Assembly: GCF_000421225.1 (NCBI RefSeq)
Contig: NZ_ATWL01000014.1
Span: 1 to 64,000 of the forward strand
Direction of reading: 5' to 3'
DNA: 64,000 nt
Source: Ruania albidiflava DSM 18029
GTDB lineage: Bacteria > Actinomycetota > Actinomycetes > Actinomycetales > Beutenbergiaceae
Shown here: positions 1 to 64,000 of the stretch, piece after piece
Layout: every line of letters begins with the position of its first letter
Position numbering within the stretch: the stretch's first letter is position 1
Program-made: the position numbers and the translations under genes
Notes under the pieces: generated by a model
The model's input: the letters and a program-made list of their open reading frames with translations, nothing else
What the model was told of the DNA's origin: nothing
Database searches by the model: none

Positions 1-239
1 CGGGGGCTGCGGCGGGGCCGGCTGGAGCGGTCGTGCAGGCCATCCTCGCCCTCCTGGTCATAGCGCTTGAGCCAGTAGTGGGCGCACTTGCGCGAGATGC
101 CCATCGCCTTGGCGGCATGGGCCACCGCCCACCCTTCCTGGCGTACCCGACGCACCAGCAGCAGGCGACCCTGGAACGTCAGACGGGCATTACGGTGGGA
201 CACGAGGACCTCCGGGATCTGGTAGTGACTCTTCGACAA
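1..239 (-). CDS. IS481-type transposase, N-terminal part, cut by window edge
   Basis: Reading leftwards from a TTG at 239 (or a GTG at 203), the frame stays open to the window edge. It encodes the start of an IS481-family transposase: the conserved S-H-R-N-A-R-L-T opening followed by a helix-turn-helix of the type found before the DDE domain (R-V-R-Q-E-G-W-A-V-A-H-A-A-K-A-M-G-I-S, then W-L-K-R-Y). The catalytic domain lies outside the window, so integrity cannot be judged. The bases between this gene and about 325 would be the end of the insertion sequence, but I could not fix the terminal repeat without the other end. The call as an IS481-like HTH rests on motif memory. Confidence 0.75.
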   Translation of the reverse strand, partial: MSKSHYQIPEVLVSHRNARLTFQGRLLLVRRVRQEGWAVAHAAKAMGISRKCAHYWLKRYDQEGEDGLHDRSSRPRRSP

Positions 240-328
240 GCCACACCTCACCCGGAGGTCCTCCTCACGTCAACGAACCACCGCGAGTGTCACCAACGTC
301 CTGGCCGGGTACATCTAGGTCCCTAGGT

Positions 329-443
329 GAAATTGCTCGTCGATCTGGCTGCCCTGCGTGGCCAAATCCACGAGCAGATTCCTGGGTGCCGAACTCGCTC
401 GTCGAATCGGTCACGATCCGTAGCCAGATCGACGAGCAATTTC
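329..443. repeat. 115-nt element with perfect 22-nt inverted repeats
   Basis: Bases 329-350 and 422-443 are exact reverse complements (left arm begins GAAATTGCTCGTCGA). Inside lie weaker copies of the same core: an ACGAGCAGATT at 370-380 and a GCTCGTCGAATCGG at 397-410. The block sits between the transposase and the GTG start of the dehydratase at 467. No target-site duplication is evident. It may be a long transcript hairpin, a regulator-binding array or a small MITE-like remnant. Confidence 0.6.
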
Positions 444-466
444 GCCGGGCTGGGTACGGTTGGACC

Positions 467-1618
467 GTGATCATCGACCGCATCGAGACCTTCCAGGTCG
501 CCCCGCGCTGGCTGCTTGTCCGGATCGAGACTGACGACGGCGCCATCGGCTGGGGCGAGGCGAGCCTGGAGGGCCACGCCGAATCCGTGCAGGGCGCCAT
601 CGACGGGTACACCGACCTGCTCCTGGGACAGGACGCGACCCGGATCGAGCACCTCTGGCAGCAGATGACCCGTGCCGGTTTCTACCGCGGCGGTCCGGTG
701 TTCGGCTCCGCAGTCTCCGGGATCGACCACGCCCTGTGGGACCTGAAGGGCAAGGTGCTCGGGGTGCCGGTGCACGAGCTGCTCGGCGGCCCGGTGCGGG
801 ACAAGGTGCGCGTGTATGGCTGGATCGGGGGCGATGACCCGAGCGATGTGGCCGCCGCCATCGAGACCCAGCTGGCCACCGGGCTGACCGCGGTGAAGAT
901 GAACGCTTCCGGCGCCACCGAGCACCTCGGTTCGCTGGCGGAGACCACGGCCATCCTGGACCGGGCCGGTGCCGCCCGGGAGGTGCTCGGCGCGAGTGGC
1001 GACTTCGCCATCGACTTCCACGGCCGCATCTCACCGGGCTACGCCCGCCGCCTGCTGCCGCTGCTGGAGGAGTTCCACCCGCTGTTCGTGGAGGAACCGG
1101 TGGTGCCCGAGATGGGCCTTGAGGTGTGGGAGCAGGTGGTGGCCAGCACGGCGGTCCCGATCGCCACGGGGGAGCGGCTCTACTCCCGCTGGGACGCCAT
1201 GCCGGTGCTGCGCGCCGGGATCAGCGTGCTCCAACCCGACCTGGCACACGCCGGCGGGATCTCCGAGACCCGCCGGATCGCCACGCTCGCCGAGACCTAC
1301 GGCGTGGCGATCGCCCCGCACTGCCCGCTCGGTCCGCTTGCCCTGGCCGCCGCCCTGCAGGTGGACTTCGCCAGCCCCAACTTCCTCATCCAGGAACAGT
1401 CCCTGGGCATCCACTACAACGCCGGATCCGCGGAGCTGACCGACTACCTGCTCGATGTCAGCGTGTTCACCTTCGCCGACGGCTACATCCATCGCCCCAC
1501 CGGGCCGGGCCTCGGCGTGCAGATCGACGAGGCGGAGGTGCGCCGGGCAGCACAGTCCCCGCACCGGTGGCGCACACCCACCTGGAACCGAGTGGATGGC
1601 AGCCTCGCCGAGTGGTGA
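467..1618 (+). CDS. dgoD: D-galactonate dehydratase-like enolase-superfamily enzyme
   Basis: The 383-residue protein belongs to the mandelate racemase branch of the enolase superfamily and closely resembles E. coli DgoD (382 residues), which dehydrates D-galactonate to 2-keto-3-deoxygalactonate. The GTG at 467 gives the family N-terminus V-I-I-D-R-I-E-T-F. Expected residues are present: D183 and H185 in DFHGR, E209 in VEEP, E236 in TGER as metal ligands, and H285 in APHCPLGP as the second catalytic histidine. The ending N-R-V-D-G-S-L-A-E-W also matches the family. No KDGal kinase or aldolase is in the window, so the exact substrate is inferred. The gene is convergent with the GntR gene that follows. 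Confidence 0.88.
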   Translation: MIIDRIETFQVAPRWLLVRIETDDGAIGWGEASLEGHAESVQGAIDGYTDLLLGQDATRIEHLWQQMTRAGFYRGGPVFGSAVSGIDHALWDLKGKVLGVPVHELLGGPVRDKVRVYGWIGGDDPSDVAAAIETQLATGLTAVKMNASGATEHLGSLAETTAILDRAGAAREVLGASGDFAIDFHGRISPGYARRLLPLLEEFHPLFVEEPVVPEMGLEVWEQVVASTAVPIATGERLYSRWDAMPVLRAGISVLQPDLAHAGGISETRRIATLAETYGVAIAPHCPLGPLALAAALQVDFASPNFLIQEQSLGIHYNAGSAELTDYLLDVSVFTFADGYIHRPTGPGLGVQIDEAEVRRAAQSPHRWRTPTWNRVDGSLAEW

Positions 1619-1639
1619 GGGTGCCTACATGCGGTCTGG

Positions 1640-2329
1640 TCAGCCAGTGAACCGCTGACCGACATTCTCCAGATGCGCTTGGAGTGCCTCCAGAGCGCCA
1701 TCGTGGTTCCGCTCCTTGACCCGTGTCGCAATCTGGCTGTGCTCCTCGAGCGTCTCCTCGAGATCGAGACGGTCTCGTCCGTTGGCCCAGATGTGACGCA
1801 TCCGGTGTGCGTGCGCGGCCAACGACAGGTGCATCGAGCTGAGGAACTCATTGGCAGCCAGCGTCAGGAACTGCCGGTGGAACTCAGTGTCCGCATCGAA
1901 ATAGTCGCGCACCAGGTCGTAGTCGAGGCTGTCCGACCGCTGGATGCGTTCTGCGGTCCGCACGTGGGCGTCATGCGCTGAGGCCAGCTGATCGCCGAGA
2001 TCCTGCCAGTTCTTGCGGAAGGCGCGACTCAGCGCAGCACGCTCGACGACGAGGCGAGCGTCGATCAGTTCGTCGATCTGATCCTGATCGAGCGGCTGAG
2101 CAACGACGTAACCTCGCTGGGGTCGGTAGGTGATCAAGCCCGAGAGCTCCAAGGAGACCAGCGCTTCACGGACCGGAGTCGGGGAGACGTTCAGTTCGCG
2201 AGCCAGGCCGTCGATGCTGAGGCGTTCGCCCGGTGCCCACATGTTCGTCGTCAACCGGTCGAAGACAATCTGATGGATCTCCGTCCGCATCGCCTGGCGC
2301 TCGCGCCGCAGTTGTTCATCCTGAGTCAT
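1640..2329 (-). CDS. GntR-family (FCD) transcriptional regulator
   Basis: This 229-residue regulator has an N-terminal winged helix-turn-helix (about residues 12-75, with S-I-D-G-L-A-R-E-L-N-V-S-P-T-P-V-R-E-A-L) and an all-helical FCD ligand domain (about 85-225) containing the typical D-x-x-F-H-R metal-site motif. FCD regulators usually bind sugar acids or other small carboxylates. It is convergent with the dehydratase and divergent from the amidase and importer. A repeated palindromic element in the divergent region (2509-2520 and 2619-2630) is the likely operator. The ligand is unknown; a product or substrate of the adjacent dehydratase is a reasonable inference. Confidence 0.85.
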   Translation of the reverse strand: MTQDEQLRRERQAMRTEIHQIVFDRLTTNMWAPGERLSIDGLARELNVSPTPVREALVSLELSGLITYRPQRGYVVAQPLDQDQIDELIDARLVVERAALSRAFRKNWQDLGDQLASAHDAHVRTAERIQRSDSLDYDLVRDYFDADTEFHRQFLTLAANEFLSSMHLSLAAHAHRMRHIWANGRDRLDLEETLEEHSQIATRVKERNHDGALEALQAHLENVGQRFTG

Positions 2330-2508
2330 GCCGTATGGCCTTTGCTGCTTTCATCACACGATCGTTCACCTGCAGGCTGGTTCGTCCACCATCTAGCCCT
2401 GTGGTGTTGCAGGTCCTCGACAGGATGACAGCAGCACATGCCGCACGATCGGAGTTCGACGCAGCCGCGCAGGTGGTCGGGGACGTCATCTCTCCTCATC
2501 GTGGGCAA

Positions 2509-2520
2509 ATCCTATTGGAT
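2509..2520. promoter_or_regulatory. candidate GntR operator, copy 1
   Basis: The sequence ATCCTATTGGAT is an imperfect palindrome (ATCC and GGAT arms) and shares nine of ten core bases with the element at 2621-2630. It lies on the regulator-gene side of the divergent region, where it could serve autoregulation. Binding is inferred only from repetition and position. Confidence 0.4.
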
Positions 2521-2604
2521 TCGGCTCACCAAGAGTGTAGACCGCTTCGGCAGAAGGTGCGCAGTGGTCGCGTTCATGGGGGACACTGAGGCAGTGATGC
2601 CAGC

Positions 2605-2633
2605 TTGACAGGTATAGAAACCTATAGGATCAT
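2605..2633 (+). promoter_or_regulatory. sigma70-like promoter overlapped by operator copy 2
   Basis: TTGACA at 2605-2610 is followed after 17 nt by GATCAT at 2628-2633. The spacer carries TATAG-AAAC-CTATA (2613-2626), and the palindromic CCTATAGG at 2621-2628, part of the CCTATAGGAT copy, reaches into the -10 box. A repressor bound here would block polymerase. It probably drives the amidase, solute-binding protein and permease genes. Confidence 0.5.
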
Positions 2634-2663
2634 GCGTCGTAGATTTCGAAGAGGAGATACGAC

Positions 2664-2714
2664 GTGATCAGAGACGACTGCGCCAGTTTCCCGACGCATG
2701 GACGCGGAAGATGA
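2664..2714 (+). CDS. possible 16-codon leader peptide coupled to the amidase
   Basis: A GTG at 2664 has a strong GAGGAG ribosome-binding site (2651-2656) and opens a 16-codon frame that ends in a TGA overlapping the amidase ATG as ATGA. The amidase itself has only a weak ribosome-binding site within this frame, so translational coupling is plausible. The peptide (V-I-R-D-D-C-A-S-F-P-T-H-G-R-G-R) shows no run of one codon that would suggest attenuation. It could be chance. Confidence 0.35.
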   Translation: MIRDDCASFPTHGRGR

Positions 2715-4075
2715 GCCTGCACTTCGCGAGCATCGATGAGATCTCGCGTTCCATCCGTTCCGGTGAGGTCTCACCAGTGGAGGTGGTCGAGGAGATCCTC
2801 GAGCGGATCGACCGCATCGACCCGGTGCTGCGCAGCTACTCCACGGTGATGGCCCAGACCGCACGTGCAGAGGCCCACGTGGCAACGGAGGAGATCCGCG
2901 ATGGCCGCTGGCGCGGATTGCTGCACGGCGTGCCGATCGCCGTCAAGGACCTCTACGGCACCAGCGCGGCACCGACCACCTTCGGCTCGAAGCACTTGTC
3001 CAATCTGCAGCTGCCCGACGCAGAAGCAGTGACGCGCCTACGCGAGGCCGGCGCGGTGATCACCGGCAAGCTGCGGATGTCGGAGGCGGCACTCACCGAT
3101 CACGGCATCGATCTCCCGGTTCCGGTGAATCCCTGGGACAGCGGGACCTGGGTGGGGACGTCCTCGAGCGGTTGTGCGTCCGCTACTGCGGCCGGGCTCT
3201 GCTTCGGCTCGCTCGGGTCGGACACCGGTGGATCTATCCGGGGTCCCGCGACGGCCGCAGGCCTCACCGGTCTGAAGCCCACACGAGGCGCTGTCCCGGC
3301 CGACGGGACGCTGGCGTTGTCCCGTTCGCTGGACACACTGGGGCCGTTCGCGAGATCGGCGCGCGACTGTCGACTGCTCTTCGAGGCGGTCGCCGGACCG
3401 TCGAGCGGCAACGGTGAGCTGATGAGTGGCACAGATCGGCCGCTGCGTATCGGCGTCGCACCCCAGCTCCTGGAGACCGTCTCCGCCGCGACCCGAGCCA
3501 TGATCGAGGAAACCGTCCGGACCTTCGGCAGTCTCGACGTCGAGATCTTCGAGGTCACGCTGCCCGACGGTGCGCCGCTGGCGACGGACTGGGTCCGGTT
3601 CGTCGGCTACGAAGCCCTCACCGACCTCGCCGAGCTCTACCCACCTGAGCAGGCGGACCAGTTTGGTCCGGAAGTGCAGTACGTGCTCGACCAGGGTGAA
3701 CAAGCGACTGCTGCAGACATCGACGCGATCAGTGAGCGCGCACGTACCTACCGGCATGACCTTGACCGCGTCCTCCGCCAGGTGGACGCAATCCTCCTGC
3801 CCACCATCGGCACACCCTCGCCGACGCTCACGGACATCATCCGGATGCGCAGCAGCTACGACGTGTGGAACACCGAGATCATGCGTCTGACCTGTCCGGT
3901 GAACTACTCCGGGCACCCCGCTCTGGCGTTGCCCACCGGCTTCGGCGAACGCGGAACCCCGCTGGGTGCCCAGCTGGTGGGTCGCCGTCATGAGGAGGGC
4001 CTGTTGCTGCACCTGGGTGAGGTCTTCCAAGGCGCCACCGACCACCACAGCCGCCACCCGGCCGACCACGCATGA
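2711..4075 (+). CDS. amidase signature family hydrolase
   Basis: The 454-residue protein is an amidase signature enzyme, a family that hydrolyses carboxylic amides through a Ser-cisSer-Lys triad. The lysine is K79 in A-V-K-D, the glycine- and serine-rich cis-serine loop is G-T-S-S-S-G at about 149-154, and the nucleophile is S175 in D-T-G-G-S-I-R. The family covers GatA, allophanate hydrolase and indoleacetamide hydrolase relatives, and the substrate cannot be read from sequence. No GatB or GatC neighbour is present, which argues against a tRNA amidotransferase role. It precedes the sugar importer and is probably regulated with it. Cytoplasmic: no signal peptide. Confidence 0.85.
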   Translation: MSLHFASIDEISRSIRSGEVSPVEVVEEILERIDRIDPVLRSYSTVMAQTARAEAHVATEEIRDGRWRGLLHGVPIAVKDLYGTSAAPTTFGSKHLSNLQLPDAEAVTRLREAGAVITGKLRMSEAALTDHGIDLPVPVNPWDSGTWVGTSSSGCASATAAGLCFGSLGSDTGGSIRGPATAAGLTGLKPTRGAVPADGTLALSRSLDTLGPFARSARDCRLLFEAVAGPSSGNGELMSGTDRPLRIGVAPQLLETVSAATRAMIEETVRTFGSLDVEIFEVTLPDGAPLATDWVRFVGYEALTDLAELYPPEQADQFGPEVQYVLDQGEQATAADIDAISERARTYRHDLDRVLRQVDAILLPTIGTPSPTLTDIIRMRSSYDVWNTEIMRLTCPVNYSGHPALALPTGFGERGTPLGAQLVGRRHEEGLLLHLGEVFQGATDHHSRHPADHA

Positions 4076-4228
4076 GCATGGGCGCCTCAGCGTCCCGCTC
4101 TATCTGCCCGCCCAGCCCATCCGATCTCTGGGCATGGCGTAGCACGAACACATCTCTCCCGACAGCACGGCTCGCTCCACCATCCGCGGTCGAGCCCGGG
4201 ATGAGGTGCTCAATCGCACCAGCGCAGA

Positions 4229-4246
4229 TCTGATGCTTGCATCAGA
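4229..4246. promoter_or_regulatory. 18-nt perfect palindrome before the solute-binding protein
   Basis: TCTGATGC-TT-GCATCAGA is a perfect inverted repeat with 8-nt arms, ending 15 nt before the ATG at 4262 and just ahead of the GGAAGGAG ribosome-binding site. Its size and symmetry fit an operator for a GntR- or LacI-type regulator, probably one of the two GntR proteins in this block. As RNA it would form only a short hairpin. Confidence 0.5.
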
Positions 4247-4261
4247 GGAAGGAGAGTCACC

Positions 4262-5623
4262 ATGAAGGTGACCAGAAGGCGTATCGCGCTCGCCAGCAGC
4301 GGAGTGGCAGTGGCGATGTTCACCGCCGCCTGCGGCTCTGGCGGTTTCGGAGCCGGAACCGACGACAGCAACAGCACCGACGGTGCCACGATCGATGTGA
4401 TCGCCGTCAACCTTCCGGCACAGGAGGACCTCGTCGAGATGACGGCGGAACACTTCACGCCGGAGACAGGTATCACCGTCAACTTCACCCTCCTGCCCGA
4501 GAACGACGTCCGCGCCAAGATCACCCAGGAGTTCTCCTCCCAGGCGGGTGTCTACGACGTTGCCAGCCTGTCCAACTACGAGATCCCGTTCTACGCCGAC
4601 AACGGCTGGGTGGCCCCGATCGACGACTACCTGGCCGAGGACACCGACTTCGACCTGGACGACATGCTGCCGTCGATGATGGACTCGATGACCGGTTCGG
4701 ACGGGCGCACCTACGGGATGCCGTTCGAGGGCCAGTCCTCCTTCACCATGTACCGGCAGAGCGTCTTCGACGACCTCGGCCTGACGATGCCGGACAACCC
4801 AACCTGGGACGAGGTGGCCGAGCTGGCCGCGACCATCGACGAGCAGACCGACATGGACGGCATCTGCCTGCGCGGCCTACCTGGCTGGGGCCAGCAGCTT
4901 GCACCGCTGAACACGGTGATCAACACGTTCGGTGGCACCTGGTTCGACGAGAACTGGGACGCCCAGCTGACCTCCCCGGAGACGGTCGAGGCCGTCGAGT
5001 TCTACGTGGAGCTGATCCAGGAGCACGGTGAGCCGGGCGCGGCCCAGGCCGGGTATGCCGAATGCCTGAACCGCTTCCTCCAGGGCGACTCTGCCATCTG
5101 GGTCGACGCCACCAACTCCGGTGGTCCGGTCGAGGCGGAGAGCTCACCCATCGCGGGTGACGTCGGCTACGCCCAGTCACCGGTGAAGCTGACCGACGCC
5201 TCCGGTTGGCTGTGGACCTGGTCATGGGGCATCCAGGCGGCCTCCGAGAAGCAGGATGCCGCATGGGAGTTCGTCTCCTGGGCGAGCTCGCAGGAATACG
5301 AGCAGCTCGTCGCTGAGAAGTACGACTGGTCACGTGTGCCCTACGGCAAGCGTCAGTCGACGTTCGACAACCCGGAGTTCCAGGAGGGGGCGCCGTTCTA
5401 CGCTGCGGCGATGGAAGCGATCCTCGCTGCAGACCCCAACGACCCCGGGGTGCAGCCCCGGCCGTACACGGGAGTGCAGTTCGTCGGCATCCCCGAGTTC
5501 ATCTCGCTCGGCACCAGCGTCTCGGAAGAGATCGCGGCAGCCATCGCCGGCAACGTGACCGTCCGGGACGCCCTGGAGTCGGCCCAGATCGCTGCCCAAG
5601 AGGTGGGCGACAAGTACAAGTAG
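4262..5623 (+). CDS. sugar ABC importer solute-binding lipoprotein (CUT1 type)
   Basis: The 453-residue extracellular solute-binding protein has a lipoprotein signal peptide with lipobox F-T-A-A-C (Cys at about 24), then a family 1 binding-protein fold. The sequence I-T-V-N-F-T-L-L-P-E-N-D-V-R-A-K-I fits the first lobe. It would capture a carbohydrate or sugar derivative outside the membrane and deliver it to the two permeases that follow. Start: ATG with GGAAGGAG ribosome-binding site. A hairpin separates it from the first permease gene, consistent with the higher dose of binding protein usual in such operons. The ligand is unknown; sugar acids or amides are possible from the neighbours. Confidence 0.88.
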   Translation: MKVTRRRIALASSGVAVAMFTAACGSGGFGAGTDDSNSTDGATIDVIAVNLPAQEDLVEMTAEHFTPETGITVNFTLLPENDVRAKITQEFSSQAGVYDVASLSNYEIPFYADNGWVAPIDDYLAEDTDFDLDDMLPSMMDSMTGSDGRTYGMPFEGQSSFTMYRQSVFDDLGLTMPDNPTWDEVAELAATIDEQTDMDGICLRGLPGWGQQLAPLNTVINTFGGTWFDENWDAQLTSPETVEAVEFYVELIQEHGEPGAAQAGYAECLNRFLQGDSAIWVDATNSGGPVEAESSPIAGDVGYAQSPVKLTDASGWLWTWSWGIQAASEKQDAAWEFVSWASSQEYEQLVAEKYDWSRVPYGKRQSTFDNPEFQEGAPFYAAAMEAILAADPNDPGVQPRPYTGVQFVGIPEFISLGTSVSEEIAAAIAGNVTVRDALESAQIAAQEVGDKYK

Positions 5624-5642
5624 TCCGCCGTCCGCTCCGTCG

Positions 5643-5674
5643 CCCCGGTGGCCTGCTCGTGCAGCCCACCGGGG
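5643..5674 (+). promoter_or_regulatory. intercistronic hairpin between binding protein and permease
   Basis: CCCCGGTGG (5643-5651) pairs with CCACCGGGG (5666-5674), and the loop contains a further CTGC-TCGT-GCAG stem, giving one long hairpin with a single C-C mismatch. It lies after the binding-protein stop and directly before the GGAGG of the permease. There is no T-run, so mRNA stabilisation or partial termination is more likely than full termination. Confidence 0.5.
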
Positions 5675-5686
5675 GCGGAGGACACA

Positions 5687-6685
5687 GTGAGCGAAGGATC
5701 GACTGTGACCACGATTCGCAGCGTTGAGCCGGAGTCCGGGTTAGCGCCGGAAACCTCTCGCCGCGCCCCGCGGGCGCCCAAGCACCAGGGGGGCAGTGCG
5801 ACCCGCCGGTGGAGCCTGCGCGCTCCGCTGCTGCCGGCGTTGATCTTCACGATCGCGCTGACACAACTACCGTTCATCGGCACGCTGATCGTCTCCTTCA
5901 TGGAGTGGAACAGCCTCTTCCCGAACGACATCGGTTTCATCGGGCTCTCCAACTACGCCCAGGTGCTGGCCGATGCTGAGCTGCGCAACACCATCGCCTT
6001 CACCGTGCAGCTGACCGCGATCGTGGTCGTCTGCAGCATGGTCCTCGGCTTCGCCGTGGCCTTGCTGGTGAACGAGAAGTTCTTCGGCCGCGGCGTGGTC
6101 CGCAGTCTCTTGGTGCTGCCCTTCCTGGTAGTGCCAGTGGCTGGCGCGCTGTTCTGGAAGCACGCGATCCTGAACCCGTCCTATGGCCTGATCAACGGCA
6201 CGCTCACAGCGGTCTGGTCGGCGTTCGGCAGCAGCTCACCGCCGCAGCCGGATCTGCTCTCGACGGCACCGCTGGTCGGTATTGCGCTGTCACTGATCTG
6301 GCGCTGGACCCCGTTCATGATGCTCATCCTGCTGGCCGGCCTGCAGTCCAGGCGCCAGGAGGTGATGGAGGCCGCCGCCGTGGACGGCGCCGGCGCCTGG
6401 AACTCCTTCCGCTACATGACGCTCCCACACATGCGCCGCTACCTGGAGCTGGGCGGCCTGTTCGGCAGCATCTACCTGGTCCAGGAGTTCGACGCCATCT
6501 TCATGCTCACCGCCGGTGGCCTCGACACCACCAACCTGCCCTACGCCGTCTACAAGACCTTCTACCTGGCGAACGACTACGGCCTGGCCTCCGCGCTCGG
6601 AGTCGTGGTGGTGATCGGGACGATCATCATCGCGATGTTCACGCTGCGGGTGCTGCTGTCCCTCTTCAAAGAGAACGCTCGATAG
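5687..6685 (+). CDS. sugar ABC importer permease 1 (MalF/UgpA type)
   Basis: This is a 332-residue inner-membrane permease of the CUT1 family. After about 50 hydrophilic residues there are six predicted membrane segments, and the EAA-loop motif that contacts the ATPase reads E-A-A-A-V-D-G-A-G-A-W at about 225-235. The start is taken as GTG 5687, with GGAGG five bases upstream, rather than an earlier in-frame codon at 5648. It forms the transmembrane channel with the next gene product. No ATPase is encoded nearby, so a shared MsiK-type ATPase elsewhere in the genome is expected. Confidence 0.88.
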   Translation: MSEGSTVTTIRSVEPESGLAPETSRRAPRAPKHQGGSATRRWSLRAPLLPALIFTIALTQLPFIGTLIVSFMEWNSLFPNDIGFIGLSNYAQVLADAELRNTIAFTVQLTAIVVVCSMVLGFAVALLVNEKFFGRGVVRSLLVLPFLVVPVAGALFWKHAILNPSYGLINGTLTAVWSAFGSSSPPQPDLLSTAPLVGIALSLIWRWTPFMMLILLAGLQSRRQEVMEAAAVDGAGAWNSFRYMTLPHMRRYLELGGLFGSIYLVQEFDAIFMLTAGGLDTTNLPYAVYKTFYLANDYGLASALGVVVVIGTIIIAMFTLRVLLSLFKENAR

Positions 6686-6702
6686 GCCGATTGGAGCCGG
6701 AC

Positions 6703-7575
6703 ATGACTACCTTGACCTTGCAGCCGCGTTCTCGTCTGCAGCAGCGCCGCACCAGCAGCACCCGGCGCCGGATGCTCGTCGGTATCTCCGCCTGGATCGT
6801 CGCGCTGATCGCCGTTGCGCCGATCGGGTGGATGGTACTTACCGCACTGCACTCGGAAACTGACGCCGCCACCAACCCGCCGTCGCTGTTCGCACCGCTG
6901 ACCCTTGACGGCTTCCGCGCGTTCTTCGGTGGCGCCGGGATCAGCCCCTGGCCGCCGCTGCTGAACTCACTGACGGCGTCACTGCTATCGGTGATCCTGG
7001 TCCTCGTGCTGGCGTTTCCCGCTGCCTTCGCGCTCTCCATCCGACCGGTGCAGAAATGGCGCGACGTGATGTTCTTCTTCCTCACCACGAAGATGCTGCC
7101 GATCGTCGCTGCTCTGCTGCCGCTGTACCTGTTCGCTAAGGCGATCGGTGGACTCGACAACATCTTCCTGCTCGCGGTGTTCTACACGGTGATGAACGTG
7201 CCGATCGCGGTCTGGATGCTGCAGTCCTTCCTGTCCGAGATCCCGGTCGAGCTGATGGAGGCGGCACAGCTGGACGGGGCGAGCCTGCTGACTATCCTTC
7301 GCAAGGTCATCCTTCCCGTCGCCACGCCTGGGATCGCCGCCACCGCCCTAATCTGCTTCATCTTCAGCTGGAACGACCTGCTCTTCGCCCGGGTGCTCAC
7401 CGGGACGGCAGCGACGACGGCGCCGGTGTTCCTCACCGGTTTCGTCTCCAGTCAGGGCCTGTTCCTGGCCACGGTCTCGGCCGGAGCGCTGGCCGTCTCC
7501 CTGCCGGTGATCGCTGTCGGCATCGCCGCGCAGGACCGACTGGTGCAGGGGCTGACCTTCGGTGCCGTGAAGTGA
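6703..7575 (+). CDS. sugar ABC importer permease 2 (MalG/UgpE type)
   Basis: The 290-residue partner permease has six membrane segments and the EAA motif E-A-A-Q-L-D-G-A-S-L-L near residue 185. The ATG at 6703 lies 17 bases after the stop of permease 1, with GGAG upstream, so the two are co-transcribed. The family norm is about 280 residues. Its end is only eight bases from the end of the convergent GntR gene, leaving no room for a classical terminator. Confidence 0.88.
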   Translation: MTTLTLQPRSRLQQRRTSSTRRRMLVGISAWIVALIAVAPIGWMVLTALHSETDAATNPPSLFAPLTLDGFRAFFGGAGISPWPPLLNSLTASLLSVILVLVLAFPAAFALSIRPVQKWRDVMFFFLTTKMLPIVAALLPLYLFAKAIGGLDNIFLLAVFYTVMNVPIAVWMLQSFLSEIPVELMEAAQLDGASLLTILRKVILPVATPGIAATALICFIFSWNDLLFARVLTGTAATTAPVFLTGFVSSQGLFLATVSAGALAVSLPVIAVGIAAQDRLVQGLTFGAVK

Positions 7576-7583
7576 GCTGTTGC

Positions 7584-8306
7584 TTAGCCCGAGAGCCCGC
7601 GCACCAGGTCCCGACGAGTGGTGGCCAGGTGCGACCGCATCGCCCGCGCCGCTCCCTTCGGGTCGTGGGCGGCGATCCGGTCGACGATGGCCCGGTGCTC
7701 GGCGATCAGGGCGTCCAGGTCGGGTGTGCCTTGCAGGTAGCCGCGCAGGCTGAGGAGCCGACCGGTCTTCAGCGGGTCGACCATCCCCTCCACCAGCAGG
7801 CTGATCATGCGGTTCCCGCTCGCTTCGGTGATGGCGTGGTGGAACCGCAGGTCGGCGGCCGTGAACGCGGCATCATCGTCGGAGGAGGCCATCGCCTGCA
7901 ACGCGGCATAGAGCGAGTCGACCTGCGGTCCGGTGGCATTCCTGGCAGCCAGCTCGGCGGCGTGCACCTCGATCGCCAGCCGCACCTCCAGCAGCTCGAG
8001 CAGCCCGCTGGCGTCGCGGCGCACGGTCGAGGAGAAGAAGTCCCGCAGCTGGCTGGCGTTCGGCGCAGTGACCACCGGCCGGCGGCCGTGGCTCACCTCC
8101 ACCAGCCCGCGCGCGGCCAGCGAGCGCACTCCTTCCCGCACCGTCAACCGGCTCACCTGCAGCGACGCCGCGAGCTCGCTCTCCGAGGGCAGTGAGTCCC
8201 CCGGGTGGAACTCGCCATCGAAGATCAGGTGCTCGAGATGCTCCACCACGCCGTCCGAAGCAGTGCGCGTGGCGCCGCGCGTGGACTTCACAGGTGTGGT
8301 CGGCAT
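7584..8306 (-). CDS. GntR-family (FCD) regulator of the tetrulose operon
   Basis: A 240-residue FCD-type GntR regulator. The winged helix (about 20-85) has L-P-S-E-S-E-L-A-A-S-L-Q-V-S-R-L-T-V-R-E-G-V, and the helical FCD domain (about 95-235) has D-L-R-F-H-H. It is divergent from the oxidoreductase operon at 8479, and a perfect 15-nt palindrome sits in the shared region at 8434-8448. By position it probably represses that operon and responds to a sugar acid. It is only distantly similar to the GntR gene at 1640, with no long shared stretch. Confidence 0.87.
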   Translation of the reverse strand: MPTTPVKSTRGATRTASDGVVEHLEHLIFDGEFHPGDSLPSESELAASLQVSRLTVREGVRSLAARGLVEVSHGRRPVVTAPNASQLRDFFSSTVRRDASGLLELLEVRLAIEVHAAELAARNATGPQVDSLYAALQAMASSDDDAAFTAADLRFHHAITEASGNRMISLLVEGMVDPLKTGRLLSLRGYLQGTPDLDALIAEHRAIVDRIAAHDPKGAARAMRSHLATTRRDLVRGLSG

Positions 8307-8433
8307 AGGTCCATGCTGCCAGAGGTTCGCCGGTCTGCACGGGAACTGTGCTGATCAGTTCGGGCCACCAGGCTCAAGGAAAGGGCGGAGGAAGGCTGGT
8401 CACCGGTCGAGAACCCGACTACGGTAGAGACAG

Positions 8434-8448
8434 ACTCATCAGATGAGT
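8434..8448. promoter_or_regulatory. 15-nt perfect palindrome, candidate GntR operator
   Basis: ACTCATC-A-GATGAGT has perfect 7-nt arms around one base. It is located 31 nt before the ATG of the oxidoreductase gene and downstream of the likely -10 region, a roadblock position. The TCATC-N-GATGA shape is of the kind bound by FCD GntR proteins, so the regulator at 7584-8306 is the prime candidate. Confidence 0.55.
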
Positions 8449-8478
8449 AAGCATCGCAGCTTGAGGAGAACGCAACGC

Positions 8479-9492
8479 ATGATGGAGCGGATCGAGCGGG
8501 TCGCCATCGTCGGCGCCGGCTACATGGGCACCGGCATCGCACAACGGCTCGCAGCGGCCGGGGTCACGGTCACGGTGACCGACGCGACCCCCGAGCTGGC
8601 CGAGGCCGGCCGGGACCGGGCGCTGCGGGACGTGGCCCGCGACGTCGAGGCGGGCCTGCTCCCAGCAGGAACTACCGAGGCTGTGGCGGCGAACCTCTCC
8701 GCAGCGCCCACCCTCGAGGAGGCGGCCCGGGACGCCGACTTCATCGAGGAGGTCGTGCCCGAGGTCCTCGAGATCAAGCACGACGTGCTCGCGCGCATCT
8801 CCGCCGCCGCCCGGCCGGAGGCGATCATCGGCTCGAACACCTCGACGATCCCGGTACACCGGATGGCCGGCGCCGTCGAGGGCCCGCAGCGGTTCCTGGT
8901 GGTGCACTGGAGCAACCCGGCGCACCTGGTGCCCGGCGTCGAGCTCGTGGTCGGCGAGCACACCGACCACGCCCTGCTCGCCGCGGTCAAGGAGATGCTC
9001 GCCCGCGCCGACTGGGTCGGTGCAGTGGTCGGCGATGCCCCGGGCTTCGTGCTCAACAGGCTGCAGTACGCCCTGGTCCGCGAGGCCTTGCTGCTGGTCG
9101 ACGAAGGGCACGCCACCGCTGCGGACGTGGACACGGTGCTGCGCACCACGCTCGGCTTCCGGATGCCGTTCATCCCCCCGATCGCGATGCTGGACATGGC
9201 CGGGCTCGACGTCTACGAGAAGTGCTTCGGCCTGCTGCAGGACGAGCTCGGCGAACGCTTCTCGGCACCAGAAGTGCTCACCGAGGCGGTCGCCGACGGC
9301 CGGCACGGCATGAAGAACGGTCGCGGCCTGTTCCGCGACTACCCGCCCGAGACGCTGGAGGAGATCAACGCCTGGCGCGCCAAGGCCTACACCGGGATGA
9401 GCCGCCTGCTCGCCGACCTCGGCCCGATGCCAGGCACCCAGACACCAGGCACCCAGACGCCCGACGACACCCACGAGGAGAGCCACGCATGA
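8479..9492 (+). CDS. 3-hydroxyacyl-CoA dehydrogenase-like NAD-dependent oxidoreductase
   Basis: The 337-residue protein has an N-terminal Rossmann domain (V-A-I-V-G-A-G-Y-M-G at about 8-17) and the C-terminal helical domain of the 3-hydroxyacyl-CoA dehydrogenase superfamily, with the S-N-T-S-T-I motif and G-F-V-L-N-R-L-Q. This superfamily includes L-gulonate 3-dehydrogenase and carnitine dehydrogenase, which oxidise a beta-hydroxy acid at C3. Start ATG 8479 (tandem with 8482) has GAGGAG upstream; an earlier ATG at 8443 lies inside the operator and is unlikely. With the downstream tetrulose enzymes, I infer a sugar-acid 3-dehydrogenase whose product can lose CO2. It overlaps the next gene by ATGA. 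Confidence 0.75.
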   Translation: MMERIERVAIVGAGYMGTGIAQRLAAAGVTVTVTDATPELAEAGRDRALRDVARDVEAGLLPAGTTEAVAANLSAAPTLEEAARDADFIEEVVPEVLEIKHDVLARISAAARPEAIIGSNTSTIPVHRMAGAVEGPQRFLVVHWSNPAHLVPGVELVVGEHTDHALLAAVKEMLARADWVGAVVGDAPGFVLNRLQYALVREALLLVDEGHATAADVDTVLRTTLGFRMPFIPPIAMLDMAGLDVYEKCFGLLQDELGERFSAPEVLTEAVADGRHGMKNGRGLFRDYPPETLEEINAWRAKAYTGMSRLLADLGPMPGTQTPGTQTPDDTHEESHA

Positions 9493-10445
9493 ACCAGTCC
9501 CGCCCCACTGCCGAGACCTGGCCGATCGGCGTCGGCCTGCCCCAGCTTGCCGGCACCAGCCCGGACGGTCGCGACGTCACCACTGCGGGCCCGTCCGCCT
9601 GGCGGCCGGCGTTCCACGAGGTCGCTGCCGCCGGCTTCACCGAGATCGACCTGTTCACCTCCCACATCCGCATCTCCGAGCTCGACGACGTAGGTCGACA
9701 GTCCCTGCTGCGCACCCTGGGGGAGTACGGGCTGCGGATCAGCGCCGTGCCGCTGGCACGGCGTAGCATCATCGACGCCGACCCCGACCGTGCCGCCGCG
9801 AACCTGCAGTTCGCCATCGACACCGTCCGGGCAGCCGGTGAGCTGGGCGTGGAGATGGTGTGCCTCGGGTTGCACCAGCCGCTGACCCAGGCCCAGCAGG
9901 AGGCACACTGGTTCTGGCTCGCCCAGGGCGAGGAAGACCCGGACGACCCGGCGGTCTGGGCGGCAGCAGTCGACGGGTTCCGCACGATCGGCGAGGAGGC
10001 GGCCCGCGCAGGTGTGCAGATCTCCCTGGAGATGTACGAGGGCACCTACCTGGGCACCTCGGAGAGCTCGGTCCGACTGAAGACCGACATCGGCCTGGCC
10101 AACGTGGGTCTGTGCCCGGACATCGGCAACATCGTCCGCCTGCACCGACCAGTGGAGGACTGGAAGGTGATGCTGGAGCGGATGCTGCCGCACACCAACT
10201 ACTGGCAGCTGAAGAACTACCTGCGGGACTACGACCCGGCCACCGGCGCCTACTTCTCCGCCCCGGCGCCGCTGGAGAGCGGCTACATCGACTACCGCAC
10301 CGCGATCGGCATGGCCCTGGAGGCTGGCTTCAGTGGCCCGATGTGCGTGGAGCACTACGGTGGAGACGGGCTCAGCGTCTCGGCCACGAACCGCGACTAC
10401 ATCCGCCGCATCCTGCACGCCAAGCTGGAGGCTCCAACACCATGA
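9489..10445 (+). CDS. TIM-barrel sugar isomerase/decarboxylase-like protein
   Basis: A 318-residue protein of the xylose isomerase-like TIM-barrel (AP endonuclease 2) superfamily. Likely metal ligands are the glutamate in L-E-M-Y-E-G-T-Y, the aspartate in C-P-D-I-G-N, and the glutamate in C-V-E-H-Y-G-G-D. Members isomerise or epimerise sugars, and at least one group decarboxylates 3-keto sugar acids (3-oxo-isoapionate decarboxylase, as I recall the apiose pathways). Between a C3 dehydrogenase and a tetrulose kinase, decarboxylation of a 3-keto pentonate to erythrulose is the best inference. The ATG at 9489 overlaps the previous stop and the gene's stop overlaps the kinase start, so translation is coupled. 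Confidence 0.65.
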   Translation: MNQSRPTAETWPIGVGLPQLAGTSPDGRDVTTAGPSAWRPAFHEVAAAGFTEIDLFTSHIRISELDDVGRQSLLRTLGEYGLRISAVPLARRSIIDADPDRAAANLQFAIDTVRAAGELGVEMVCLGLHQPLTQAQQEAHWFWLAQGEEDPDDPAVWAAAVDGFRTIGEEAARAGVQISLEMYEGTYLGTSESSVRLKTDIGLANVGLCPDIGNIVRLHRPVEDWKVMLERMLPHTNYWQLKNYLRDYDPATGAYFSAPAPLESGYIDYRTAIGMALEAGFSGPMCVEHYGGDGLSVSATNRDYIRRILHAKLEAPTP

Positions 10446-12145
10446 CGCACCTGGTCAACGACCCGAAGCACTTCGCAGCCGACGTGCTCGCCGGTTTCGT
10501 CCGCGCCCACCCCGACCGGGTGATGGCCACCCACGGCGGCGCGGTGCGCGCCACCGAGACACCACCGGGTGAGGTCGCCGTGGTCCTCGGCGGCGGGTCC
10601 GGGCACTATCCCGCCTTCGCCGGCTGGATCGGGGAAGGGATGGCCCACGGCGCCGTCTGCGGCAACATCTTCGCCTCCCCCTCAGCCTCCCAGGCCGTCT
10701 CCGTGGCCCGCGCCGCCCACGCCGGGGGTGGCGTGCTGTTCGGGTTCGGCAACTACGCCGGTGACGTGCTGCAGTTCAGCCGTGCCGTGGAGATGCTGGC
10801 CAAGGAGGGCATCGAGGCCCGAATCCTCACCGTCACCGACGACATCGCCTCCGCCGAGGACCATGCCGAGCGCCGCGGGATCGCCGGTGACCTACCGGTG
10901 TTCAAGATCGCCGGTGCCGCCGCTGCACAGGGCTGGTCCCTGGACGAGGTGGAACGGGTCACCCAGCACGCGAACGAGCGCACCTTCACCATCGGGGTGG
11001 CGATGTCCGGCTGCACATTGCCCGGGGCGGAGGCGCCGCTGTTCACCGTGCCCGACGGCTCGCTGGCGATCGGGCTGGGCATCCACGGTGAACCAGGACT
11101 GAGCGAGGTGCCGCTGGGCACTGCGGACGAGGTCGCCGACGACCTGGTCGACCGACTGCTTGATGCCCTCCCCGCCGACCGTGGCGACCGGGTGGCCGTC
11201 CTGGTCAACGGCTTGGGCTCGACCACCTACGAGGAACAGTTCGTCGTGTTCGCCCGTGTCGCCGACCGGCTCGAGGCAGAGGGCTTCACCCTGGTGGGAC
11301 CCGAGGTCGGCGAGCACGTCACCAGCCTGGACATGGCGGGCCTGTCCGTCACCATGATGCTGCTGGATGAGGAGCTCGAACAGCTCTGGCGCGCCCCGGT
11401 GGACACTCCCGCCTTCCGGCGTGGCTCCTTCTCCGGCGCGACGGCGGCACCCCCTCGTCGCGCCACGTTGCCGCAGCAGGTGGTCGCCGAACGCAGCGCC
11501 GGTGCCGAGCCGTCCCAGCGGGCAGCCGCGGCGGCACTCCACCTGCTCGATGAGGTGGTCGAGGTGCTCAAGGAGCACGAGGCCGAGCTCGGGGAGCTCG
11601 ACGCGGTCGCCGGTGACGGCGACCACGGCCAGGGCATGGTGCTCGGTGTGGTCGGCGCCGCCGAGCGCGGCCACGAGGCGATCGGTGACGGCGTCGGTCT
11701 CGGGACGTTCCTTCGTGAGGTGGGTGAGGCCTGGGCGGAGAGCGCCGGGGGAACCTCCGGTGCCTTGTGGGGTGCGGCCCTGGTCGCCGCCGGTGACCGG
11801 CTCGGCGACACCGACGCCCCGTCCCCCGGTGACGTGGCCGAGGCGGTGACCTCCGCCGTCGACGCGATGACGGCGATGGGCAAGGCAGAGCTGGGTGAGA
11901 AGACCATGATGGACGCGGCGATCCCGTTCGCCCAGACGCTCGCGCAGCGGGTGGCTGCCGGGGACGTGATCACCGACGCCTGGGCGGCCGCCGTGCAGGT
12001 GGCTACCGAGGCAGCGAGCAGCACCGCATCGCTGCAGGCGAAGAAGGGGCGCGCGAAGACCCATGGCGACCACTCGGTCGGCCATGCAGACCCGGGTGCG
12101 ACGTCGTTCGCGCTCGTGTGCGCCACTGTGACCAAGGAGGTATGA
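10442..12145 (+). CDS. DhaK-DhaL fusion ketose kinase, probably an erythrulose kinase
   Basis: The 567-residue, single-chain ATP-dependent kinase has a DhaK domain (about 1-330) and a DhaL domain (about 375-567). DhaK shows G-G-G-S-G-H and G-N-Y-x-G-D and the histidine that covalently holds the ketose, H215 in G-I-H-G-E-P-G. DhaL has the Mg-binding aspartates in A-G-D-G-D-H-G. Relatives phosphorylate dihydroxyacetone or, in actinobacterial tetritol pathways, erythrulose. The RpiB- and TIM-like isomerases just downstream are the partners seen in erythrulose pathways, which favours the tetrulose. Start ATG 10442 overlaps the previous stop as ATGA. Confidence 0.8.
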
Positions 12146-12146
12146 G

Positions 12147-12638
12147 ATGGGACTGCGGATCGTCGTCGGCGCGGACAACGCCGGATTCGACTACAAGGAA
12201 GTGCTCAAGGCGGACCTCGAGGCCAGCGAACTGGTCGACGAGGTGACCGACATGGGTGTGGACGAGGGTGGCGCCACCGACTACCCGCACATCGCCGTGG
12301 CCGCCGCCCAGCGGGTCGTCGAGGGCAAGGCCGATCGGGCGCTGCTGGTGTGCGGCACCGGGATGGGGGTGGCGATCGCGGCGAACAAGGTGCACGGCAT
12401 CCGCGCGGTCACCGCCCATGACTCCTTCTCCGTGGAGCGGTCGGTGCTGTCGAACAACGCCCAGGTGCTCTGCTTCGGGCAGCGCGTGGTGGGCATCGAG
12501 CTCGCCCGGCGCCTGGCCCGGGAGTGGCTCACCTACACCTTCGACCCGAGCTCCAGCTCCGGGCCGAAGGTCGCCGCCATCGAGGGGTATGACAGCGGCG
12601 ACCTGCTGGCCGAGGCCGCCGAGCAACGCTGTGACTGA
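12147..12638 (+). CDS. RpiB/LacAB-family sugar-phosphate isomerase (EryI/LerI type)
   Basis: The 163-residue protein belongs to the RpiB family, which interconverts aldose and ketose phosphates in the cytoplasm. The catalytic cysteine is C69 in V-C-G-T-G-M-G. The segment [16 protein letters not shown] is found in the subgroup associated with erythritol and erythrulose pathways rather than ribose 5-phosphate isomerases, as far as I recall. I infer isomerisation of D-erythrulose 4-phosphate to D-erythrose 4-phosphate. The ATG follows the kinase stop after one base. A paralogue with the same motifs is at 31824. Confidence 0.78.
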
Positions 12639-13401
12639 GCAGACCACCTGGATCGGCACCAGCTGGAAGATGACCAAGACGCTCGCCGAGGCGCGAGCCT
12701 ACGCTCGGGTGTTGGCCGGATGTGATTGGGCACCTGGGATACGCCCCTTCGTGATCCCACCGGCGACGGCGATCGCCACTGTGGCCGAGGTGCTGTCACC
12801 GGGCGGTGCTGTGCTCGTGGGCGCCCAGGATGCGCACTGGGAGGACGAGGGCGCCTGGACCGGGGAGGTCTCGGTGCCGCAGGTCAAGGACGCGGGCGCC
12901 CGGCTGCTGGAGATCGGCCACTCCGAACGCCGCGCGCACTTCGCCGAGACCGACGAGCGCGTCAACCTCAAGGTGCACGCCGCGCTCCGGCACGGGCTGC
13001 TGCCGCTGGTCTGCGTGGGGGAGACAGCGCAGCAGCGGGCGGCGGGCGCGGCGCTGGACACGGTGACTGCACAGGTGCGCGCAGCACTCGCCGGTGTTCC
13101 GGCCACCACCCGGGTGCTGCTCGCCTACGAGCCGGTGTGGGCGATCGGCGAGCACGGCACCCCGGCCACACCCGAGCAGGTCCGCGACGTGGTCACCGCT
13201 ATCGCACGTGTTGCTGGGCCCGCCCGCCCGGTCCTCTACGGCGGTTCGGTCTCGCTGGACAACGCTCGCGACCTGCTCGACCTGCCTCAGGTGTCCGGAC
13301 TGTTCGTCGGCCGGGCAGCCTGGGACGCCGGAGGGTTCCTCGCCCTGGCCGACCTTGCCGCCCAACCAGCGCCCCAGGCACCAGGTGGGCCATACTCATA
13401 A
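12631..13401 (+). CDS. triosephosphate isomerase-like protein, probable L-erythrulose 1-phosphate isomerase
   Basis: The 256-residue triosephosphate isomerase-fold enzyme keeps the catalytic set K13 (S-W-K-M), H97 (I-G-H-S-E-R-R) and E167 (A-Y-E-P-V-W-A-I-G). Its first motif is G-T-S-W-K-M-T-K-T instead of the glycolytic G-N-W-K-M. That variant, and the position after an erythrulose-type kinase and an RpiB homologue, match the TIM-like isomerase of tetritol pathways, which converts L-erythrulose 1-phosphate to D-erythrulose 4-phosphate. The GTG start at 12631 overlaps the end of the RpiB gene by eight bases. It ends the operon. Confidence 0.78.
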
Positions 13402-13447
13402 CTGTGCGCACCACCACTGACCGCCGTTCCTTGGAGAGCGGGTGCTG

Positions 13448-14557
13448 ATGAAGGTCGTCGCCGTCACCACCTGGTTCCCCACGAAGGTCGCCCCTACCTC
13501 CGGCACCTTCACCCACGCCGACATCCAGGCGATCCGCACCCGCAAGGAGGTCAGCGACATCCGCGTGGTGCACCTGGTCCCACCCCACCAGGACGACGGC
13601 ACCCGCCACCTGACCCACGAGGGCCTGGACGTGGTGCGCATCCCGATGTCCACCCGCTCGCCGGTGGGCATCGCCCGCGCCGGGCGGGCACTGCGCCAGC
13701 AGCTGCGTGGCGCCGACGTGGTGCACACGATGGCGTTCTCCACCCTGCTGCCGATGGCCTGGTGGCGCCCGAGAGCCCCCTGGGTGCACACCGAGCACTG
13801 GTCCGCGCTGACCACCCCGAGCACGGTGCCGCTCAGCTGGCGCCTGGCCCTGCCGCTGCTGTGGCCGCTGCTCCGCCGCCCGGATGTGGTCACCGCCGTG
13901 TGCGACTACCTGGCCCGCCCGATCCGCAACCGCCGCGGCAGCGCGCCCACGGTGGTGATCCCGTGCATCGTGCCGCCACCGGAGCACCTCGATGAACGTC
14001 CGATCCGCCCCCGCAACCCCACCCGGCTGGTGGCGGTCGGCGGCCTGGTGGACCGCAAGGATCCACTCCTGGCGGTGGACACGGTGGCCGAGCTGGCCGA
14101 CCGCGGCACCCCCGCCCGGCTCACCTGGGTGGGGGAGGGGCCGCTGCGGGAGAAGGTCGCCCGCCGGGCGAGGAAGAAGAAGGTGGCCGACCTGGTCCGC
14201 CTGCCCGGAGGTGCTGATGCCGCCGGCGTGCGAGCCGCGCTCGCGGCCGCGGACCTGTTCTTCCTGCCCACCAAGGGGGAGAACTTCTGCGTCTCTGCAG
14301 CCGAGGCGCTCGTGGCCGGCCGGCCCGTGGTGGTCGGGGCGACCGGAGGCCAGGGGGAGTACATCGACCCCCGCGTGGGCGCCTTGGTGAGCGAGCAGGA
14401 ACCAGAGGCGTACGCGGAGGCGATCTCCGCCGTCGAGCACCGCACCCGGCACCTGAACGCCTCGGACGTGGCGGCCACGATCGGGGACCGGTTCGCCGCG
14501 GACCAGGTGGCCGCCCAGTACGCGGACGTCTACACCCGCGCCACCCGCTGTGACTGA
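13448..14557 (+). CDS. GT4-family glycosyltransferase
   Basis: A 369-residue glycosyltransferase with two Rossmann-like domains (GT-B). The C-terminal donor-binding half (about 190-360) has V-G-G-L-V-D-R-K-D-P and the E-x7-E-type region K-G-E-N-F-C-V-S-A-A-E-A-L, both typical of GT4. It would transfer a sugar from a nucleotide-sugar donor onto a surface glycan or lipid precursor. ATG 13448 is chosen over GTG 13442 because the GGAGAG ribosome-binding site is better spaced. It overlaps the following GT2 gene by eight bases. Acceptor unknown. Confidence 0.82.
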   Translation: MKVVAVTTWFPTKVAPTSGTFTHADIQAIRTRKEVSDIRVVHLVPPHQDDGTRHLTHEGLDVVRIPMSTRSPVGIARAGRALRQQLRGADVVHTMAFSTLLPMAWWRPRAPWVHTEHWSALTTPSTVPLSWRLALPLLWPLLRRPDVVTAVCDYLARPIRNRRGSAPTVVIPCIVPPPEHLDERPIRPRNPTRLVAVGGLVDRKDPLLAVDTVAELADRGTPARLTWVGEGPLREKVARRARKKKVADLVRLPGGADAAGVRAALAAADLFFLPTKGENFCVSAAEALVAGRPVVVGATGGQGEYIDPRVGALVSEQEPEAYAEAISAVEHRTRHLNASDVAATIGDRFAADQVAAQYADVYTRATRCD

Positions 14558-15641
14558 CCAGGGCCCCGAGGAGCAGGACCGTCCCGGGGTGGACGTGGTG
14601 ATCGCCGTGCACACCCCCGAGCGGCCGATCGCCCGTGCGGTGCGCTCCGTGCTGGACCACAACGGCCAGGGCACCCGGCTGACCGTCGTCTGCCACAACA
14701 TCGACACCGCGCAGATCCGGGCCGCTGTCGACCCTGCCCACCGTGACCAGGTGCGCTGGCTGGAGCACCACGACGGGCAGCGCCGACCCGCCGGTCCGTT
14801 CAACGCCGGCATCGAAGCCGCCACCGGCGAGTACGTGGCCATCATGGGCTCGGACGACACCCTGCAGCCCGGGGCGGTCTCCTCCTGGTACTGGCTCGCC
14901 CAGCGCACCGGCGCCGAGGCGGTGATCGCCCGGCTGGAGCGTGGCGGGCGCGCGGTGCCTACGCCACCGACCCGGCCCTGGCGGCGCACCCGGTTGGACG
15001 GGGTCAAGGACCGGCTCTGCTACCGCTCCGCCCCGCTCGGCCTGGTCTCCACCGCCACGATCGCCCGGCTCGGGTTGCGCCTGGACGAGGCGGTGGCCAC
15101 CGGTGACGACGTCGGCTTCGTCACCCGGCTGTGGTTCCACGCTGCGGTCGCCTTCGACCGGCGCGGCCCCGCCTACGTGATCGGGGAGGACGCCGCCGAC
15201 CGGATCACCTACAGCGCCCGCCCGGTGGCCGAGGAGCTGAAGTTCCTCACCCGGCTGCTGCGCCAGCACTGGTTCACCCGGCTGGACCTGACCCAGCGGC
15301 GCGCAGCAGTGGTGAAGTACCTGCGCATCCACCTGTTCGGTGCGGTCTACCACCGGCCCGACCCGCAGACCTGGACAGCAGCCGAGCGCGCCGACCTGGC
15401 CCAGGTGGCCCGCGCGCTGCTGCAGGCCGCACCCGGGTGCGAGGCGGTGCTGTCGCTGGCGGACCGGGCGCTGCTGGATGCGATCTGTACCGCCGACGGC
15501 GCAGGCTCCGCGCTCGTCGACCTCGCCGTGGCCAGGCGTCACCACGGGCGGCCGGGCACGCTGCTCACCCGGGATCCGCTCCACCTGCTGGCCCGGGAGG
15601 CGCCGCTGCGGATGATGGCCGCCTCGGTGCTCACCCGCTGA
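14550..15641 (+). CDS. GT2-like glycosyltransferase
   Basis: The 363-residue protein opens with a GT-A fold (about 10-230): V-D-V-V-I-A-V-H-T-P-E-R-P-I-A-R-A-V near the start and the metal-binding M-G-S-D-D-T region near residue 107. The C-terminal part (about 240-363) is helical and unrecognised. It is translationally coupled to the GT4 gene upstream, so both probably add sugars to the same glycan. These two genes stand apart from the main polymer locus that starts at 32.5 kb. Confidence 0.72.
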   Translation: MTDQGPEEQDRPGVDVVIAVHTPERPIARAVRSVLDHNGQGTRLTVVCHNIDTAQIRAAVDPAHRDQVRWLEHHDGQRRPAGPFNAGIEAATGEYVAIMGSDDTLQPGAVSSWYWLAQRTGAEAVIARLERGGRAVPTPPTRPWRRTRLDGVKDRLCYRSAPLGLVSTATIARLGLRLDEAVATGDDVGFVTRLWFHAAVAFDRRGPAYVIGEDAADRITYSARPVAEELKFLTRLLRQHWFTRLDLTQRRAAVVKYLRIHLFGAVYHRPDPQTWTAAERADLAQVARALLQAAPGCEAVLSLADRALLDAICTADGAGSALVDLAVARRHHGRPGTLLTRDPLHLLAREAPLRMMAASVLTR

Positions 15642-15752
15642 CGACCGTCCGCGGTGCTACCGCACCGATCTGCGGCGGAGTAGCCTGCGTTCGCCTAGGA
15701 TGGAGGCAGGTCACTCAGGTGATCCTTGGGTTTCCTCGTGAGGTGCGCGGTC

Positions 15753-17456
15753 ATGGAATCCGGCCAACGACTTGGTGGGCGCCGTCCAACAGCACAGACA
15801 GCCGTCCTGGATGTGGATGAGCTGATCGGGGAGCTCTGTGCACGCACCGGTGTTCCCTCGCACGCCGCCCGCCGCATCTCGGCCCTGCTCGGTGCGGTGC
15901 TGGCCGTGACCGCGGACCTGGAGCTGTCCGACGTGCTGTCCCGCATCGTGCGATCGGCGTGCGAGCTGGTCCATGCGCAGTACGGGGCGATGGGGGTGCT
16001 CGGTCAGGGGGACAGCCAGCTGGGGGAGTTCATCACCTACGGCATCAGCACCGAGCAGTGGGCCGCGATCGGTCAGGAGCCGCACGGGCGGGGTGTGGTC
16101 GGCCTGCTGCTGCGGGATCCGCGACCGTTGCGCATCGACGACCTGGCGGCGCACCCGGACTCGTGCGGCGTGCCGGAGGGGCATCCTGCGATGCGGACCT
16201 TCATCGGGGTCCCGGTGCGGGTGCGTGAGGTGGTCTTCGGCAACCTCTACCTCGCCGAGAAGTCCTCCGGGGAGGCGTTCACCGAGGACGACGAACGGAT
16301 CCTGGTGGCGTTGGCGGTCGCCGCCGGCATCGCCATCGAGCATGCCCGCGCCTACGACCACTCCCGCAGACAACGTGCCTGCGCGCAGATCGTGGGGGAG
16401 ATGACCCGGCAGCTGTTGAACGGCACCCCGGAGTCGCAGGCGACCGGACGCCTGCTCGCCAAGGCCTGCGGGCACACTCGTGCCGCCGGTGGGCTGGTGG
16501 CACTCTACGACGAGGTCGGAGCCCTGGAGGTGGTCGCCTCCCACCCCAGCGGCGGGCGTGGCCAGCTGCTGCACGGCGCCGGCTGGTCGGACCTGATCGG
16601 CTCGGGAACCACCGAGTGGTCGGACTCCACAGCAGAGTCCGGGCTGGCGGGTGAGGCGTGTGCGCTGGTCCCTGGGCCGCCGTGCGACGCTGCCATCCTG
16701 GCACCGTTGCAGACTGCAGCGGACGACCTGGGGGTGCTGGCCCTGGGGTGGCGGTCCAGCAGGGATGCCGGCGAGGCGGACCTGGCCGGTCTGGTCACCG
16801 AGCTGGCGAACCAGACCGCGATCGCCCTGTCGGCCTCCCGTGCCCGGTTGGACCGCACCCGGCTGGGTCTGCTGGAGGAGCGGGACCGGATCGCCCGGGA
16901 CATGCACGACCACGTGATCCAGCGGGTGTTCGCGACCGGGCTGTCCCTGCAGGCGGCCTCCCGGCTTGCGGTCCACCCGGTGGTGCGGCAGCGGCTGGAG
17001 GAAGCGGTCGACGAGCTCGACGAGGCGATCAAGGACATCCGCAGGACCATCTTCGAGCTGCGCGGCGTCAGCGGGCCGCACGGGCTCTCCCGGGCGGTGC
17101 AGATGCTCGTCGTCACCGCAGCGGAGACGCTCGGTTTCCGCCCGACCTTGCAGCTGATCGGGCGTGTGGACACTGTGGACGCTGAGGTCGCTGCAGACGT
17201 GCTCGCCGTCACCCGGGAGAGCCTGGCGAACATCGCCCGGCACGCGGACGCAAGCAGCGCACACCTGACCGTTAGGTGCACTGCGGACCGTCTCGAGGTG
17301 AGCGTGGGCGACGACGGCAACGGCATCGACCATGCGGTGGTGCGCCGCAGCGGCCTGCAGAACCTGCACGAGCGGGCAGAGTCTCATGGTGGTGCGCTCA
17401 GCCTGGAGCGAGCGCCGGGTGGTGGCACCCGCCTGGTGTGGTGGGTGCCGTTGTGA
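15753..17456 (+). CDS. DevS/DosT-like GAF-GAF sensor histidine kinase
   Basis: This 567-residue soluble kinase has two GAF domains (about 45-200 and 215-360), a HisKA_3 dimerisation region with phospho-acceptor H385 in D-M-H-D-H-V-I-Q, and an ATP-binding HATPase domain with D-G-N-G-I-D and G-G-G-T-R near the end. Architecture and the GAF-A segment G-H-P-A-M-R-T-F resemble mycobacterial DevS/DosT, which sense O2, NO and CO through haem; the histidine in that segment is H144, close to the DevS haem ligand at 149. Haem binding is inferred. The start is ATG 15753; GTG 15738 is an alternative. The partner regulator follows. Confidence 0.82.
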   Translation: MESGQRLGGRRPTAQTAVLDVDELIGELCARTGVPSHAARRISALLGAVLAVTADLELSDVLSRIVRSACELVHAQYGAMGVLGQGDSQLGEFITYGISTEQWAAIGQEPHGRGVVGLLLRDPRPLRIDDLAAHPDSCGVPEGHPAMRTFIGVPVRVREVVFGNLYLAEKSSGEAFTEDDERILVALAVAAGIAIEHARAYDHSRRQRACAQIVGEMTRQLLNGTPESQATGRLLAKACGHTRAAGGLVALYDEVGALEVVASHPSGGRGQLLHGAGWSDLIGSGTTEWSDSTAESGLAGEACALVPGPPCDAAILAPLQTAADDLGVLALGWRSSRDAGEADLAGLVTELANQTAIALSASRARLDRTRLGLLEERDRIARDMHDHVIQRVFATGLSLQAASRLAVHPVVRQRLEEAVDELDEAIKDIRRTIFELRGVSGPHGLSRAVQMLVVTAAETLGFRPTLQLIGRVDTVDAEVAADVLAVTRESLANIARHADASSAHLTVRCTADRLEVSVGDDGNGIDHAVVRRSGLQNLHERAESHGGALSLERAPGGGTRLVWWVPL

Positions 17457-17520
17457 GCGGTGCGGGCACCGTGGGCTGAAGGTCCCTGGTGGTACCGGTC
17501 CGGCAGCGGATGCTGGTGGT

Positions 17521-18168
17521 ATGACTATCCGGGTGTTCCTGCTCGACGACCACGACATCGTCCGCCGAGGGGTGCGCGAGCTGCTCGAGTCCGACCGCAG
17601 GCTGCACGTGGTGGGCGAGTGCGGCACGGCCACGGCTGCCCGGCGCCTGCTGCCGGCCCTGTGCCCGGACGTGGCGGTGATCGATGTGCGGTTGCCGGAC
17701 GGCTCCGGGGTCGAGGTCTGCCGCGAGCTGCGATCGGCATGTCCCGGCTCTCGGGCGCTGATCCTCACCTCGGTCGACGAGGAGGAGGCGCTGACGGCCG
17801 CTGTGCTGGCTGGGGCCTCGGGCTACCTGCTGAAGGACATCCGAGCGATCGGCCTGAACGAGGCGGTGCATGCAGTGGCCTCCGGCGCAGGTCTGCTGCC
17901 CCCGGGCCGGGTGCAGCGGCTCCAGCGGGCGTGGACCGACCCGTTCCCGCAGGACCGCGCCCTGGCCCGGCTCACCCCTGCCGAGCGCAGCGTGCTGGAG
18001 CACGTGGCCCACGGGCTGACGAACGCGCAGGTCGCCGAGCGGCTCTCGCTGGCGGAGCAGGAGGTGCGCGCCCACGTCTCGGCGATCCTGGCCAGGCTGG
18101 GGCTCGCTGCTGCCCGGGCAACGGTCGGCGGCGATGCCCGGGCGCGGGGTCCCGGTGCCGGGACCTAA
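17521..18168 (+). CDS. NarL/DevR-type response regulator
   Basis: The 215-residue regulator has a receiver domain (1-120) with phospho-acceptor D55 in V-I-D-V-R-L-P-D-G and K105-region motif Y-L-L-K-D, and a LuxR-type helix-turn-helix (about 150-195) with L-T-P-A-E-R-S-V-L and L-T-N-A-Q-V-A-E-R-L. It is the expected partner of the kinase 64 bases upstream. The last 20 residues are arginine- and glycine-rich and unlike the family. DevR homologues switch on hypoxia or dormancy genes; the following PPOX gene may be one target. I did not find a convincing DevR box. Confidence 0.85.
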   Translation: MTIRVFLLDDHDIVRRGVRELLESDRRLHVVGECGTATAARRLLPALCPDVAVIDVRLPDGSGVEVCRELRSACPGSRALILTSVDEEEALTAAVLAGASGYLLKDIRAIGLNEAVHAVASGAGLLPPGRVQRLQRAWTDPFPQDRALARLTPAERSVLEHVAHGLTNAQVAERLSLAEQEVRAHVSAILARLGLAAARATVGGDARARGPGAGT

Positions 18169-18208
18169 GACCCTTACCGCACTGCGGGCGCGCCGCCAGG
18201 CTGGTCCC

Positions 18209-18661
18209 ATGGCTACCGAGCACGAGCACCAGACCGGGCACCAGCACGAGACCGAGCACCTGGCCGTCCATCAGTCGCTGCAGCTGCTGCGGTCCGCCCC
18301 GGTGGGGCGCCTGGCCGTGGTGATCGACGGTGAGCCGGCGATCTTCCCGGTCAACCACGTGGTGGACCGGGGCACGGTCGTGTTCCGCACCGGGGCCGGG
18401 ATGAAGCTCGCTGCGGCCACTGGCCAGATGGTCGCCTACGAGGCTGACGGCTACGACCTGCAGACCGGGATCGCCTGGAGCGTGGTGGTGACCGGCAAGG
18501 CCCGGCAGGTGCGTTCCCTGCACGAGGTGCTGGAGGCGATGGACCTGCCGGTCACCCCGTGGGAGGGCAACTCCAAACCCCATGTGGTGCGCATCGAACC
18601 GACCACGATCACCGGGCGCCGGTTCCAGATCCGGGCTGCGGCGCGGGGGCAGCAGGTCTGA
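18209..18661 (+). CDS. PPOX-fold (pyridoxamine 5'-phosphate oxidase-like) flavin protein
   Basis: The 150-residue protein has a histidine- and glutamate-rich N-terminus (about 1-18) and a split-barrel fold of the nitroreductase/PPOX group, with L-L-R-S-A-P-V-G-R-L-A-V and F-P-V-N-H-V-V. Such proteins bind FMN or F420 and several are members of dormancy regulons in mycobacteria and streptomycetes, as recalled. It lies 40 bases after the DevR-like gene. The reaction is unknown. Confidence 0.75.
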   Translation: MATEHEHQTGHQHETEHLAVHQSLQLLRSAPVGRLAVVIDGEPAIFPVNHVVDRGTVVFRTGAGMKLAAATGQMVAYEADGYDLQTGIAWSVVVTGKARQVRSLHEVLEAMDLPVTPWEGNSKPHVVRIEPTTITGRRFQIRAAARGQQV

Positions 18662-18666
18662 TCGCG

Positions 18667-18711
18667 GTCCGCGGGGCCGGTGTGAGTGAGTCGATCAGCG
18701 CGGCCGCGGAC
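18667..18711. terminator. candidate bidirectional terminator hairpin
   Basis: GTCCGCGG (18667-18674) and CCGCGGAC (18704-18711) are perfect reverse complements separated by 29 nt, placed exactly between two convergent genes. The T-run of a classical terminator is absent on both strands. Confidence 0.4.
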
Positions 18712-20097
<1,386 letters not shown>

Positions 20098-20303
20098 CAG
20101 CGGTGGGCCCTTCCTGTGGGTGTTGGTCCGGAGTGTAGCCCCGCCCGCACCGGTCACCGAGCGCTCCGTTGAGCGCCTACAGCGAGTGACCCGAGTGCCC
20201 GGTAACCTCGTCGCAGAGCACTGCTGCCCGCTGCACCATCCGCATCGGACCATCCAGGTCATGCCGGATGATCGACCGCACCGACTCGAAGAAGAGGGAG
20301 ATC

Positions 20304-21872
20304 ATGATGACGCCACCACGCTCCGAGGGTCCCTTCGTGCTGGGCATCGACTTCGGCACCGAGAGCTGCCGGGTCGCCGTCATCGACGTCACCGGCGCGC
20401 CGTCCGCCTTCGCGGCGACCCCATATCCCACCCATCATCCGCGACCGGGCTGGGCAGAGCAGAGCCCAGACGCCTGGTGGGCTGCGCTGACGGCGTCCAC
20501 AGCGAGGTGCCTGCGCGAGGCGGACGTGCGGCCCGAGCAGATCGAGGGAATATCCTACGACGCCACCACGATGACAGTCGTGGCGATGGATGCCCGCGGC
20601 AACGAGCTGCACCCCGCCATCATGTGGATGGACGTGCGCGCAGTGGAGCAGGCCGGCCGCGCGGACTCCAGCTCGTCGGTGGCTCGGCGGTACAACGGCG
20701 ATGGCACGGGGCCCGCCAGCCCGGAGTGGTACCCGTTCAAGGCCGCATGGCTGAAGGAGCACGAGCTGGAGATCTACCGCGCCACGAAGTACCTCCTGGA
20801 CGCCCCGGACTGGGTGACTCACCGGCTCACCGGGGAGTGGACCGTCAACATCAACTCGGCGGCACATCGCATGTACTACAACCGAGACGAGGGCGGCTGG
20901 CCGGAGGACTTCTATGAACACCTGGGCGCTGGCGACACACTCGACAAGCTGCCCGGTCGGGTCGTGGACCTTGGCGTTCCCGTCGGCGCCCTGACCACCC
21001 GCGCCGCCCAGGAGCTCGGCCTGGTCCCGGGTACCCCTGTTGCGCAGGGCGCCGCGGACGCATGGGCCGGCCAGATCGGGCTGAACGTGCTCCAACCGGG
21101 CCGCATGGCGCTGATCACCGGATCCTCCCACGTACTCTCCGGGCAGAGCGGCACACCGGTGTCCGGACCCGGGTTCTTCGGCGCATACACCGACGGCGTG
21201 CTGCCCGGGCAGTACACCGTCGAGGGTGGGCAGGTATCGACAGGATCTGTGCTGAAGTGGTTCAAAGAAAACTTCGCCAAGGACGTCGCCGCCACTGCCG
21301 CGGCCAGCGGTCAGAATGTCTACGACCTGCTTAACGAACGGTCCAGGCATCTGCCACCAGGTGCCGAAGGGCTGGTCGTGAACGAATACTTCCAGGGTAA
21401 CCGCACGCCCTATACCGACGGGCGGGCGCGCGGCATCGTCTGGGGGCTGAGTCTGCACCATGGTCCCGAGCACCTCTATCGCGCCATCCAGGAGGGGGTC
21501 TGCTATGGCACCGAGCACATCCTCAGGTCGATGCGTGCTGCCGGGCTGCACCTGCAGGAGATGGTCGCCTGCGGGGGTGCCACGCACTCGAGGGACTGGA
21601 TGCAGATGCACGCCGACGTGACTGGTGTGCCGATAGCGATCACCCAGGTCGGCGATGCGGCCGTGCTCGGCTCGGCTATCCTCGCGGCGGCAGGGGCCGG
21701 GCTGTTCGACTCGGTCCAGGCTGCCGCCGATGCGATGGTGCACCGGACCACGACCGTGGAGCCGGATCCCCAACGGCACCGCGAGTACGCCTACTTCGTT
21801 GACGCCTACATCGACACCTACCCGCGGCTGCGGGAGAAGATCCACCACATGCAGGACCACATCTCGACCTGA
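20304..21872 (+). CDS. FGGY-family carbohydrate kinase
   Basis: The 522-residue sugar kinase has the two-domain actin-like FGGY fold. The N-terminal phosphate loop is G-I-D-F-G-T-E-S-C-R, and the second domain carries A-D-A-W-A-G-Q-I-G and C-G-G-A-T-H-S. Length and the P-G-W-A-E-Q-S-P segment are closest in feel to ribulokinase and xylulokinase-like groups; the actual sugar cannot be named. ATG 20304 has AGAGGGAG upstream; an in-frame ATG at 20268 has none. It leads a second sugar-uptake cluster that ends with an RpiB-like isomerase, so kinase plus isomerase would form a short phosphorylated-sugar pathway. Confidence 0.85.
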   Translation: MMTPPRSEGPFVLGIDFGTESCRVAVIDVTGAPSAFAATPYPTHHPRPGWAEQSPDAWWAALTASTARCLREADVRPEQIEGISYDATTMTVVAMDARGNELHPAIMWMDVRAVEQAGRADSSSSVARRYNGDGTGPASPEWYPFKAAWLKEHELEIYRATKYLLDAPDWVTHRLTGEWTVNINSAAHRMYYNRDEGGWPEDFYEHLGAGDTLDKLPGRVVDLGVPVGALTTRAAQELGLVPGTPVAQGAADAWAGQIGLNVLQPGRMALITGSSHVLSGQSGTPVSGPGFFGAYTDGVLPGQYTVEGGQVSTGSVLKWFKENFAKDVAATAAASGQNVYDLLNERSRHLPPGAEGLVVNEYFQGNRTPYTDGRARGIVWGLSLHHGPEHLYRAIQEGVCYGTEHILRSMRAAGLHLQEMVACGGATHSRDWMQMHADVTGVPIAITQVGDAAVLGSAILAAAGAGLFDSVQAAADAMVHRTTTVEPDPQRHREYAYFVDAYIDTYPRLREKIHHMQDHIST

Positions 21873-21971
21873 CCTGACCGAGCAGCCGGAGTCGTGTGCG
21901 GTCCAGGTCCGGCATCGGTGGCTTCTGACCTCCGCTGACAGAGGCCGTCCCGATCTGCCAGGTCGAGACCC

Positions 21972-22009
21972 TTGCATTAATCTCAACGTTAATATATAAA
22001 CGTTGAGAT
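21972..22009 (+). promoter_or_regulatory. strong promoter inside a LacI-type double operator
   Basis: TTGCAT (21972-21977), a 17-nt spacer and TATAAA (21995-22000) form a good sigma70 promoter. Over it lies a perfect inverted repeat: ATCTCAACGTT (21980-21990), eight bases, AACGTTGAGAT (21999-22009). Each arm contains AACGTT, the CG-centred core typical of LacI-family operators. The LacI gene at 26577 is the obvious ligand-responsive repressor. The site is AT-rich in a GC-rich neighbourhood. It should control 22098 to about 26458. Confidence 0.7.
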
Positions 22010-22097
22010 ACGGGTACGAGGACGACGTATCGCTCGTAGCAACGGATGCTGCGGCTCGGTTCGAGACCCATTCACCACCAACGTTGGAGGAACTGTC

Positions 22098-23045
22098 GTG
22101 ACCGATCTAGCAACGCCCACCTACGCCACGATGAGGCGGGCAGTCTCCGAAGCGGCCCCGGGGGTGACGAAGTTCAACCCGCTCTCGCGGATCATCGCTC
22201 ACGATGACTTCAACTCCGGCCTGCACGGCTGGGTCCAGCTCTCCGGCAACTACGACGCCGCGGGCAACCTGGACACCATGGAGCCGCAGATGTCGGACTT
22301 CCGCCCTCCGCAGATCAGTTCGTGCAACTTCTATGACGTGGGCACGCACGGTGCCGTGAGCGGGACGTACGCGATGAAGCTCGCGACCCGGCCGGTCAAG
22401 GGGCACACCGCGACCGCGATCCGACGGCTCACCATGCCGGTGCGCGGGAAGGTCCAGCTGGAGGCCTACTTCACCTACAAGTCCGAGGCCAGGGCGCTGG
22501 ACCCGAAGAACGCACCGCCTAAGGAGTGGGACGGCAACTACCACCCGTCCGAGGACCTGTTCGGGGCGTTCACCCTCGGCAGCGACATGGACGACGGCAC
22601 CCGCTACCACGTGGTCGCTCGGTACATGAACACCACGATGGACAATGTCCCCGATCGGCGGTGGTACGCCCCGACCGTGGTGGAGCCGACGGGCAAGGAG
22701 CGCTTCGACGGCAAGGTGAACTACAGCAAGCTCGACGACTTCACCGCTCCGAACCCGGACGACTGGAAGCCGTTCAGCGAGCCGCAGGACCTCTGCTACA
22801 ACGAGGTACCGACGAAGATCAACTGGCACTACCTGCGCTGGCAGTTCGACACCGAGACGCGGACGAACGTCGAGCTCCAGGTCAACGACATCACCTACGA
22901 CACCACACACGTGGACGTCCCGCTGTACACCGAGAAGTACCGCTCGCTGAACGGCCTGCTGAACTTCTACTTCTCGGTGCGCACCCATGCCGACGTGCGC
23001 AACTTCCTCTACATCGACTCCGCTCTCATCTCGATTGACTGGTGA
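22098..23045 (+). CDS. unrecognised 315-residue protein in sugar cluster
   Basis: I do not recognise this protein with confidence. It is 315 residues, has no signal peptide or membrane segment, and is rich in aromatic and acidic residues with a beta-strand pattern, for example F-N-S-G-L-H-G-W near residue 38 and a strand-rich second half. The pattern resembles jelly-roll carbohydrate-binding or lectin-like folds. Start GTG 22098 has GGAGGA upstream. It is the first gene after the LacI-type operator and overlaps the next gene by GTGA, so both are made together with the sugar importer. A role in processing or binding the imported sugar is inference. Confidence 0.6.
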   Translation: MTDLATPTYATMRRAVSEAAPGVTKFNPLSRIIAHDDFNSGLHGWVQLSGNYDAAGNLDTMEPQMSDFRPPQISSCNFYDVGTHGAVSGTYAMKLATRPVKGHTATAIRRLTMPVRGKVQLEAYFTYKSEARALDPKNAPPKEWDGNYHPSEDLFGAFTLGSDMDDGTRYHVVARYMNTTMDNVPDRRWYAPTVVEPTGKERFDGKVNYSKLDDFTAPNPDDWKPFSEPQDLCYNEVPTKINWHYLRWQFDTETRTNVELQVNDITYDTTHVDVPLYTEKYRSLNGLLNFYFSVRTHADVRNFLYIDSALISIDW

Positions 23046-23380
23046 CTACCGTGAATGAATCGCTGACTGTCCTGATCGAACGCAACGCTGAGTTTGACGC
23101 GGAGTTCGTCACGGAGCCCTACGAGGTCGCCTGGGCGCGCGAGGCTCGATGGTTCGTGGTGCTGGACGAGGCCCCGGAGGCCTTCGACTTCCGCCTCGAC
23201 ACGGAGATCTCACCGGACGGGCTGGACTGGTGCCCGCTCGAGGGGGTGAGTACCCACGTGGCCGATCAGCGCGTGACGTCCTGGGCGGTGCGCGACTTCG
23301 GCGGCTGGCTGCGTGTCCGTGGCGCGGTGACCGGAACAGGACAGGCGAAGGGCTCGGTCTTCCTCGTCCTCAAGGCCTGA
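23042..23380 (+). CDS. unrecognised 112-residue protein coupled to the 315-residue one
   Basis: A small acidic protein of 112 residues with no signal peptide, predicted mostly beta (W-F-V-V-L, F-D-F-R-L-D, V-F-L-V-L). No family recognised. The GTG start overlaps the stop of the preceding gene by four bases, implying a stoichiometric partner or a second domain of the same functional unit. It is followed by a 34-nt perfect palindrome before the binding-protein gene. Confidence 0.6.
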   Translation: MTTVNESLTVLIERNAEFDAEFVTEPYEVAWAREARWFVVLDEAPEAFDFRLDTEISPDGLDWCPLEGVSTHVADQRVTSWAVRDFGGWLRVRGAVTGTGQAKGSVFLVLKA

Positions 23381-23384
23381 AACC

Positions 23385-23418
23385 GTCGGCCCAGGGGCCG
23401 GCCGGCCCCTGGGCCGAC
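23385..23418. terminator. 34-nt perfect palindrome, intra-operon hairpin
   Basis: The 17-nt arms (left arm begins GTCGGCCCAGGGGCC) are exact reverse complements with no spacer, immediately after the stop of the 112-residue gene. As RNA this folds into a very stable GC hairpin with no U-tract. It could partly terminate transcription or protect the upstream mRNA, separating the two unknown genes from the importer genes. Confidence 0.55.
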
Positions 23419-23481
23419 CGCGACATGAACTCCAGAGATGAACCACAGAAGTTCGGAATCTAGTCCAAAGGAGGACAGACG

Positions 23482-24726
23482 ATGAAGAAGCACCACAAGG
23501 GTGCCTTAGCCGGTGTCGCGATGGTATCCGCCCTGAGTCTTGCAGCCTGTGGGTCAGGCGAACCCGGTGAAGGCGAACCCATCACCCTTACCATGTCGAC
23601 GTTCCTTGACCCGAACGGGCAGACCGGACGAGATGTCGCACTGCGTGAGCTGATCGACTCGTTCGAAGAAGAACACGAAGGCGTCACCGTGGAGGTCCAG
23701 ACCTCGCAGTGGTCGATGCTCGCCCCGCAGTTCATGGCTGCGGCAGCATCGGGCAATGCACCTGACCTCGCGTGGGTTACCGTCCTGGACCTGGATCCGG
23801 TGCTCGAGAATCAGTTGTTCTCCGACATCTCCGGTGCGTTCTCAGACGAGGACAAAGAAGATCTGAACGACGCTTTCTGGGAGCGGCTGACCGAAGGGGA
23901 GGAGACCTACGGCGCGGTGCTCTCCCGCGTCGCCATGGGGTACCTCTACCGAGCGGACCTCTTCGAGGAGGCCGGTATCTCACCGGAGGACCTGGACACC
24001 TGGGACAAGTTCACCGACGCCGTCAGCGAGCTCGCTGACGACGACCAGTGGGGCTTCTGCCAAGGCTTCAGTGAAGCCACCTCCGATGTCACGACGCTCG
24101 CGGCCCGGATGATCCACGACCAGGGCACCCTGTTCGCCGACGACGGTTCGCCGATGTGGGACACCCCGGAGGCCGTCGGGGCGCTCGAGTACACGGTGGG
24201 TCTGGTCGAGGACGGCATCACGCCGCCCGATTCGGTCACCTGGAGCAGCGAAGACCCCTATGAGCAGTTCTCGGCAGGCAACTGTGTTGCTGCGATGGCC
24301 GCGGCCACTCGGGTGCCGACGATCCAGGAACAGGCAGGTGAGGACCAGACCGGCTTCGCATTGTTCCCCTCCGGTGAGGGCACGTCGAATGCAATCAACG
24401 GCTGGACCGTCGGGGTCTGGTCGGGGAGCGAGCACCAGGAGGCTGCCGCTGAGCTCGCCGCCCACCTGATCAGTCCCGAGGCGGACCGGTTGTGGGTGGA
24501 GACCGCTGGGCAGTCGCCGGCGCGGCAGTCCACGGCCGAGGAGCTCGAGCTGCCGGAGTTCCTCCAGGTGGCTGATGCCGCATTCGACGACGGCTGGCTG
24601 CCGCCGGCCGGCAGCGGCCCAGACTATCGCCCGGTGATGAACCAGATCGTGCTCGATGTGATGACCAACGGGCAGGATCCGGCAACGGCACTGCAGAACG
24701 CTGCCGAAGAATTCGCCGCTGACTGA
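23482..24726 (+). CDS. sugar ABC importer solute-binding lipoprotein
   Basis: A 414-residue family 1 solute-binding protein. The lipoprotein signal peptide ends in L-S-L-A-A-C (Cys at about 23). The mature part begins with an acidic linker and then I-T-L-T-M-S-T-F, followed by the usual binding-protein fold with N-A-P-D-L-A-W. Start ATG with AAAGGAGG upstream. It delivers a sugar to the two permeases encoded next. It is not a close copy of the binding protein at 4262, so the two systems probably take different ligands. Confidence 0.88.
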   Translation: MKKHHKGALAGVAMVSALSLAACGSGEPGEGEPITLTMSTFLDPNGQTGRDVALRELIDSFEEEHEGVTVEVQTSQWSMLAPQFMAAAASGNAPDLAWVTVLDLDPVLENQLFSDISGAFSDEDKEDLNDAFWERLTEGEETYGAVLSRVAMGYLYRADLFEEAGISPEDLDTWDKFTDAVSELADDDQWGFCQGFSEATSDVTTLAARMIHDQGTLFADDGSPMWDTPEAVGALEYTVGLVEDGITPPDSVTWSSEDPYEQFSAGNCVAAMAAATRVPTIQEQAGEDQTGFALFPSGEGTSNAINGWTVGVWSGSEHQEAAAELAAHLISPEADRLWVETAGQSPARQSTAEELELPEFLQVADAAFDDGWLPPAGSGPDYRPVMNQIVLDVMTNGQDPATALQNAAEEFAAD

Positions 24727-25616
24727 TGGCAGCTGCACCAACAATCCGGGGAGGGGAGCGGCGCCTCGCCGCTCTCCTCCTCGCACCGACCGCGATCCTG
24801 TTGCTGATCGTCCTGGTCCTGCCCACGCTCTTCGCGTTCGTGTACAGCCTGCTGGATCTCCGGCTGGCGACCGTCGCTGGCTTCGCAGGTCTGGAGAACT
24901 GGCAGAAGACGGTGTTCAGGCCCTCGACCGTGCCCCTGCTGATCCGCACCGCAGTCTTCGTGGCCGGCACCGTCTTGCTCACCGTGGCCCTCGCCCTCCC
25001 GATCGCCACCTGGCTCGATCGACTCACCCGCAATCGCTCGTTGGCGATGCAGGTCGTGGTCATCGTTCCGTGGGTGCTCTCCACCGTGGTGGCCTCCCTG
25101 CTGTTCCGGTGGACCTGGCTGGAGAGCCTGGGCATCGGGTCCTGGCTGGCCGACGTTCTCTTCAGCTCGAGAATCACCCCGCTGCTGGAACCGGCAAGTG
25201 CGATGGTGAGCCTCATCCTGGTGGCCACCTGGCGCACGCTCGGCTTCGCTGTGCTGCTGCTCGTGGCTGGGCTGAAGTCGGTCGACGCGGAGATCTACGA
25301 GGCCGGGAGGGTCGACGGCGCGTCGACGCTGCAACGCTTCTGGCTGCTGACGGTTCCGCTGTTGCGGACGTCGCTGACCATCGTCGTCATCGTCCTGCTG
25401 GTGAGCAGCCTGAACAACGCCGAGGTACCACTGGTGGTCACCGGTGGCGGTCCCGGGGACGCCACCATGACGTTGGCACTGCAGATCTATCAGACGGCGT
25501 TCACCGATCTGGACTTCGGCGGGGCCGCGGCACTAGCGAGCGCGGCCATGGTGATCAACATCTTCCTTGTTCTTGCCTATACGAGGATGAGCAGGATCGG
25601 GAGGCCAGACCAATGA
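24726..25616 (+). CDS. sugar ABC importer permease (MalF type)
   Basis: A 296-residue six-segment membrane permease with the EAA loop Y-E-A-G-R-V-D-G-A-S at about 196-205. Its ATG shares one base with the stop of the binding-protein gene, and its own stop overlaps the start of the next permease, so the three are one translational unit. It builds the membrane channel of the importer; the ATPase is not encoded here. Confidence 0.87.
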   Translation: MAAAPTIRGGERRLAALLLAPTAILLLIVLVLPTLFAFVYSLLDLRLATVAGFAGLENWQKTVFRPSTVPLLIRTAVFVAGTVLLTVALALPIATWLDRLTRNRSLAMQVVVIVPWVLSTVVASLLFRWTWLESLGIGSWLADVLFSSRITPLLEPASAMVSLILVATWRTLGFAVLLLVAGLKSVDAEIYEAGRVDGASTLQRFWLLTVPLLRTSLTIVVIVLLVSSLNNAEVPLVVTGGGPGDATMTLALQIYQTAFTDLDFGGAAALASAAMVINIFLVLAYTRMSRIGRPDQ

Positions 25617-26458
25617 ACCGCCAGCGGCAGAAAGCATTTGCCGGTCGCCTCGCGGCGATGGTCGGGGTTGCCATCATCGCCGTGGTCAACCTGCTTCCCG
25701 TGCTGTGGGGCATGGCCACATCGCTCAAGCCAGTCCAGGAGATCCTGTCACCGCAGCTAAAGTTGTGGGGATTCAGCGCCACGACCCAGCACTACGAGAC
25801 TGTCATCTTCGGTAGTTTCGGCACCGCATTCATGACCAGCCTCGGGTACGGCATCGCCGCGACCTGCGTCGCCGTCATCCTGGCGTCGATGACGGCCTAT
25901 GCGTTGGACCGCCTCCGATTTCGGCTGAGGCAGCTGGTGTTCTACATCATCGTCGCCTGTGTTCCGCTCTCGATGGGTGCGGCGATCCTGGTGGTCCCCA
26001 CTTACATCTACTTCACCGCGCTGGGAGTCAGTAACCAGTGGTACACCCTGCCGGTGATCTATCTGGCCCTCAATCTGCCACTCGCCACCTGGGTGATGAA
26101 GGGGGCCATCGAGGGCGTGCCCACCGAGCTGGACCAAGCCGGCAAGATCGACGGCCTCTCGAACATGGGAATTCTCGTCCGGGTGATCATTCCCCTGTGC
26201 CGGCCCGGCCTCTTCGCCGCCGGAATGTTGGTCTTCATCGGGGCGTGGAGTGAGTTCCTGGCCGGGAGCGTGCTCGTGCAGAGCCCCAGCCTGCGACCGG
26301 TGCAGGTGGCCATCTACTCCTACATCACTGCCTTCGGCCGGGCCTGGGGTCCGCTGACCGCGGCCGCGATCCTCGCCGTCGTACCGATCCTGGTGCTCCT
26401 GTTCGCTCTCGGCCGGCACCTGGTGAGCGGACTCATGAGTGGATCCGTGAAGGGCTGA
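25613..26458 (+). CDS. sugar ABC importer permease (MalG type)
   Basis: A 281-residue six-segment permease. The EAA motif is less canonical here: E-L-D-Q-A-G-K-I-D-G-L-S near residue 178. The ATG at 25613 overlaps the previous stop as ATGA; the 180 codons open upstream in the same frame are an overlap artefact. It pairs with the permease encoded just before. It is followed after 118 bases by the LacI gene. Confidence 0.87.
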   Translation: MNRQRQKAFAGRLAAMVGVAIIAVVNLLPVLWGMATSLKPVQEILSPQLKLWGFSATTQHYETVIFGSFGTAFMTSLGYGIAATCVAVILASMTAYALDRLRFRLRQLVFYIIVACVPLSMGAAILVVPTYIYFTALGVSNQWYTLPVIYLALNLPLATWVMKGAIEGVPTELDQAGKIDGLSNMGILVRVIIPLCRPGLFAAGMLVFIGAWSEFLAGSVLVQSPSLRPVQVAIYSYITAFGRAWGPLTAAAILAVVPILVLLFALGRHLVSGLMSGSVKG

Positions 26459-26576
26459 CCGGGATGAGTCGTCCGACCCAGCGCAGCCCCGCTCGTAGGG
26501 TGAGGAGGACGTCGGTTGATCGAGGAGGCGCCACGATGCTGGCAGAGCACGGGTACGGCCGCACCGGGTGTGCGCC

Positions 26577-27638
26577 ATGACCTTGGAGGAGACGCGACCG
26601 CCGACGATCAAGACCATCGCGCAGAACGTGGGGATGACCGCGAACACCGTCTCGCGGGCGCTCCGCGGCTCGGGCAGCATCAGCCCGACCACCCGGGACA
26701 AGATCCTCGCCGAAGCACGCCGACTCGGCTATGTGCCCAACGCTGCTGCCCGCGCACTCGTGCTGGGCTCGGCGAACAGCCTGGGCCTGGTCATGACGAA
26801 CCCGTCGAACCCGTTCTACTCCGAGCTGTTTAGCGTGATCGAGCGGCGGAGCCGCAAGGACGGGTACCTGCTGCAGCTGTCCGCCACGGAGGAGAATCTG
26901 CAGAACGAGGAGAGCGCCGTCGATGCGATGCTGCGGTGGCGGGTGGACGGTGCGATCGTGGTGGCCACGCAGGGTTCCGATGCGCCCTGGCAGCGCCTGA
27001 TGGCCAACGGTGTGCCGATGATCTGCGTCAATCGACCGCTGCTCGAGGTGGACTGTGAGCTGGTCGGGATCGACTACGAACAGGGCGCGTACGACGCCAC
27101 GCTGCATTTGCTGGACAGTGGCCACTGGCCGCTCGTGGTCTTCGAGGAGGACCTGGAGATCAGCACGGTGCACTCCCGGATCGCCGGCGTGCACCGGGCG
27201 TTGGGTGTTCGCGGGCGGGCGGCGGAGGAGGTGTCAATCGTGCGGATCGAGAGCCTGCGGGACAACGACAGCACACTGCCGTGGCAGCCGCAGTCCGCGT
27301 ACGAGGAGGCGCACCGCCGACTGGCCGGCACGCCCCGAGGTACCGGCGTGATTGCGGGCAACGACTTCCTTGCCCTCGGCGTCTATCGCGCTGCTTACGA
27401 GCTCGGGCTGTCCATCCCGGAGGATGTCGGCGTGTGCGGGCAGGGCGACCACCCCTTCTCCGCGTTCCTCACCCCTGGGCTGACCACAGTGCGTTCGCCG
27501 GTCCAGGACATCGGCGCCGCCGCCGTCGACTGGATCATGGAACGCATCCGCGGGGCCCCACCGGCGCCGCCGACCCATCGCCGGTTCGCACCGACGCTGC
27601 AGGTGCGAGGCTCCACGATGGCGCGGAGCACCGGCTGA
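26577..27638 (+). CDS. LacI-family transcriptional regulator
   Basis: A 353-residue repressor with an N-terminal LacI helix-turn-helix (about 10-60: T-I-K-T-I-A-Q-N-V-G-M-T-A-N-T-V-S-R-A-L) and a periplasmic-binding-protein-like effector domain (about 65-345). The GTG at 26568 is another possible start. It follows the importer and probably senses the imported sugar or its phosphate. Its most likely operator is the AACGTT inverted repeat at 21980-22009. Two inverted repeats lie downstream before the next gene. Confidence 0.87.
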   Translation: MTLEETRPPTIKTIAQNVGMTANTVSRALRGSGSISPTTRDKILAEARRLGYVPNAAARALVLGSANSLGLVMTNPSNPFYSELFSVIERRSRKDGYLLQLSATEENLQNEESAVDAMLRWRVDGAIVVATQGSDAPWQRLMANGVPMICVNRPLLEVDCELVGIDYEQGAYDATLHLLDSGHWPLVVFEEDLEISTVHSRIAGVHRALGVRGRAAEEVSIVRIESLRDNDSTLPWQPQSAYEEAHRRLAGTPRGTGVIAGNDFLALGVYRAAYELGLSIPEDVGVCGQGDHPFSAFLTPGLTTVRSPVQDIGAAAVDWIMERIRGAPPAPPTHRRFAPTLQVRGSTMARSTG

Positions 27639-27698
27639 GCAAGGACCAGACCGACCGCGTCTTCGCAGGAGGAGAGGGGAAGACAGTATTCACGCCTC

Positions 27699-27722
27699 GG
27701 GCACGTGGCGTTCATCGTGCCC
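27699..27722 (+). terminator. hairpin after lacI-type gene
   Basis: GGGCACG (27699-27705) and CGTGCCC (27716-27722) pair across a 10-nt loop, 60 bases after the repressor stop. No T-run follows. A modest terminator is possible. Confidence 0.35.
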
Positions 27723-27775
27723 ACCTAGCCTGTCAGCGCGCAGCACCGAGGCGGCGTCGCTGATCACCACACTCT

Positions 27776-27796
27776 CACGAGCGACGTTCGCTCGTG
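27776..27796. promoter_or_regulatory. 21-nt palindrome before the anchored surface protein
   Basis: CACGAGCGA-CGT-TCGCTCGTG has perfect 9-nt arms and lies 56 bases upstream of the ATG at 27853. Its odd-length centre differs from the LacI-type site, so another regulator or an RNA hairpin is possible. Confidence 0.4.
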
Positions 27797-27852
27797 CTGC
27801 CGCCCCCTTCGCCGGCGGCGATCGTCAACTTCCAGGAAAGGTATCGACGGCT

Positions 27853-30800
27853 ATGCCACGTTCACCACGGAACAGCGGCAGGATCGATCTGAAGCGCACG
27901 CTGCGGCGGCACTGCAGCGCCCTCGCGGCCGGAGCCCTGCTCGTCACCGGTGTCGGCCTCACCTCCGCCTACGGCGCGGTCTCACCGCCGGCCGGGGATG
28001 TGCCGCGACCGACCGACTCGGACTACCAGGTGCTGGTCAGTGAGATGGCCAACGGCGGACCCGCAGGGGACACGGACGACTTCTTCGAGCTGCAGAACTT
28101 CGGCGACGAGCCGGTCGACATCTCCCAGTGGAACCTCTATCACTGCTCGAGCAAGGGCAACCGGTTCAAGGAGCCCGCCGTCGTCGTCGAGGACGGCACC
28201 GTTCTTGAACCCGGGGAGATCTACACGGCCGCCGGCCAGGGCGCACTGTCCGGCTCAGAGGTGGATGCGCGGTACGAGACCTCGGCATCGAACGCGGGAT
28301 TCGGGGTCTACATCGAGGACGAGTACCGGAACCGGATCGACTCGATGGCCGTCCATCCGAACCAACCGTGGCAGACCACCAGCGACTGCAGCGACGGCGC
28401 GAACCTTCCGAACACGCTGAACTACATCACCGGCGAGAGCTGGCAGCGGGTGAGCGCCACCGGGGAGGCAGCCGCCGACTGGGTGAAGGCTCCCCGCACC
28501 CCCACCGCCACCAATGCCACCGAGACGGTGCCCTCGTTCAGCCACCGCGGCGAGATCTACATCAACGAGATCGCCAGCGGCAGCTCCCACCATGCCGGGG
28601 ACGACTTCATCGAGCTGCGCAACTACGGTGACGAATCGGTCGACATCTCCGGCTGGCAGCTCTACAAGTGCTCCACGACCGGCATCATCCTCGAGGACTA
28701 TCTGCAGACCACGATTGCTGACGGGACGGTCCTGGCGCCCGGTGAGATGTTCACCGCCGGGCACCGGCTGCGGTTCAGCGGAGGCTTCGGTGACGAGGAG
28801 GGTCAGGCACAGGCGGAGCTGGCATCGGTCTATGCCTCCACCGGCACGTTCGGCGGTGCGCTCGCCGACGAGAACGGCGACTTCGTCGACGGCGTGTTCG
28901 CCAGTTCCACCAACACCGACGGTGCCTGCCAGATCGGCGAGACGAAGCTGGCGCACCAGACCGATCTCGGCGCGGACGAGTCCTTCCAGCGGGTGGCCAC
29001 CTCCGGCGATCTCGAGGAGGACTGGGTGATCGCTCCGCGGACCCCGAACGGCGCCAACGCGGCAGCCGAGGACAGCATCGCCGCCGAGGCGCGCGAGGAT
29101 CGTGGCCGCGAGGGAGTCCGGGTGAGTGAGCTCGCCACCGATCCGGCCGAGCTACCGGACGGCGTGGTGCAGCAGAACTACTTCGAGCTCGGCAACTACT
29201 CCACCGAGACCGTGGACCTCTCGAACTGGACGGTGCGGACCTGCGAGCCCGAGGGGCCCCGCTCCCTCGACGTCCTGCTCACCGTGGCCGAGGGCACCAC
29301 CCTCGCCCCCGGAGAGGTGTTCCTGGCCGCGCTCGCGGGCACGGATGCGGCCGAGGGCGCGCAGGCCGGCTACGACTCAGCACTGTCCCTGGTCGGGACC
29401 GGACTCTGGATCGAGGACTCCGACGGCGCACTGGTGGACAACGTCAGCATGCTGTCCCGGAACGCCGGCGACAGCGTCAACGACCCCTACAGCCCCTGCA
29501 CCCAGGGCCGCTCGTTGACGACCTACCTTCCCGACCGGGTGGCCGGCGAGACCTATCTGCGGTCCCAGTTCACCGGGAGCAACTACGCCGATTTCGTCGC
29601 CGCAACCGGGACCCCAGGCTCGATCGACGAGGTCGATCCGGTCGATCCGGCCGTGCCGCCGGCGGGGGCCACCGATCCGGTGAGTGTGCCGACGTCCCAC
29701 CGCAGCGATACTCCGGAGGGCGAGAGCACCCGAGGGGACGAGGGGGATCGGCTCACCGCCACCGTGCAGGATCAGGACGGCGACACGCTCGATGTCACCG
29801 TCCGTGGTGGCCGGAGCATCCCGGTGGCCGACCTGCTCACCCAGGCGTACACCGGCGTCAGCGAGCAGGCACCACTGGCCGGGCCGGTCGGGGACGACGA
29901 GGAGGAGATCGCCGGGGAGAACCCCGACGGTGCCGAGGTCGTCGACAGCGGGTACGGCTACCCCTACCAGCGCTTCGTCCTGGAAACCGGCACTGCTCAG
30001 ACCACCCTTGCCCCCGGCGACGAGATCGTCTGGTCGGGCAGCACGAGCGGGCGCAACGAGCTCCAGCTCTACCTCTGGGACCCCGCAGCTGCCGCCTGGC
30101 GCCTCGCCGATGCCGCAGTGCCGTCCGAGCAGGGGGTGGTCACGCTCACGGCGGGTCTGCAGGCCGGTGACCTGGAGGCGGAGGAGCTCAACGTGCTCGT
30201 CCAGAACGGGCCGCGGACCGAGTCCACCCTCACCGAGACGTTCGAGGAGTTCCAGGACCCCGGCGAGTTCGACTTCTCGCTGGTCCACATGACCGACTCG
30301 CAGTACCTGGTCGAGTCCTACCCTGCCGCCTACACCGCGATGATGAGCTGGACCTTGGCGAACCGGGAGGCACGCCAGATCGAGTTCATCGTCAACACCG
30401 GCGACATCATCCAGAACTATCAGCGCGCGGAGCACAATACCGACCGCGCCGTGGACGAGTTCGTGATGGGGTCGCGGATCCACTCCCTCCTCGACGACGC
30501 CGGGATGCCGAACAGCGTGCTCCCGGGCAACCACGACAACAAGAACGGCCGGGACAGCGACCTGTACAACGAGTACTTCGGCCCCGACCGGTATGCGGAC
30601 CAGCCGTGGTACCTCGGCTCGCGGGAGCCGGACCGCACGGACGCGAACGTCACCACGTTCCAGTACGACGGCGCCGAGTTCGTGGTGATCTCGCTCGCCT
30701 ACGGCTACAGCCAGGCGGACCTCGACTGGGCACAGGAGGTGATCGATGCTCACCCGGACAGCAACGTCATCATTGCGGCACATGAGCATGTGATGCCGGC

Positions 30801-31755
30801 GAGCCGGGCGACCGACCCGCCGATCGAGGCCCGTCGGGCCGATTTCGACGCCGGGCGGTGGCTCTCTCGCGGGGACGTGCTCTGGGACACCATCATCGCG
30901 CCGAACCCGAACGTCGCGATGGTGCTATCCGGGCACCGGAACGGGGTCGGCACCATCGTCACCGAGGATGCCGGCGGGATCCCCGGGCACACCGTGGTGG
31001 AGATGGTCGCCGACTACCAGCAATTCCACACCGAGCGCGGCGCACGGGACACCGCGTTGCTGCGCCTGCTCCAGGTGGACCTGAACGGTGAAGCGATGGC
31101 GGTGAACACCTACTCGCCGACCGAGGACGTCCACCACGGTCAGCACTTCGACTACCCCTCCCCGGTGACCGACGTCGCGGACGGGCCGGAGGTGCGCAGC
31201 AACGAACGGTCTTGGAACCTCATCGCCGATGGTGTGCAGGGCCGGTACGTCGGCGAGGACGACGAGTTCCTCGTGCCGATGCGGTGGCAGTACGAGAAGT
31301 CGGTGCACACCTCCTTCCTCGGCGTCGCCGCCGAGCCGACGCAGCTCGGTGCCACGCAGATCGAGGGCTCGGGCACGTTCGAGAGCCTCTGGCCGCAGAC
31401 CCAGGCCGCCCCGCAGGCCAGTGAGCGCATCTGGTGGGTCTCGGCGACCGACCCGAGCGGACGTACGGTGACCTCGATCCCGCTCCTGATCGACGCGAGC
31501 GATGACGGCCAGAGTCCCACCGAGCCGCCGACCGAGCACCCGACCGAGGACCCGACCGGAGACCCACCACCGGACGGCTCGGAGGACGGCTCGTCGACGC
31601 CCGGGGCGCAGGAGGGCCCCGAGGCCAGCGCCGACAACGGCTGGCTGCCGAGCACCGGAGCCGGACTCCTCGGGCTGGCGGTCCTCGCGCTGCTGGCACT
31701 CGTCCTCGGTGCCACCGGAGTCACGCGACGACACCGAGCACGGGTGAGACGCTAG
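27853..31755 (+). CDS. sortase-anchored lamin-tail and metallophosphatase protein
   Basis: A 1300-residue secreted protein. It has a basic signal peptide (about 1-42), three lamin-tail-like beta domains (about 55-200, 235-375 and 420-560, each with E-L-x-N-x-x-x-E-x-V-D), a linker and strand-rich region, then a calcineurin-like metallophosphatase domain (about 808-1060). The metal motifs are D815 in M-T-D-S-Q, N-T-G-D-I-I, G-N-H-D at 892-895, A-A-H-E-H and G-H-R-N-G at 1027-1031. An acidic Pro/Thr tail precedes L-P-S-T-G at 1265-1269, a hydrophobic stretch and R-R-H-R-A-R-V-R-R, a standard wall-sorting signal. It should be a wall-linked phosphoesterase. Its place in a sugar cluster suggests release of a sugar from a phosphorylated or nucleotide source. 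Confidence 0.85.
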   Translation: MPRSPRNSGRIDLKRTLRRHCSALAAGALLVTGVGLTSAYGAVSPPAGDVPRPTDSDYQVLVSEMANGGPAGDTDDFFELQNFGDEPVDISQWNLYHCSSKGNRFKEPAVVVEDGTVLEPGEIYTAAGQGALSGSEVDARYETSASNAGFGVYIEDEYRNRIDSMAVHPNQPWQTTSDCSDGANLPNTLNYITGESWQRVSATGEAAADWVKAPRTPTATNATETVPSFSHRGEIYINEIASGSSHHAGDDFIELRNYGDESVDISGWQLYKCSTTGIILEDYLQTTIADGTVLAPGEMFTAGHRLRFSGGFGDEEGQAQAELASVYASTGTFGGALADENGDFVDGVFASSTNTDGACQIGETKLAHQTDLGADESFQRVATSGDLEEDWVIAPRTPNGANAAAEDSIAAEAREDRGREGVRVSELATDPAELPDGVVQQNYFELGNYSTETVDLSNWTVRTCEPEGPRSLDVLLTVAEGTTLAPGEVFLAALAGTDAAEGAQAGYDSALSLVGTGLWIEDSDGALVDNVSMLSRNAGDSVNDPYSPCTQGRSLTTYLPDRVAGETYLRSQFTGSNYADFVAATGTPGSIDEVDPVDPAVPPAGATDPVSVPTSHRSDTPEGESTRGDEGDRLTATVQDQDGDTLDVTVRGGRSIPVADLLTQAYTGVSEQAPLAGPVGDDEEEIAGENPDGAEVVDSGYGYPYQRFVLETGTAQTTLAPGDEIVWSGSTSGRNELQLYLWDPAAAAWRLADAAVPSEQGVVTLTAGLQAGDLEAEELNVLVQNGPRTESTLTETFEEFQDPGEFDFSLVHMTDSQYLVESYPAAYTAMMSWTLANREARQIEFIVNTGDIIQNYQRAEHNTDRAVDEFVMGSRIHSLLDDAGMPNSVLPGNHDNKNGRDSDLYNEYFGPDRYADQPWYLGSREPDRTDANVTTFQYDGAEFVVISLAYGYSQADLDWAQEVIDAHPDSNVIIAAHEHVMPASRATDPPIEARRADFDAGRWLSRGDVLWDTIIAPNPNVAMVLSGHRNGVGTIVTEDAGGIPGHTVVEMVADYQQFHTERGARDTALLRLLQVDLNGEAMAVNTYSPTEDVHHGQHFDYPSPVTDVADGPEVRSNERSWNLIADGVQGRYVGEDDEFLVPMRWQYEKSVHTSFLGVAAEPTQLGATQIEGSGTFESLWPQTQAAPQASERIWWVSATDPSGRTVTSIPLLIDASDDGQSPTEPPTEHPTEDPTGDPPPDGSEDGSSTPGAQEGPEASADNGWLPSTGAGLLGLAVLALLALVLGATGVTRRHRARVRR

Positions 31756-31823
31756 GACCCCGACACGCCGGGACCATGACGAACCAGGAAGTTGACCCAT
31801 TCCAGCGGAGGAGCTGAGCACTG

Positions 31824-32294
31824 ATGTCCAGCACGTGGCGGATCGTCGTCGGAAGTGACGACGCCGGTTATGAGTACAAGACGGCGCTCAAGGCGCTGTT
31901 CGAGGCCGACCCGCGGGTGGCGGAGGTGACCGACGTCGGCGTGACGTCGCAGGAGCACACCATCTATCCTGATGTCGCCGTCGAGGCCGCCGGCCGGCTC
32001 ACCCGCGGGGAGGCTGACCGGGCCCTGCTGATCTGTGGGACAGGACTGGGTATGGCGATCACGGCGAACAAGGTCCCGGGGGTGCGGGCGGTCACCGCGC
32101 ATGACAGCTATTCGGTGGAACGCTCCGTGCTGTCCAACGATGCGCAAGTGCTCACCTTCGGCCAACGCGTCATCGGGCTCGAGGTCGCCAAACGTCTGGC
32201 CTCGGAGTGGCTCGACTACCACTTCGACGAGACCTCGGCCTCGGCGGAAAAGGTGGCAGCCATCCGCGCCCACGAGGAGTCCCAGCCGCGTTGA
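31824..32294 (+). CDS. second RpiB/LacAB-family isomerase
   Basis: The 156-residue protein is a close paralogue of the isomerase at 12147: both have R-I-V-V-G, C-G-T-G (C71 here), A-N-K-V and A-V-T-A-H-D-S, and both share S-V-E-R-S-V-L-S-N. It would interconvert an aldose and a ketose phosphate. It ends the second sugar cluster, so it probably acts on the product of the FGGY kinase. GGAGGAG precedes the ATG by about ten bases. Having two EryI-like isomerases 20 kb apart suggests that both clusters feed into tetrose or pentose phosphates. Confidence 0.78.
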
Positions 32295-32397
32295 GCTCCG
32301 GCGGTGGGCAGTTCTCCCCGCCGGGAGCGGCCGGAACGACAGTCGAGGGGCCTAGCATCAGCGCTGTGAGACAGATCGCTGCAGTGGTGGGAAGGAT

Positions 32398-32428
32398 GCT
32401 GGATGCCGTCGGGCTGACGGCATCCAGC
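32398..32428. terminator. 13-bp perfect stem-loop between convergent genes
   Basis: GCTGGATGCCGTC (32398-32410), loop GGGCT, GACGGCATCCAGC (32416-32428). It lies in the 201-bp space between the isomerase and the leftward methyltransferase-like gene, a good place for a bidirectional terminator, though no T-run is seen. A 41-codon frame (GTG 32366 to 32491) crosses it and is not credible as a gene. Confidence 0.55.
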
Positions 32429-32495
32429 CCGGAGCAACGACCTGCTGAGCACCTCCGCCACGGAGAAGTCACCGAGGACGGTGCCGGGTAGCTGC

Positions 32496-33527
32496 TCAGG
32501 CGGTGCGCAGGCGCAGCAGGACGGCGCGACCGGCGAGCTCGTGCTCGACCTCCAGCGAGTAGGTCTCCCGCCAGGCGTCCAGGACTGCGACCTCGTCCGG
32601 GCGGTCTGCATCGTCGAAAAGGATGCGTGCATCGGGGGCGAGGCGGTCGTCGAGCACGGGCAGAGCGGGGTAACGCGCCAGCTCGCCGGTGGCCTTCGGT
32701 GGGCCGTCGACCACGAGCAGCTCGATGCCGGTCAGGTCGGTCAGATCGGTGGAGTACCAGGGCATCGGTCCACGGGGAGTGTCGGTGGGGGCCAGTGGTG
32801 CGTGCCGGATGTGCGCCCACTGTTCGAGACCGTGCTCAGTGATCACCTGCGCCGTGGCGGCGGCATACTCGGTGTCGTGGTCCAGTGCCACGACGCGGCC
32901 GGAACCGTTGCGGCGGAGTGCGTAGGCGATCCAGAGTGTCGAGGTGCCAGAGCCGCACTCGAGCACGAGCCGTGGGCGCAGCCGTGCGACGACGTTCACG
33001 AGCTCCACCAGCGCGGTGGGCTCCATCGCCCAACCAGCCACTTCGGGTAGCGGTGCATCGGGTGAGAACTGCTCGTGCAACTGAAGCAGGGCCTGGATCT
33101 GGGTGAGGTTGTCCCGGCTCCGCATCCGTCGATCCCGGTGGAGTGCGCGGCGGTGCTTCACGGCGTCTTCTGTCTGCTGCGCGAGCAGTCCCTCTACCTG
33201 GTCGAGACGGTCCAGCACGGCCTCGGAGTGATCCCGCGCCTTCCCCGCTGCCCGGGCCGAGACGTTCAGCTGCCGACCGAGCTCCTTGAGCTCACTCTCC
33301 TGGGTGGACGTCCGCGCGGCAGCGGTGCGGAGCTCCGCCCGGTTGCGGCGCACGTCCGCAGCCAGGTCCGACAGCCGTCGCCGTGCATCCATCTGCAACA
33401 GGATGATCGTGGCCAGTGCAATCAGCGCGAACCCCCCGGCCAACCCCTCCCCGCGCCAGATGAGCAGGGCAGCACCGAGGACGGCCGCCAGCACGACGGC
33501 GATCATCACCAGCTGACGTCTGGGCAC
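32496..33527 (-). CDS. membrane-anchored class I methyltransferase-like protein
   Basis: A 343-residue protein with two N-terminal membrane helices (about 6-22 and 28-46), a predicted coiled coil (about 50-130) and a Rossmann domain (about 160-343) with the SAM-binding-like motif V-L-E-C-G-S-G-T-S-T and the acidic residue in V-A-L-D-H-D. Start GTG 33527 has GAGGAGG upstream. Methylation of a glycan or lipid intermediate at the membrane is inferred from the glycosyltransferase neighbours. The two-helix hairpin ending in L-L-Q-M-D-A-R-R-R resembles the N-termini of the proteins at 36174 and 42265. Confidence 0.72.
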   Translation of the reverse strand: MPRRQLVMIAVVLAAVLGAALLIWRGEGLAGGFALIALATIILLQMDARRRLSDLAADVRRNRAELRTAAARTSTQESELKELGRQLNVSARAAGKARDHSEAVLDRLDQVEGLLAQQTEDAVKHRRALHRDRRMRSRDNLTQIQALLQLHEQFSPDAPLPEVAGWAMEPTALVELVNVVARLRPRLVLECGSGTSTLWIAYALRRNGSGRVVALDHDTEYAAATAQVITEHGLEQWAHIRHAPLAPTDTPRGPMPWYSTDLTDLTGIELLVVDGPPKATGELARYPALPVLDDRLAPDARILFDDADRPDEVAVLDAWRETYSLEVEHELAGRAVLLRLRTA

Positions 33528-33564
33528 CGCGCCTCCTCTTGCCGGGTGGTGCCCTGAGCGTAAC

Positions 33565-36177
33565 CTAGGGCCCCCAGGTGCCGACCCTCGCCCCGCCTGT
33601 CTGCGAGCCTGACGCTGCTGGTGGCGCCGCCAGCTGGGGCCCGGCTCCGGCGTCGGCGTGGGCGAGCGCATGCATCCGGGCTGCGAAGCCCTGGTAGCCG
33701 AACCGTTCGCGCACTCGTCGCAGCGAGACCGCCACCTGCGCCCGGTAGCGGGCCGGGTCTGCGGCCAGCTGAGCGACCAACGGGACCACCTCGTCCGGCT
33801 CGGCATAGAGCACGGTGTCACCGAAGGTGTCTCGGTGCTTCGGCGAGACGATGGTGAGCACGCCGCTGGCGGCTGCCTTCAGGATCACCCGGCCGAAAGC
33901 CTCGTGCGCACCAGGGTTGTCCAGGTAGACGAAGAAGTCGAGCTCGGAGAGGAAGTCGCGGACGTCCCGCGACTTGTGCGCCGACAGCTCCCAGCTGCCC
34001 GGAACCCGGGTGGAGCGACCCGACTGGCGGAGCAGACGTGGCACCGTGCTGGTGGCACCCATCATCCGCACCCTGACCTGCGGCCCGAACCCGTAGCCGG
34101 TGAGCAGCTCGTCAGCGGAGGAAGGGAACTTGATCCGGTCGTCTCGGGAGTAGCGCCCGACCACCACCGGGCTGCCCACCGGACGATCCTTGCGCACGTG
34201 CCAGGCATCGGCGTCGATCAGACCCACGTTGTCCCAGTGGGCCAGCGGAGCACCGCCGGCCTGCTGCAGGGCGCGGCGCACGGTCGGCCCCTGCGGCACC
34301 CAGGTGGGTGGCACACCGAACAACGCGGTGGCGTTCGCGGTCACGTCCGCCGGCAGGTAACGCTGGTCCGAACCGTCCGGTTCGCACGGTGCCTGGTTGG
34401 CGACGATCAGCACCCGGTCTGGTCGGACCGCACCGAGCACGCGGGGCGGGTACTGCAGGATCGGTGGGTAGCGCAGCAGCAGGGTGCCGATACGTGCCTG
34501 GTCGTCCACGTGCACCCAGTCCACCTCACCCGCGGCGAGCAGCTGCCGGACCGGCACGCACAAGGCATCGTCGCGGCGGGTCATGAACCGCAGCGCCTCC
34601 AGATGCATGATGCCCACCCGCAGCCCGGCCCCGCGGCAGGCTGCGATCTCGGCGAGCATCGAGTTCTGGGGCCCGCCGTGCCGGCGCCAGTCGCCGGCGA
34701 ACACCACGTCGTACGCTGCGTGTCCCACGGCCTCGCTGGCCGTGCCGTCTGCTTCGCCCGCCTCGGCCACCAGGGCGGTGGTCGCGGCTGCCGGGGCTGC
34801 CCAACGCCGCGGTGCCGGGAAGGGCCGTTCGCCGGACGGGTCCAGGTACGCCGGCGCCCCAGCACCGATCTGCGCATGCCAGTCCCGGTGCGCCTGCTGG
34901 TAGGCGTTCCTGGCCGTGTGCCGCCAGCCGGCGGAGAAGTCGGGGGCTGACAACGAGCCGGGGTCGGCGCGCAGCAACGTCAGTGCCACTTTCGTGGTCA
35001 CCACCACAGGACGGGCGAACGCCGCCTCGAGCCGGCGCATGAACTCGGTGTCAGCGGCCTTGCGCACAGGGTCGTAGAAACCGACCCGGGCCATCACCCG
35101 TTGACGCCGAAACATCAACGAGGTGGCAGCGGGGACCACCACATGGTAGCCGGGCCGGGTGACCACCAGCTCCGGGGTGACCCTGGCACCCCATCCTCGG
35201 GTGGCGAGCACGCCCCCGGAGGCCAGCAACGGAGCGGCCCCGGTGGCGAGGTAGGCCGGATGCGCCCAGTCGTCGGCATCGAGGAACGTGACCAGCTCAC
35301 CACGAGCCTGGGCGAGCGCCACGTTCCGGGCGCAGTAGGTACCGCCGTTCACGCGCCGGTGGATCACCCGCACCCGCGGGTCCACCGCTTCCGCAGCGGA
35401 CCACAGGCCGGGGACGGCGGCCGTGGACGCGTCGTCGACCACGAGCAGCTCCCACTGCTGCCAAGTCTGGTCGCGGACCGACCGGATCGCGGTGAGCAGC
35501 TCCGGCCCGGGGTCGCGGGCAGCCATGATCACGGTGATCAACGGTCCGCCGGTGACCGGTGCACTCAGGTCGGCACCGAGCCGGTCGAACGGAGTCGGGC
35601 CGGCCCCGGGCAGCAGCTCCAACGGAGCGAAGGAGCGCTTCAACAGGGCGCCGTTGAGCTCGGCCAGCCATGGATCGAGCTCCTCGGGCCCACCGGGGAG
35701 GAACGGGTTCAGCAGGTCGGCGACCATCCCGCGGTGCTGCCGTGCCGGCAGGTCGGCACCGGGCAGCAGCCGGTGAGCAGCCTCGTGCCTGCGCAGGTGC
35801 ACCAGCAGCTGCAGGTACAAGGTGGCATGATCACCCAGCGCGCGCAGACCACCTGCTCCGGCGAGAGCGTCGAACAGGCCGAGCGCCGCCTCTTGGTCCG
35901 CGAGCTCTCCGGTCTGCAGGGCCAGCACCCGGGCCAGGTCGCCAGCCCACCGGGGATCAAGCCGGTTCCGCACTGCGCGAGCGTCCAGCCCTTGCCCGGG
36001 CAGCGCGGCGATCTCGGCCGAGGAGAGCCGGCCCAGCCCTGCCAGGTGGGCGAGCACCTCCCGACCCGCCACCGAGCGTGTGCGCAGCAATGTGGCCGCC
36101 AGCGCTCGCGGGTCCTTCTGCGCCCGTGCGGCGTGGTCGGCGTGCACGGCCGCGGAGCTCAGGCCCCGCACTGTCAC
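33565..36177 (-). CDS. two-module glycosyltransferase (GT2 plus GT4-like)
   Basis: An 870-residue cytoplasmic protein. Residues 1-205 are helical repeats of unknown function. A GT2 GT-A domain follows (about 212-440) with L-L-V-V-D-D-A-S, N-G-G-T-Y-C-A-R-N and the metal-binding D-A-D-D at 300-303, then a shared segment S-A-G-W-R-H-T-A-R-N. The C-terminal part (about 540-850) looks like a GT4 GT-B half, with G-A-H-E-A-F-G-R-V-I-L-K-A-A-A-S-G-V. It could add two sugars in sequence. The GTG at 36177 overlaps the stop of the small membrane gene by four bases. The N-terminal and GT2 modules recur in the proteins at 36656 and 43711. Confidence 0.78.
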   Translation of the reverse strand: MTVRGLSSAAVHADHAARAQKDPRALAATLLRTRSVAGREVLAHLAGLGRLSSAEIAALPGQGLDARAVRNRLDPRWAGDLARVLALQTGELADQEAALGLFDALAGAGGLRALGDHATLYLQLLVHLRRHEAAHRLLPGADLPARQHRGMVADLLNPFLPGGPEELDPWLAELNGALLKRSFAPLELLPGAGPTPFDRLGADLSAPVTGGPLITVIMAARDPGPELLTAIRSVRDQTWQQWELLVVDDASTAAVPGLWSAAEAVDPRVRVIHRRVNGGTYCARNVALAQARGELVTFLDADDWAHPAYLATGAAPLLASGGVLATRGWGARVTPELVVTRPGYHVVVPAATSLMFRRQRVMARVGFYDPVRKAADTEFMRRLEAAFARPVVVTTKVALTLLRADPGSLSAPDFSAGWRHTARNAYQQAHRDWHAQIGAGAPAYLDPSGERPFPAPRRWAAPAAATTALVAEAGEADGTASEAVGHAAYDVVFAGDWRRHGGPQNSMLAEIAACRGAGLRVGIMHLEALRFMTRRDDALCVPVRQLLAAGEVDWVHVDDQARIGTLLLRYPPILQYPPRVLGAVRPDRVLIVANQAPCEPDGSDQRYLPADVTANATALFGVPPTWVPQGPTVRRALQQAGGAPLAHWDNVGLIDADAWHVRKDRPVGSPVVVGRYSRDDRIKFPSSADELLTGYGFGPQVRVRMMGATSTVPRLLRQSGRSTRVPGSWELSAHKSRDVRDFLSELDFFVYLDNPGAHEAFGRVILKAAASGVLTIVSPKHRDTFGDTVLYAEPDEVVPLVAQLAADPARYRAQVAVSLRRVRERFGYQGFAARMHALAHADAGAGPQLAAPPAASGSQTGGARVGTWGP

Positions 36178-36545
36178 GGTTGCCGCACCCCGGCGCGAGC
36201 ACGATCGGAGCTGGCGGCCAGCAGGGCAGCGGTGGCGGCGTCCAGGCTGTCCTGGGCCCGGTCCAGACGGCCGACGTACTGCGCTTGAAGCAGCCGGATC
36301 GTGCCGAGCAGGTCCTCGTGCGTGGTGGACGGCGGCGTTCGGCTCGTGGTGGTCACCACCGCCCGCGCCCCGTACCGGGCGCGGGCGCGCTTGTTGGTGT
36401 CCAGGGTGAGCGCCCCGACGAGCAGGAGCAGCACGGCCAGACAAGCCTCCGGCAACCAGGGGTGGCCACCCGCCGCCGTCACCACGGCGAGCAGTGCCGG
36501 CAACGCCAGGGCAGCCAGGCCGAGCACGACCTTGCGGGATCTCAC
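36174..36545 (-). CDS. small membrane protein with two helices and coiled coil
   Basis: A 123-residue protein with two membrane helices (about 6-46) followed by L-T-L-D-T-N-K-R-A-R-A-R and a helical region (about 75-115). No family recognised. Start GTG 36545 has GGAGG upstream, and its end overlaps the 870-residue glycosyltransferase start as GTGA. It probably tethers or recruits that enzyme to the membrane. The two-helix hairpin plus the L-D-x-x-x-R pattern is like the N-termini of the proteins at 32496 and 42265. Confidence 0.6.
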   Translation of the reverse strand: MRSRKVVLGLAALALPALLAVVTAAGGHPWLPEACLAVLLLLVGALTLDTNKRARARYGARAVVTTTSRTPPSTTHEDLLGTIRLLQAQYVGRLDRAQDSLDAATAALLAASSDRARAGVRQP

Positions 36546-36655
36546 GCGCCTCGTCCTCCTGCTACTCTCGCGGTGTTCATCATCACGGTGCCTCCTTGGG
36601 TGCGGTCGAACGGAGCGGAACTTCCCCGACCACACCAGAGCCGAAGGATCGCAGC

Positions 36656-38596
36656 GTGACGGCCAGATTTCTCTCCGATGAACACTCGGTAACCATCGCT
36701 CGGATCTCCCACGATCGGGTGCGCCGCAGCCCGGTGGGCTTCGTCCGTGCCGCCCTCCGCAGCGGGTCACGTCCCGTGCTGGACCTGCTCGCCCGTGCGG
36801 TGACCTGTGGAGAGCACGAGCTCGGCGGACTGCTCGAGTACCTCCACGACGGTGACGTGCCGACCGTCTGGTTCGACTCTCGCCGCCGCGCAGCCTTCGT
36901 CTGCCTGCTCACGGCACTGTCCACCGACGGCCGGCACGGTGACGCCGCCCTGGCCGGCTGGTCGGCGATGCAGCGGGCACGCGGCGCGACCGTCCTCGGT
37001 GAGACGGCCCAGCTGCTGCTCGCCCAGCTGTCGCTGCACGCCGGCCGTGACGACCTGGTGCGCACCGTCCTTGCCACCGGCCAACGGCTCAGTCCCACGG
37101 TCCGGCACTACCTGGAGGTGGACCTGGCCAACCCCTACCGCAGAGAGGACCTGATCACGGTGCGGCCCGCAGACCACGACCGTTGGGAACGGCTCCTCGG
37201 TGAGCCGTTCCTGGCCGCTGGACTGCAGCCGCCCACGGTGAGCGCTGCGGAGGCGACGTTGTTCGACGGGCTGAGCGCGCCGTCGTCGGCATTCACCGCC
37301 GGCCCGCTGGTGAGCGTGATCATGCCTTCCTACCGGCCGGACGCCGGTCTGCTCACCTCGGTGCGCTCGATCCTCGGGCAGAGCCACGCGCACCTGGAGC
37401 TGATCATCGTCGACGACGCCTCCGGTCCCGGCTATCGGCACTGGTACGACCGGGCGGCGTCGCTGGACCCGCGGGTGCAGGTGCTCACCCTGGACCACAA
37501 CGGCGGTACCTACCCGGCGCGCAACGCTGGCCTGCGTGCGGCCGCGGGGGAGTACATCACCTTCCAGGACAGCGACGACTGGTCGCACCCGGAGCGGTTG
37601 CGCCTGCAGCTGCGAGCCCTGGTCAGGGACACCGACGCGGTCGGGTCGGTGAGCGAAGCGGTCCGCGCGACCGATTCCCTCACGCACCAGTGGCTCGGCT
37701 ACCCGCCAGTGCGCAGGAACGCCTCCTCGCTGATGATCCGGTGCGAGGTGCTCAGCCAGGTGGGACCGTTCGACCGGGTGCGCAAGAGCGCCGACTCGGA
37801 GTTCTACGAACGGATCCAGCACGCCGCCGGACCGGTGCTGGACGTGCCGGTGCCGCTGGCGATCACCCGACTGCGTGCCGGCACCCTCTCCCGGGCAGAC
37901 TTCCGGTACGGCTGGATGCACCCCGAACGCCTGCTCTACCGGGAGTCCTACCGGCACTGGCACCGCACGGCTGCGGACCTGCGTATGCCGGCCGACGGGC
38001 CGCGACCGTTCCCGGCACCGGCGCCGTTCCTCACCCCACCTGCAGAGCGCGAGCCCGTCGAGGTGGATGTGCTCCTGGTGACCGACCTGTCCGCCGGCGG
38101 TGTGGACCTGGTCGGGCTGGACGCGCTCCTGGACCAGGCCGGTGCAGTGGGGCTGACCGTCGGCATCGTGCACCAGGAGGATGCCCTGCGCGCCCGGGAG
38201 AAGCGGCCGGACCTGGAGCCGGAGGTGCTCGAACGTTCCGCCCGCGGCAGGTGCGAGCTGCTCGCACCGACCACGCCGGTCGCCGCCCAGACCGTGGTGG
38301 TGCCGGACCCGCAGCTGCTGCTCACCCGGCGACACCCTGCACCGCTGGTGCACACCAACGCTGTGCTCGCCCTGATCCGGGTGCCCGCCACGGCAGAGGA
38401 GGTGCTGGACCACCTGGAGGTGGCCGATGCCGCAGAGGCGGCGTTCGGGCGGCGGCCCCGGTGGGTCACCACCACTGAGACAGACCGCGCCGCTCTCACC
38501 GAGGACGGCTTCGGTGGCCTGGGGCTGCTCACCGAGGAGCTCGCCCTCCTCGCCGAGGACGTCGGTATGATCGGCGAGGGCGCCGCGGAGTTCTGA
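36656..38596 (+). CDS. GT2 glycosyltransferase with helical N-terminal module
   Basis: A 646-residue protein. The N-terminal helical module (about 1-200) ends in L-F-D-G-L, followed by a GT2 domain (about 215-430) with V-S-V-I-M-P-S-Y-R-P, I-I-V-D-D-A-S, N-G-G-T-Y-P-A-R-N and D-S-D-D at 305-308. Then come R-K-S-A-D-S-E-F and S-R-A-D-F-R-Y-G-W-M. The last 200 residues lack a recognisable second transferase. GTG 36656 is preceded by GAAGG. It is divergent from the small membrane protein gene. Family and neighbours point to surface polymer synthesis. Confidence 0.75.
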   Translation: MTARFLSDEHSVTIARISHDRVRRSPVGFVRAALRSGSRPVLDLLARAVTCGEHELGGLLEYLHDGDVPTVWFDSRRRAAFVCLLTALSTDGRHGDAALAGWSAMQRARGATVLGETAQLLLAQLSLHAGRDDLVRTVLATGQRLSPTVRHYLEVDLANPYRREDLITVRPADHDRWERLLGEPFLAAGLQPPTVSAAEATLFDGLSAPSSAFTAGPLVSVIMPSYRPDAGLLTSVRSILGQSHAHLELIIVDDASGPGYRHWYDRAASLDPRVQVLTLDHNGGTYPARNAGLRAAAGEYITFQDSDDWSHPERLRLQLRALVRDTDAVGSVSEAVRATDSLTHQWLGYPPVRRNASSLMIRCEVLSQVGPFDRVRKSADSEFYERIQHAAGPVLDVPVPLAITRLRAGTLSRADFRYGWMHPERLLYRESYRHWHRTAADLRMPADGPRPFPAPAPFLTPPAEREPVEVDVLLVTDLSAGGVDLVGLDALLDQAGAVGLTVGIVHQEDALRAREKRPDLEPEVLERSARGRCELLAPTTPVAAQTVVVPDPQLLLTRRHPAPLVHTNAVLALIRVPATAEEVLDHLEVADAAEAAFGRRPRWVTTTETDRAALTEDGFGGLGLLTEELALLAEDVGMIGEGAAEF

Positions 38597-38665
38597 CCTG
38601 GCAGCGTCCGCGACCCGCAGCCCACGCTGCGCACAGCCGAGCAGCCGAGCAGCCGAGGAGCCCCG

Positions 38666-39958
38666 TTGAAGATCACCGTCGTCGCGATGGGCAAGATCGG
38701 CCTCCCGCTGGCCGTCCAGTTCGCCTCCCGGGGGCACGAGGTGGTCGGTGTGGACGTGAACGAGACCGTGGTCGAACAGGTGAACGCCGGCACCGAGCCG
38801 TTCCCGGGGGAGGCCGAGCTGGACGTCACGCTCGCCGAGGAGGTCGCCGCCGGCCGGCTGCGGGCCACCACGGACTATGCCGACGCCGTCCCGGGCAGTG
38901 ACGCCGTGGTCGTGGTGGTCCCCCTGTTCGTCAACGACGACACCTGGGAGCCCGACTTCGGTTGGATGGACGCCGCCACCCGGTCCCTGGCCAGCCACCT
39001 GACCCCCGGCACCCTGGTCTCCTACGAGACCACCCTCCCGGTCGGCACCACCCGCACCCGGTGGAAGCCGATGATCGAGGAGATCTCCGGCCTGGCCGAG
39101 GGGGAGGACTTCCACCTGGTGTTCTCCCCAGAACGGGTGCTCACCGGGCGGGTGTTCGCCGACCTGCGCAAGTACCCCAAGCTCATCGGCGCGCTCTCGG
39201 CTGCGGGCGCGGACCGCGCCAAGGAGTTCTACGAGGCGGTCCTCACCTTCGATGACCGGCCGGACCTAGACCGCCCGAACGGGGTGTGGGACCTGGGCAG
39301 CGCCGAGGCTGCGGAGATGGCCAAGCTGGCCGAGACCACCTACCGGGACGTGAACATCGCCCTGGCGAACCAGTTCGGCACCTTCGCCGCCGCCCACGGC
39401 ATCGACGTGCACCAGGTGATCGCCGCCGCCAACTCCCAGCCCTACTCCCACATCCACCGGCCCGGCATCGCCGTGGGTGGGCACTGCATCCCGGTCTACC
39501 CGCGGTTGTACCTGTGGACCGACCCGGACGCCACCGTGGTGCGCACCGCCCGGGAGGCGAACATGGCCATGCCCTCCTACACCGTGGGTCTGCTCACTGG
39601 TGCACTGGGCGACCTTGCCGGGCGCACCGTCGTCGTCCTCGGCGCCTCCTACCGCGGCGGGGTGAAGGAGACCGCGTTCTCCGGGGTGTTCCCGACCGTG
39701 GCTGCGCTCGCCGAGGCCGGCGCCCGCGCCCTCGTGCACGACCCGCTGTTCACCGACGACGAGCTGGCCGCCCACGACCTGCAGGCCTACCACCTGGGCG
39801 AGAGCGCCGACGCTGCGATCATCCAGGCCGACCACCGCCAGTACACCGAGCTCGGCCCGGATGACCTGCCCGGCATCCAGGTGCTGGTGGACGGCCGCCA
39901 CCTCACCGACCCCGCCCGCTGGGAAGGCGTACGCCACCTGAGCATCGGCGTCGGCTGA
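38666..39958 (+). CDS. UDP-sugar 6-dehydrogenase (UDP-glucose/UDP-ManNAc type)
   Basis: A 430-residue nucleotide-sugar dehydrogenase that oxidises C6 of a UDP-hexose to a uronic acid with two NAD. The N-terminal NAD domain begins M-K-I-T-V-V-A-M-G-K-I-G-L-P, the middle helix domain follows, and the catalytic cysteine is C274 in G-G-H-C-I-P-V-Y-P. The pattern is nearer the UDP-N-acetylmannosamine (WecC-like) branch, but the substrate cannot be fixed. Start TTG 38666 with GAGGAG upstream. It would supply a uronic acid donor to the glycosyltransferases, making the polymer acidic and giving carboxyl groups for the ATP-grasp ligases. Confidence 0.85.
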   Translation: MKITVVAMGKIGLPLAVQFASRGHEVVGVDVNETVVEQVNAGTEPFPGEAELDVTLAEEVAAGRLRATTDYADAVPGSDAVVVVVPLFVNDDTWEPDFGWMDAATRSLASHLTPGTLVSYETTLPVGTTRTRWKPMIEEISGLAEGEDFHLVFSPERVLTGRVFADLRKYPKLIGALSAAGADRAKEFYEAVLTFDDRPDLDRPNGVWDLGSAEAAEMAKLAETTYRDVNIALANQFGTFAAAHGIDVHQVIAAANSQPYSHIHRPGIAVGGHCIPVYPRLYLWTDPDATVVRTAREANMAMPSYTVGLLTGALGDLAGRTVVVLGASYRGGVKETAFSGVFPTVAALAEAGARALVHDPLFTDDELAAHDLQAYHLGESADAAIIQADHRQYTELGPDDLPGIQVLVDGRHLTDPARWEGVRHLSIGVG

Positions 39959-40004
39959 GACGAAACCCGCCAGCAGCGGCCTGCCTCTGTTGCACACTGG
40001 ATCT

Positions 40005-41228
40005 ATGAGCAACGAACGCATCCTGGCAGTCACCGGCGGGAACGTGGTGCCGGTCAGCGCACCGGAGATCCCCGGCGGCACGGTCCTCATCACCGACGGC
40101 GTGATCACCGAGGTGGGCGGTCCTCACACCCCGGTCCCCGACGGCGCCGAGGTGATCGACGCCACCGGCAAGTGGGTGCTGCCCGGGTTCGTGGAAGCAC
40201 ACGCGCACCTGGGCGTGGCCGAGGACGGCGAGGGCTGGTCCGGTGAGGACACCAACGAGATGACCGACCCGAACGGCGCCCGGTTCCGTGCCCTGGACGG
40301 CATCGACATCGAGGAGGTGGGCTTCCGCGACGCTCTCGCCGGTGGGGTGACCACCGCTGTGGTCAAACCCGGCTCGGGCAACCCGATCGGTGGTCGCACT
40401 GTGGCGATCAAGACCTGGGGCGGACGCACCGTGGACGAGCAGGTGATCAGCGCGGACGTGTCGGTCAAGTCCGCGCTGGGGGAGAACCCCAAGCGGGTCT
40501 ACGGGGAGAAGAAGGAGACACCCTCCACCCGGCTCGGGGTGGCCGCCGTGCTGCGCGAGGCGTTCGTCGCCGCCCGCAACTACGCCGAGGCCCGCGCGCA
40601 CGCATCGACCAAGGGCGAGCCGTTCGCCCGCAACCTCACCCACGAGACCCTGGCCGAGGTGCTCGATGGCGACCTGGTGTGGGACCAGCACTGCCACCGG
40701 CACGACGACATCGCCACCGCGATCCGCCTCTCCGAGGAGTTCGGCTACCGGCTCGTGGTCAACCACGGCACCGAAGGGCACAAGATCGCCGATGTGCTCG
40801 CGGAGAAGGACATCCCGGTGATCTTCGGCCCGATGTTCACCGCCCGCTCGAAGGTGGAGCTGCGCGACCGCGCCATCGGGAACCTCGCCCAGATCTCCGC
40901 CGCTGGGGTGAAGGTCGCGATCACTACCGACCACCCGGTGGTGCCGATCAACTTCCTCGTGCATCAGGCCACCCTGGCGGTCAAGGAGGGGCTGCCGCGG
41001 CAGGTGGCGCTCGAGGCACTGACCACCAACCCTGCGGAGATCCTTGGCCTGGCCGGGCGCGTGGGCGCACTGGAAGCGGGCCGGGATGGGGACGTGGTGG
41101 TCTGGGACCGCGACCCGCTGGAGATCGACGCCCGCACCGAGCAGGTGGTCATCAGCGGTCGCCTGGTGCAGGAGGCCGTGCCCGACGGCGGAACCCGGGT
41201 CGTGGAACGCAGCGAACGGTTCGCCTAG
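40005..41228 (+). CDS. amidohydrolase (imidazolonepropionase-like)
   Basis: A 407-residue metal-dependent hydrolase of the amidohydrolase superfamily. The metal sites appear as E-A-H-A-H at about 64-68, Q-H-C-H-R-H, N-H-G-T-E-G-H and the catalytic-type T-T-D-H-P. A small beta domain is formed by both termini (I-L-A-V-T-G-G-N-V-V-P-V and G-D-V-V-V-W-D-R-D-P). The group hydrolyses cyclic amides, peptides or similar bonds; the substrate is unknown. Cytoplasmic. The link to the polymer genes on both sides may be only positional. Confidence 0.82.
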   Translation: MSNERILAVTGGNVVPVSAPEIPGGTVLITDGVITEVGGPHTPVPDGAEVIDATGKWVLPGFVEAHAHLGVAEDGEGWSGEDTNEMTDPNGARFRALDGIDIEEVGFRDALAGGVTTAVVKPGSGNPIGGRTVAIKTWGGRTVDEQVISADVSVKSALGENPKRVYGEKKETPSTRLGVAAVLREAFVAARNYAEARAHASTKGEPFARNLTHETLAEVLDGDLVWDQHCHRHDDIATAIRLSEEFGYRLVVNHGTEGHKIADVLAEKDIPVIFGPMFTARSKVELRDRAIGNLAQISAAGVKVAITTDHPVVPINFLVHQATLAVKEGLPRQVALEALTTNPAEILGLAGRVGALEAGRDGDVVVWDRDPLEIDARTEQVVISGRLVQEAVPDGGTRVVERSERFA

Positions 41229-41297
41229 CTCACCATGGGTAGTCCTGCCCGGCGGGCAGGAGCGGGGGAGCCGCCCGCGCGTGCCACGATGGGCCCC

Positions 41298-41648
41298 ATG
41301 CGCCATCTCGCCGCCCGCCTGTCGACCGCTGCCGCAGTGCTCACCGCCGTGCTGGTGGGCCTGGTCGGCTGCACCAGCACCACCTACAGCTGCTCGGACG
41401 GTTCCTGCTCGATCACCCTCACGGGGCAGGGGGCGAGCACCGAGATCGATCCGCTCTCGCTGGGCCTGTCCACCTCCGGCGACGTCCTGTTCACGCTGGA
41501 GAGCGCCGACGAGGGAGCCGCGACCTTCTCCGTGGACGGCACCCGCAACGAGTGCGGCCCGGGGGAGACGGTGATGATCGACCAGCTGTCGGTGACCTGC
41601 ACCGAGATCACCGAAGGCACGCTGAAGCTCACTGCCGCAGCGGAGTGA
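41298..41648 (+). CDS. small predicted lipoprotein
   Basis: A 116-residue protein with a signal peptide and lipobox L-V-G-C, then a serine/threonine- and cysteine-containing beta-rich domain (S-C-S-D-G-S-C-S-I-T-L-T-G). No family recognised. ATG 41298 is favoured; ATG 41289 is also possible. It lies between the amidohydrolase and the phosphatase on the same strand. Confidence 0.6.
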   Translation: MRHLAARLSTAAAVLTAVLVGLVGCTSTTYSCSDGSCSITLTGQGASTEIDPLSLGLSTSGDVLFTLESADEGAATFSVDGTRNECGPGETVMIDQLSVTCTEITEGTLKLTAAAE

Positions 41649-41676
41649 ACCGGCGGCCGGACACGAAGGGAGAGCG

Positions 41677-42171
41677 ATGAGCCCCGCAGACGAGCCCTAC
41701 CGCGTGCTGGTGGTGTGCACCGGCAACATCTGCCGTTCGCCGATGGCGGAGGTGGTGCTCACCGAACGCTTCGACGAGGAAGGCCTCACCCCGCAGGTGC
41801 GGGTGGACTCGGCCGGGATCAGCGACGAGGAGCACGGCAACCCGATCGACCCGCGCGCCCAGCGCGAGCTGCGTGACCGGGACTATCCGGTGCCCCACCA
41901 CAGGGCCCGACCGGTGACCAGCCAGGACGCGCGCCGCTACGACCTCTTTCTGGCGATGACCGCCCAGCACGCCCGCGGCCTGCGCCGGCTGGGCGTCGAG
42001 GAGGACAGGATCCGCCTCTACCGCTCCTATCCTCCGGACGGCAGCGGCGAGGACGTGCCGGACCCCTGGTACGGCGACGCGAGCGGGTTCACCCGCTGCC
42101 TGGACACGATCGAGGAGATCGCCCCGAGCATCGTCCAGCAGGTGGGGGAAGGTCTCCGGCAGGTTCGTTGA
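41677..42171 (+). CDS. low-molecular-weight protein-tyrosine phosphatase
   Basis: A 164-residue phosphatase with the C-x5-R loop C14-T-G-N-I-C-R20 followed by S-P, and the general-acid aspartate in V-P-D-P-W-Y-G. Such enzymes (Wzb/EpsP type) dephosphorylate tyrosine kinases that control capsule and exopolysaccharide assembly, or act as arsenate reductases; the DPWYG acid loop supports a phosphatase. No Wzc-like kinase is in the window. ATG 41677 has AAGGGAGAG upstream. Confidence 0.87.
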   Translation: MSPADEPYRVLVVCTGNICRSPMAEVVLTERFDEEGLTPQVRVDSAGISDEEHGNPIDPRAQRELRDRDYPVPHHRARPVTSQDARRYDLFLAMTAQHARGLRRLGVEEDRIRLYRSYPPDGSGEDVPDPWYGDASGFTRCLDTIEEIAPSIVQQVGEGLRQVR

Positions 42172-42264
42172 CGGCTGGTTCGGCTGTGCCGAGGAGCTCG
42201 CAGCCGGGCCAGGCCCGTCCCCGGCACCATCCAGGTCTCTCCGTCCACGGTGAACCTGTCGTGC

Positions 42265-43539
42265 TCAACGGCACCACTCGGCGCAATCGACCACGGTATG
42301 GCCGAAGAGTGCCGGAGATCGCCCACCGTCGGTGGCCGGGTAGAGGTGCACCTCGGACACGTTCCCGAAGATCGGTCCGGCTGGTCGTCCGGCGCTCAGG
42401 TCGGCGGCGAGCCGGGCGCTACCGTCCACCCAACGCTCGCCGAGCAGCTCGTCGTGCGCCCGGACGAAGCGCTCGTTGCCGCCGCTGGGGGCCCGGGTGA
42501 TCTCGCCGAGGACGATGCCCCGGGAGGTGTCGTACAGGTCCACGCGGCAGAACGGCAGACCGACTGCCCGGGAGAGATGCTCGGCCACGTCGACCATCCT
42601 CGGCAGCGAGGCCGGCACGGGGATGGACGGATCATGCTTGCGGCCGACCGCGACTTCTCCGTAGTCGGCGCCGTGCTCGTCGACGAACTTCAGCCGGATG
42701 GTGGACGCGTCACCGTGCCGTGCCACGTGACGGACCAGGATGTGCCCGACCTGGCCGTAGAACATGTAGCACTTGACGTCGTTGGGTATCGGTCCGCCGT
42801 CGGCGTCCAGGAGCATCTCTTCGGCGAAGTAGGGTGCACGGGCCCTTCGCCCCAGCGCGCGGATCCGGTCGCGCATCTCCTGCTCGCTGTACGTCCCCTT
42901 GCCGCCGACTACGTCGTAGCGGCCATCCGAGCTCCGCTGCAGGGGAAAGACAGCGACGGACCCTGCACCGCCGTCCGCCTTGAGCACGAAGGTGTCCGGC
43001 AGGCCGGAGAGGTCGATCGAGTCGACGTCTGGCCAGACCCGATAGACCTCTGGGGTGCTGATTCCATGGCTCGCGGCAAGCTCCATGGTTCGGAGCTTGT
43101 ACGGGAGCTGGAGCGCAGCGGATCGTGTCGTCAGCCCGAGCCGGTGCTCAGCGCGGAACACGCGAACGTGCTGGCGCAGGGACTGCCGGTACGAGGCCCG
43201 CTCCAGGTCGTCGAGGCGGGCATTCTCCGCCTGTTCCGCGGCAAGCTTGGTCTCCAGCTCACCGATCCGCTGCCGCAGCCGATCGTTCGCTGGCGCCGAC
43301 GAGGCGGCAGACTCGGCCGCCGCCTGCCGGCGGTCGAGCGACCGCACGTGTCGGGCAAGCCTGTGCTGGCGAGCACGAACATCGAGGATCATCAGCGAAC
43401 CGAGGCCGGTGAGCATGCTGAGACCGACAACGGCGACACGTGACCACCCCAGCACCGCGGCCGCTCCGGTCGCCAGCATCAGGAAGAGCACCGCTCCTGC
43501 GGCGGCACGTTGACGGGTCGTCCCTCCAGACAGGAGCAT
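42265..43539 (-). CDS. membrane-anchored TupA-like ATP-grasp protein
   Basis: A 424-residue protein. Two membrane helices (about 12-55) are followed by M-I-L-D-V-R-A-R-Q and a coiled coil (about 60-110), then an ATP-grasp domain (about 150-415) with F-V-L-K-A-D-G-G-A-G-S-V, F-C-R-V-D-L-Y-D-T and L-G-E-I-T-R-A-P, in the pattern of TupA-like ATP-grasp proteins. ATP-grasp enzymes join a carboxylate to an amine or thiol through an acyl phosphate. TupA is linked to teichuronopeptide synthesis in Bacillus, so attachment of an amino acid to a uronic acid polymer is the inference. A paralogue without the helices is at 57328. Confidence 0.75.
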   Translation of the reverse strand: MLLSGGTTRQRAAAGAVLFLMLATGAAAVLGWSRVAVVGLSMLTGLGSLMILDVRARQHRLARHVRSLDRRQAAAESAASSAPANDRLRQRIGELETKLAAEQAENARLDDLERASYRQSLRQHVRVFRAEHRLGLTTRSAALQLPYKLRTMELAASHGISTPEVYRVWPDVDSIDLSGLPDTFVLKADGGAGSVAVFPLQRSSDGRYDVVGGKGTYSEQEMRDRIRALGRRARAPYFAEEMLLDADGGPIPNDVKCYMFYGQVGHILVRHVARHGDASTIRLKFVDEHGADYGEVAVGRKHDPSIPVPASLPRMVDVAEHLSRAVGLPFCRVDLYDTSRGIVLGEITRAPSGGNERFVRAHDELLGERWVDGSARLAADLSAGRPAGPIFGNVSEVHLYPATDGGRSPALFGHTVVDCAEWCR

Positions 43540-43591
43540 CGGTCCACCTCACCCAGGGTCGCGACAGTCCGTGGTGCGTCCTGTCCGAGGT

Positions 43592-43674
43592 CAGGGTACG
43601 GGAAGTGCACGCGCCAGGTGCAGGACAGCCGGACGGGGCGTTCTGCACGGGAGGCTGTCCGCTCGGATACCCTG
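43592..43674. promoter_or_regulatory. candidate divergent promoter pair
   Basis: CAGGGTA at 43592-43598 and TACCCTG at 43668-43674 are reverse complements, so each strand shows a TACCCT (TANNNT, the actinobacterial -10 form) about 40 to 55 bases before its gene. No matching -35 boxes were found. The symmetry may also be an operator for both genes. Confidence 0.3.
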
Positions 43675-43710
43675 GGCTCGCTGCGCCACAGACAAAGGAG
43701 TGCTCAGCCC

Positions 43711-46700
43711 ATGGCCAACGAGGGGAACCCGGCGCGTCTCGCTCCGAGTGTCGCTGCCGCATACCTCGACGCTGCCGAGGAGTGCGGTGGGCCGACGGTC
43801 GTGGAGCGAACGGCGCTGCGTACCCGTTCGCGCCAGGCGCGGGACCTGCTCGCGTACGCAGCGGCACCGGGCGGCCTCAGCTGTGCCGAGCTGCTGGCAG
43901 CCGTCCGGGCCGCCCAGCGTGGGACCGCGCGCGCGGCACCACCGCTGGACCCGAGGTGGGCGATGAGCCTGGTCCGGGTCATCGGTATGCAGAATCTCGA
44001 CGAGGACGATCTCCACGACGCAGTCAGTCTGCTCCTGGAGCTACGCCGTCAGCATGGTCGACGACTGCTCAGCACGTCGGTCCAAGAGACCATCGTCGCT
44101 CGCCTGTGGGAGGCCGGAGAGCACCAGCGGCTCCGCTCCTGGCTGCCCCAGCTGCCCGGGTTGAGAGCCGAACAGCGACGCTTCCTGCAAGCGGACCTGA
44201 TGAACCCGTTCCGGACGTCCGATACGCCACCACGACGCGCAGTCGGGCACAGGTGGCAGAGCCTGGTCGACGAGATCTTCGCCGATCATGGGATAGAGGC
44301 TGTCCGCGTTCGCCCTAGCGAGCCGACCGCGTTCGACGGGCTCACCTGCGCGGTCGAGGACGATCCGATCGAGGACGGACCCCTGGTCACGGTCATCCTC
44401 ACCGTCTTCCGGCCAGGTCCTGCACTCCTCACCGCGGTCCGCTCGATCTGCGCCCAGACCTGGCGCAACCTGGAGATCCTGGTCGTCAACGACGCCTCAC
44501 CGGGCCCGGTCGACGTGCTGGACGCGTGCGCCGGACTGGACGAGCGCGTCCGGGTGCATCGGATGGACCGGAACGAAGGCACCTACGTGGCACGAAACGC
44601 CGCGCTCGACCTCGCTCGCGGTGAGCTGGTCACCTTCCAGGATGCTGACGACTGGTCGCACCCGAGACGGATCGAGCTGCAGGCGAAAGCTCTGCTGGCG
44701 AGCCCCTGGACGCCCGCAACCCGCAGCTATTGCCTGCGGGTGAGCGAAGACCTTGTCTTCCAACGCCCGGGCTACGAGACGAGCCAGGAGAACGCTTCCT
44801 CGCTGATGTTCCGCCGCGAGCAGGTGCTGACCACGATCGGATACTTCGACCGCGCACGAAAGAGTGCGGACACCGAGTTCCGCCGAAGGCTGGAGATCGC
44901 GTTCGGTGCAGCGGTCCGAGACGTCCGTGCACCGTTGGCCATGGTGCGGATGGCCCAGGGTTCTCTCTCCCGCGCTGACTTCACCCCTGGTTGGCACCAT
45001 GTGTCCCGCTACGTCTACCGCGGCGCCTACGAGCGATGGCACGCCCACCTCGCCGGTGGCGCCGACCCGTATCTACCACGGTTCCAGGAGCGTCGGCGGT
45101 TCGCGGTGCCACAACGCTTCCAAGTGGACCAAGACGTCCTTTCTCTCCACCCGCCGCACTATGACCTGGTCCTGCTGTGCGACTGGCGCTTCTTGACCGA
45201 ACGCCGTCGACGCCTGCTCGAGGAGGCGACAGCACTGGGTGGAGCTGGGTATCGCGTCGGTCTGGCCTACCGGGAGTCCTACGTCGACATGTCCCGTCGC
45301 CGCCTCCCGTTGCGTCCAGAGGTGCTGGACGCCATCAACGAGGGCACCGTGGACTTTGTCGCACTCGATCAGGTCTCAACGGTGTCCACGCTCGTGGTGG
45401 GGTCGCCGGACGTGCTGCAGTTCGCGCCGGCCCAGCCGAGCACCTTGACCGTCCACCAGGTCGTCGTGCTGGCCGGCGGTCCTCCGGATGGCAGCGACCC
45501 CCGCGCCGCGTGCTACGACCCTGCCTGGTGCGACGCGACAGTCACGACCACGTTCCGGGTCGAGGCGCAGTGGTTGGTCGCTGCTGCGCTGAGTTCGACG
45601 CTGGTCGGTGCGATACCGCCCGAGCGGGTGCACGATGAGGGGCCGGACGGCACCACCGCACTCGCCGACCTCCTGGGGCCACCGCAGCCGCAGGCGGGAC
45701 CGGAACGGCGGCTCGCGGCTTCGACGCAGCCGCTGGATCGACCGCGCCCCTGGGTGCCCGCCCCCGCCCCACGCGCGGTCGTGATCGTTTCCGAGCCAGC
45801 CGCGCCACGCCTGCTGGATACCCTCAGGCGGATGCGTGATGAGCCCCAGCTGCTTGGTGTTCGCGTCACGGTGGTGCACTCCGACTGCATCCAGGACCTG
45901 GCCGACGAGGCGCAGGTCCATCACCCAGGGCTGACTTTCGTATCGGTCGCTGAGGAGAGCAGGTCGATCCTTGCGATCGCTGCGTGCGAGCAGCTGGTGC
46001 AGGCTGACGAGGCTCTCGTGACGGTAGCCACGTTGCCCAAGGTCCGCGACGTGCACTCCTGGGCGCGAAGGTTGCGTCAGGAGTGCGAACGCGTCTTGAC
46101 GGCGGACCTGCACGGACCATTTCCGCTGCTCGTGCGGACCCGGCACACACCTCTGCCGGTGGTGGCGTCCTACCTTGAGCTGGTCCTGGCACGGAACGAG
46201 CACGATGGTCGGCTCCAGGACTATCTGGCTGGGCTTGCCTTGCTCGCTGGTGTTCCGCGGGTCGAAGCGATAGACCCTGGTGCTGGAGAGCTCCTCGTGT
46301 CGGTGTGGCTGGCGGCGAAGTTCTCCCCGACGATGCCGCAGCCGGGCTGGCGTTACCGACTCGTCCTCGCCCGCGCCGGACGTACTCAGGCCGCCACCGT
46401 GGGCCAGGCGCTCGATGCACGTGTGGACACTCGAGGCCAGCGCGTGTGGGAGGCCCTCAGGTTCACCCTCCCGCTCGAGCGGGACGACGGCAACTTCACC
46501 CTGCTGCTCGAGGTCGACACGCAGGAGGAAGAGCTGCGCGTGCGGCGACGGCTCCGACCCGCCAAGGGCCTGCTCCTAGCAGCGCGAACCGCCATGACGC
46601 CCTCGGCCGGACCTCCGGGGGAGGTCGTGCGCTACCTGCCGCACACCACCGGGGGCACAGGCGCGACCATCCTCACCATGATGACCGGCCGAGGCTGGCG

Positions 46701-47946
46701 CGGGCGCGTGCGTTGGGCTGCCGTCCTGCTGCGCAAGGACCTCGGTTCGCTGCTGCGTCGTCGGTCCAGCCGTCGGATGGCCCTCTTGCGGGCTGTGCGG
46801 CTCCTGACCAGGCCGTTCTTCCTCCGACGACCCATCTGGCTGGTCGGTGAGCGGACCGACACGGCCCAGGACAATGGCCTCCACCTGTTCCAGCACCTCC
46901 GTCGGAAGCACCCGGAAAGGCGGGTGTACTACATCATCGACCCGAGGAGCACACACCGAGAGCGGGTGGACGGGCTCGGCAACGTGGTCGACCACTCATC
47001 ATGGCGGCACCAGCTGTTGATGCTGCATGCGACCGTGCTGGCCAATGCCTACTCGATCCGGTACCTCACACCGCGCTCCTGGGGACAGACGAACTACGTC
47101 CAGCACGTCGCATGGCGGACCGGGGCGCTGCGCATCTACCTCAAGCACGGTGTGCACCTGAATGCGGCCGCCGTCAAACGTGGTCTGTCCGGGTACGACA
47201 TGCTGCTCACTGTCATGCCTGCAGAGAGCGCGGCCTTGCGGGCAGGATCCGGCTACGACCGGCAGATCCGCGAGATCGGGATGCCCCGCTACGACGGTCT
47301 GACACCAGCCCCGCCCAGCCGGACCGTGCTGTTCATGCCGACCTGGCGCCAGTATCTGGTGCCGCGGCTGGATGGCAAACCCAACCCGGGCCAGGTCCCG
47401 TTCGAGGAGTCTGCCTACGAGCAGTTCATCACCGGGCTCCTCCACAGCCCTCGATTGCACCACATGCTCGAGCAGCACGACTACCGGCTCACCTTCGTGC
47501 CGCACTACAACATGGCCTCCTACTTCGACGACGTGCCCACCGCCGAGCGGATCTCGCTCGCAGACACCGGTGCGACCAGCTTCCAAGAGCTGCTGCGCGG
47601 CTGTGATGCGTTCATCACCGACTACTCCTCGGTGCACTTCGATGTGGCCTACCTGGGCACCCCGGTGATCTACGCCCGGTTCGACGAAGCGGACTACGAG
47701 GCGGGGCATGCCTCCCGGTCCTGGTTCGACTACGAGCGTGATGGCTACGGACCGGTCGTGCGCACCATCACCGAGACGCTCGATGCGCTGGAAGAGATCC
47801 TCAGCCGGAACTGCACAGTGGAGGAGGTCTACGCTCAGCGCGTCGCCGAGGCCTTCACCTACCGAGACCAAGGCAACAGCGCCCGGGTGGTTGCGGCCAT
47901 CGACGACCTCCTGCGGGACCGTCAGCGGCAGGTGGACCTGGGCTGA
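43711..47946 (+). CDS. GT2 plus TagF-like polymerase fusion
   Basis: A 1411-residue protein. A helical N-terminal module (about 1-205, ending F-D-G-L) is followed by GT2 (about 222-450; V-V-N-D-A-S, E-G-T-Y-V-A-R-N, D-A-D-D at 311-314), a long middle region, and a C-terminal CDP-glycerol glycerophosphotransferase-like domain (about 1040-1400). The latter shows G-E-R-T-D-T-A-Q-D-N-G, L-K-H-G-V-H-L and T-D-Y-S-S-V-H-F-D as in TagF-family poly(glycerol or ribitol phosphate) enzymes. It probably builds a polymer with alternating sugar and polyol phosphate or sugar phosphate. ATG 43711 has AAAGGAG upstream, so the open frame before it is not counted. Confidence 0.82.
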   Translation: MANEGNPARLAPSVAAAYLDAAEECGGPTVVERTALRTRSRQARDLLAYAAAPGGLSCAELLAAVRAAQRGTARAAPPLDPRWAMSLVRVIGMQNLDEDDLHDAVSLLLELRRQHGRRLLSTSVQETIVARLWEAGEHQRLRSWLPQLPGLRAEQRRFLQADLMNPFRTSDTPPRRAVGHRWQSLVDEIFADHGIEAVRVRPSEPTAFDGLTCAVEDDPIEDGPLVTVILTVFRPGPALLTAVRSICAQTWRNLEILVVNDASPGPVDVLDACAGLDERVRVHRMDRNEGTYVARNAALDLARGELVTFQDADDWSHPRRIELQAKALLASPWTPATRSYCLRVSEDLVFQRPGYETSQENASSLMFRREQVLTTIGYFDRARKSADTEFRRRLEIAFGAAVRDVRAPLAMVRMAQGSLSRADFTPGWHHVSRYVYRGAYERWHAHLAGGADPYLPRFQERRRFAVPQRFQVDQDVLSLHPPHYDLVLLCDWRFLTERRRRLLEEATALGGAGYRVGLAYRESYVDMSRRRLPLRPEVLDAINEGTVDFVALDQVSTVSTLVVGSPDVLQFAPAQPSTLTVHQVVVLAGGPPDGSDPRAACYDPAWCDATVTTTFRVEAQWLVAAALSSTLVGAIPPERVHDEGPDGTTALADLLGPPQPQAGPERRLAASTQPLDRPRPWVPAPAPRAVVIVSEPAAPRLLDTLRRMRDEPQLLGVRVTVVHSDCIQDLADEAQVHHPGLTFVSVAEESRSILAIAACEQLVQADEALVTVATLPKVRDVHSWARRLRQECERVLTADLHGPFPLLVRTRHTPLPVVASYLELVLARNEHDGRLQDYLAGLALLAGVPRVEAIDPGAGELLVSVWLAAKFSPTMPQPGWRYRLVLARAGRTQAATVGQALDARVDTRGQRVWEALRFTLPLERDDGNFTLLLEVDTQEEELRVRRRLRPAKGLLLAARTAMTPSAGPPGEVVRYLPHTTGGTGATILTMMTGRGWRGRVRWAAVLLRKDLGSLLRRRSSRRMALLRAVRLLTRPFFLRRPIWLVGERTDTAQDNGLHLFQHLRRKHPERRVYYIIDPRSTHRERVDGLGNVVDHSSWRHQLLMLHATVLANAYSIRYLTPRSWGQTNYVQHVAWRTGALRIYLKHGVHLNAAAVKRGLSGYDMLLTVMPAESAALRAGSGYDRQIREIGMPRYDGLTPAPPSRTVLFMPTWRQYLVPRLDGKPNPGQVPFEESAYEQFITGLLHSPRLHHMLEQHDYRLTFVPHYNMASYFDDVPTAERISLADTGATSFQELLRGCDAFITDYSSVHFDVAYLGTPVIYARFDEADYEAGHASRSWFDYERDGYGPVVRTITETLDALEEILSRNCTVEEVYAQRVAEAFTYRDQGNSARVVAAIDDLLRDRQRQVDLG

Positions 47947-47961
47947 TCGGCTGGGACCGAC

Positions 47962-48738
47962 TCAGATACGGCGCTTGAGGGTGGAGCGCACCGTCGCCTG
48001 ACCGAGCGCCCAGACCGACCGGGGCAGCGAGAGGCGCTCGACCCGCCGGTAGAGCTCCCAGTTGTACTTCACCAGGGAGAGTCGGCTCGATCCGGACAGC
48101 GACCCGGCTCGTTGCTGCCGGTACAGCGCCAGCGGTTCGTCCAGGCCCCGGGCCACTGTGCCGTCGCGCAGCAGGGAGAGCCACAGCCCGTAGTCCTGGC
48201 GCTTGCGCAGGTCCGGCATGAATCGCTTGCCGAGCGCGGTCACCGAGTACATCCCGGTCAGGCAGCCGATGTAGTTCTGCCGCAGCAGGGTGGCATAGGT
48301 GAGCTCCGCGCGAGCCGGCACCACCCGACCGTTCGGCACGAAGTCGCGGGCATCACCGGTGAAGTCGGCGGCCACCTTGTAGTAGCTGGTGAACGTCACC
48401 GGCGCATGCTGCTCGGTGGCGAAGGCCAGCTGCTTGGTGAGCTTGTCCGCCAGCCACAGGTCGTCAGCGTCCAGGAAGGCCACGTACGCACCTCGGGCAC
48501 GTCTGATCGCCGCGTTGCGGGCACCGGCGGCACCCAGCTGACGGTCGCTCCGCTCCGGACGGATCCGCGAGTCCAACCGGGCCGCATCTGTGAGCATCGC
48601 CCACGTCTCGTCCGTCGAGCCGTCGTCGGTGACCAGCAGCTCCCAGTCGGGGTGCGACTGGGCCTGCACAGACCGGATCGACGATGCCAGCGTGCCCGCA
48701 GCATCGTGGGCCGGCATCACTACCGAGACCAGCGGCAT
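47962..48738 (-). CDS. GT2 glycosyltransferase
   Basis: A 258-residue GT-A glycosyltransferase with P-L-V-S-V-V-M-P-A-H-D-A, L-L-V-T-D-D-G-S-T-D-E-T-W, and the metal-binding D-A-D-D near residue 88. Its length is normal for a single-domain GT2, and it lacks membrane segments. Start ATG 48738 follows GGGAGG; about 140 codons open upstream are not protein-like. It is convergent with the large TagF-like gene and divergent from the epimerase gene. Confidence 0.85.
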   Translation of the reverse strand: MPLVSVVMPAHDAAGTLASSIRSVQAQSHPDWELLVTDDGSTDETWAMLTDAARLDSRIRPERSDRQLGAAGARNAAIRRARGAYVAFLDADDLWLADKLTKQLAFATEQHAPVTFTSYYKVAADFTGDARDFVPNGRVVPARAELTYATLLRQNYIGCLTGMYSVTALGKRFMPDLRKRQDYGLWLSLLRDGTVARGLDEPLALYRQQRAGSLSGSSRLSLVKYNWELYRRVERLSLPRSVWALGQATVRSTLKRRI

Positions 48739-48853
48739 CAGACCTCCCTCACACGACCGGCCCCGGCGCGGCGGGGCTGCTCCACCGTACCCTCGCTGCA
48801 GAGCGGTACCGTGACCACCGGCGGCACGCGGCACGGACGTGGAGGAGATGCTG

Positions 48854-49897
48854 GTGACGAACACTCTGGCCCGGGGGGACCGGGTGCTGGTGCTGGGCAG
48901 CTCAGGATTCGTGGGCTCCCACCTCGCCCCGGTGTTCGACCGGCTCGGAGTGGAGCTGGTCCGCTTCGACCTGCACCCGGACCCGCGCGGTGAGCACCCC
49001 ACCCAGATCGGGGACGTGCGGGACGTGGATGCTCTGATCGGGGCCATGACCGGCTGCACGGCCGTGCTCAACCTGGCTGCCGCGCACCATGACTTCGGCA
49101 TCGGCGCGGCCACGTTCGAGTCCGTCAACGTCGGTGGTGCGAGGGCCGTCTGTGCCGCCATGGACCATCACGGCCTCACCAACCTGTGCTTCTACTCCTC
49201 CGTCGCCGTCTACGGTGAGCACCCCACCCCTCCGGACGAGCACACCCCACCTGAGCCGGTCAACGACTACGGACGCACCAAGCTGGCCGCCGAAGCGGTC
49301 TACCGGGAGTGGGAGGCTGGTGGTGACCGGCGGGCGCTCATCATGCGCCCCGCGGTCGTGTTCGGGCCCCGGAACTTCGCCAACCTGTACAAGCTGATCC
49401 GGCAGGTCGACCGGCGCCGATTCTTCCCCGTGGGGCCCGGCAGCAACCGGAAGAGCATGTGCTACGTGACCAACCTGGTCGAGGCGATCGGCTACCTGTG
49501 GACCGCACCCTCCCGGGTCGGCCAGGGGGAACCGGAGGTCTACAACTATGTCGACAAGCCCGACCTGACCTCTCGGGAGACCGTCTCCCTGGTCTATCGC
49601 GGCCTCGGTCGCCGCGAGCCCCCGGCCCGGCTACCGCTCGGACCGGTGCTGCTGGCGGCGAAGCCGTTCGACCTGGTCGGCCGCGCCACCGGCAAGGACC
49701 TGCCGATCACCTCCGCCCGGGTGCACAAGCTGTCCGAGGCGGAGACGGCGTTCGCTGCCGACCGGATCCGGCAGGTGGGCTTCACCCCCTCGGTCACGCT
49801 GCCAGAGGGGATCGCCACGATGGTGGACTGGTACCTGCAGGAAGGCCGCCACACCGCTCCGGTGGTACACCTTCCACCGCAGGACGTGCAACGGTAA
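48854..49897 (+). CDS. NAD-dependent nucleotide-sugar epimerase/dehydratase
   Basis: A 347-residue extended short-chain dehydrogenase. The NAD-binding motif is G-S-S-G-F-V-G-S-H-L, and the catalytic pair is Y-G-R-T-K, with a serine in F-Y-S-S-V-A-V-Y-G. Members epimerise, dehydrate or reduce nucleotide-linked sugars. GTG 48854 is chosen because GGAGGAG is seven bases away; ATG 48848 is too close. It may provide a donor sugar for the polymer. The precise reaction is open. Confidence 0.82.
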   Translation: MTNTLARGDRVLVLGSSGFVGSHLAPVFDRLGVELVRFDLHPDPRGEHPTQIGDVRDVDALIGAMTGCTAVLNLAAAHHDFGIGAATFESVNVGGARAVCAAMDHHGLTNLCFYSSVAVYGEHPTPPDEHTPPEPVNDYGRTKLAAEAVYREWEAGGDRRALIMRPAVVFGPRNFANLYKLIRQVDRRRFFPVGPGSNRKSMCYVTNLVEAIGYLWTAPSRVGQGEPEVYNYVDKPDLTSRETVSLVYRGLGRREPPARLPLGPVLLAAKPFDLVGRATGKDLPITSARVHKLSEAETAFAADRIRQVGFTPSVTLPEGIATMVDWYLQEGRHTAPVVHLPPQDVQR

Positions 49898-49903
49898 CGA
49901 GGG

Positions 49904-50596
49904 TCACCCGGGCAGCGGCTGTGCGCCCTCCTGTGCGCCGATACGGTCCAGGTCGGCAGCCGGGTCGCCGACCAGCACGACCGACCCACCGGTCAGCCAG
50001 AGCGCCAGCGCGGTGCGCAGACCAGTAGCAGGGTCCCCTGCGGTGAGCAGGTAGCGGCCGGGCGGCGGGAGCAGCGTCACCAGCCGGGCCGGGTCGCTCA
50101 GGTCGCCATGGCTGGTCTCGGCCAGGGCGCACGCAGCAGGGTCCCAGTCGGGTGGGTTGACCAGCACGTCCGGTTGTGCCATCAGCTCGGCTGCCCCGTC
50201 GATCGCACCCTCCGGCAGGTCCGGGACCGCTCGGGCCAGTGCCGGGAGCGCCACGGCGATCACCAGCGGTGCCGCACCGACGTCCGGGGTGGTGCCGACC
50301 AGCACGTCCGCAGCTTCGCCGCCGGGGAAGGCCACCGTGCCGCCACAGGCCCAGACCGCCAGCGCCCACACCGCAGTGCGCCAGTGCATCGGCAGGTCGA
50401 GCCGCACCACGGTCTCGGTGGTGACATCGGCCTCGTCGGTGAGCAGGTTTGTCGCCTTCGTCACCCAGTTGGCAAGCACCGGGCCGGACAGCTCGACCCG
50501 TTCGTCGTCGGGCCCGTACCAGGTGAGCGCAGGGGCGGACTGGCCATGCGTCCAGGTGTCGAGAACGGTCAGTACTGGAGGTGTTGCAGTGGTCAC
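49904..50596 (-). CDS. TIGR03089-family actinobacterial protein
   Basis: A 230-residue protein resembling a fragment of an acyl-adenylate-forming (AMP-binding) enzyme: P-A-L-T-W-Y-G-P-D-D-E-R-V-E-L-S-G near the start, and A-V-W-A-L-A-V-W-A-C-G-G-T-V. It lacks the ATP-binding P-loop and the C-terminal lid, so it is unlikely to activate acids. This is the TIGR03089 pattern found across actinobacteria next to cell-envelope and whiB genes, as recalled. Function unknown. Divergent from whiB2. Confidence 0.75.
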   Translation of the reverse strand: MTTATPPVLTVLDTWTHGQSAPALTWYGPDDERVELSGPVLANWVTKATNLLTDEADVTTETVVRLDLPMHWRTAVWALAVWACGGTVAFPGGEAADVLVGTTPDVGAAPLVIAVALPALARAVPDLPEGAIDGAAELMAQPDVLVNPPDWDPAACALAETSHGDLSDPARLVTLLPPPGRYLLTAGDPATGLRTALALWLTGGSVVLVGDPAADLDRIGAQEGAQPLPG

Positions 50597-50646
50597 CTGA
50601 CCAGACTATGCGGTGCAATGAATGTGCGCCGATATCACTTCTGGGC

Positions 50647-50676
50647 TTGACTTTGTGGGGATGACACGCATGTAAT
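50647..50676 (+). promoter_or_regulatory. promoter of whiB2
   Basis: TTGACT (50647-50652), 18-nt spacer, TGTAAT (50671-50676). A short GAGCGA-GCAGAG-TCGCTC hairpin (50690-50707) lies in the untranslated leader. The AT-rich -10 region stands out in the GC-rich sequence. Confidence 0.55.
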
Positions 50677-50737
50677 TTACGTAGACAGGGAGCGAGCAGA
50701 GTCGCTCGGCAGCAGCGTCCGACGATTGGGGAAGCCC

Positions 50738-51061
50738 GTGTGGAACATCCTAGGAGAGGGTCCTCTCACCAACGGAGTCCCGCAACCGGCGCCTCGGCCC
50801 GAGGCGAACCTGCCGCTGGCAGAGGTGTTCGAGGACGACGGTGCACTGGCCTGGCAGGAGCGTGCCTTGTGCGCGCAGACCGACCCAGAGGCGTTCTTCC
50901 CGGAGAAGGGCGGCTCCACCCGTGAGGCGAAGAAGGTCTGCATCTCCTGCGAGGTCCGCGCCGAGTGCCTGGAGTACGCCCTCGCCCACGACGAACGGTT
51001 CGGCATCTGGGGTGGCCTGTCCGAACGCGAGCGGCGCAAGCTCAAGCGCCGCGCCATGTGA
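50738..51061 (+). CDS. whiB2: WhiB-family iron-sulfur transcriptional regulator (WhiB2/WhmD type)
   Basis: A 107-residue regulator with the four cluster cysteines C45, C68, C71 and C77 (spacing C-x22-C-x2-C-x5-C), the G-I-W-G-G-L turn and a basic tail R-E-R-R-K-L-K-R-R. WhiB proteins bind a 4Fe-4S cluster and the principal sigma factor. The neighbourhood (TIGR03089, a large GT2 membrane protein, DUF5719, DUF3499, manB) is the one I associate with whiB2/whmD, which controls septation. Start GTG 50738 is preceded by GGGGAAG; a TTG at 50726 is possible. Confidence 0.85.
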   Translation: MWNILGEGPLTNGVPQPAPRPEANLPLAEVFEDDGALAWQERALCAQTDPEAFFPEKGGSTREAKKVCISCEVRAECLEYALAHDERFGIWGGLSERERRKLKRRAM

Positions 51062-51107
51062 TCGCCGGAACTGACGCTGTGGGGAGCGTCGAGGCGCAGA
51101 TGACGTC

Positions 51108-54100
51108 ATGACCACCCGCCAGGCCGATCTGCGGGTGCTCGTGGTCGGCAGGGTCGACTCCCCGTACCTACTGCAGACCCTGGCGGCGTTGGCCGAGCAG
51201 ACCCGCCCGGTGGGCCAGGTGCTGCTCGGGGCGCTCGGCCAGGAGAGGGACGCGGGCACCGCCGCATGGGACGAGCTGGTCGCCGCTGCAGGTCTGGACC
51301 CAGACCGCGTGCGCCTGGTGCCTGTGCCGGGTGCACCGACGTTCGGCGCGGCAGCACGGCGTGTGCTGCGCACCGTCGAGGACAGCGCAGACTCCGCCGC
51401 CGAGGGCACGGGCCGGCGCTGGCTGTGGTTGCTGCACGATGACTCAGCACCTGCCCCCGATGCGCTCGAGCACCTCCTGACCGCCGTGGACGTGAGCAAC
51501 TCGATCTCCGTGGCCGGTGCGAAGCAGGTCGAGTGGGACGATCCAGACCGCCTGATCTCGGTGGGCGTGCGGGCGACCCGGTGGGGCCGCCGCTTCACCG
51601 GTATCGAGGACGGCGAGATCGACCAGGGGCAGCATGACGGCACCGATGACGTGCTCGCTGTCGGCACGGCCGGGATGCTCGTCGAGCTGGACCTGTGGCG
51701 CCGGCTGGGCGGGCCGGACCCGGTCCTCGGTCCGTTCGAGGACGGTCGGGACCTGAGCGAGCGGGCCCGGCTGGCTGGCCACCGGGTCGTGGTCGTGCCG
51801 CGTGCGGTGGTCCGCCACGCCCGCGCCGGCTACCGCGGCTGGCGTGAGGAACCGGGCACCCCGTCCGACACGCGTCGTTCTTTCCGCGCTCGTCGGGAGG
51901 CCGTGCTGCACCTGCGGCTCACCTCGGCCCGCGCCGTGGTGGTGCCGTTCCTGGCGTTGCTGGCTCTCCTCACCGCACCAGTGCGTGCTCTGTGGCGGGT
52001 GAGCACCAAGGAGCTCGGCCTGGCCGTGGCAGAGCTCGTCGCACCGTTGGTGGTGCTGTCCCACCCACGTGCCATCGCCCGCTCCCGGAACCGGGCCCGG
52101 CGCACCCGAGAGCTGCCACGTCGCAGACTCCGCCCGTTGCAGGCCAGCTGGGGCGAAGTGGCACGGCTACGCCGGGACCGGCGGATGCAGGCGGCCGCGG
52201 CACGCCGGGCGGCCCGCACCCCGAGCGAGCTGGAGATGGCAGAACGTGCGGCAGTCGCGCGCCGGCGCCGGCTCACCCTGGGGGCCGTGCTCCTCGTCGC
52301 GGCCGTGCTCAGCGTGCTCACCGTGGTCCCGACCGCCTTCTCCGGGGACCTCATCGGTGGTGCCTTGCTCCCGGTCGACGCCAGCTTCGCTGAACTGTGG
52401 CGCGCCGCCACCTCCTCGTGGATCACCGCCGGGGACGGGTATGCCGGACCGCCGGACCCGTTCCTGCTGGTGCTCACCGCACTCTCCGGGCTGACCGGCG
52501 GGCCGCTCGGTGTGCCCGTAGGTGTGACCGTGTCCCTCCTGCTCAGCGTGGCGATGCCCCTGGCGGCACTGACCGCCTGGTTCGCCGCCGGGGCCGCGAC
52601 TCGATCGGTCCTGCTGCGGGCCTGGGCGTCCCTCGCCTGGGCGCTGGGGCCGGCACTGCTGCTCGGCCTCGGTGCTGGCCGGCTCGGTGCAGTGGTCGCG
52701 CACGTGCTGCTGCCGCTGGTGCTGCTCGGCGTCGTGCGCAGCCTGGGCCTGGACCGGCGGGACGTCGTGGTCTCCGGCATGGTGGGCGCCCAGCGCCTGC
52801 CGCAGCGCACCTCCCGCCGGGCGGGCAAGTCCGCTCGAGAAGTCAAGCGGGCGCGGCTGGCAGCACTCGCCCGGGTCGCCCGGCGCGAGCCCGAGAAGCA
52901 GGAGGGGGTGCGTACCGATCCCGGAGCCGAGCCGGAGCCCGGTGACGAGCCGGAGACCACCTCAGCGACAGACTCGCAGGAGAAGACCGCCGGGGCGGGA
53001 GCAGCACCAGAACGCGAGACGCCGACCGCTGCCACGGAGGCGGACCAGGAGGCCACCGGTGCGGGCGAGGCGACGGCGGCCCAACGGTCCGCAACCGCAA
53101 CCTCGGCCAAGGTGAGGGACACGACCAAGGGCAAGACGGCGTCGTCGGGGATGGACTGGACCGGGATGACTCCGATCCCCTCCAACACGGCCACTCCCTA
53201 CGAGCCCGGTGAGGATGCAGACAGCCCTCGGGCCACAGTGGTCTCCCAGGTCTCCCGGGCCGGCTCCCTCGGCGCCGCCGCTGCCGCTGGGCTGGCACTG
53301 GCCGTGGTGGTCAGCGGTGCTCCCGTGCTCCTCGGCGCGAGCCTGCTCGCCGTGCTCCTCCTCGCCCTGGCACTCGGCCGCCGACGTCACCTGCCCGCCG
53401 GTCGGGCCCGTCTCGTGCTCGTGCTGCTGCCCGCAGTGGTGGCGCTCACCCCGCTGCTCGTGCACGCTGCCGGTACCGACCACGGGTGGCGGGTGCTGTT
53501 CGCCGACCCCGGCGCCCCACTGCCCAGCGACCCCGGCGGCGCATGGTTGCAGCTGCTCGGTTGGCCCGAGGAACCGGCGGCCAGCACGCTGCTCCCGGCC
53601 ACGGTCGCCTCCTGGGCCCCGCTGGCCGGCACGGCGGTGATCCTGCTCGGCGCGGTCGCAGCTCTCCTCCGAGGGGCTGGCCGCGCCCGGAGCGTGCGGA
53701 TCGGTTGGCTGGTGGCGGTCGTCGGCCTGCTCGCCGCCCTCACCAGCACACGGGTCGCGGTCGGCGTCGGTCGCAGCAGCGATGGCACCGACCAGGTGGT
53801 GCACGGCTGGGCCGGACCGGGCACCTCCCTGGTGCTGGCCGGGTTGCTGATGGCGGTGCTGGCCGCTGCCGACGGGCTGCGCGGCACCCTCAGCCACGCC
53901 AACTTCGGCTGGCGGCAGGTGAGCGCCGCCGTGGCCACTGTGGTGGTGCTGCTCACCCTGACCGTCAGCGCTGCCGGACACACCGCACAGGTGCTCGCCG
54001 AGCGGTCCGGCAGCCTGCCGCCCGACCTGGTGAGGATCGGTGCCCGCGGGGTCAGCCCGGTGCCCGCCCTCGGCCTGGAGCTGCAGGGCTCCCAGCAGCA

Positions 54101-54857
54101 GGGGCGGGCGCTGATGCTCACCGGCACCACCGACGGGGTGGCGGCCCAGCTGTGGCGGGGGAACGGTCCGCAGCTGACCGACACGGCTGCGACCGTGCAG
54201 GTGCAGCGTTGGGCTGCGGCCGAGTCGGGGACCCGCGATGCGGCCGACACCTCGTTGTCCGACCTGGTGGCAGGTCTGGTCAGCGGTGCCGGCGACGATG
54301 CTGCCGAGGTGCTCGCCCAGCACGCGGTCGGTGTGGTGATCGTGCCGGGTGAGGACTCTGCCGTGACCGGGACCGCACCGGTGGACACCGCTGCCCGTGC
54401 CGCCATCATCGCCGAGCTGGACGCGGTCCCCGGACTGGACCGGGTCACCGAGAACAGTGCGGGCATCCTCTGGCGGGTGAGCCTGGGGGAGGGGAGCGCT
54501 GACTCGGCGATCGCCCGCATCCAGCTCCGAGCAGGGGACGGCACACTCATCCAGAACGTGCCTGCCTCGCCAGCTCGTCTCGGCGGTCAGATCACCGCCG
54601 AAGGGCGCGATCGCACCGTGGTGCTGGCCGATCGCGCCGACTCCGCCTGGCGCGCCTGGCTCGGCGGTACACCGCTACGCGCCGGTGAGGACGAGTGGCG
54701 TCAGACGTTCCAGGTGCCGGACGGTGCGACCGGAGACCTCGTGCTGCACCACCGACCGCTGTGGATCGGGCCGTGGCGGATCGCCGCTGTGGTGGTCGGT
54801 GTGCTCACGGTGCTGCTTGCCCTGCCGACCCGGCGACGCCGAGGGGAGGATGGCTGA
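51108..54857 (+). CDS. large GT2 multi-pass membrane protein
   Basis: A 1249-residue protein. An N-terminal GT2-like domain (about 1-260) has W-L-W-L-L-H-D-D-S-A-P, with the D-D pair in the metal-binding position. Then come many membrane helices between about 275 and 970, interrupted by a long charged, Glu/Thr/Ala-rich loop (about 590-690), and an extracellular C-terminal domain ending in a last helix (about 1220-1240). This protein family is widespread in actinobacteria beside whiB2. A role in transferring lipid-linked sugars to the outer face or wall is likely but unproven. Its stop overlaps the DUF5719 start. Confidence 0.75.
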   Translation: MTTRQADLRVLVVGRVDSPYLLQTLAALAEQTRPVGQVLLGALGQERDAGTAAWDELVAAAGLDPDRVRLVPVPGAPTFGAAARRVLRTVEDSADSAAEGTGRRWLWLLHDDSAPAPDALEHLLTAVDVSNSISVAGAKQVEWDDPDRLISVGVRATRWGRRFTGIEDGEIDQGQHDGTDDVLAVGTAGMLVELDLWRRLGGPDPVLGPFEDGRDLSERARLAGHRVVVVPRAVVRHARAGYRGWREEPGTPSDTRRSFRARREAVLHLRLTSARAVVVPFLALLALLTAPVRALWRVSTKELGLAVAELVAPLVVLSHPRAIARSRNRARRTRELPRRRLRPLQASWGEVARLRRDRRMQAAAARRAARTPSELEMAERAAVARRRRLTLGAVLLVAAVLSVLTVVPTAFSGDLIGGALLPVDASFAELWRAATSSWITAGDGYAGPPDPFLLVLTALSGLTGGPLGVPVGVTVSLLLSVAMPLAALTAWFAAGAATRSVLLRAWASLAWALGPALLLGLGAGRLGAVVAHVLLPLVLLGVVRSLGLDRRDVVVSGMVGAQRLPQRTSRRAGKSAREVKRARLAALARVARREPEKQEGVRTDPGAEPEPGDEPETTSATDSQEKTAGAGAAPERETPTAATEADQEATGAGEATAAQRSATATSAKVRDTTKGKTASSGMDWTGMTPIPSNTATPYEPGEDADSPRATVVSQVSRAGSLGAAAAAGLALAVVVSGAPVLLGASLLAVLLLALALGRRRHLPAGRARLVLVLLPAVVALTPLLVHAAGTDHGWRVLFADPGAPLPSDPGGAWLQLLGWPEEPAASTLLPATVASWAPLAGTAVILLGAVAALLRGAGRARSVRIGWLVAVVGLLAALTSTRVAVGVGRSSDGTDQVVHGWAGPGTSLVLAGLLMAVLAAADGLRGTLSHANFGWRQVSAAVATVVVLLTLTVSAAGHTAQVLAERSGSLPPDLVRIGARGVSPVPALGLELQGSQQQGRALMLTGTTDGVAAQLWRGNGPQLTDTAATVQVQRWAAAESGTRDAADTSLSDLVAGLVSGAGDDAAEVLAQHAVGVVIVPGEDSAVTGTAPVDTAARAAIIAELDAVPGLDRVTENSAGILWRVSLGEGSADSAIARIQLRAGDGTLIQNVPASPARLGGQITAEGRDRTVVLADRADSAWRAWLGGTPLRAGEDEWRQTFQVPDGATGDLVLHHRPLWIGPWRIAAVVVGVLTVLLALPTRRRRGEDG

Positions 54858-56389
54858 TGGCCAAGACCGGACGGCTCGGCACCCTGCTGCGAGTCCTCAG
54901 CAGCACGGTGACCGGCGTGGGGGTGCTGGCCCTTGCTGGTGCGGGTGTGGCCGCCGGCATGCTCTGGGAAGCACCGGAGTCCAGCACAGTGCAGCTTCCG
55001 GCCGTGCAGGTGGACGCCAGCATGCTCGACCTGGTGTGCCCACCCACGCCCGAGGTGCCCACCGGCGAGGGCGGTGACATCGACTACGACGAGGAGTTCG
55101 GCACCGGTGGTACCGAGGCCCAGGTGAGCAACCGACTGGTCGTCGTGGGCCGCGGTGGGGCTGCCGGAGAGGCCACCGCCGGTCCGGTCGGCTCGGCGAG
55201 CCCGGAGACGGTGCCGGCACACGGAGACGTGCGCCTGTACGACAGCACCGAGAGCTCAGCGCTGCGCCTGACGGCCGAACCGTCCGGGGAGCAGACTGCG
55301 CTCGCTGCCGGGGCGGCGTTGGCCCGCAGCGACGCCGGCGACCTGCGCGGTCTGGCCGCTGGTTCCTGCACACCGCCGGCACCCTCCGCCTGGCTCGTGG
55401 GCGGGCAGACCGAACCAGGTGCCAGCGCGCGGCTCACCCTCGCCAACCCCGGTCCGACGCCGGTGGAGGTGACCGCACAGCTGTGGGGTGCGACCGGCGC
55501 ACTGGAGGAACCGGTCACGGTGCCGGTCCCTGCGAACGACTCCCGGCAGGTGCTGCTCGAGTCGGTCTCGATGGAGCCTCGCCTGGCCGTGCAGGTGCGC
55601 GTGGACGGCGGGGCGGTGGCGGCCAGCCTCCAGGACACCGTGCTCAACGGGCTGGTCCCGGCCGGGACCGCCACCGTCACCCCGACCCTGCCGCCCGCGC
55701 AGGAGCTGCAGATCGGTCCGGTGCCGATCAACAGCAGTGGGACCGCGTCGGTGCGGTTGGTCAACCCCACCGACGAGGTGGCCACAGTGGCGCTGGAGGT
55801 GCTCGGCCCGCAGGGCAGCACGTCGCTGGCCGGTGCCGAGGACCTGGAGATCGACCCGAACACGGTCACCGACGTCAGCCTGGACGGTATCGACACTGGC
55901 TACTCCAGCATCGCGGTGCACTCCGACCAGCCGGTCACCGGCGCTGTGCTCGTCTCCCGCACCGGGCAGGCCGGTGAGCTCGACCCGGACCAACCGGTGG
56001 TGGACCGCGCCTGGCTGCCGGCCACCGGTGCGGCAGAGCACGGGTTGCTGCCGCTCGTCGGGCTGGGGTCGTTGGTGGACCGGGCGGCGCTGTCGGTGAC
56101 CAACCCAGGCGAGGACGAGGTGCAGCTGAGCGTGCGCCCGATCGGTGCCGACGGGCAGGCGGGAGAGCCCACCGAGGTCACCGTGCCTGCGGGGACGACG
56201 GTCCCGGTGGGTGACGACGCCGACCTCGACCTGGCGGACGCTGCCGCAGTGGAGATCACCGGCGGTCCGGTGCTGGCCAGCCTGACGCTGGCCGGGCACG
56301 TCAGTGACGGCAACCTCGTCGGTGTGCTGCCGCTCACGCCGGATGCCGACCGGGACGAGAGCGTGGCTGTTCGCCTCAGCCCCTACTGA
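54857..56389 (+). CDS. DUF5719 extracytoplasmic protein
   Basis: A 510-residue protein with one N-terminal membrane anchor (about 12-35) and a beta-rich extracytoplasmic region built from repeated Ig-like strands (for example P-V-E-V-T-A-Q-L-W-G). It fits DUF5719, which follows the large GT2 gene in actinobacteria. The ATG shares a base with the preceding stop, so the two proteins probably work together outside the membrane. Function unknown. Confidence 0.72.
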   Translation: MAKTGRLGTLLRVLSSTVTGVGVLALAGAGVAAGMLWEAPESSTVQLPAVQVDASMLDLVCPPTPEVPTGEGGDIDYDEEFGTGGTEAQVSNRLVVVGRGGAAGEATAGPVGSASPETVPAHGDVRLYDSTESSALRLTAEPSGEQTALAAGAALARSDAGDLRGLAAGSCTPPAPSAWLVGGQTEPGASARLTLANPGPTPVEVTAQLWGATGALEEPVTVPVPANDSRQVLLESVSMEPRLAVQVRVDGGAVAASLQDTVLNGLVPAGTATVTPTLPPAQELQIGPVPINSSGTASVRLVNPTDEVATVALEVLGPQGSTSLAGAEDLEIDPNTVTDVSLDGIDTGYSSIAVHSDQPVTGAVLVSRTGQAGELDPDQPVVDRAWLPATGAAEHGLLPLVGLGSLVDRAALSVTNPGEDEVQLSVRPIGADGQAGEPTEVTVPAGTTVPVGDDADLDLADAAAVEITGGPVLASLTLAGHVSDGNLVGVLPLTPDADRDESVAVRLSPY

Positions 56390-56402
56390 TCGCTCGGCGG
56401 GG

Positions 56403-56846
56403 TCAGCTCAGATAGTCCGGGTCGATGTCCTGCGGATCCCGGTGGAGCAGGTGCGCGATCTGCTCGACGAGCACGTCCCGCAGCAGCAGCGCAGTCTCCA
56501 GCTCTCCGTCCGCCCGCGCAGCCACCGGGTGGCGATAGACCACGATCCGGTGCGTCAGGCCCGCGGCCCCGTCGGCCGGGAAGTAGCGCGCCAGTGGCAC
56601 TGCACCCACTTCCCACGGCGCCGGGTCGGAGGGCGGCACCGCCTCCACGGCGAACTCCACACCGTCCAGCTCGGTGCCCACCTGCCGCTCCAGTCGCTCG
56701 ACCACGGCGAGCACCAGCTCGTCGAACCGCTCTGCGCGGGTGCGCCAGCCGGGCAACGTCGGCGGTAGCAGGGGGCCACGCAGTCCTCGACCGTGCCGGT
56801 CGCGACGACGCCGCCGGGCCGACAACGGGGTCTTCTGGTGCGCCAC
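56403..56846 (-). CDS. zincin-like family protein with degenerate metal motif
   Basis: A 147-residue protein of the small actinobacterial metallopeptidase-like (zincin) family: a basic N-terminus, then R-F-D-E-L-V and P-L-A-R-Y-F-P-A-D-G, ending R-D-P-Q-D-I-D-P. In place of HExxH it has E128-Q-I-A-H132, so the first histidine and the catalytic glutamate are missing and protease activity is doubtful. GTG 56846 is taken as the start; it is divergent from the DUF3499 gene. Confidence 0.65.
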   Translation of the reverse strand: MAHQKTPLSARRRRRDRHGRGLRGPLLPPTLPGWRTRAERFDELVLAVVERLERQVGTELDGVEFAVEAVPPSDPAPWEVGAVPLARYFPADGAAGLTHRIVVYRHPVAARADGELETALLLRDVLVEQIAHLLHRDPQDIDPDYLS

Positions 56847-56916
56847 GGATCCAGCCTGCCAGAGATGCGGCGTGGTAGGCACACATCTGTGGTGTGGCGG
56901 AGTACGGTGAGGTGCT

Positions 56917-57321
56917 GTGAGAGCGACTCGAGGGTGCACCCGATCTGCGTGCCAGGAACCCGCCGTGGCGACGCTCACCTATGTCTACTCGGACCAGACC
57001 GCTGTGCTGGGTCCGTTGGCGACGCACGCCGAGCCGCACACCTACGACCTGTGCGTGGCGCACGCCGAACGGCTCACGGTGCCGCGCGGCTGGGACGTGG
57101 TGCGCCTGGCTACCGAGTTCGAGCCTGCCCCGCCGAGCCCAGACGACCTGCTCGCGCTGGCCGATGCGGTGCGGGAGGCGTCCCGCACACCTCCGCCCAC
57201 TGCGGTGCCTGCCGCGCGAGGCGAGTTCCCCGGCCCGCCAGCACCGGTGACCGCCCACCGGCCCGCCCCCGAGGTGGGCCGTCGCGGACATCTGCGGGTG
57301 ATTCGCGGCGAAGGGGATTGA
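56917..57321 (+). CDS. DUF3499 family protein
   Basis: A 134-residue protein with the conserved N-terminal half of DUF3499: C-T-R-S-A-C-Q-E-P-A-V-A-T-L-T-Y-V-Y, H-T-Y-D-L-C and H-A-E-R-L-T-V-P-R-G-W. The paired cysteines suggest metal binding. The second half is proline-rich and variable. It is a conserved actinobacterial gene normally just before manB; here an ATP-grasp gene on the other strand intervenes. Function unknown. Confidence 0.8.
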   Translation: MRATRGCTRSACQEPAVATLTYVYSDQTAVLGPLATHAEPHTYDLCVAHAERLTVPRGWDVVRLATEFEPAPPSPDDLLALADAVREASRTPPPTAVPAARGEFPGPPAPVTAHRPAPEVGRRGHLRVIRGEGD

Positions 57322-57327
57322 TCCCCG

Positions 57328-58479
57328 TCAGCACCACCGGCCGCACGGGATCGTGTGCACCGGCCAGTCACGGGGGTTGCTGATCTCGGGCGGAAGGGTG
57401 ACCGCACCGTAGGGGTCGGGCTGCGCGATCGTGCCGAAGAGCGCACCCGACGGCCGCCCTCGGACGAGATCCTGCTCCAGGCGGATCTGGGCTGCCACGA
57501 CGGCTGCCCCCATCTGCCTGTCGTGCCGCCTGCTGTAGAAGTGGTCTCCGCCTGGAGCCCGGGTGATCTCACCGAGCGTCGGCTCGCCAGGTGTGTCGTA
57601 CAGGTCGACCCGGCAGAAGGGCACACCCGCGGCTCGAGAAAGGTGCCGGGCGATGCCTGTCATGTCGTCGAACCCCTGGGGGACAGGCAGATCGTGGTCC
57701 ATCGTGCGGAACCGGTCCGCCTGCCCGAGGTCTTCGCGATCCTCGGTGAGATACCGATAGCGGATCGAGGCGGGGTCACGGTGCGTGCCGACCCGCCGCA
57801 GCATCACCTGGAGTACCTCGCCATAGGCTGTATAGATCTTCACGTCCTCAGGGATCGCACCGGCAGAGGCGTGAACGTCGAGCACCTCTTCTGCGAAGAA
57901 CGGGGGACGGGCCCGCCGCGGCCCGAGCTCGACGAACCGAGCCTTGATCTGCGCGAGCGTGAGGCGTTGCGAGCCATCCAGCGACTCGAAGACTCCACTG
58001 GACGCCCTGCGCAGCAGAAAGACCGAGACCCCGCCGGCCCCGCCGTCGGCCTTGAGTACGAACTCCCCAGGCATCGCAGTCAGGTCGATCTCCTCGACAG
58101 AGCTCCACACCGCCAGTACCTCGGGCGTACGCACGCCGTGCGAGGCTGCCAGGTGATAGTTGCGGAGCTTGTGCGGTATCTGGCTAAAAGGGGTGAGGTA
58201 CTCAGCGTCGACCGTGCGAACGATGCGCTGAGCATTCCGGAGGCTGAGGACCTCGCGACGAAATGAAGGACGTCCCGTGCTGCGCAGAAGCCGCTCCCGG
58301 GTTTCCTGCGCCTGCGCCTGTTCTTGACGAAGCCTCCGGTCCAGCGCCTTGATCTGGGCCGATCGGGATTCGACCTTTCGGGTGAGCCGGTCGATCTGCT
58401 CCCGTTGCCGCTGGATGATCGCATCCCGGCGTGCGATTGCTGGGATCCGAGACCGCAGCCACGTCTTTGCCTTCTGCAC
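57328..58479 (-). CDS. TupA-like ATP-grasp protein (soluble paralogue)
   Basis: A 383-residue ATP-grasp protein. A coiled coil (about 18-70) precedes the conserved part (about 105-375), with F-V-L-K-A-D-G-G-A-G-G-V, F-C-R-V-D-L-Y-D-T and L-G-E-I-T-R-A-P-G-G. It is a paralogue of the protein at 42265 but has no membrane helices. It probably ligates an amino acid or peptide to a carboxyl group of the surface polymer or its precursor. Start GTG 58479 with GGAGAG upstream. It sits as an inverted insert between DUF3499 and manB. Confidence 0.75.
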   Translation of the reverse strand: MQKAKTWLRSRIPAIARRDAIIQRQREQIDRLTRKVESRSAQIKALDRRLRQEQAQAQETRERLLRSTGRPSFRREVLSLRNAQRIVRTVDAEYLTPFSQIPHKLRNYHLAASHGVRTPEVLAVWSSVEEIDLTAMPGEFVLKADGGAGGVSVFLLRRASSGVFESLDGSQRLTLAQIKARFVELGPRRARPPFFAEEVLDVHASAGAIPEDVKIYTAYGEVLQVMLRRVGTHRDPASIRYRYLTEDREDLGQADRFRTMDHDLPVPQGFDDMTGIARHLSRAAGVPFCRVDLYDTPGEPTLGEITRAPGGDHFYSRRHDRQMGAAVVAAQIRLEQDLVRGRPSGALFGTIAQPDPYGAVTLPPEISNPRDWPVHTIPCGRWC

Positions 58480-58549
58480 CGAGCTCTCCTGCCGCCGACC
58501 AGGTCTGATCCTGCCATGGGAGCAGGCCGAGGGACGATAGGCTCACGTT

Positions 58550-59986
58550 GTGTCTGATCTCGATGCCATCGTGAAGGCGTACGACATCCGAGGCGTGGTG
58601 CCCGAGGAATGGGGCGAGGAAGTCGCCCGTGCGCTTGGTGGTGCGTTCGCGGATGTCGTCGCCACACCCGGCGGTGCCAACAGCATCGCCATCGGGCATG
58701 ACATGCGGGCCTCCTCACCCGGTCTCGTGCAGGCGTTCGCAGAAGGCGCCTGCTGGCGTGGCGTCGACGTCACCCTGATCGGGCTGTGCTCCACCGACGG
58801 TCTCTACTACGCCTCCGGCTCGCTGGACGTGCCCGGGGCGATGTTCACCGCGAGCCACAACCCGGCCCAGTACAACGGCATCAAGATGTGCCACGCCGGC
58901 GCCCGACCAGTCGGCCAGGACAGCGGGCTCGCCGACGTGCAGCGGCTCGCCGCGCAGTACCTGGATGAAGGGATTCCCGCGGCCGGCGACACCGGCACGC
59001 GCACCGAGACCGACCTCCTGGCCGACTACGCCGCGCACCTGCGGGGGCTAGTGCCTCTCGAAGGCATCCGTCCGCTGAAGGTCGTCGTAGACGCAGGCAA
59101 CGGGATGGCCGGTCTGACCGTCCCAGCAGTTCTCGGTACCGAGACCGGGATGCCGGATGTGGGCCTGGAGCTGGTGCCGCTGTATTTCGAGCTCGACGGC
59201 ACGTTCCCCAACCACGAGGCCAACCCGCTCGATCCGGCGAACCTGATGGACCTGCAGACCGCCGTCATCGCCGAGGAGGCCGACCTCGGTCTGGCGTTCG
59301 ACGGCGATGCCGACCGGTGCTTCGTCGTCGACGAGAAGGGGGTCCCGGTCAGCCCCTCCGCCGTGACCGCCCTCGTCGGCCTGCGTGAGCTGTTCAAGGA
59401 GCAGGAGGCCGGACGCCAGGCGACCATCATCCACAACCACATCACCTCCCGCGCCGTGGCCGAGCTGGTAGAAGGGTCCGGCGGACGCGCAGTCCGGACT
59501 CGGGTGGGGCACTCGTTCATCAAGGCGCAGATGGCCGAGAACGAAGCCGTCTTCGGCGGCGAGCACAGTGCGCACTACTACTTCCGCGACTTCTGGTTCG
59601 CGGACACCGGCATGCTCGCGGCCCTGCACGTGCTGCGAGCACTCGGCGAGTCAGCAAGCCGCCTCTCCGAGATCGCCGAGATCTACACCCCGTACTTCGC
59701 CTCCGGGGAGATCAACTCCCGGGTCGCCGACGCACCCGCCGCCCAGGAGCGGGTGCAGCAGGCCTTCGCCGACGACATCGCGGCCGGCACAGTGCAGGTC
59801 GAGGAGTTCGACGGCGTCACCTACAGCCACTGGGACAGCTCACCGCGGTGGTGGTTCAACCTACGCTCCTCCAACACCGAACCGCTGCTGCGCCTGAACG
59901 TGGAGGCGCAGGACGAGGACATCATGACCAAGATCCGCGACGGCGTGCTCGCCCTGGTGCGCGAGGGACAGGAGGTGGAACAGTGA
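58550..59986 (+). CDS. manB: phosphomannomutase/phosphoglucomutase
   Basis: A 478-residue alpha-D-phosphohexomutase that interconverts hexose 6-phosphate and hexose 1-phosphate. The phosphoserine is S102 in T-A-S-H-N-P, the Mg loop is D251-G-D-A-D-R, the sugar-binding loop is G-G-E-H-S-A-H, and the phosphate-binding loop is near the C-terminus in R-S-S-N-T-E-P. GDP-mannose and other donor sugars for the glycosyltransferases depend on this step. GTG 58550 start. It overlaps the small Trm112-like gene by four bases. Confidence 0.9.
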   Translation: MSDLDAIVKAYDIRGVVPEEWGEEVARALGGAFADVVATPGGANSIAIGHDMRASSPGLVQAFAEGACWRGVDVTLIGLCSTDGLYYASGSLDVPGAMFTASHNPAQYNGIKMCHAGARPVGQDSGLADVQRLAAQYLDEGIPAAGDTGTRTETDLLADYAAHLRGLVPLEGIRPLKVVVDAGNGMAGLTVPAVLGTETGMPDVGLELVPLYFELDGTFPNHEANPLDPANLMDLQTAVIAEEADLGLAFDGDADRCFVVDEKGVPVSPSAVTALVGLRELFKEQEAGRQATIIHNHITSRAVAELVEGSGGRAVRTRVGHSFIKAQMAENEAVFGGEHSAHYYFRDFWFADTGMLAALHVLRALGESASRLSEIAEIYTPYFASGEINSRVADAPAAQERVQQAFADDIAAGTVQVEEFDGVTYSHWDSSPRWWFNLRSSNTEPLLRLNVEAQDEDIMTKIRDGVLALVREGQEVEQ

Positions 59987-60183
59987 CGAGCCCGGACAAC
60001 GGCGTCGAACTGTGGCTGCGGCAGATCCTGCGCTGCCCCGTCACCGGCGAGAAGCTGGTCGCAGGCACGGCACCAGACGGGAGTCCGGAGCTGCACTCCA
60101 CCGGAACCGGGCAGGTGCTCGCCTATCCAGTGCGAGACGGCGTCCCGGTGCTGCTTGAGCACGAGGCCCGCCGGGTCCGCTGA
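59983..60183 (+). CDS. Trm112-like small protein
   Basis: A 66-residue protein of the Trm112/YcaR type, with L-R-C-P-V-T-G-E-K-L and Y-P-V-R-D-G-V-P-V-L-L. The second zinc-cysteine pair of eukaryotic Trm112 is absent, as in many bacterial members. It follows manB by a four-base overlap in a conserved actinobacterial order. Its role may be to stabilise a partner enzyme. Confidence 0.78.
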   Translation: MTSPDNGVELWLRQILRCPVTGEKLVAGTAPDGSPELHSTGTGQVLAYPVRDGVPVLLEHEARRVR

Positions 60184-60223
60184 ACACGTGATGCTCGCAC
60201 CCGACCTGGGAGAGGACTGACGT

Positions 60224-61165
60224 ATGGCAGCCGGCGGCGGCACGAAAGCAGTGATCGCGGCGTTGCTCGCGAACACGGGCATCGCGGTGACCAAGTTCGT
60301 CGCCTACCTGCTCACCCAGTCCAGCTCGATGCTTGCGGAGTCGGTGCACTCCCTCGCCGATGCCGGTAACCAGGTGCTGCTCCTGGTCGGCGGGAAGAGG
60401 AGCCAACGACGCGCCTCCGAGGTGCACCAGTTCGGCTACGGCCGGAGCCGGTACGTGTACGCCTTCATCGTCTCGATCATCCTGTTCACCCTCGGCGGCT
60501 GCTTCGCGCTCTACGAGGCGTGGCACAAGTTCTCCGACCCCCATCCGATCACCTCCTGGCAGTGGGTACCGGTGCTGGTGCTCGTGGTCGCCATCGTGCT
60601 GGAAGGCTTCTCCCTGCGTACCGCAGTGCTCGAGGCCAACCACGCCCGGGGCCGAACCCCGCTGCTGAAGTTCGTGCGCCGGTCCCGGTCGCCGGAGCTG
60701 CCGGTCATCCTGCTCGAGGACATCGGTGCCCTGGTAGGTCTGGTCCTGGCGCTGTTCGGGGTGTCGATGACCCTGGCCACCCACGACGGACGCTGGGATG
60801 CGATCGGTTCGGCAGCGATCGGCATCCTGCTGGTGGTGATCGCCTCCTTCCTCGCGGTGGAGATGAACTCCATGCTGCTGGGTGAGGCTGCGTTGCCGGA
60901 GCACCAGGACGCGATCGAGGCCGCCGTGGTGGGGCAGGGCATCCCCTCCCTGATCCACCTGCGCACCATGCACCTGGGCCCCGACCGGGTGCTGGTCGCA
61001 GCGAAGGTGGCGGTGGAGAAGGGGGCCACGGCAGCGGAGGTGGCTGCTGCCATCGACGGTGCTGAGGCGCGCATCCGAGCCAGCGTCCCGATAGACACCG
61101 TGATCTTCCTGGAACCGGACCTGCGGCGCGGACAGGCGGCGGAGGCTCAGGCCACGGTGGAGTGA
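60224..61165 (+). CDS. cation diffusion facilitator family transporter
   Basis: A 313-residue membrane transporter with about six helices and the HxxxD-type metal site S-V-H-S-L-A-D-A-G-N-Q in helix 2, then a cytoplasmic domain (about 215-313). CDF proteins export Zn, Co, Fe or Mn in exchange for protons. The L-L-x-x-G-x-K-R-S-x-R-R-A-S segment resembles the ZnT9-like group. It seems unrelated to polymer synthesis. Confidence 0.82.
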   Translation: MAAGGGTKAVIAALLANTGIAVTKFVAYLLTQSSSMLAESVHSLADAGNQVLLLVGGKRSQRRASEVHQFGYGRSRYVYAFIVSIILFTLGGCFALYEAWHKFSDPHPITSWQWVPVLVLVVAIVLEGFSLRTAVLEANHARGRTPLLKFVRRSRSPELPVILLEDIGALVGLVLALFGVSMTLATHDGRWDAIGSAAIGILLVVIASFLAVEMNSMLLGEAALPEHQDAIEAAVVGQGIPSLIHLRTMHLGPDRVLVAAKVAVEKGATAAEVAAAIDGAEARIRASVPIDTVIFLEPDLRRGQAAEAQATVE

Positions 61166-61259
61166 GTAGGTAGGCACCGCCGTGCAGCCCTCTACGCCTG
61201 CCGATCTCTTGGACTTCGGACAAACACAACCAGGACGACCTTGAGGAGCACGACCCCCG

Positions 61260-62717
61260 ATGCTGACGTTGGAAGCTCTGCTGGAACCGCTTGCTGCTCG
61301 TGTGCCGTACAGCTATGTCGGCGAGCCGAACATCAAGTTTCGGGGGATCGCGCTCCGCGCAACCCGCAAGCTTGCTGGTGGTCAGTTCGTGGTTCTCGTC
61401 GACTCCCACTGGGGAAAGCGTGCCCGGGAGAAGTTCGGCTATCCCGACCGCACGCGTGAGGAGGTGGTCAACGATGCTCACCACCACGGAGCGACAGGGT
61501 TCATCGTGAACGAGCGACTCAGGGATGAGCCCTTCCTCGAAGGCAAGAACTGCTTCTTCGTGAAGAACACCCTCGACTTCGCGTTTCGGCTCGTGGAGAC
61601 AGTACGTGCAGTCACAGCGAAGAAGGCCGTCGCGGTGACTGGGTCTGCCGGCAAGTCCACCACCAAAGCGATGATCACCCACGTGTTGCGCAGCCTGCCC
61701 GATCAGCCTGAGATCTACAGCCCACCGAGCACGGACAACATATTCACGAGCGTTACTTGTCAGCTGAGCAGGATGGACAACTACGACTACTCGGTACTGG
61801 AGGTCGCCGGTTCGGCGTTTCTTCGGTTCCACACGAATTCATTTGCCGTGTCCCCTGACGTCAGCATGGTCACCTCGATCTCCGAAGCCCACCTTGACTA
61901 TCTGGACGATCTCGAAGGAGTAGCACGAAGGAAGGCGCGTCTCTTCGACCGTCCGCCGCCGGGTGGCACAGCAGTGATCAATCTCGATACCGCCTGTGCC
62001 GACCGTCTGGTCACCCACGCCCTGGAGCAGGGCTGTCGGGTGGTCACGTTCGGGGAGACACCGGAGGCGATGATCAGGCTGGTGAGCTACGACCCAGCCT
62101 CGAAGCGAGTCGTCGTCGAAGCCGACGGTACCCGGACTGAGTTCACCGTCGGTGCCGTCGGCAAGCATATGGCGATCAACAGTCTGGCCGTCCTGGCCAC
62201 CCTGCGGGCGCTCGAGGTCCCAGGCTGGCCGGGGGCACTGGAGTCCTTGGCCACCTTCCGGGCGTTGACAGGTCGTGGTGAGACGAGGTCGGTGGCACTA
62301 CCCGGAGGAACGCTGACCCTGGTTGACGAGTCCTACAACGCCAACCCAGCGTCGATGAGGGCGGCACTTGCGGCGTTGGCGGACAGACCAGCGGCAGGCG
62401 GTCGCCGTATCGTGGTCCTCGCGGACATGCTCGAGCTGGGCGCAGGTTCCGCCGATATCCACCGTGACCTGGCCCCGGCCCTCGAGCCGCTCGCAGACGC
62501 ACAGGTGCACTTGGTGGGGGAGAACATGGCTGCACTCTTCGGGGTGGTGCGGGGACGACTTCCTGGTGTACGGCACTGGCAGAGTGTCGAGGCGTTGAGG
62601 TCGACCCTGCTGGCCGGCCTGCAGCCGGGCGACGTCCTGCTGCTCAAGGGGTCCAACGGGATGAAGCTGACGAGCATCGTGAAGGCGCTGCAGCCGACGT
62701 CGGCTGTGACTGGCTGA
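61260..62717 (+). CDS. MurF-like Mur ligase paralogue
   Basis: A 485-residue ATP-dependent ligase with three Mur domains: an N-terminal part (about 1-110), the ATP-binding centre with G128-S-A-G-K-S-T134, and a C-terminal domain with D-E-S-Y-N-A-N-P-A-S-M, the MurF signature. MurF attaches D-Ala-D-Ala to UDP-MurNAc-tripeptide. The N-terminal half diverges, and the gene is among glycosyltransferases and a TagH-like ATPase rather than in a dcw cluster, so it is likely a paralogue acting on another carboxylate, such as a uronic acid or amino acid of the wall polymer. GGAG precedes the ATG. It ends four bases from the convergent glycosyltransferase. Confidence 0.78.
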   Translation: MLTLEALLEPLAARVPYSYVGEPNIKFRGIALRATRKLAGGQFVVLVDSHWGKRAREKFGYPDRTREEVVNDAHHHGATGFIVNERLRDEPFLEGKNCFFVKNTLDFAFRLVETVRAVTAKKAVAVTGSAGKSTTKAMITHVLRSLPDQPEIYSPPSTDNIFTSVTCQLSRMDNYDYSVLEVAGSAFLRFHTNSFAVSPDVSMVTSISEAHLDYLDDLEGVARRKARLFDRPPPGGTAVINLDTACADRLVTHALEQGCRVVTFGETPEAMIRLVSYDPASKRVVVEADGTRTEFTVGAVGKHMAINSLAVLATLRALEVPGWPGALESLATFRALTGRGETRSVALPGGTLTLVDESYNANPASMRAALAALADRPAAGGRRIVVLADMLELGAGSADIHRDLAPALEPLADAQVHLVGENMAALFGVVRGRLPGVRHWQSVEALRSTLLAGLQPGDVLLLKGSNGMKLTSIVKALQPTSAVTG

Positions 62718-62721
62718 CGAG

Positions 62722-63825
62722 TCATCCGGTTGCGTGCTCGAGGGCACGGACGAATGCGCCGGCATCCTGGTACCAGTTCATGTTCGCCGCGACATAGTCG
62801 TAGCCGCTCGTGGCGCACGTCGTGCGGTAGGAATCATCGGCCGCGAGCTTGCGCAGAGCTCGGGCGGCAGCATCGATGTCTCCGAACGGGACGATGGCGC
62901 CACCGCCAGAACTGGTCACCAGGTCTGCCGCGGCCTCGTTAGGAGTGCTGACCACCGGGACACCGTGAGCCAGGTACTCGACCAGCTTCGTGGGCAGTGA
63001 ACGCGTGTAGTTCGGCTCGTCGTGCAGCAGCGCAAGCCCGGCGCACGCACCGCTGAGCATCGTGATCGCCTGGTCATTGGGAACGAATCCGGTCCACGTG
63101 AGGTGGCCCGCGTCGTGCGCGGCGCGCAGCAGCGGTTCCAGTGACGCCTCGGCTGGTCCGATGAGCTGGAATGTCAGCTCTGGTACGGCCTGGGCAAGAG
63201 CTATCATCTCCTCGGCGCCTCGGGCACGGGAGATCTTGCCCAGGTAGACCACGCGATCCTGCCCCGGAGGTCGAGGGCGTCTGCCAGGCACCAGGACCGA
63301 GTTGGGGACTACGGGGTGTTCTCGCCGGAACCGCGCCGCATAGCTGTGCTCCGCCAGCAGCAGGTGGTAGCGGTTCTCGGCGAGACGTTCCGCGAGCCGG
63401 ACAGCCCATGCAAGCACAGGCCGTAGCGCACGCGGTACCCACGACCGCATCGAGAGGGCCGCTGCCGTGTCCTCGTGCACGTCCCAGACGACCGGTGCGA
63501 CACGAGCACCCAAACCGGCGACAGCAAGCAGCAGGTCGGGGTCGTGCAGCAAGATCACGTCCGCGTGCGGCCCGATCCGGCGGACCAAGCCTCGCGCCAT
63601 ACGGACGGCTGTCAACCGTCGCCGCCCCGCAGCGCGGGGAAGGGAGAGGCCGTGGACACCGTCTGGCGGGGTGCGGCCGAACGCCTCGAAGGGGGCGGCA
63701 TACACCACCTGGTGCCCGGCATCGAGCAGTGCGGGGATCTGGCGGTGTCGGATCCGCGCATCCTCCGGATCGTGCACGATCGTCACGACGAGGATACGCA
63801 GCGGGCGTCCCGGCGCCAGCGTCAT
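62722..63825 (-). CDS. GT4-family glycosyltransferase
   Basis: A 367-residue GT-B transferase. The N-terminal half has D-P-E-D-A-R-I-R-H-R, and the donor half (about 185-350) has V-Y-L-G-K-I-S-R-A-R-G and the loop R-S-L-P-T-K-L-V-E-Y-L-A-H-G-V-P-V-V-S-T. Its start overlaps the stop of the TagH-like gene by ATGA, so it is coupled to polymer export and probably finishes or primes the glycan. Acceptor unknown. Confidence 0.85.
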   Translation of the reverse strand: MTLAPGRPLRILVVTIVHDPEDARIRHRQIPALLDAGHQVVYAAPFEAFGRTPPDGVHGLSLPRAAGRRRLTAVRMARGLVRRIGPHADVILLHDPDLLLAVAGLGARVAPVVWDVHEDTAAALSMRSWVPRALRPVLAWAVRLAERLAENRYHLLLAEHSYAARFRREHPVVPNSVLVPGRRPRPPGQDRVVYLGKISRARGAEEMIALAQAVPELTFQLIGPAEASLEPLLRAAHDAGHLTWTGFVPNDQAITMLSGACAGLALLHDEPNYTRSLPTKLVEYLAHGVPVVSTPNEAAADLVTSSGGGAIVPFGDIDAAARALRKLAADDSYRTTCATSGYDYVAANMNWYQDAGAFVRALEHATG

Positions 63826-64000
63826 CGGCGCCTTCGCAGCTCAGCGGCATACCGGTCCATGACTTCGCCGCTCGGGCCATCGTCGACCACCTTGCCCTGG
63901 TCTAACCAGATGGCACGGTCGCACATGTTCCTGACGGCCCGGATGGAGTGGCTGACGAGGAACACCGTGCCGGCCCGTTCGCGGATCTGCTCGATGCGCT
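63822..64000 (-). CDS. TagH-like ABC export ATPase, C-terminal end (cut by window edge)
   Basis: The last 58 codons of a leftward gene reach in from the window edge: F-L-V-S-H-S-I, the switch histidine of ABC ATPases, then C-D-R-A-I-W-L-D-Q-G-K and V-M-D-R-Y, the usual end of the polysaccharide and teichoic acid exporter ATPases TagH/RfbE. The basic tail overlaps the glycosyltransferase start. The permease and the rest lie beyond the window. Confidence 0.8.
   Translation of the reverse strand, partial: RIEQIRERAGTVFLVSHSIRAVRNMCDRAIWLDQGKVVDDGPSGEVMDRYAAELRRRR

Follow-up and report, generated by a model that had tools for sequence, protein, structure and literature searches.

Sequence comparison indicates that the surface-polymer genes of Ruania harbour two independent sets of amide-bond-forming enzymes and are not one system. 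The window, a stretch of 64,000 nucleotides from Ruania albidiflava DSM 18029 (genome G000, contig NZ_ATWL01000014.1, hereafter C14), belongs to what we read, with modest confidence, as a modular locus for a cell-wall (or capsule) glycopolymer, in which a core is combined with modules A and B and a peptide is carried on the exported glycan. The conserved core encodes nucleotide-sugar dehydrogenases, glycosyltransferases, a sugar epimerase, a phosphomannomutase (PMM), and a TagGH-type ABC exporter. Module A pairs TagF-type polymerases with TupA-type ATP-grasp ligases. Module B comprises a MurF-like ligase, an MR_MLE racemase-Mur fusion, cyanophycin-synthetase-like ATP-grasps, ATPgrasp_ST, an Asp/Glu-type racemase, an AsnB-like synthase, and a GT-like protein, and it looks like a swappable cassette, apparently built to attach short peptides to a sugar-acid polymer that is exported. 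The best reading of these genes is a core glycopolymer containing an amino-uronic acid, to which TagF/TupA modification and a cassette-built peptide would be optional additions.

Conserved Core Genes

The first dehydrogenase, UGD1 (38666–39958, plus strand; Pfam and NCBIfam), is UDP-ManNAc-dehydrogenase-like. It had been called a UDP-sugar 6-dehydrogenase in the preliminary description; assignment as a nucleotide-sugar 6-dehydrogenase holds, although the only model whose cut-off it passed was the general one for NDP-sugar dehydrogenases (303 bits). UDP-ManNAc dehydrogenase models came next (267 and 198 bits), followed by the UDP-glucose models AglM (149 bits) and TuaD (89 bits), all under their cut-offs. 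The solved structure nearest to the second dehydrogenase, UGD2 (C14:86255–87514), was 4r16, annotated as a UDP-ManNAcA dehydrogenase, and the next was Cap5O; on these similarities, the dehydrogenases look more like the UDP-ManNAc type. The site was compared in a small set of Ruania genomes (n = 8, G000–G007), six of which contain a UGD1-like match (36–39% to UGD2); UGD1 is 81–91% identical across the five relatives compared. Some genomes with the dehydrogenases have the ligases and others lack them, and UGD2 is also found in G002, G003, and G005, all of which lack the cassette, so it is not cassette-specific.

The remaining core genes encode a GT2 glycosyltransferase (47962–48738, minus strand; present in G001, G002, G003, G004, and G006), an NAD-dependent sugar epimerase/dehydratase (48839–49897, plus strand; present in G001–G006), PMM (phosphomannomutase/phosphoglucomutase; 58550–59986, plus strand), and a GT4 glycosyltransferase adjoining the exporter (62722–63825, minus strand). 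The core is flanked by a large protein with an N-terminal GT2 domain (51108–54857, plus strand; present in G001–G006) and a DUF5719 protein (54857–56389, plus strand). Both exporter components are present: a TagH-like ABC ATPase (63822–64697, minus strand; PF00005) followed by a TagG-like ABC-2 permease (C14:64684–65556). An earlier call of a TagH-like exporter was thus right, although only the last 179 bp of the ATPase gene, encoding its C terminus, lie within the window (63822–64000).

TupA-like Ligases and TagF-type Polymerases

Two TupA-like ATP-grasp amide ligases are encoded on the minus strand, at 42265–43491 (TupA_42265, with a start set by our own gene model) and 57328–58479, as the preliminary description had recognized. 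PF14305 scores of 73.7 and 62 bits, respectively (cut-off 25), and conserved ATP-grasp residues indicate that both belong to the family; in an alignment of 13 rows, Lys171, Glu224, Asp238, Lys240, Arg316, Asp318, and Glu330 were invariant and are candidate ATP-grasp residues. A chance match is discounted by scores well over curated cut-offs and by the occurrence of PF14305 in 36 of 297 genomes of the order and in none of 14 control genomes. TupA_42265 has an N-terminal hydrophobic segment by hydropathy. A match of TupA to the PDB was marginal (E = 0.001), the structure predicted for TupA_42265 from a two-row alignment was too poor for use (pLDDT 44.6), and a scan of viral contigs found no TupA relatives. 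A third TupA, again part of module A, lies beyond the window (C14:88643–89707), and a fourth is elsewhere in the genome.

Divergent from the TupA_42265 gene is a gene on the plus strand (43711–47946) that had been described as encoding a TagF-like polymerase; the product proved to be a fusion of a GT2 glycosyltransferase (PF00535) with a CDP-glycerol-type Glyphos_transf (TagF) polymerase domain (PF04464, 124.8 bits, cut-off 22.1). This fusion matched the capsule polymerase Cps3D (8qoy) and TagF structures weakly. Outside the window, the contig encodes two more TagF-type proteins (C14:89717–91927 and C14:95262–96872). With respect to CDP-glycerol supply, one of three PF01467 genes, not adjacent to the locus (C3, 375.4 kb), looks TagD-like by eye only.

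The substrate of the module A ligases may not be an amino acid. It is quite possible, although we lean against it, that these TupA proteins attach small amino alcohols such as ethanolamine or serinol to a uronic acid, in which case module A would contribute no amino-acid decoration. By analogy, this is suggested by the biochemically studied TupA-like ligase Cj1438, which, according to PMC11800379, attaches (S)-serinol-P or ethanolamine-P, and not amino acids, the C-terminal domain being the one that uses these substrates. Against it, PMC8153356 associates tupA of Bacillus halodurans with a polyglutamate-polyglucuronate polymer.

The MurF-like Ligase and Its Cassette

The MurF-like ligase (61260–62717, plus strand) contains Mur ligase middle and C-terminal domains and, as had been proposed, is a true paralogue, since the housekeeping murF resides on another contig (C2:386141; 31% identity). 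It retains P-loop and NANP motifs (TGSAGKSTTK and YNANP), but its N-terminal PF01225 domain was unrecognizable (E = 0.001), compared with 40.8 bits in the housekeeping MurF (limit 0.01), and it scored below the NCBIfam murF cut-off (TIGR01143, 211 versus 288.6 bits). The MurF-like clade separated from nine housekeeping MurF proteins in a tree (100/100, with long branches flagged); a match from G014 was left out of the clade because the tree placed it with the housekeeping copies. A predicted structure (pLDDT 50.1, two-row alignment) was too poor for use.

Most of the cassette to which this ligase belongs lies just past the window (C14:63.8–87.5 kb). In order, it encodes a cyanophycin-synthetase-like ATP-grasp (C14:65802–68003), an AsnB-like synthase with an SGGWDSR motif (C14:68249–69733), a GT-like protein (C14:70270–72357; 22.8 bits, under the Pfam cut-off of 25), ATPgrasp_ST (C14:72437–73549), an Asp/Glu-type racemase over two NCBIfam cut-offs (C14:73570–74328), an ATP-grasp-acylphosphatase fusion (C14:74315–76882), two ATP-grasp-like proteins under Pfam cut-offs (C14:76872–78041 and C14:78054–78965), a further ATP-grasp (C14:79965–82463), a fusion of an enolase-superfamily racemase (MR_MLE) with Mur (C14:82517–85435), and a PBP-like hydrolase (C14:85432–86247), with UGD2 coming last. 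The MR_MLE domain fused to Mur keeps candidate Lys/Asp/Glu/Asp/Lys residues in three genomes, residues that we take to be those of the motif. Candidate residues have been lost from the MR_MLE domain of the acylphosphatase fusion at 74315, and the residues are retained in a second such fusion in G006 (L031:17332–19980). The AsnB-like protein and ATPgrasp_ST had no PDB match at E = 0.001. Judged by their families, the racemase, racemase-Mur fusion, ATP-grasps, and AsnB-like protein fit peptide building far better than do the genes of the window alone.

The cassette would, on an unlikely alternative reading, make a free peptide, such as a secondary metabolite, a compatible solute, or a storage polyamide like N-acetylglutaminylglutamine (NAGGN) or cyanophycin, and merely lie beside wall genes. 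Its ATP-grasp domains do resemble cyanophycin and NAGGN synthetases, NAGGN clusters also contain an AsnB-like partner, and the cassette is patchily distributed. The proteins at 65802 and 74315 scored 183 and 202 bits against a cya_phycin_syn cut-off of 850, none of the proteins examined has the CphA order of ATP-grasp then Mur, and acylphosphatase and enolase-superfamily fusions are found instead. Evidence against a free peptide is that the exporter type follows the cassette and that, in another family, the cassette is again accompanied by UGD2, GT4, and the GT-like gene (G292 and G182). Modification of peptidoglycan peptides, for example in a dicarboxylic interpeptide bridge, is highly improbable. 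The Mur ligase, racemase, ATP-grasp, and PBP-like protein are peptidoglycan-type enzymes, and A4-type bridges use ATP-grasp ligases; however, the MurF-like clade stands apart from the nine housekeeping MurF proteins and lacks a recognizable PF01225, the cassette is linked to exporter type, and it is missing from four of the eight Ruania genomes.

Distribution of the Modules

Both modules are present at the site in G000 and G007, module B only in G001 and G006, module A only in G003 and G005, and neither in G002 and G004. The TupA-TagF and MurF sets are thus independent at the site (2/2/2/2, Fisher p = 0.76; this and the p values below ignore genome relatedness). The preliminary description had envisaged TupA, MurF, and TagF acting together on one teichuronopeptide-like polymer, and had itself named ligase families not co-occurring in relatives as the result that would count against this; independence at the Ruania site is that result.

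A single polymer of this kind is now very unlikely. In its favour, the three genes lie within about 25 kb, a single 27-kb contig of G007 carries a Mur fusion together with TupA and TagF, and across the order TupA occurs in four of five MurF-clade genomes versus 32 of 292 others (p = 0.0008). Three of those four genomes represent one genus, as do four of the five genomes (of 297) with the MurF clade; TupA is ∼238 kb from the cassette in G001 and on another contig in G292, where C8 spans only 21.6 kb. Against it, in addition to independence within the genus, relatives of TupA_42265 (56–60%) adjoin GT2-TagF in G003 and G005, and relatives of the 57328 protein occupy the same place in both, without the MurF cassette, whereas in G001 and G006, which carry the cassette, there is no TagF, nor any TupA at the site. 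The combination of many amide ligases with a surface-polymer locus is real, but the specific TupA-MurF-TagF teichuronopeptide gains no support; the broader notion of a wall polymer bearing amide-linked amino acids does gain support.

The cassette has partners of its own. All five MurF-clade genomes are among the six with strong ATP-grasp-acylphosphatase matches (p = 3 × 10−10), strong being >250 bits, a limit chosen after the scores were seen; 33 of 297 genomes match at E = 1e-30. In G292, from another family, the row comprises UGD2, GT4, AsnB-like, small protein, GT-like, ATPgrasp_ST, ATP-grasps, and MurF-like genes, and GT4 relatives accompany the cassette in both G292 and G182 (low-GC genes of G006 and G182 were taken as plain ORFs). 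TagG identity is 76–86% among the four genomes bearing module B, 78–86% among G002, G003, and G005, and 54–59% between these sets. PMM, UGD1, UGD2, GT4, and housekeeping MurF, unlike TagG, group G000 with G003, showing that the TagG/TagH type follows module B and not species grouping. No Ruania TagGH match was found near the cassette in the fetched stretches of G292 and G182 (E = 1e-5), so the link is a genus-level one; it could reflect plain co-transfer of neighbours, and in G007 the exporter is on a different contig from Mur and TupA.

Relation to Known Systems and Proposed Mechanism

The B. halodurans C-125 teichuronopeptide is an acidic uronic/amino-acid wall polymer involving a TupA-family ligase, as would be predicted for Ruania; in Ruania, however, TupA goes with TagF, and in two of the four genomes that carry the Mur/ATP-grasp/racemase genes, TupA is absent from the site. 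The Campylobacter jejuni HS:2 capsule enzyme Cj1438 similarly combines GT2 and a TupA-like ATP-grasp amidoligase, and the surface polysaccharide involved has a uronic acid, as predicted for Ruania, but the Ruania GT2 and TupA-like proteins are separate polypeptides with a TagF partner. Wall teichoic acid systems share the PF04464 polymerase domain, ABC-2 permease, and ATPase; by contrast, the 43711 TagF is fused to GT2 and only distantly like solved TagF, and the Ruania exporter allele follows the peptide cassette.

Archaeal pseudomurein also involves Mur-type ligases (pMur) and ATP-grasps, with a peptide on a polymer of N-acetylated aminouronic acid, a sugar that would also be predicted for Ruania. 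The Ruania enzymes differ in being MurF-type, accompanied by racemases and by a separate housekeeping MurF, and the two Mur proteins scored 23 to 61 bits against pMurC, pMurD2, and pMurE (cut-offs 550–600). It is a doubtful proposition that module B represents the bacterial equivalent of pseudomurein, in which a murein-like glycan additional to normal peptidoglycan would be exported, with D-residue peptides built by dedicated Mur ligases and ATP-grasps on N-acetylated hexosaminuronic acid, and with a cassette passed between actinobacteria together with its own exporter allele.

In the mechanism proposed for the modular locus, the dehydrogenases would make an N-acetyl-hexosaminuronic acid nucleotide (UDP-ManNAc specificity being assigned by similarity only). 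Module B enzymes may then assemble a short peptide on its carboxylate in the cytoplasm, forming peptide bonds through Mur/ATP-grasp acyl-phosphate chemistry, with D-residues presumably supplied by the racemase and MR_MLE domains. Glycosyltransferases would incorporate the peptide-bearing sugar into a lipid-linked polymer, which TagGH would export to the wall. Where module A is present, TagF may add polyol-phosphate segments, and TupA could place an amine on a uronate, either an amino acid or, as in Campylobacter, an amino alcohol.

A limited look at the literature under the Pfam names found no publication, which does not establish absence from print. To our knowledge, peptide-bearing secondary wall polymers have seldom been described, and beyond alkaliphilic Bacillus little is known of their genes. 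For assembling peptides on sugars, the racemase-Mur and ATP-grasp-acylphosphatase fusions would be unusual enzyme arrangements. R. rhizosphaerae carries the cassette and G004 does not, although the PMM of G004 is 99% identical to that of R. rhizosphaerae; such a natural set of relatives, differing in which modules they have, opens the question to a direct test by wall chemistry, and the locus supplies candidate genes for peptide-bearing secondary wall polymers.

Results

The preliminary description, which had joined TupA-like, MurF-like, TagF-like, dehydrogenase and TagH-like genes into one possible amino acid-decorated wall polymer pathway, correctly picked up a signal at the margin of the relevant locus, but it lumped separable genes, and the most important genes lie beyond the window. 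The TupA-like ATP-grasp proteins at 42265 and 57328, the GT2-TagF fusion at 43711 and the MurF-like ligase at 61260 were all confirmed. The proposed UDP-sugar 6-dehydrogenase at 38666 (UGD1) is a dehydrogenase, here termed a nucleotide-sugar dehydrogenase, and the TagH-like ATPase at 63822 keeps its identity, except that only the gene end is inside the window and the gene reaches 64697. Hydropathy analysis revealed N-terminal hydrophobic segments in the TupA protein at 42265 and two of three relatives; these proteins may thus act at the membrane. Elsewhere in the window, sugar-catabolism genes occupy 8443-13401 (3-hydroxyacyl-type dehydrogenase, TIM-barrel isomerase, Dak1-Dak2 fusion, RpiB-like protein and triosephosphate isomerase), the RpiB-like gene at 12147 being 64% identical to RpiB at 31824, and 27853-31755 encodes a 1300-residue protein with three lamin-tail stretches.

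The source genome (G000; 4.17 Mb, 60 contigs) continues on contig NZ_ATWL01000014.1 (C14) to 98.5 kb. The 64.7-97 kb stretch starts with a TagG-like permease beside the TagH-like gene, and holds ATP-grasp proteins at C14:65802, C14:74315 and C14:79965. The first of these, and the ATP-grasp part of the second (which has a C-terminal acylphosphatase), are similar to the half of cyanophycin synthetase that bears its ATP-grasp domain. It further encodes an AsnB-like synthase, an ATPgrasp_ST protein, an Asp/Glu-type racemase, a Mur ligase fused to an enolase-superfamily (MR_MLE) domain, a PBP-like hydrolase, another dehydrogenase (UGD2, C14:86255-87514), a third TupA and two further TagF-type genes. 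The racemase exceeds the cut-offs of both the amino acid racemase and the cysteate racemase models. At 22.8 bits against a cut-off of 25, the product of the gene at 70270 can be called no more than GT-like; it is similar to a portion of the GT2 protein encoded at 33565. The AsnB-like synthase and three relatives keep SGGWDSR and lack, at the gene-caller start positions, the Met-Cys start, so that a glutaminase site is not evident; the protein may join an amine other than the usual one. Between the AsnB-like and GT-like genes lies an unannotated 155-residue protein (fetched stretch L005:9730-10197) with 35-47% identical counterparts in G001, G006, G292 and G182 and a doubtful 26% one in G090. 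A degenerate TupA paralogue (C14:87687-88646, L006:7687-8646; weak DivIC match only in Pfam) adjoins the full TupA and has relatives beside TupA in G003 and G007. The contig ends with an IS4-type transposase (C14:97346-98533) that neighbours a TagF gene.

The MurF-like protein retains TGSAGKSTTK and YNANP and falls in a clade apart from nine housekeeping MurF proteins (100/100); some branches of the tree, mainly those of G182 and G006, were flagged as long. No PF01225 domain is recognisable in it, whereas the housekeeping copy has this domain, which suggests an acceptor other than UDP-MurNAc. The candidate catalytic residues of MR_MLE, assigned by motif (Lys, Asp, Glu, Asp, Lys), are kept in the Mur fusions of G000, G006 and G007 and in a second MR_MLE-ATP-grasp-acylphosphatase fusion of G006; several are lost from the fusion at 74315 and two relatives. 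The G007 MR_MLE-Mur protein (L018:8280-13007, 1575 residues) carries an extra C-terminal ATP-grasp.

Among eight Ruania genomes (G000-G007), TagF (PF04464) was present in G000, G003, G005 and G007 and not found in G001, G002, G004 or G006. TupA numbered four copies in G000 and G003, six in G005 and one each in G007 and G001, the last ∼238 kb from the MurF-like gene; searches of G002, G004 and G006 gave none. MurF-like or MR_MLE-Mur genes occur in G000, G001, G006 and G007. The expected co-occurrence of the ligases was not borne out at the Ruania site (both sets in 2 genomes, MurF alone in 2, TupA/TagF alone in 2 and none in 2; p 0.76 by Fisher's test). TagF and TupA did go together there (4/0/0/4, p 0.014), and TupA relatives hold the same positions in G003 and G005, both without the MurF cassette. 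The TupA/TagF set and the MurF set are thus two modules, not one. Counter to this, when whole genomes of the order are scored, four of the five with a MurF-clade gene also carry TupA (p 0.0008), but in two of these four the TupA gene lies elsewhere, ∼238 kb away in G001 and on a different contig in G292. Across 297 genomes of the order, TupA occurred in 36 and TagF (E 1e-20) in 117, with an overlap of 21 (p 0.011); outside Ruania the association is weak. The fourth, stronger TupA-like gene of G000 (122 bits; contig C9, L007:9519-10625, minus strand) has the gene of an uncharacterised protein as its neighbour, with RDD-FHA and FHA/FtsK (type VII secretion-like) genes close by. IspD gave only a weak match in G000 (29.9 bits; 186-199 bits in the seven other Ruania genomes), an assembly gap or a loss.

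The MurF-like profile matched 6/297 genomes at E 1e-48; the G014 match grouped with housekeeping MurF in the tree and was rejected as a clade member, leaving five. The ATP-grasp-acylphosphatase profile matched 33/297 at E 1e-30 and exceeded 250 bits, a limit chosen post hoc with the scores already seen, in six, which include all five MurF-clade genomes (p 3e-10; four of the five from a single genus). In G292, from another family, UGD2 (67%), GT4, AsnB-like, 144-residue, GT-like, ATPgrasp_ST, ATP-grasp and MurF-like (44.5%) genes stand in a row. Much of this row is kept in G182, where the Mur protein is divergent and a CapA-type (PGA_cap) protein is also encoded. Part of it is kept in G090, where neither MurF-like nor UGD2 was found within a 40 kb stretch. 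In a phylum sample of 396 genomes, which cannot include G001, G007 or G292 because these pass E 1e-70 in the order-wide MurF-like scan, the window genome alone passes that threshold. As judged from sequence comparison, the cassette is coherent and mobile.

Exporter type tracks the cassette in Ruania. TagG is 76-86% identical among G000, G001, G006 and G007, 78-86% among G002, G003 and G005, and 54-59% between the two sets; the corresponding TagH values are 78-90, 83-92 and 68-72%. UGD2, GT4, PMM (58550) and UGD1 group G000 with G003 (and G007 where compared), as does housekeeping MurF. G004, in which neither module was found, has a PMM 99% identical to that of G006; its exporter is distant, with TagG only 27-29% identical to the TagG of the cassette-bearing genomes. 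In G000 the cassette adjoins the exporter, and GT4 on the exporter's opposite side did not follow. Two explanations remain: selection to export an altered polymer, or plain co-transfer of neighbours.

Discussion

An amino acid-decorated Vibrio polysaccharide has reportedly been described. The TupA-like domain of Cj1438 serves glucuronic acid amidation with serinol-P or ethanolamine-P (PMC11800379), teichuronopeptide and tupA are treated in PMC8153356, Mur and ATP-grasp enzymes act in pseudomurein (PMC11915815), and the ATP-grasp family has been reviewed (PMC4431377, PMC2824669). Ruaniaceae are covered by PMC8878594; no Ruania wall-polymer structure was seen in the literature consulted.

What the sequences show are families, motifs and modularity; the mechanism is a proposal. 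Amino acids would be joined in the cytoplasm to a carboxylate, presumably that of a UDP-hexosaminuronic acid, with racemases as the putative source of D-residues; glycosyltransferases would insert the peptide-bearing unit into the polymer, which TagGH would export. Not a member of either class by the tests made, the locus would, if this scheme holds, work like the makers of teichuronopeptide or pseudomurein.
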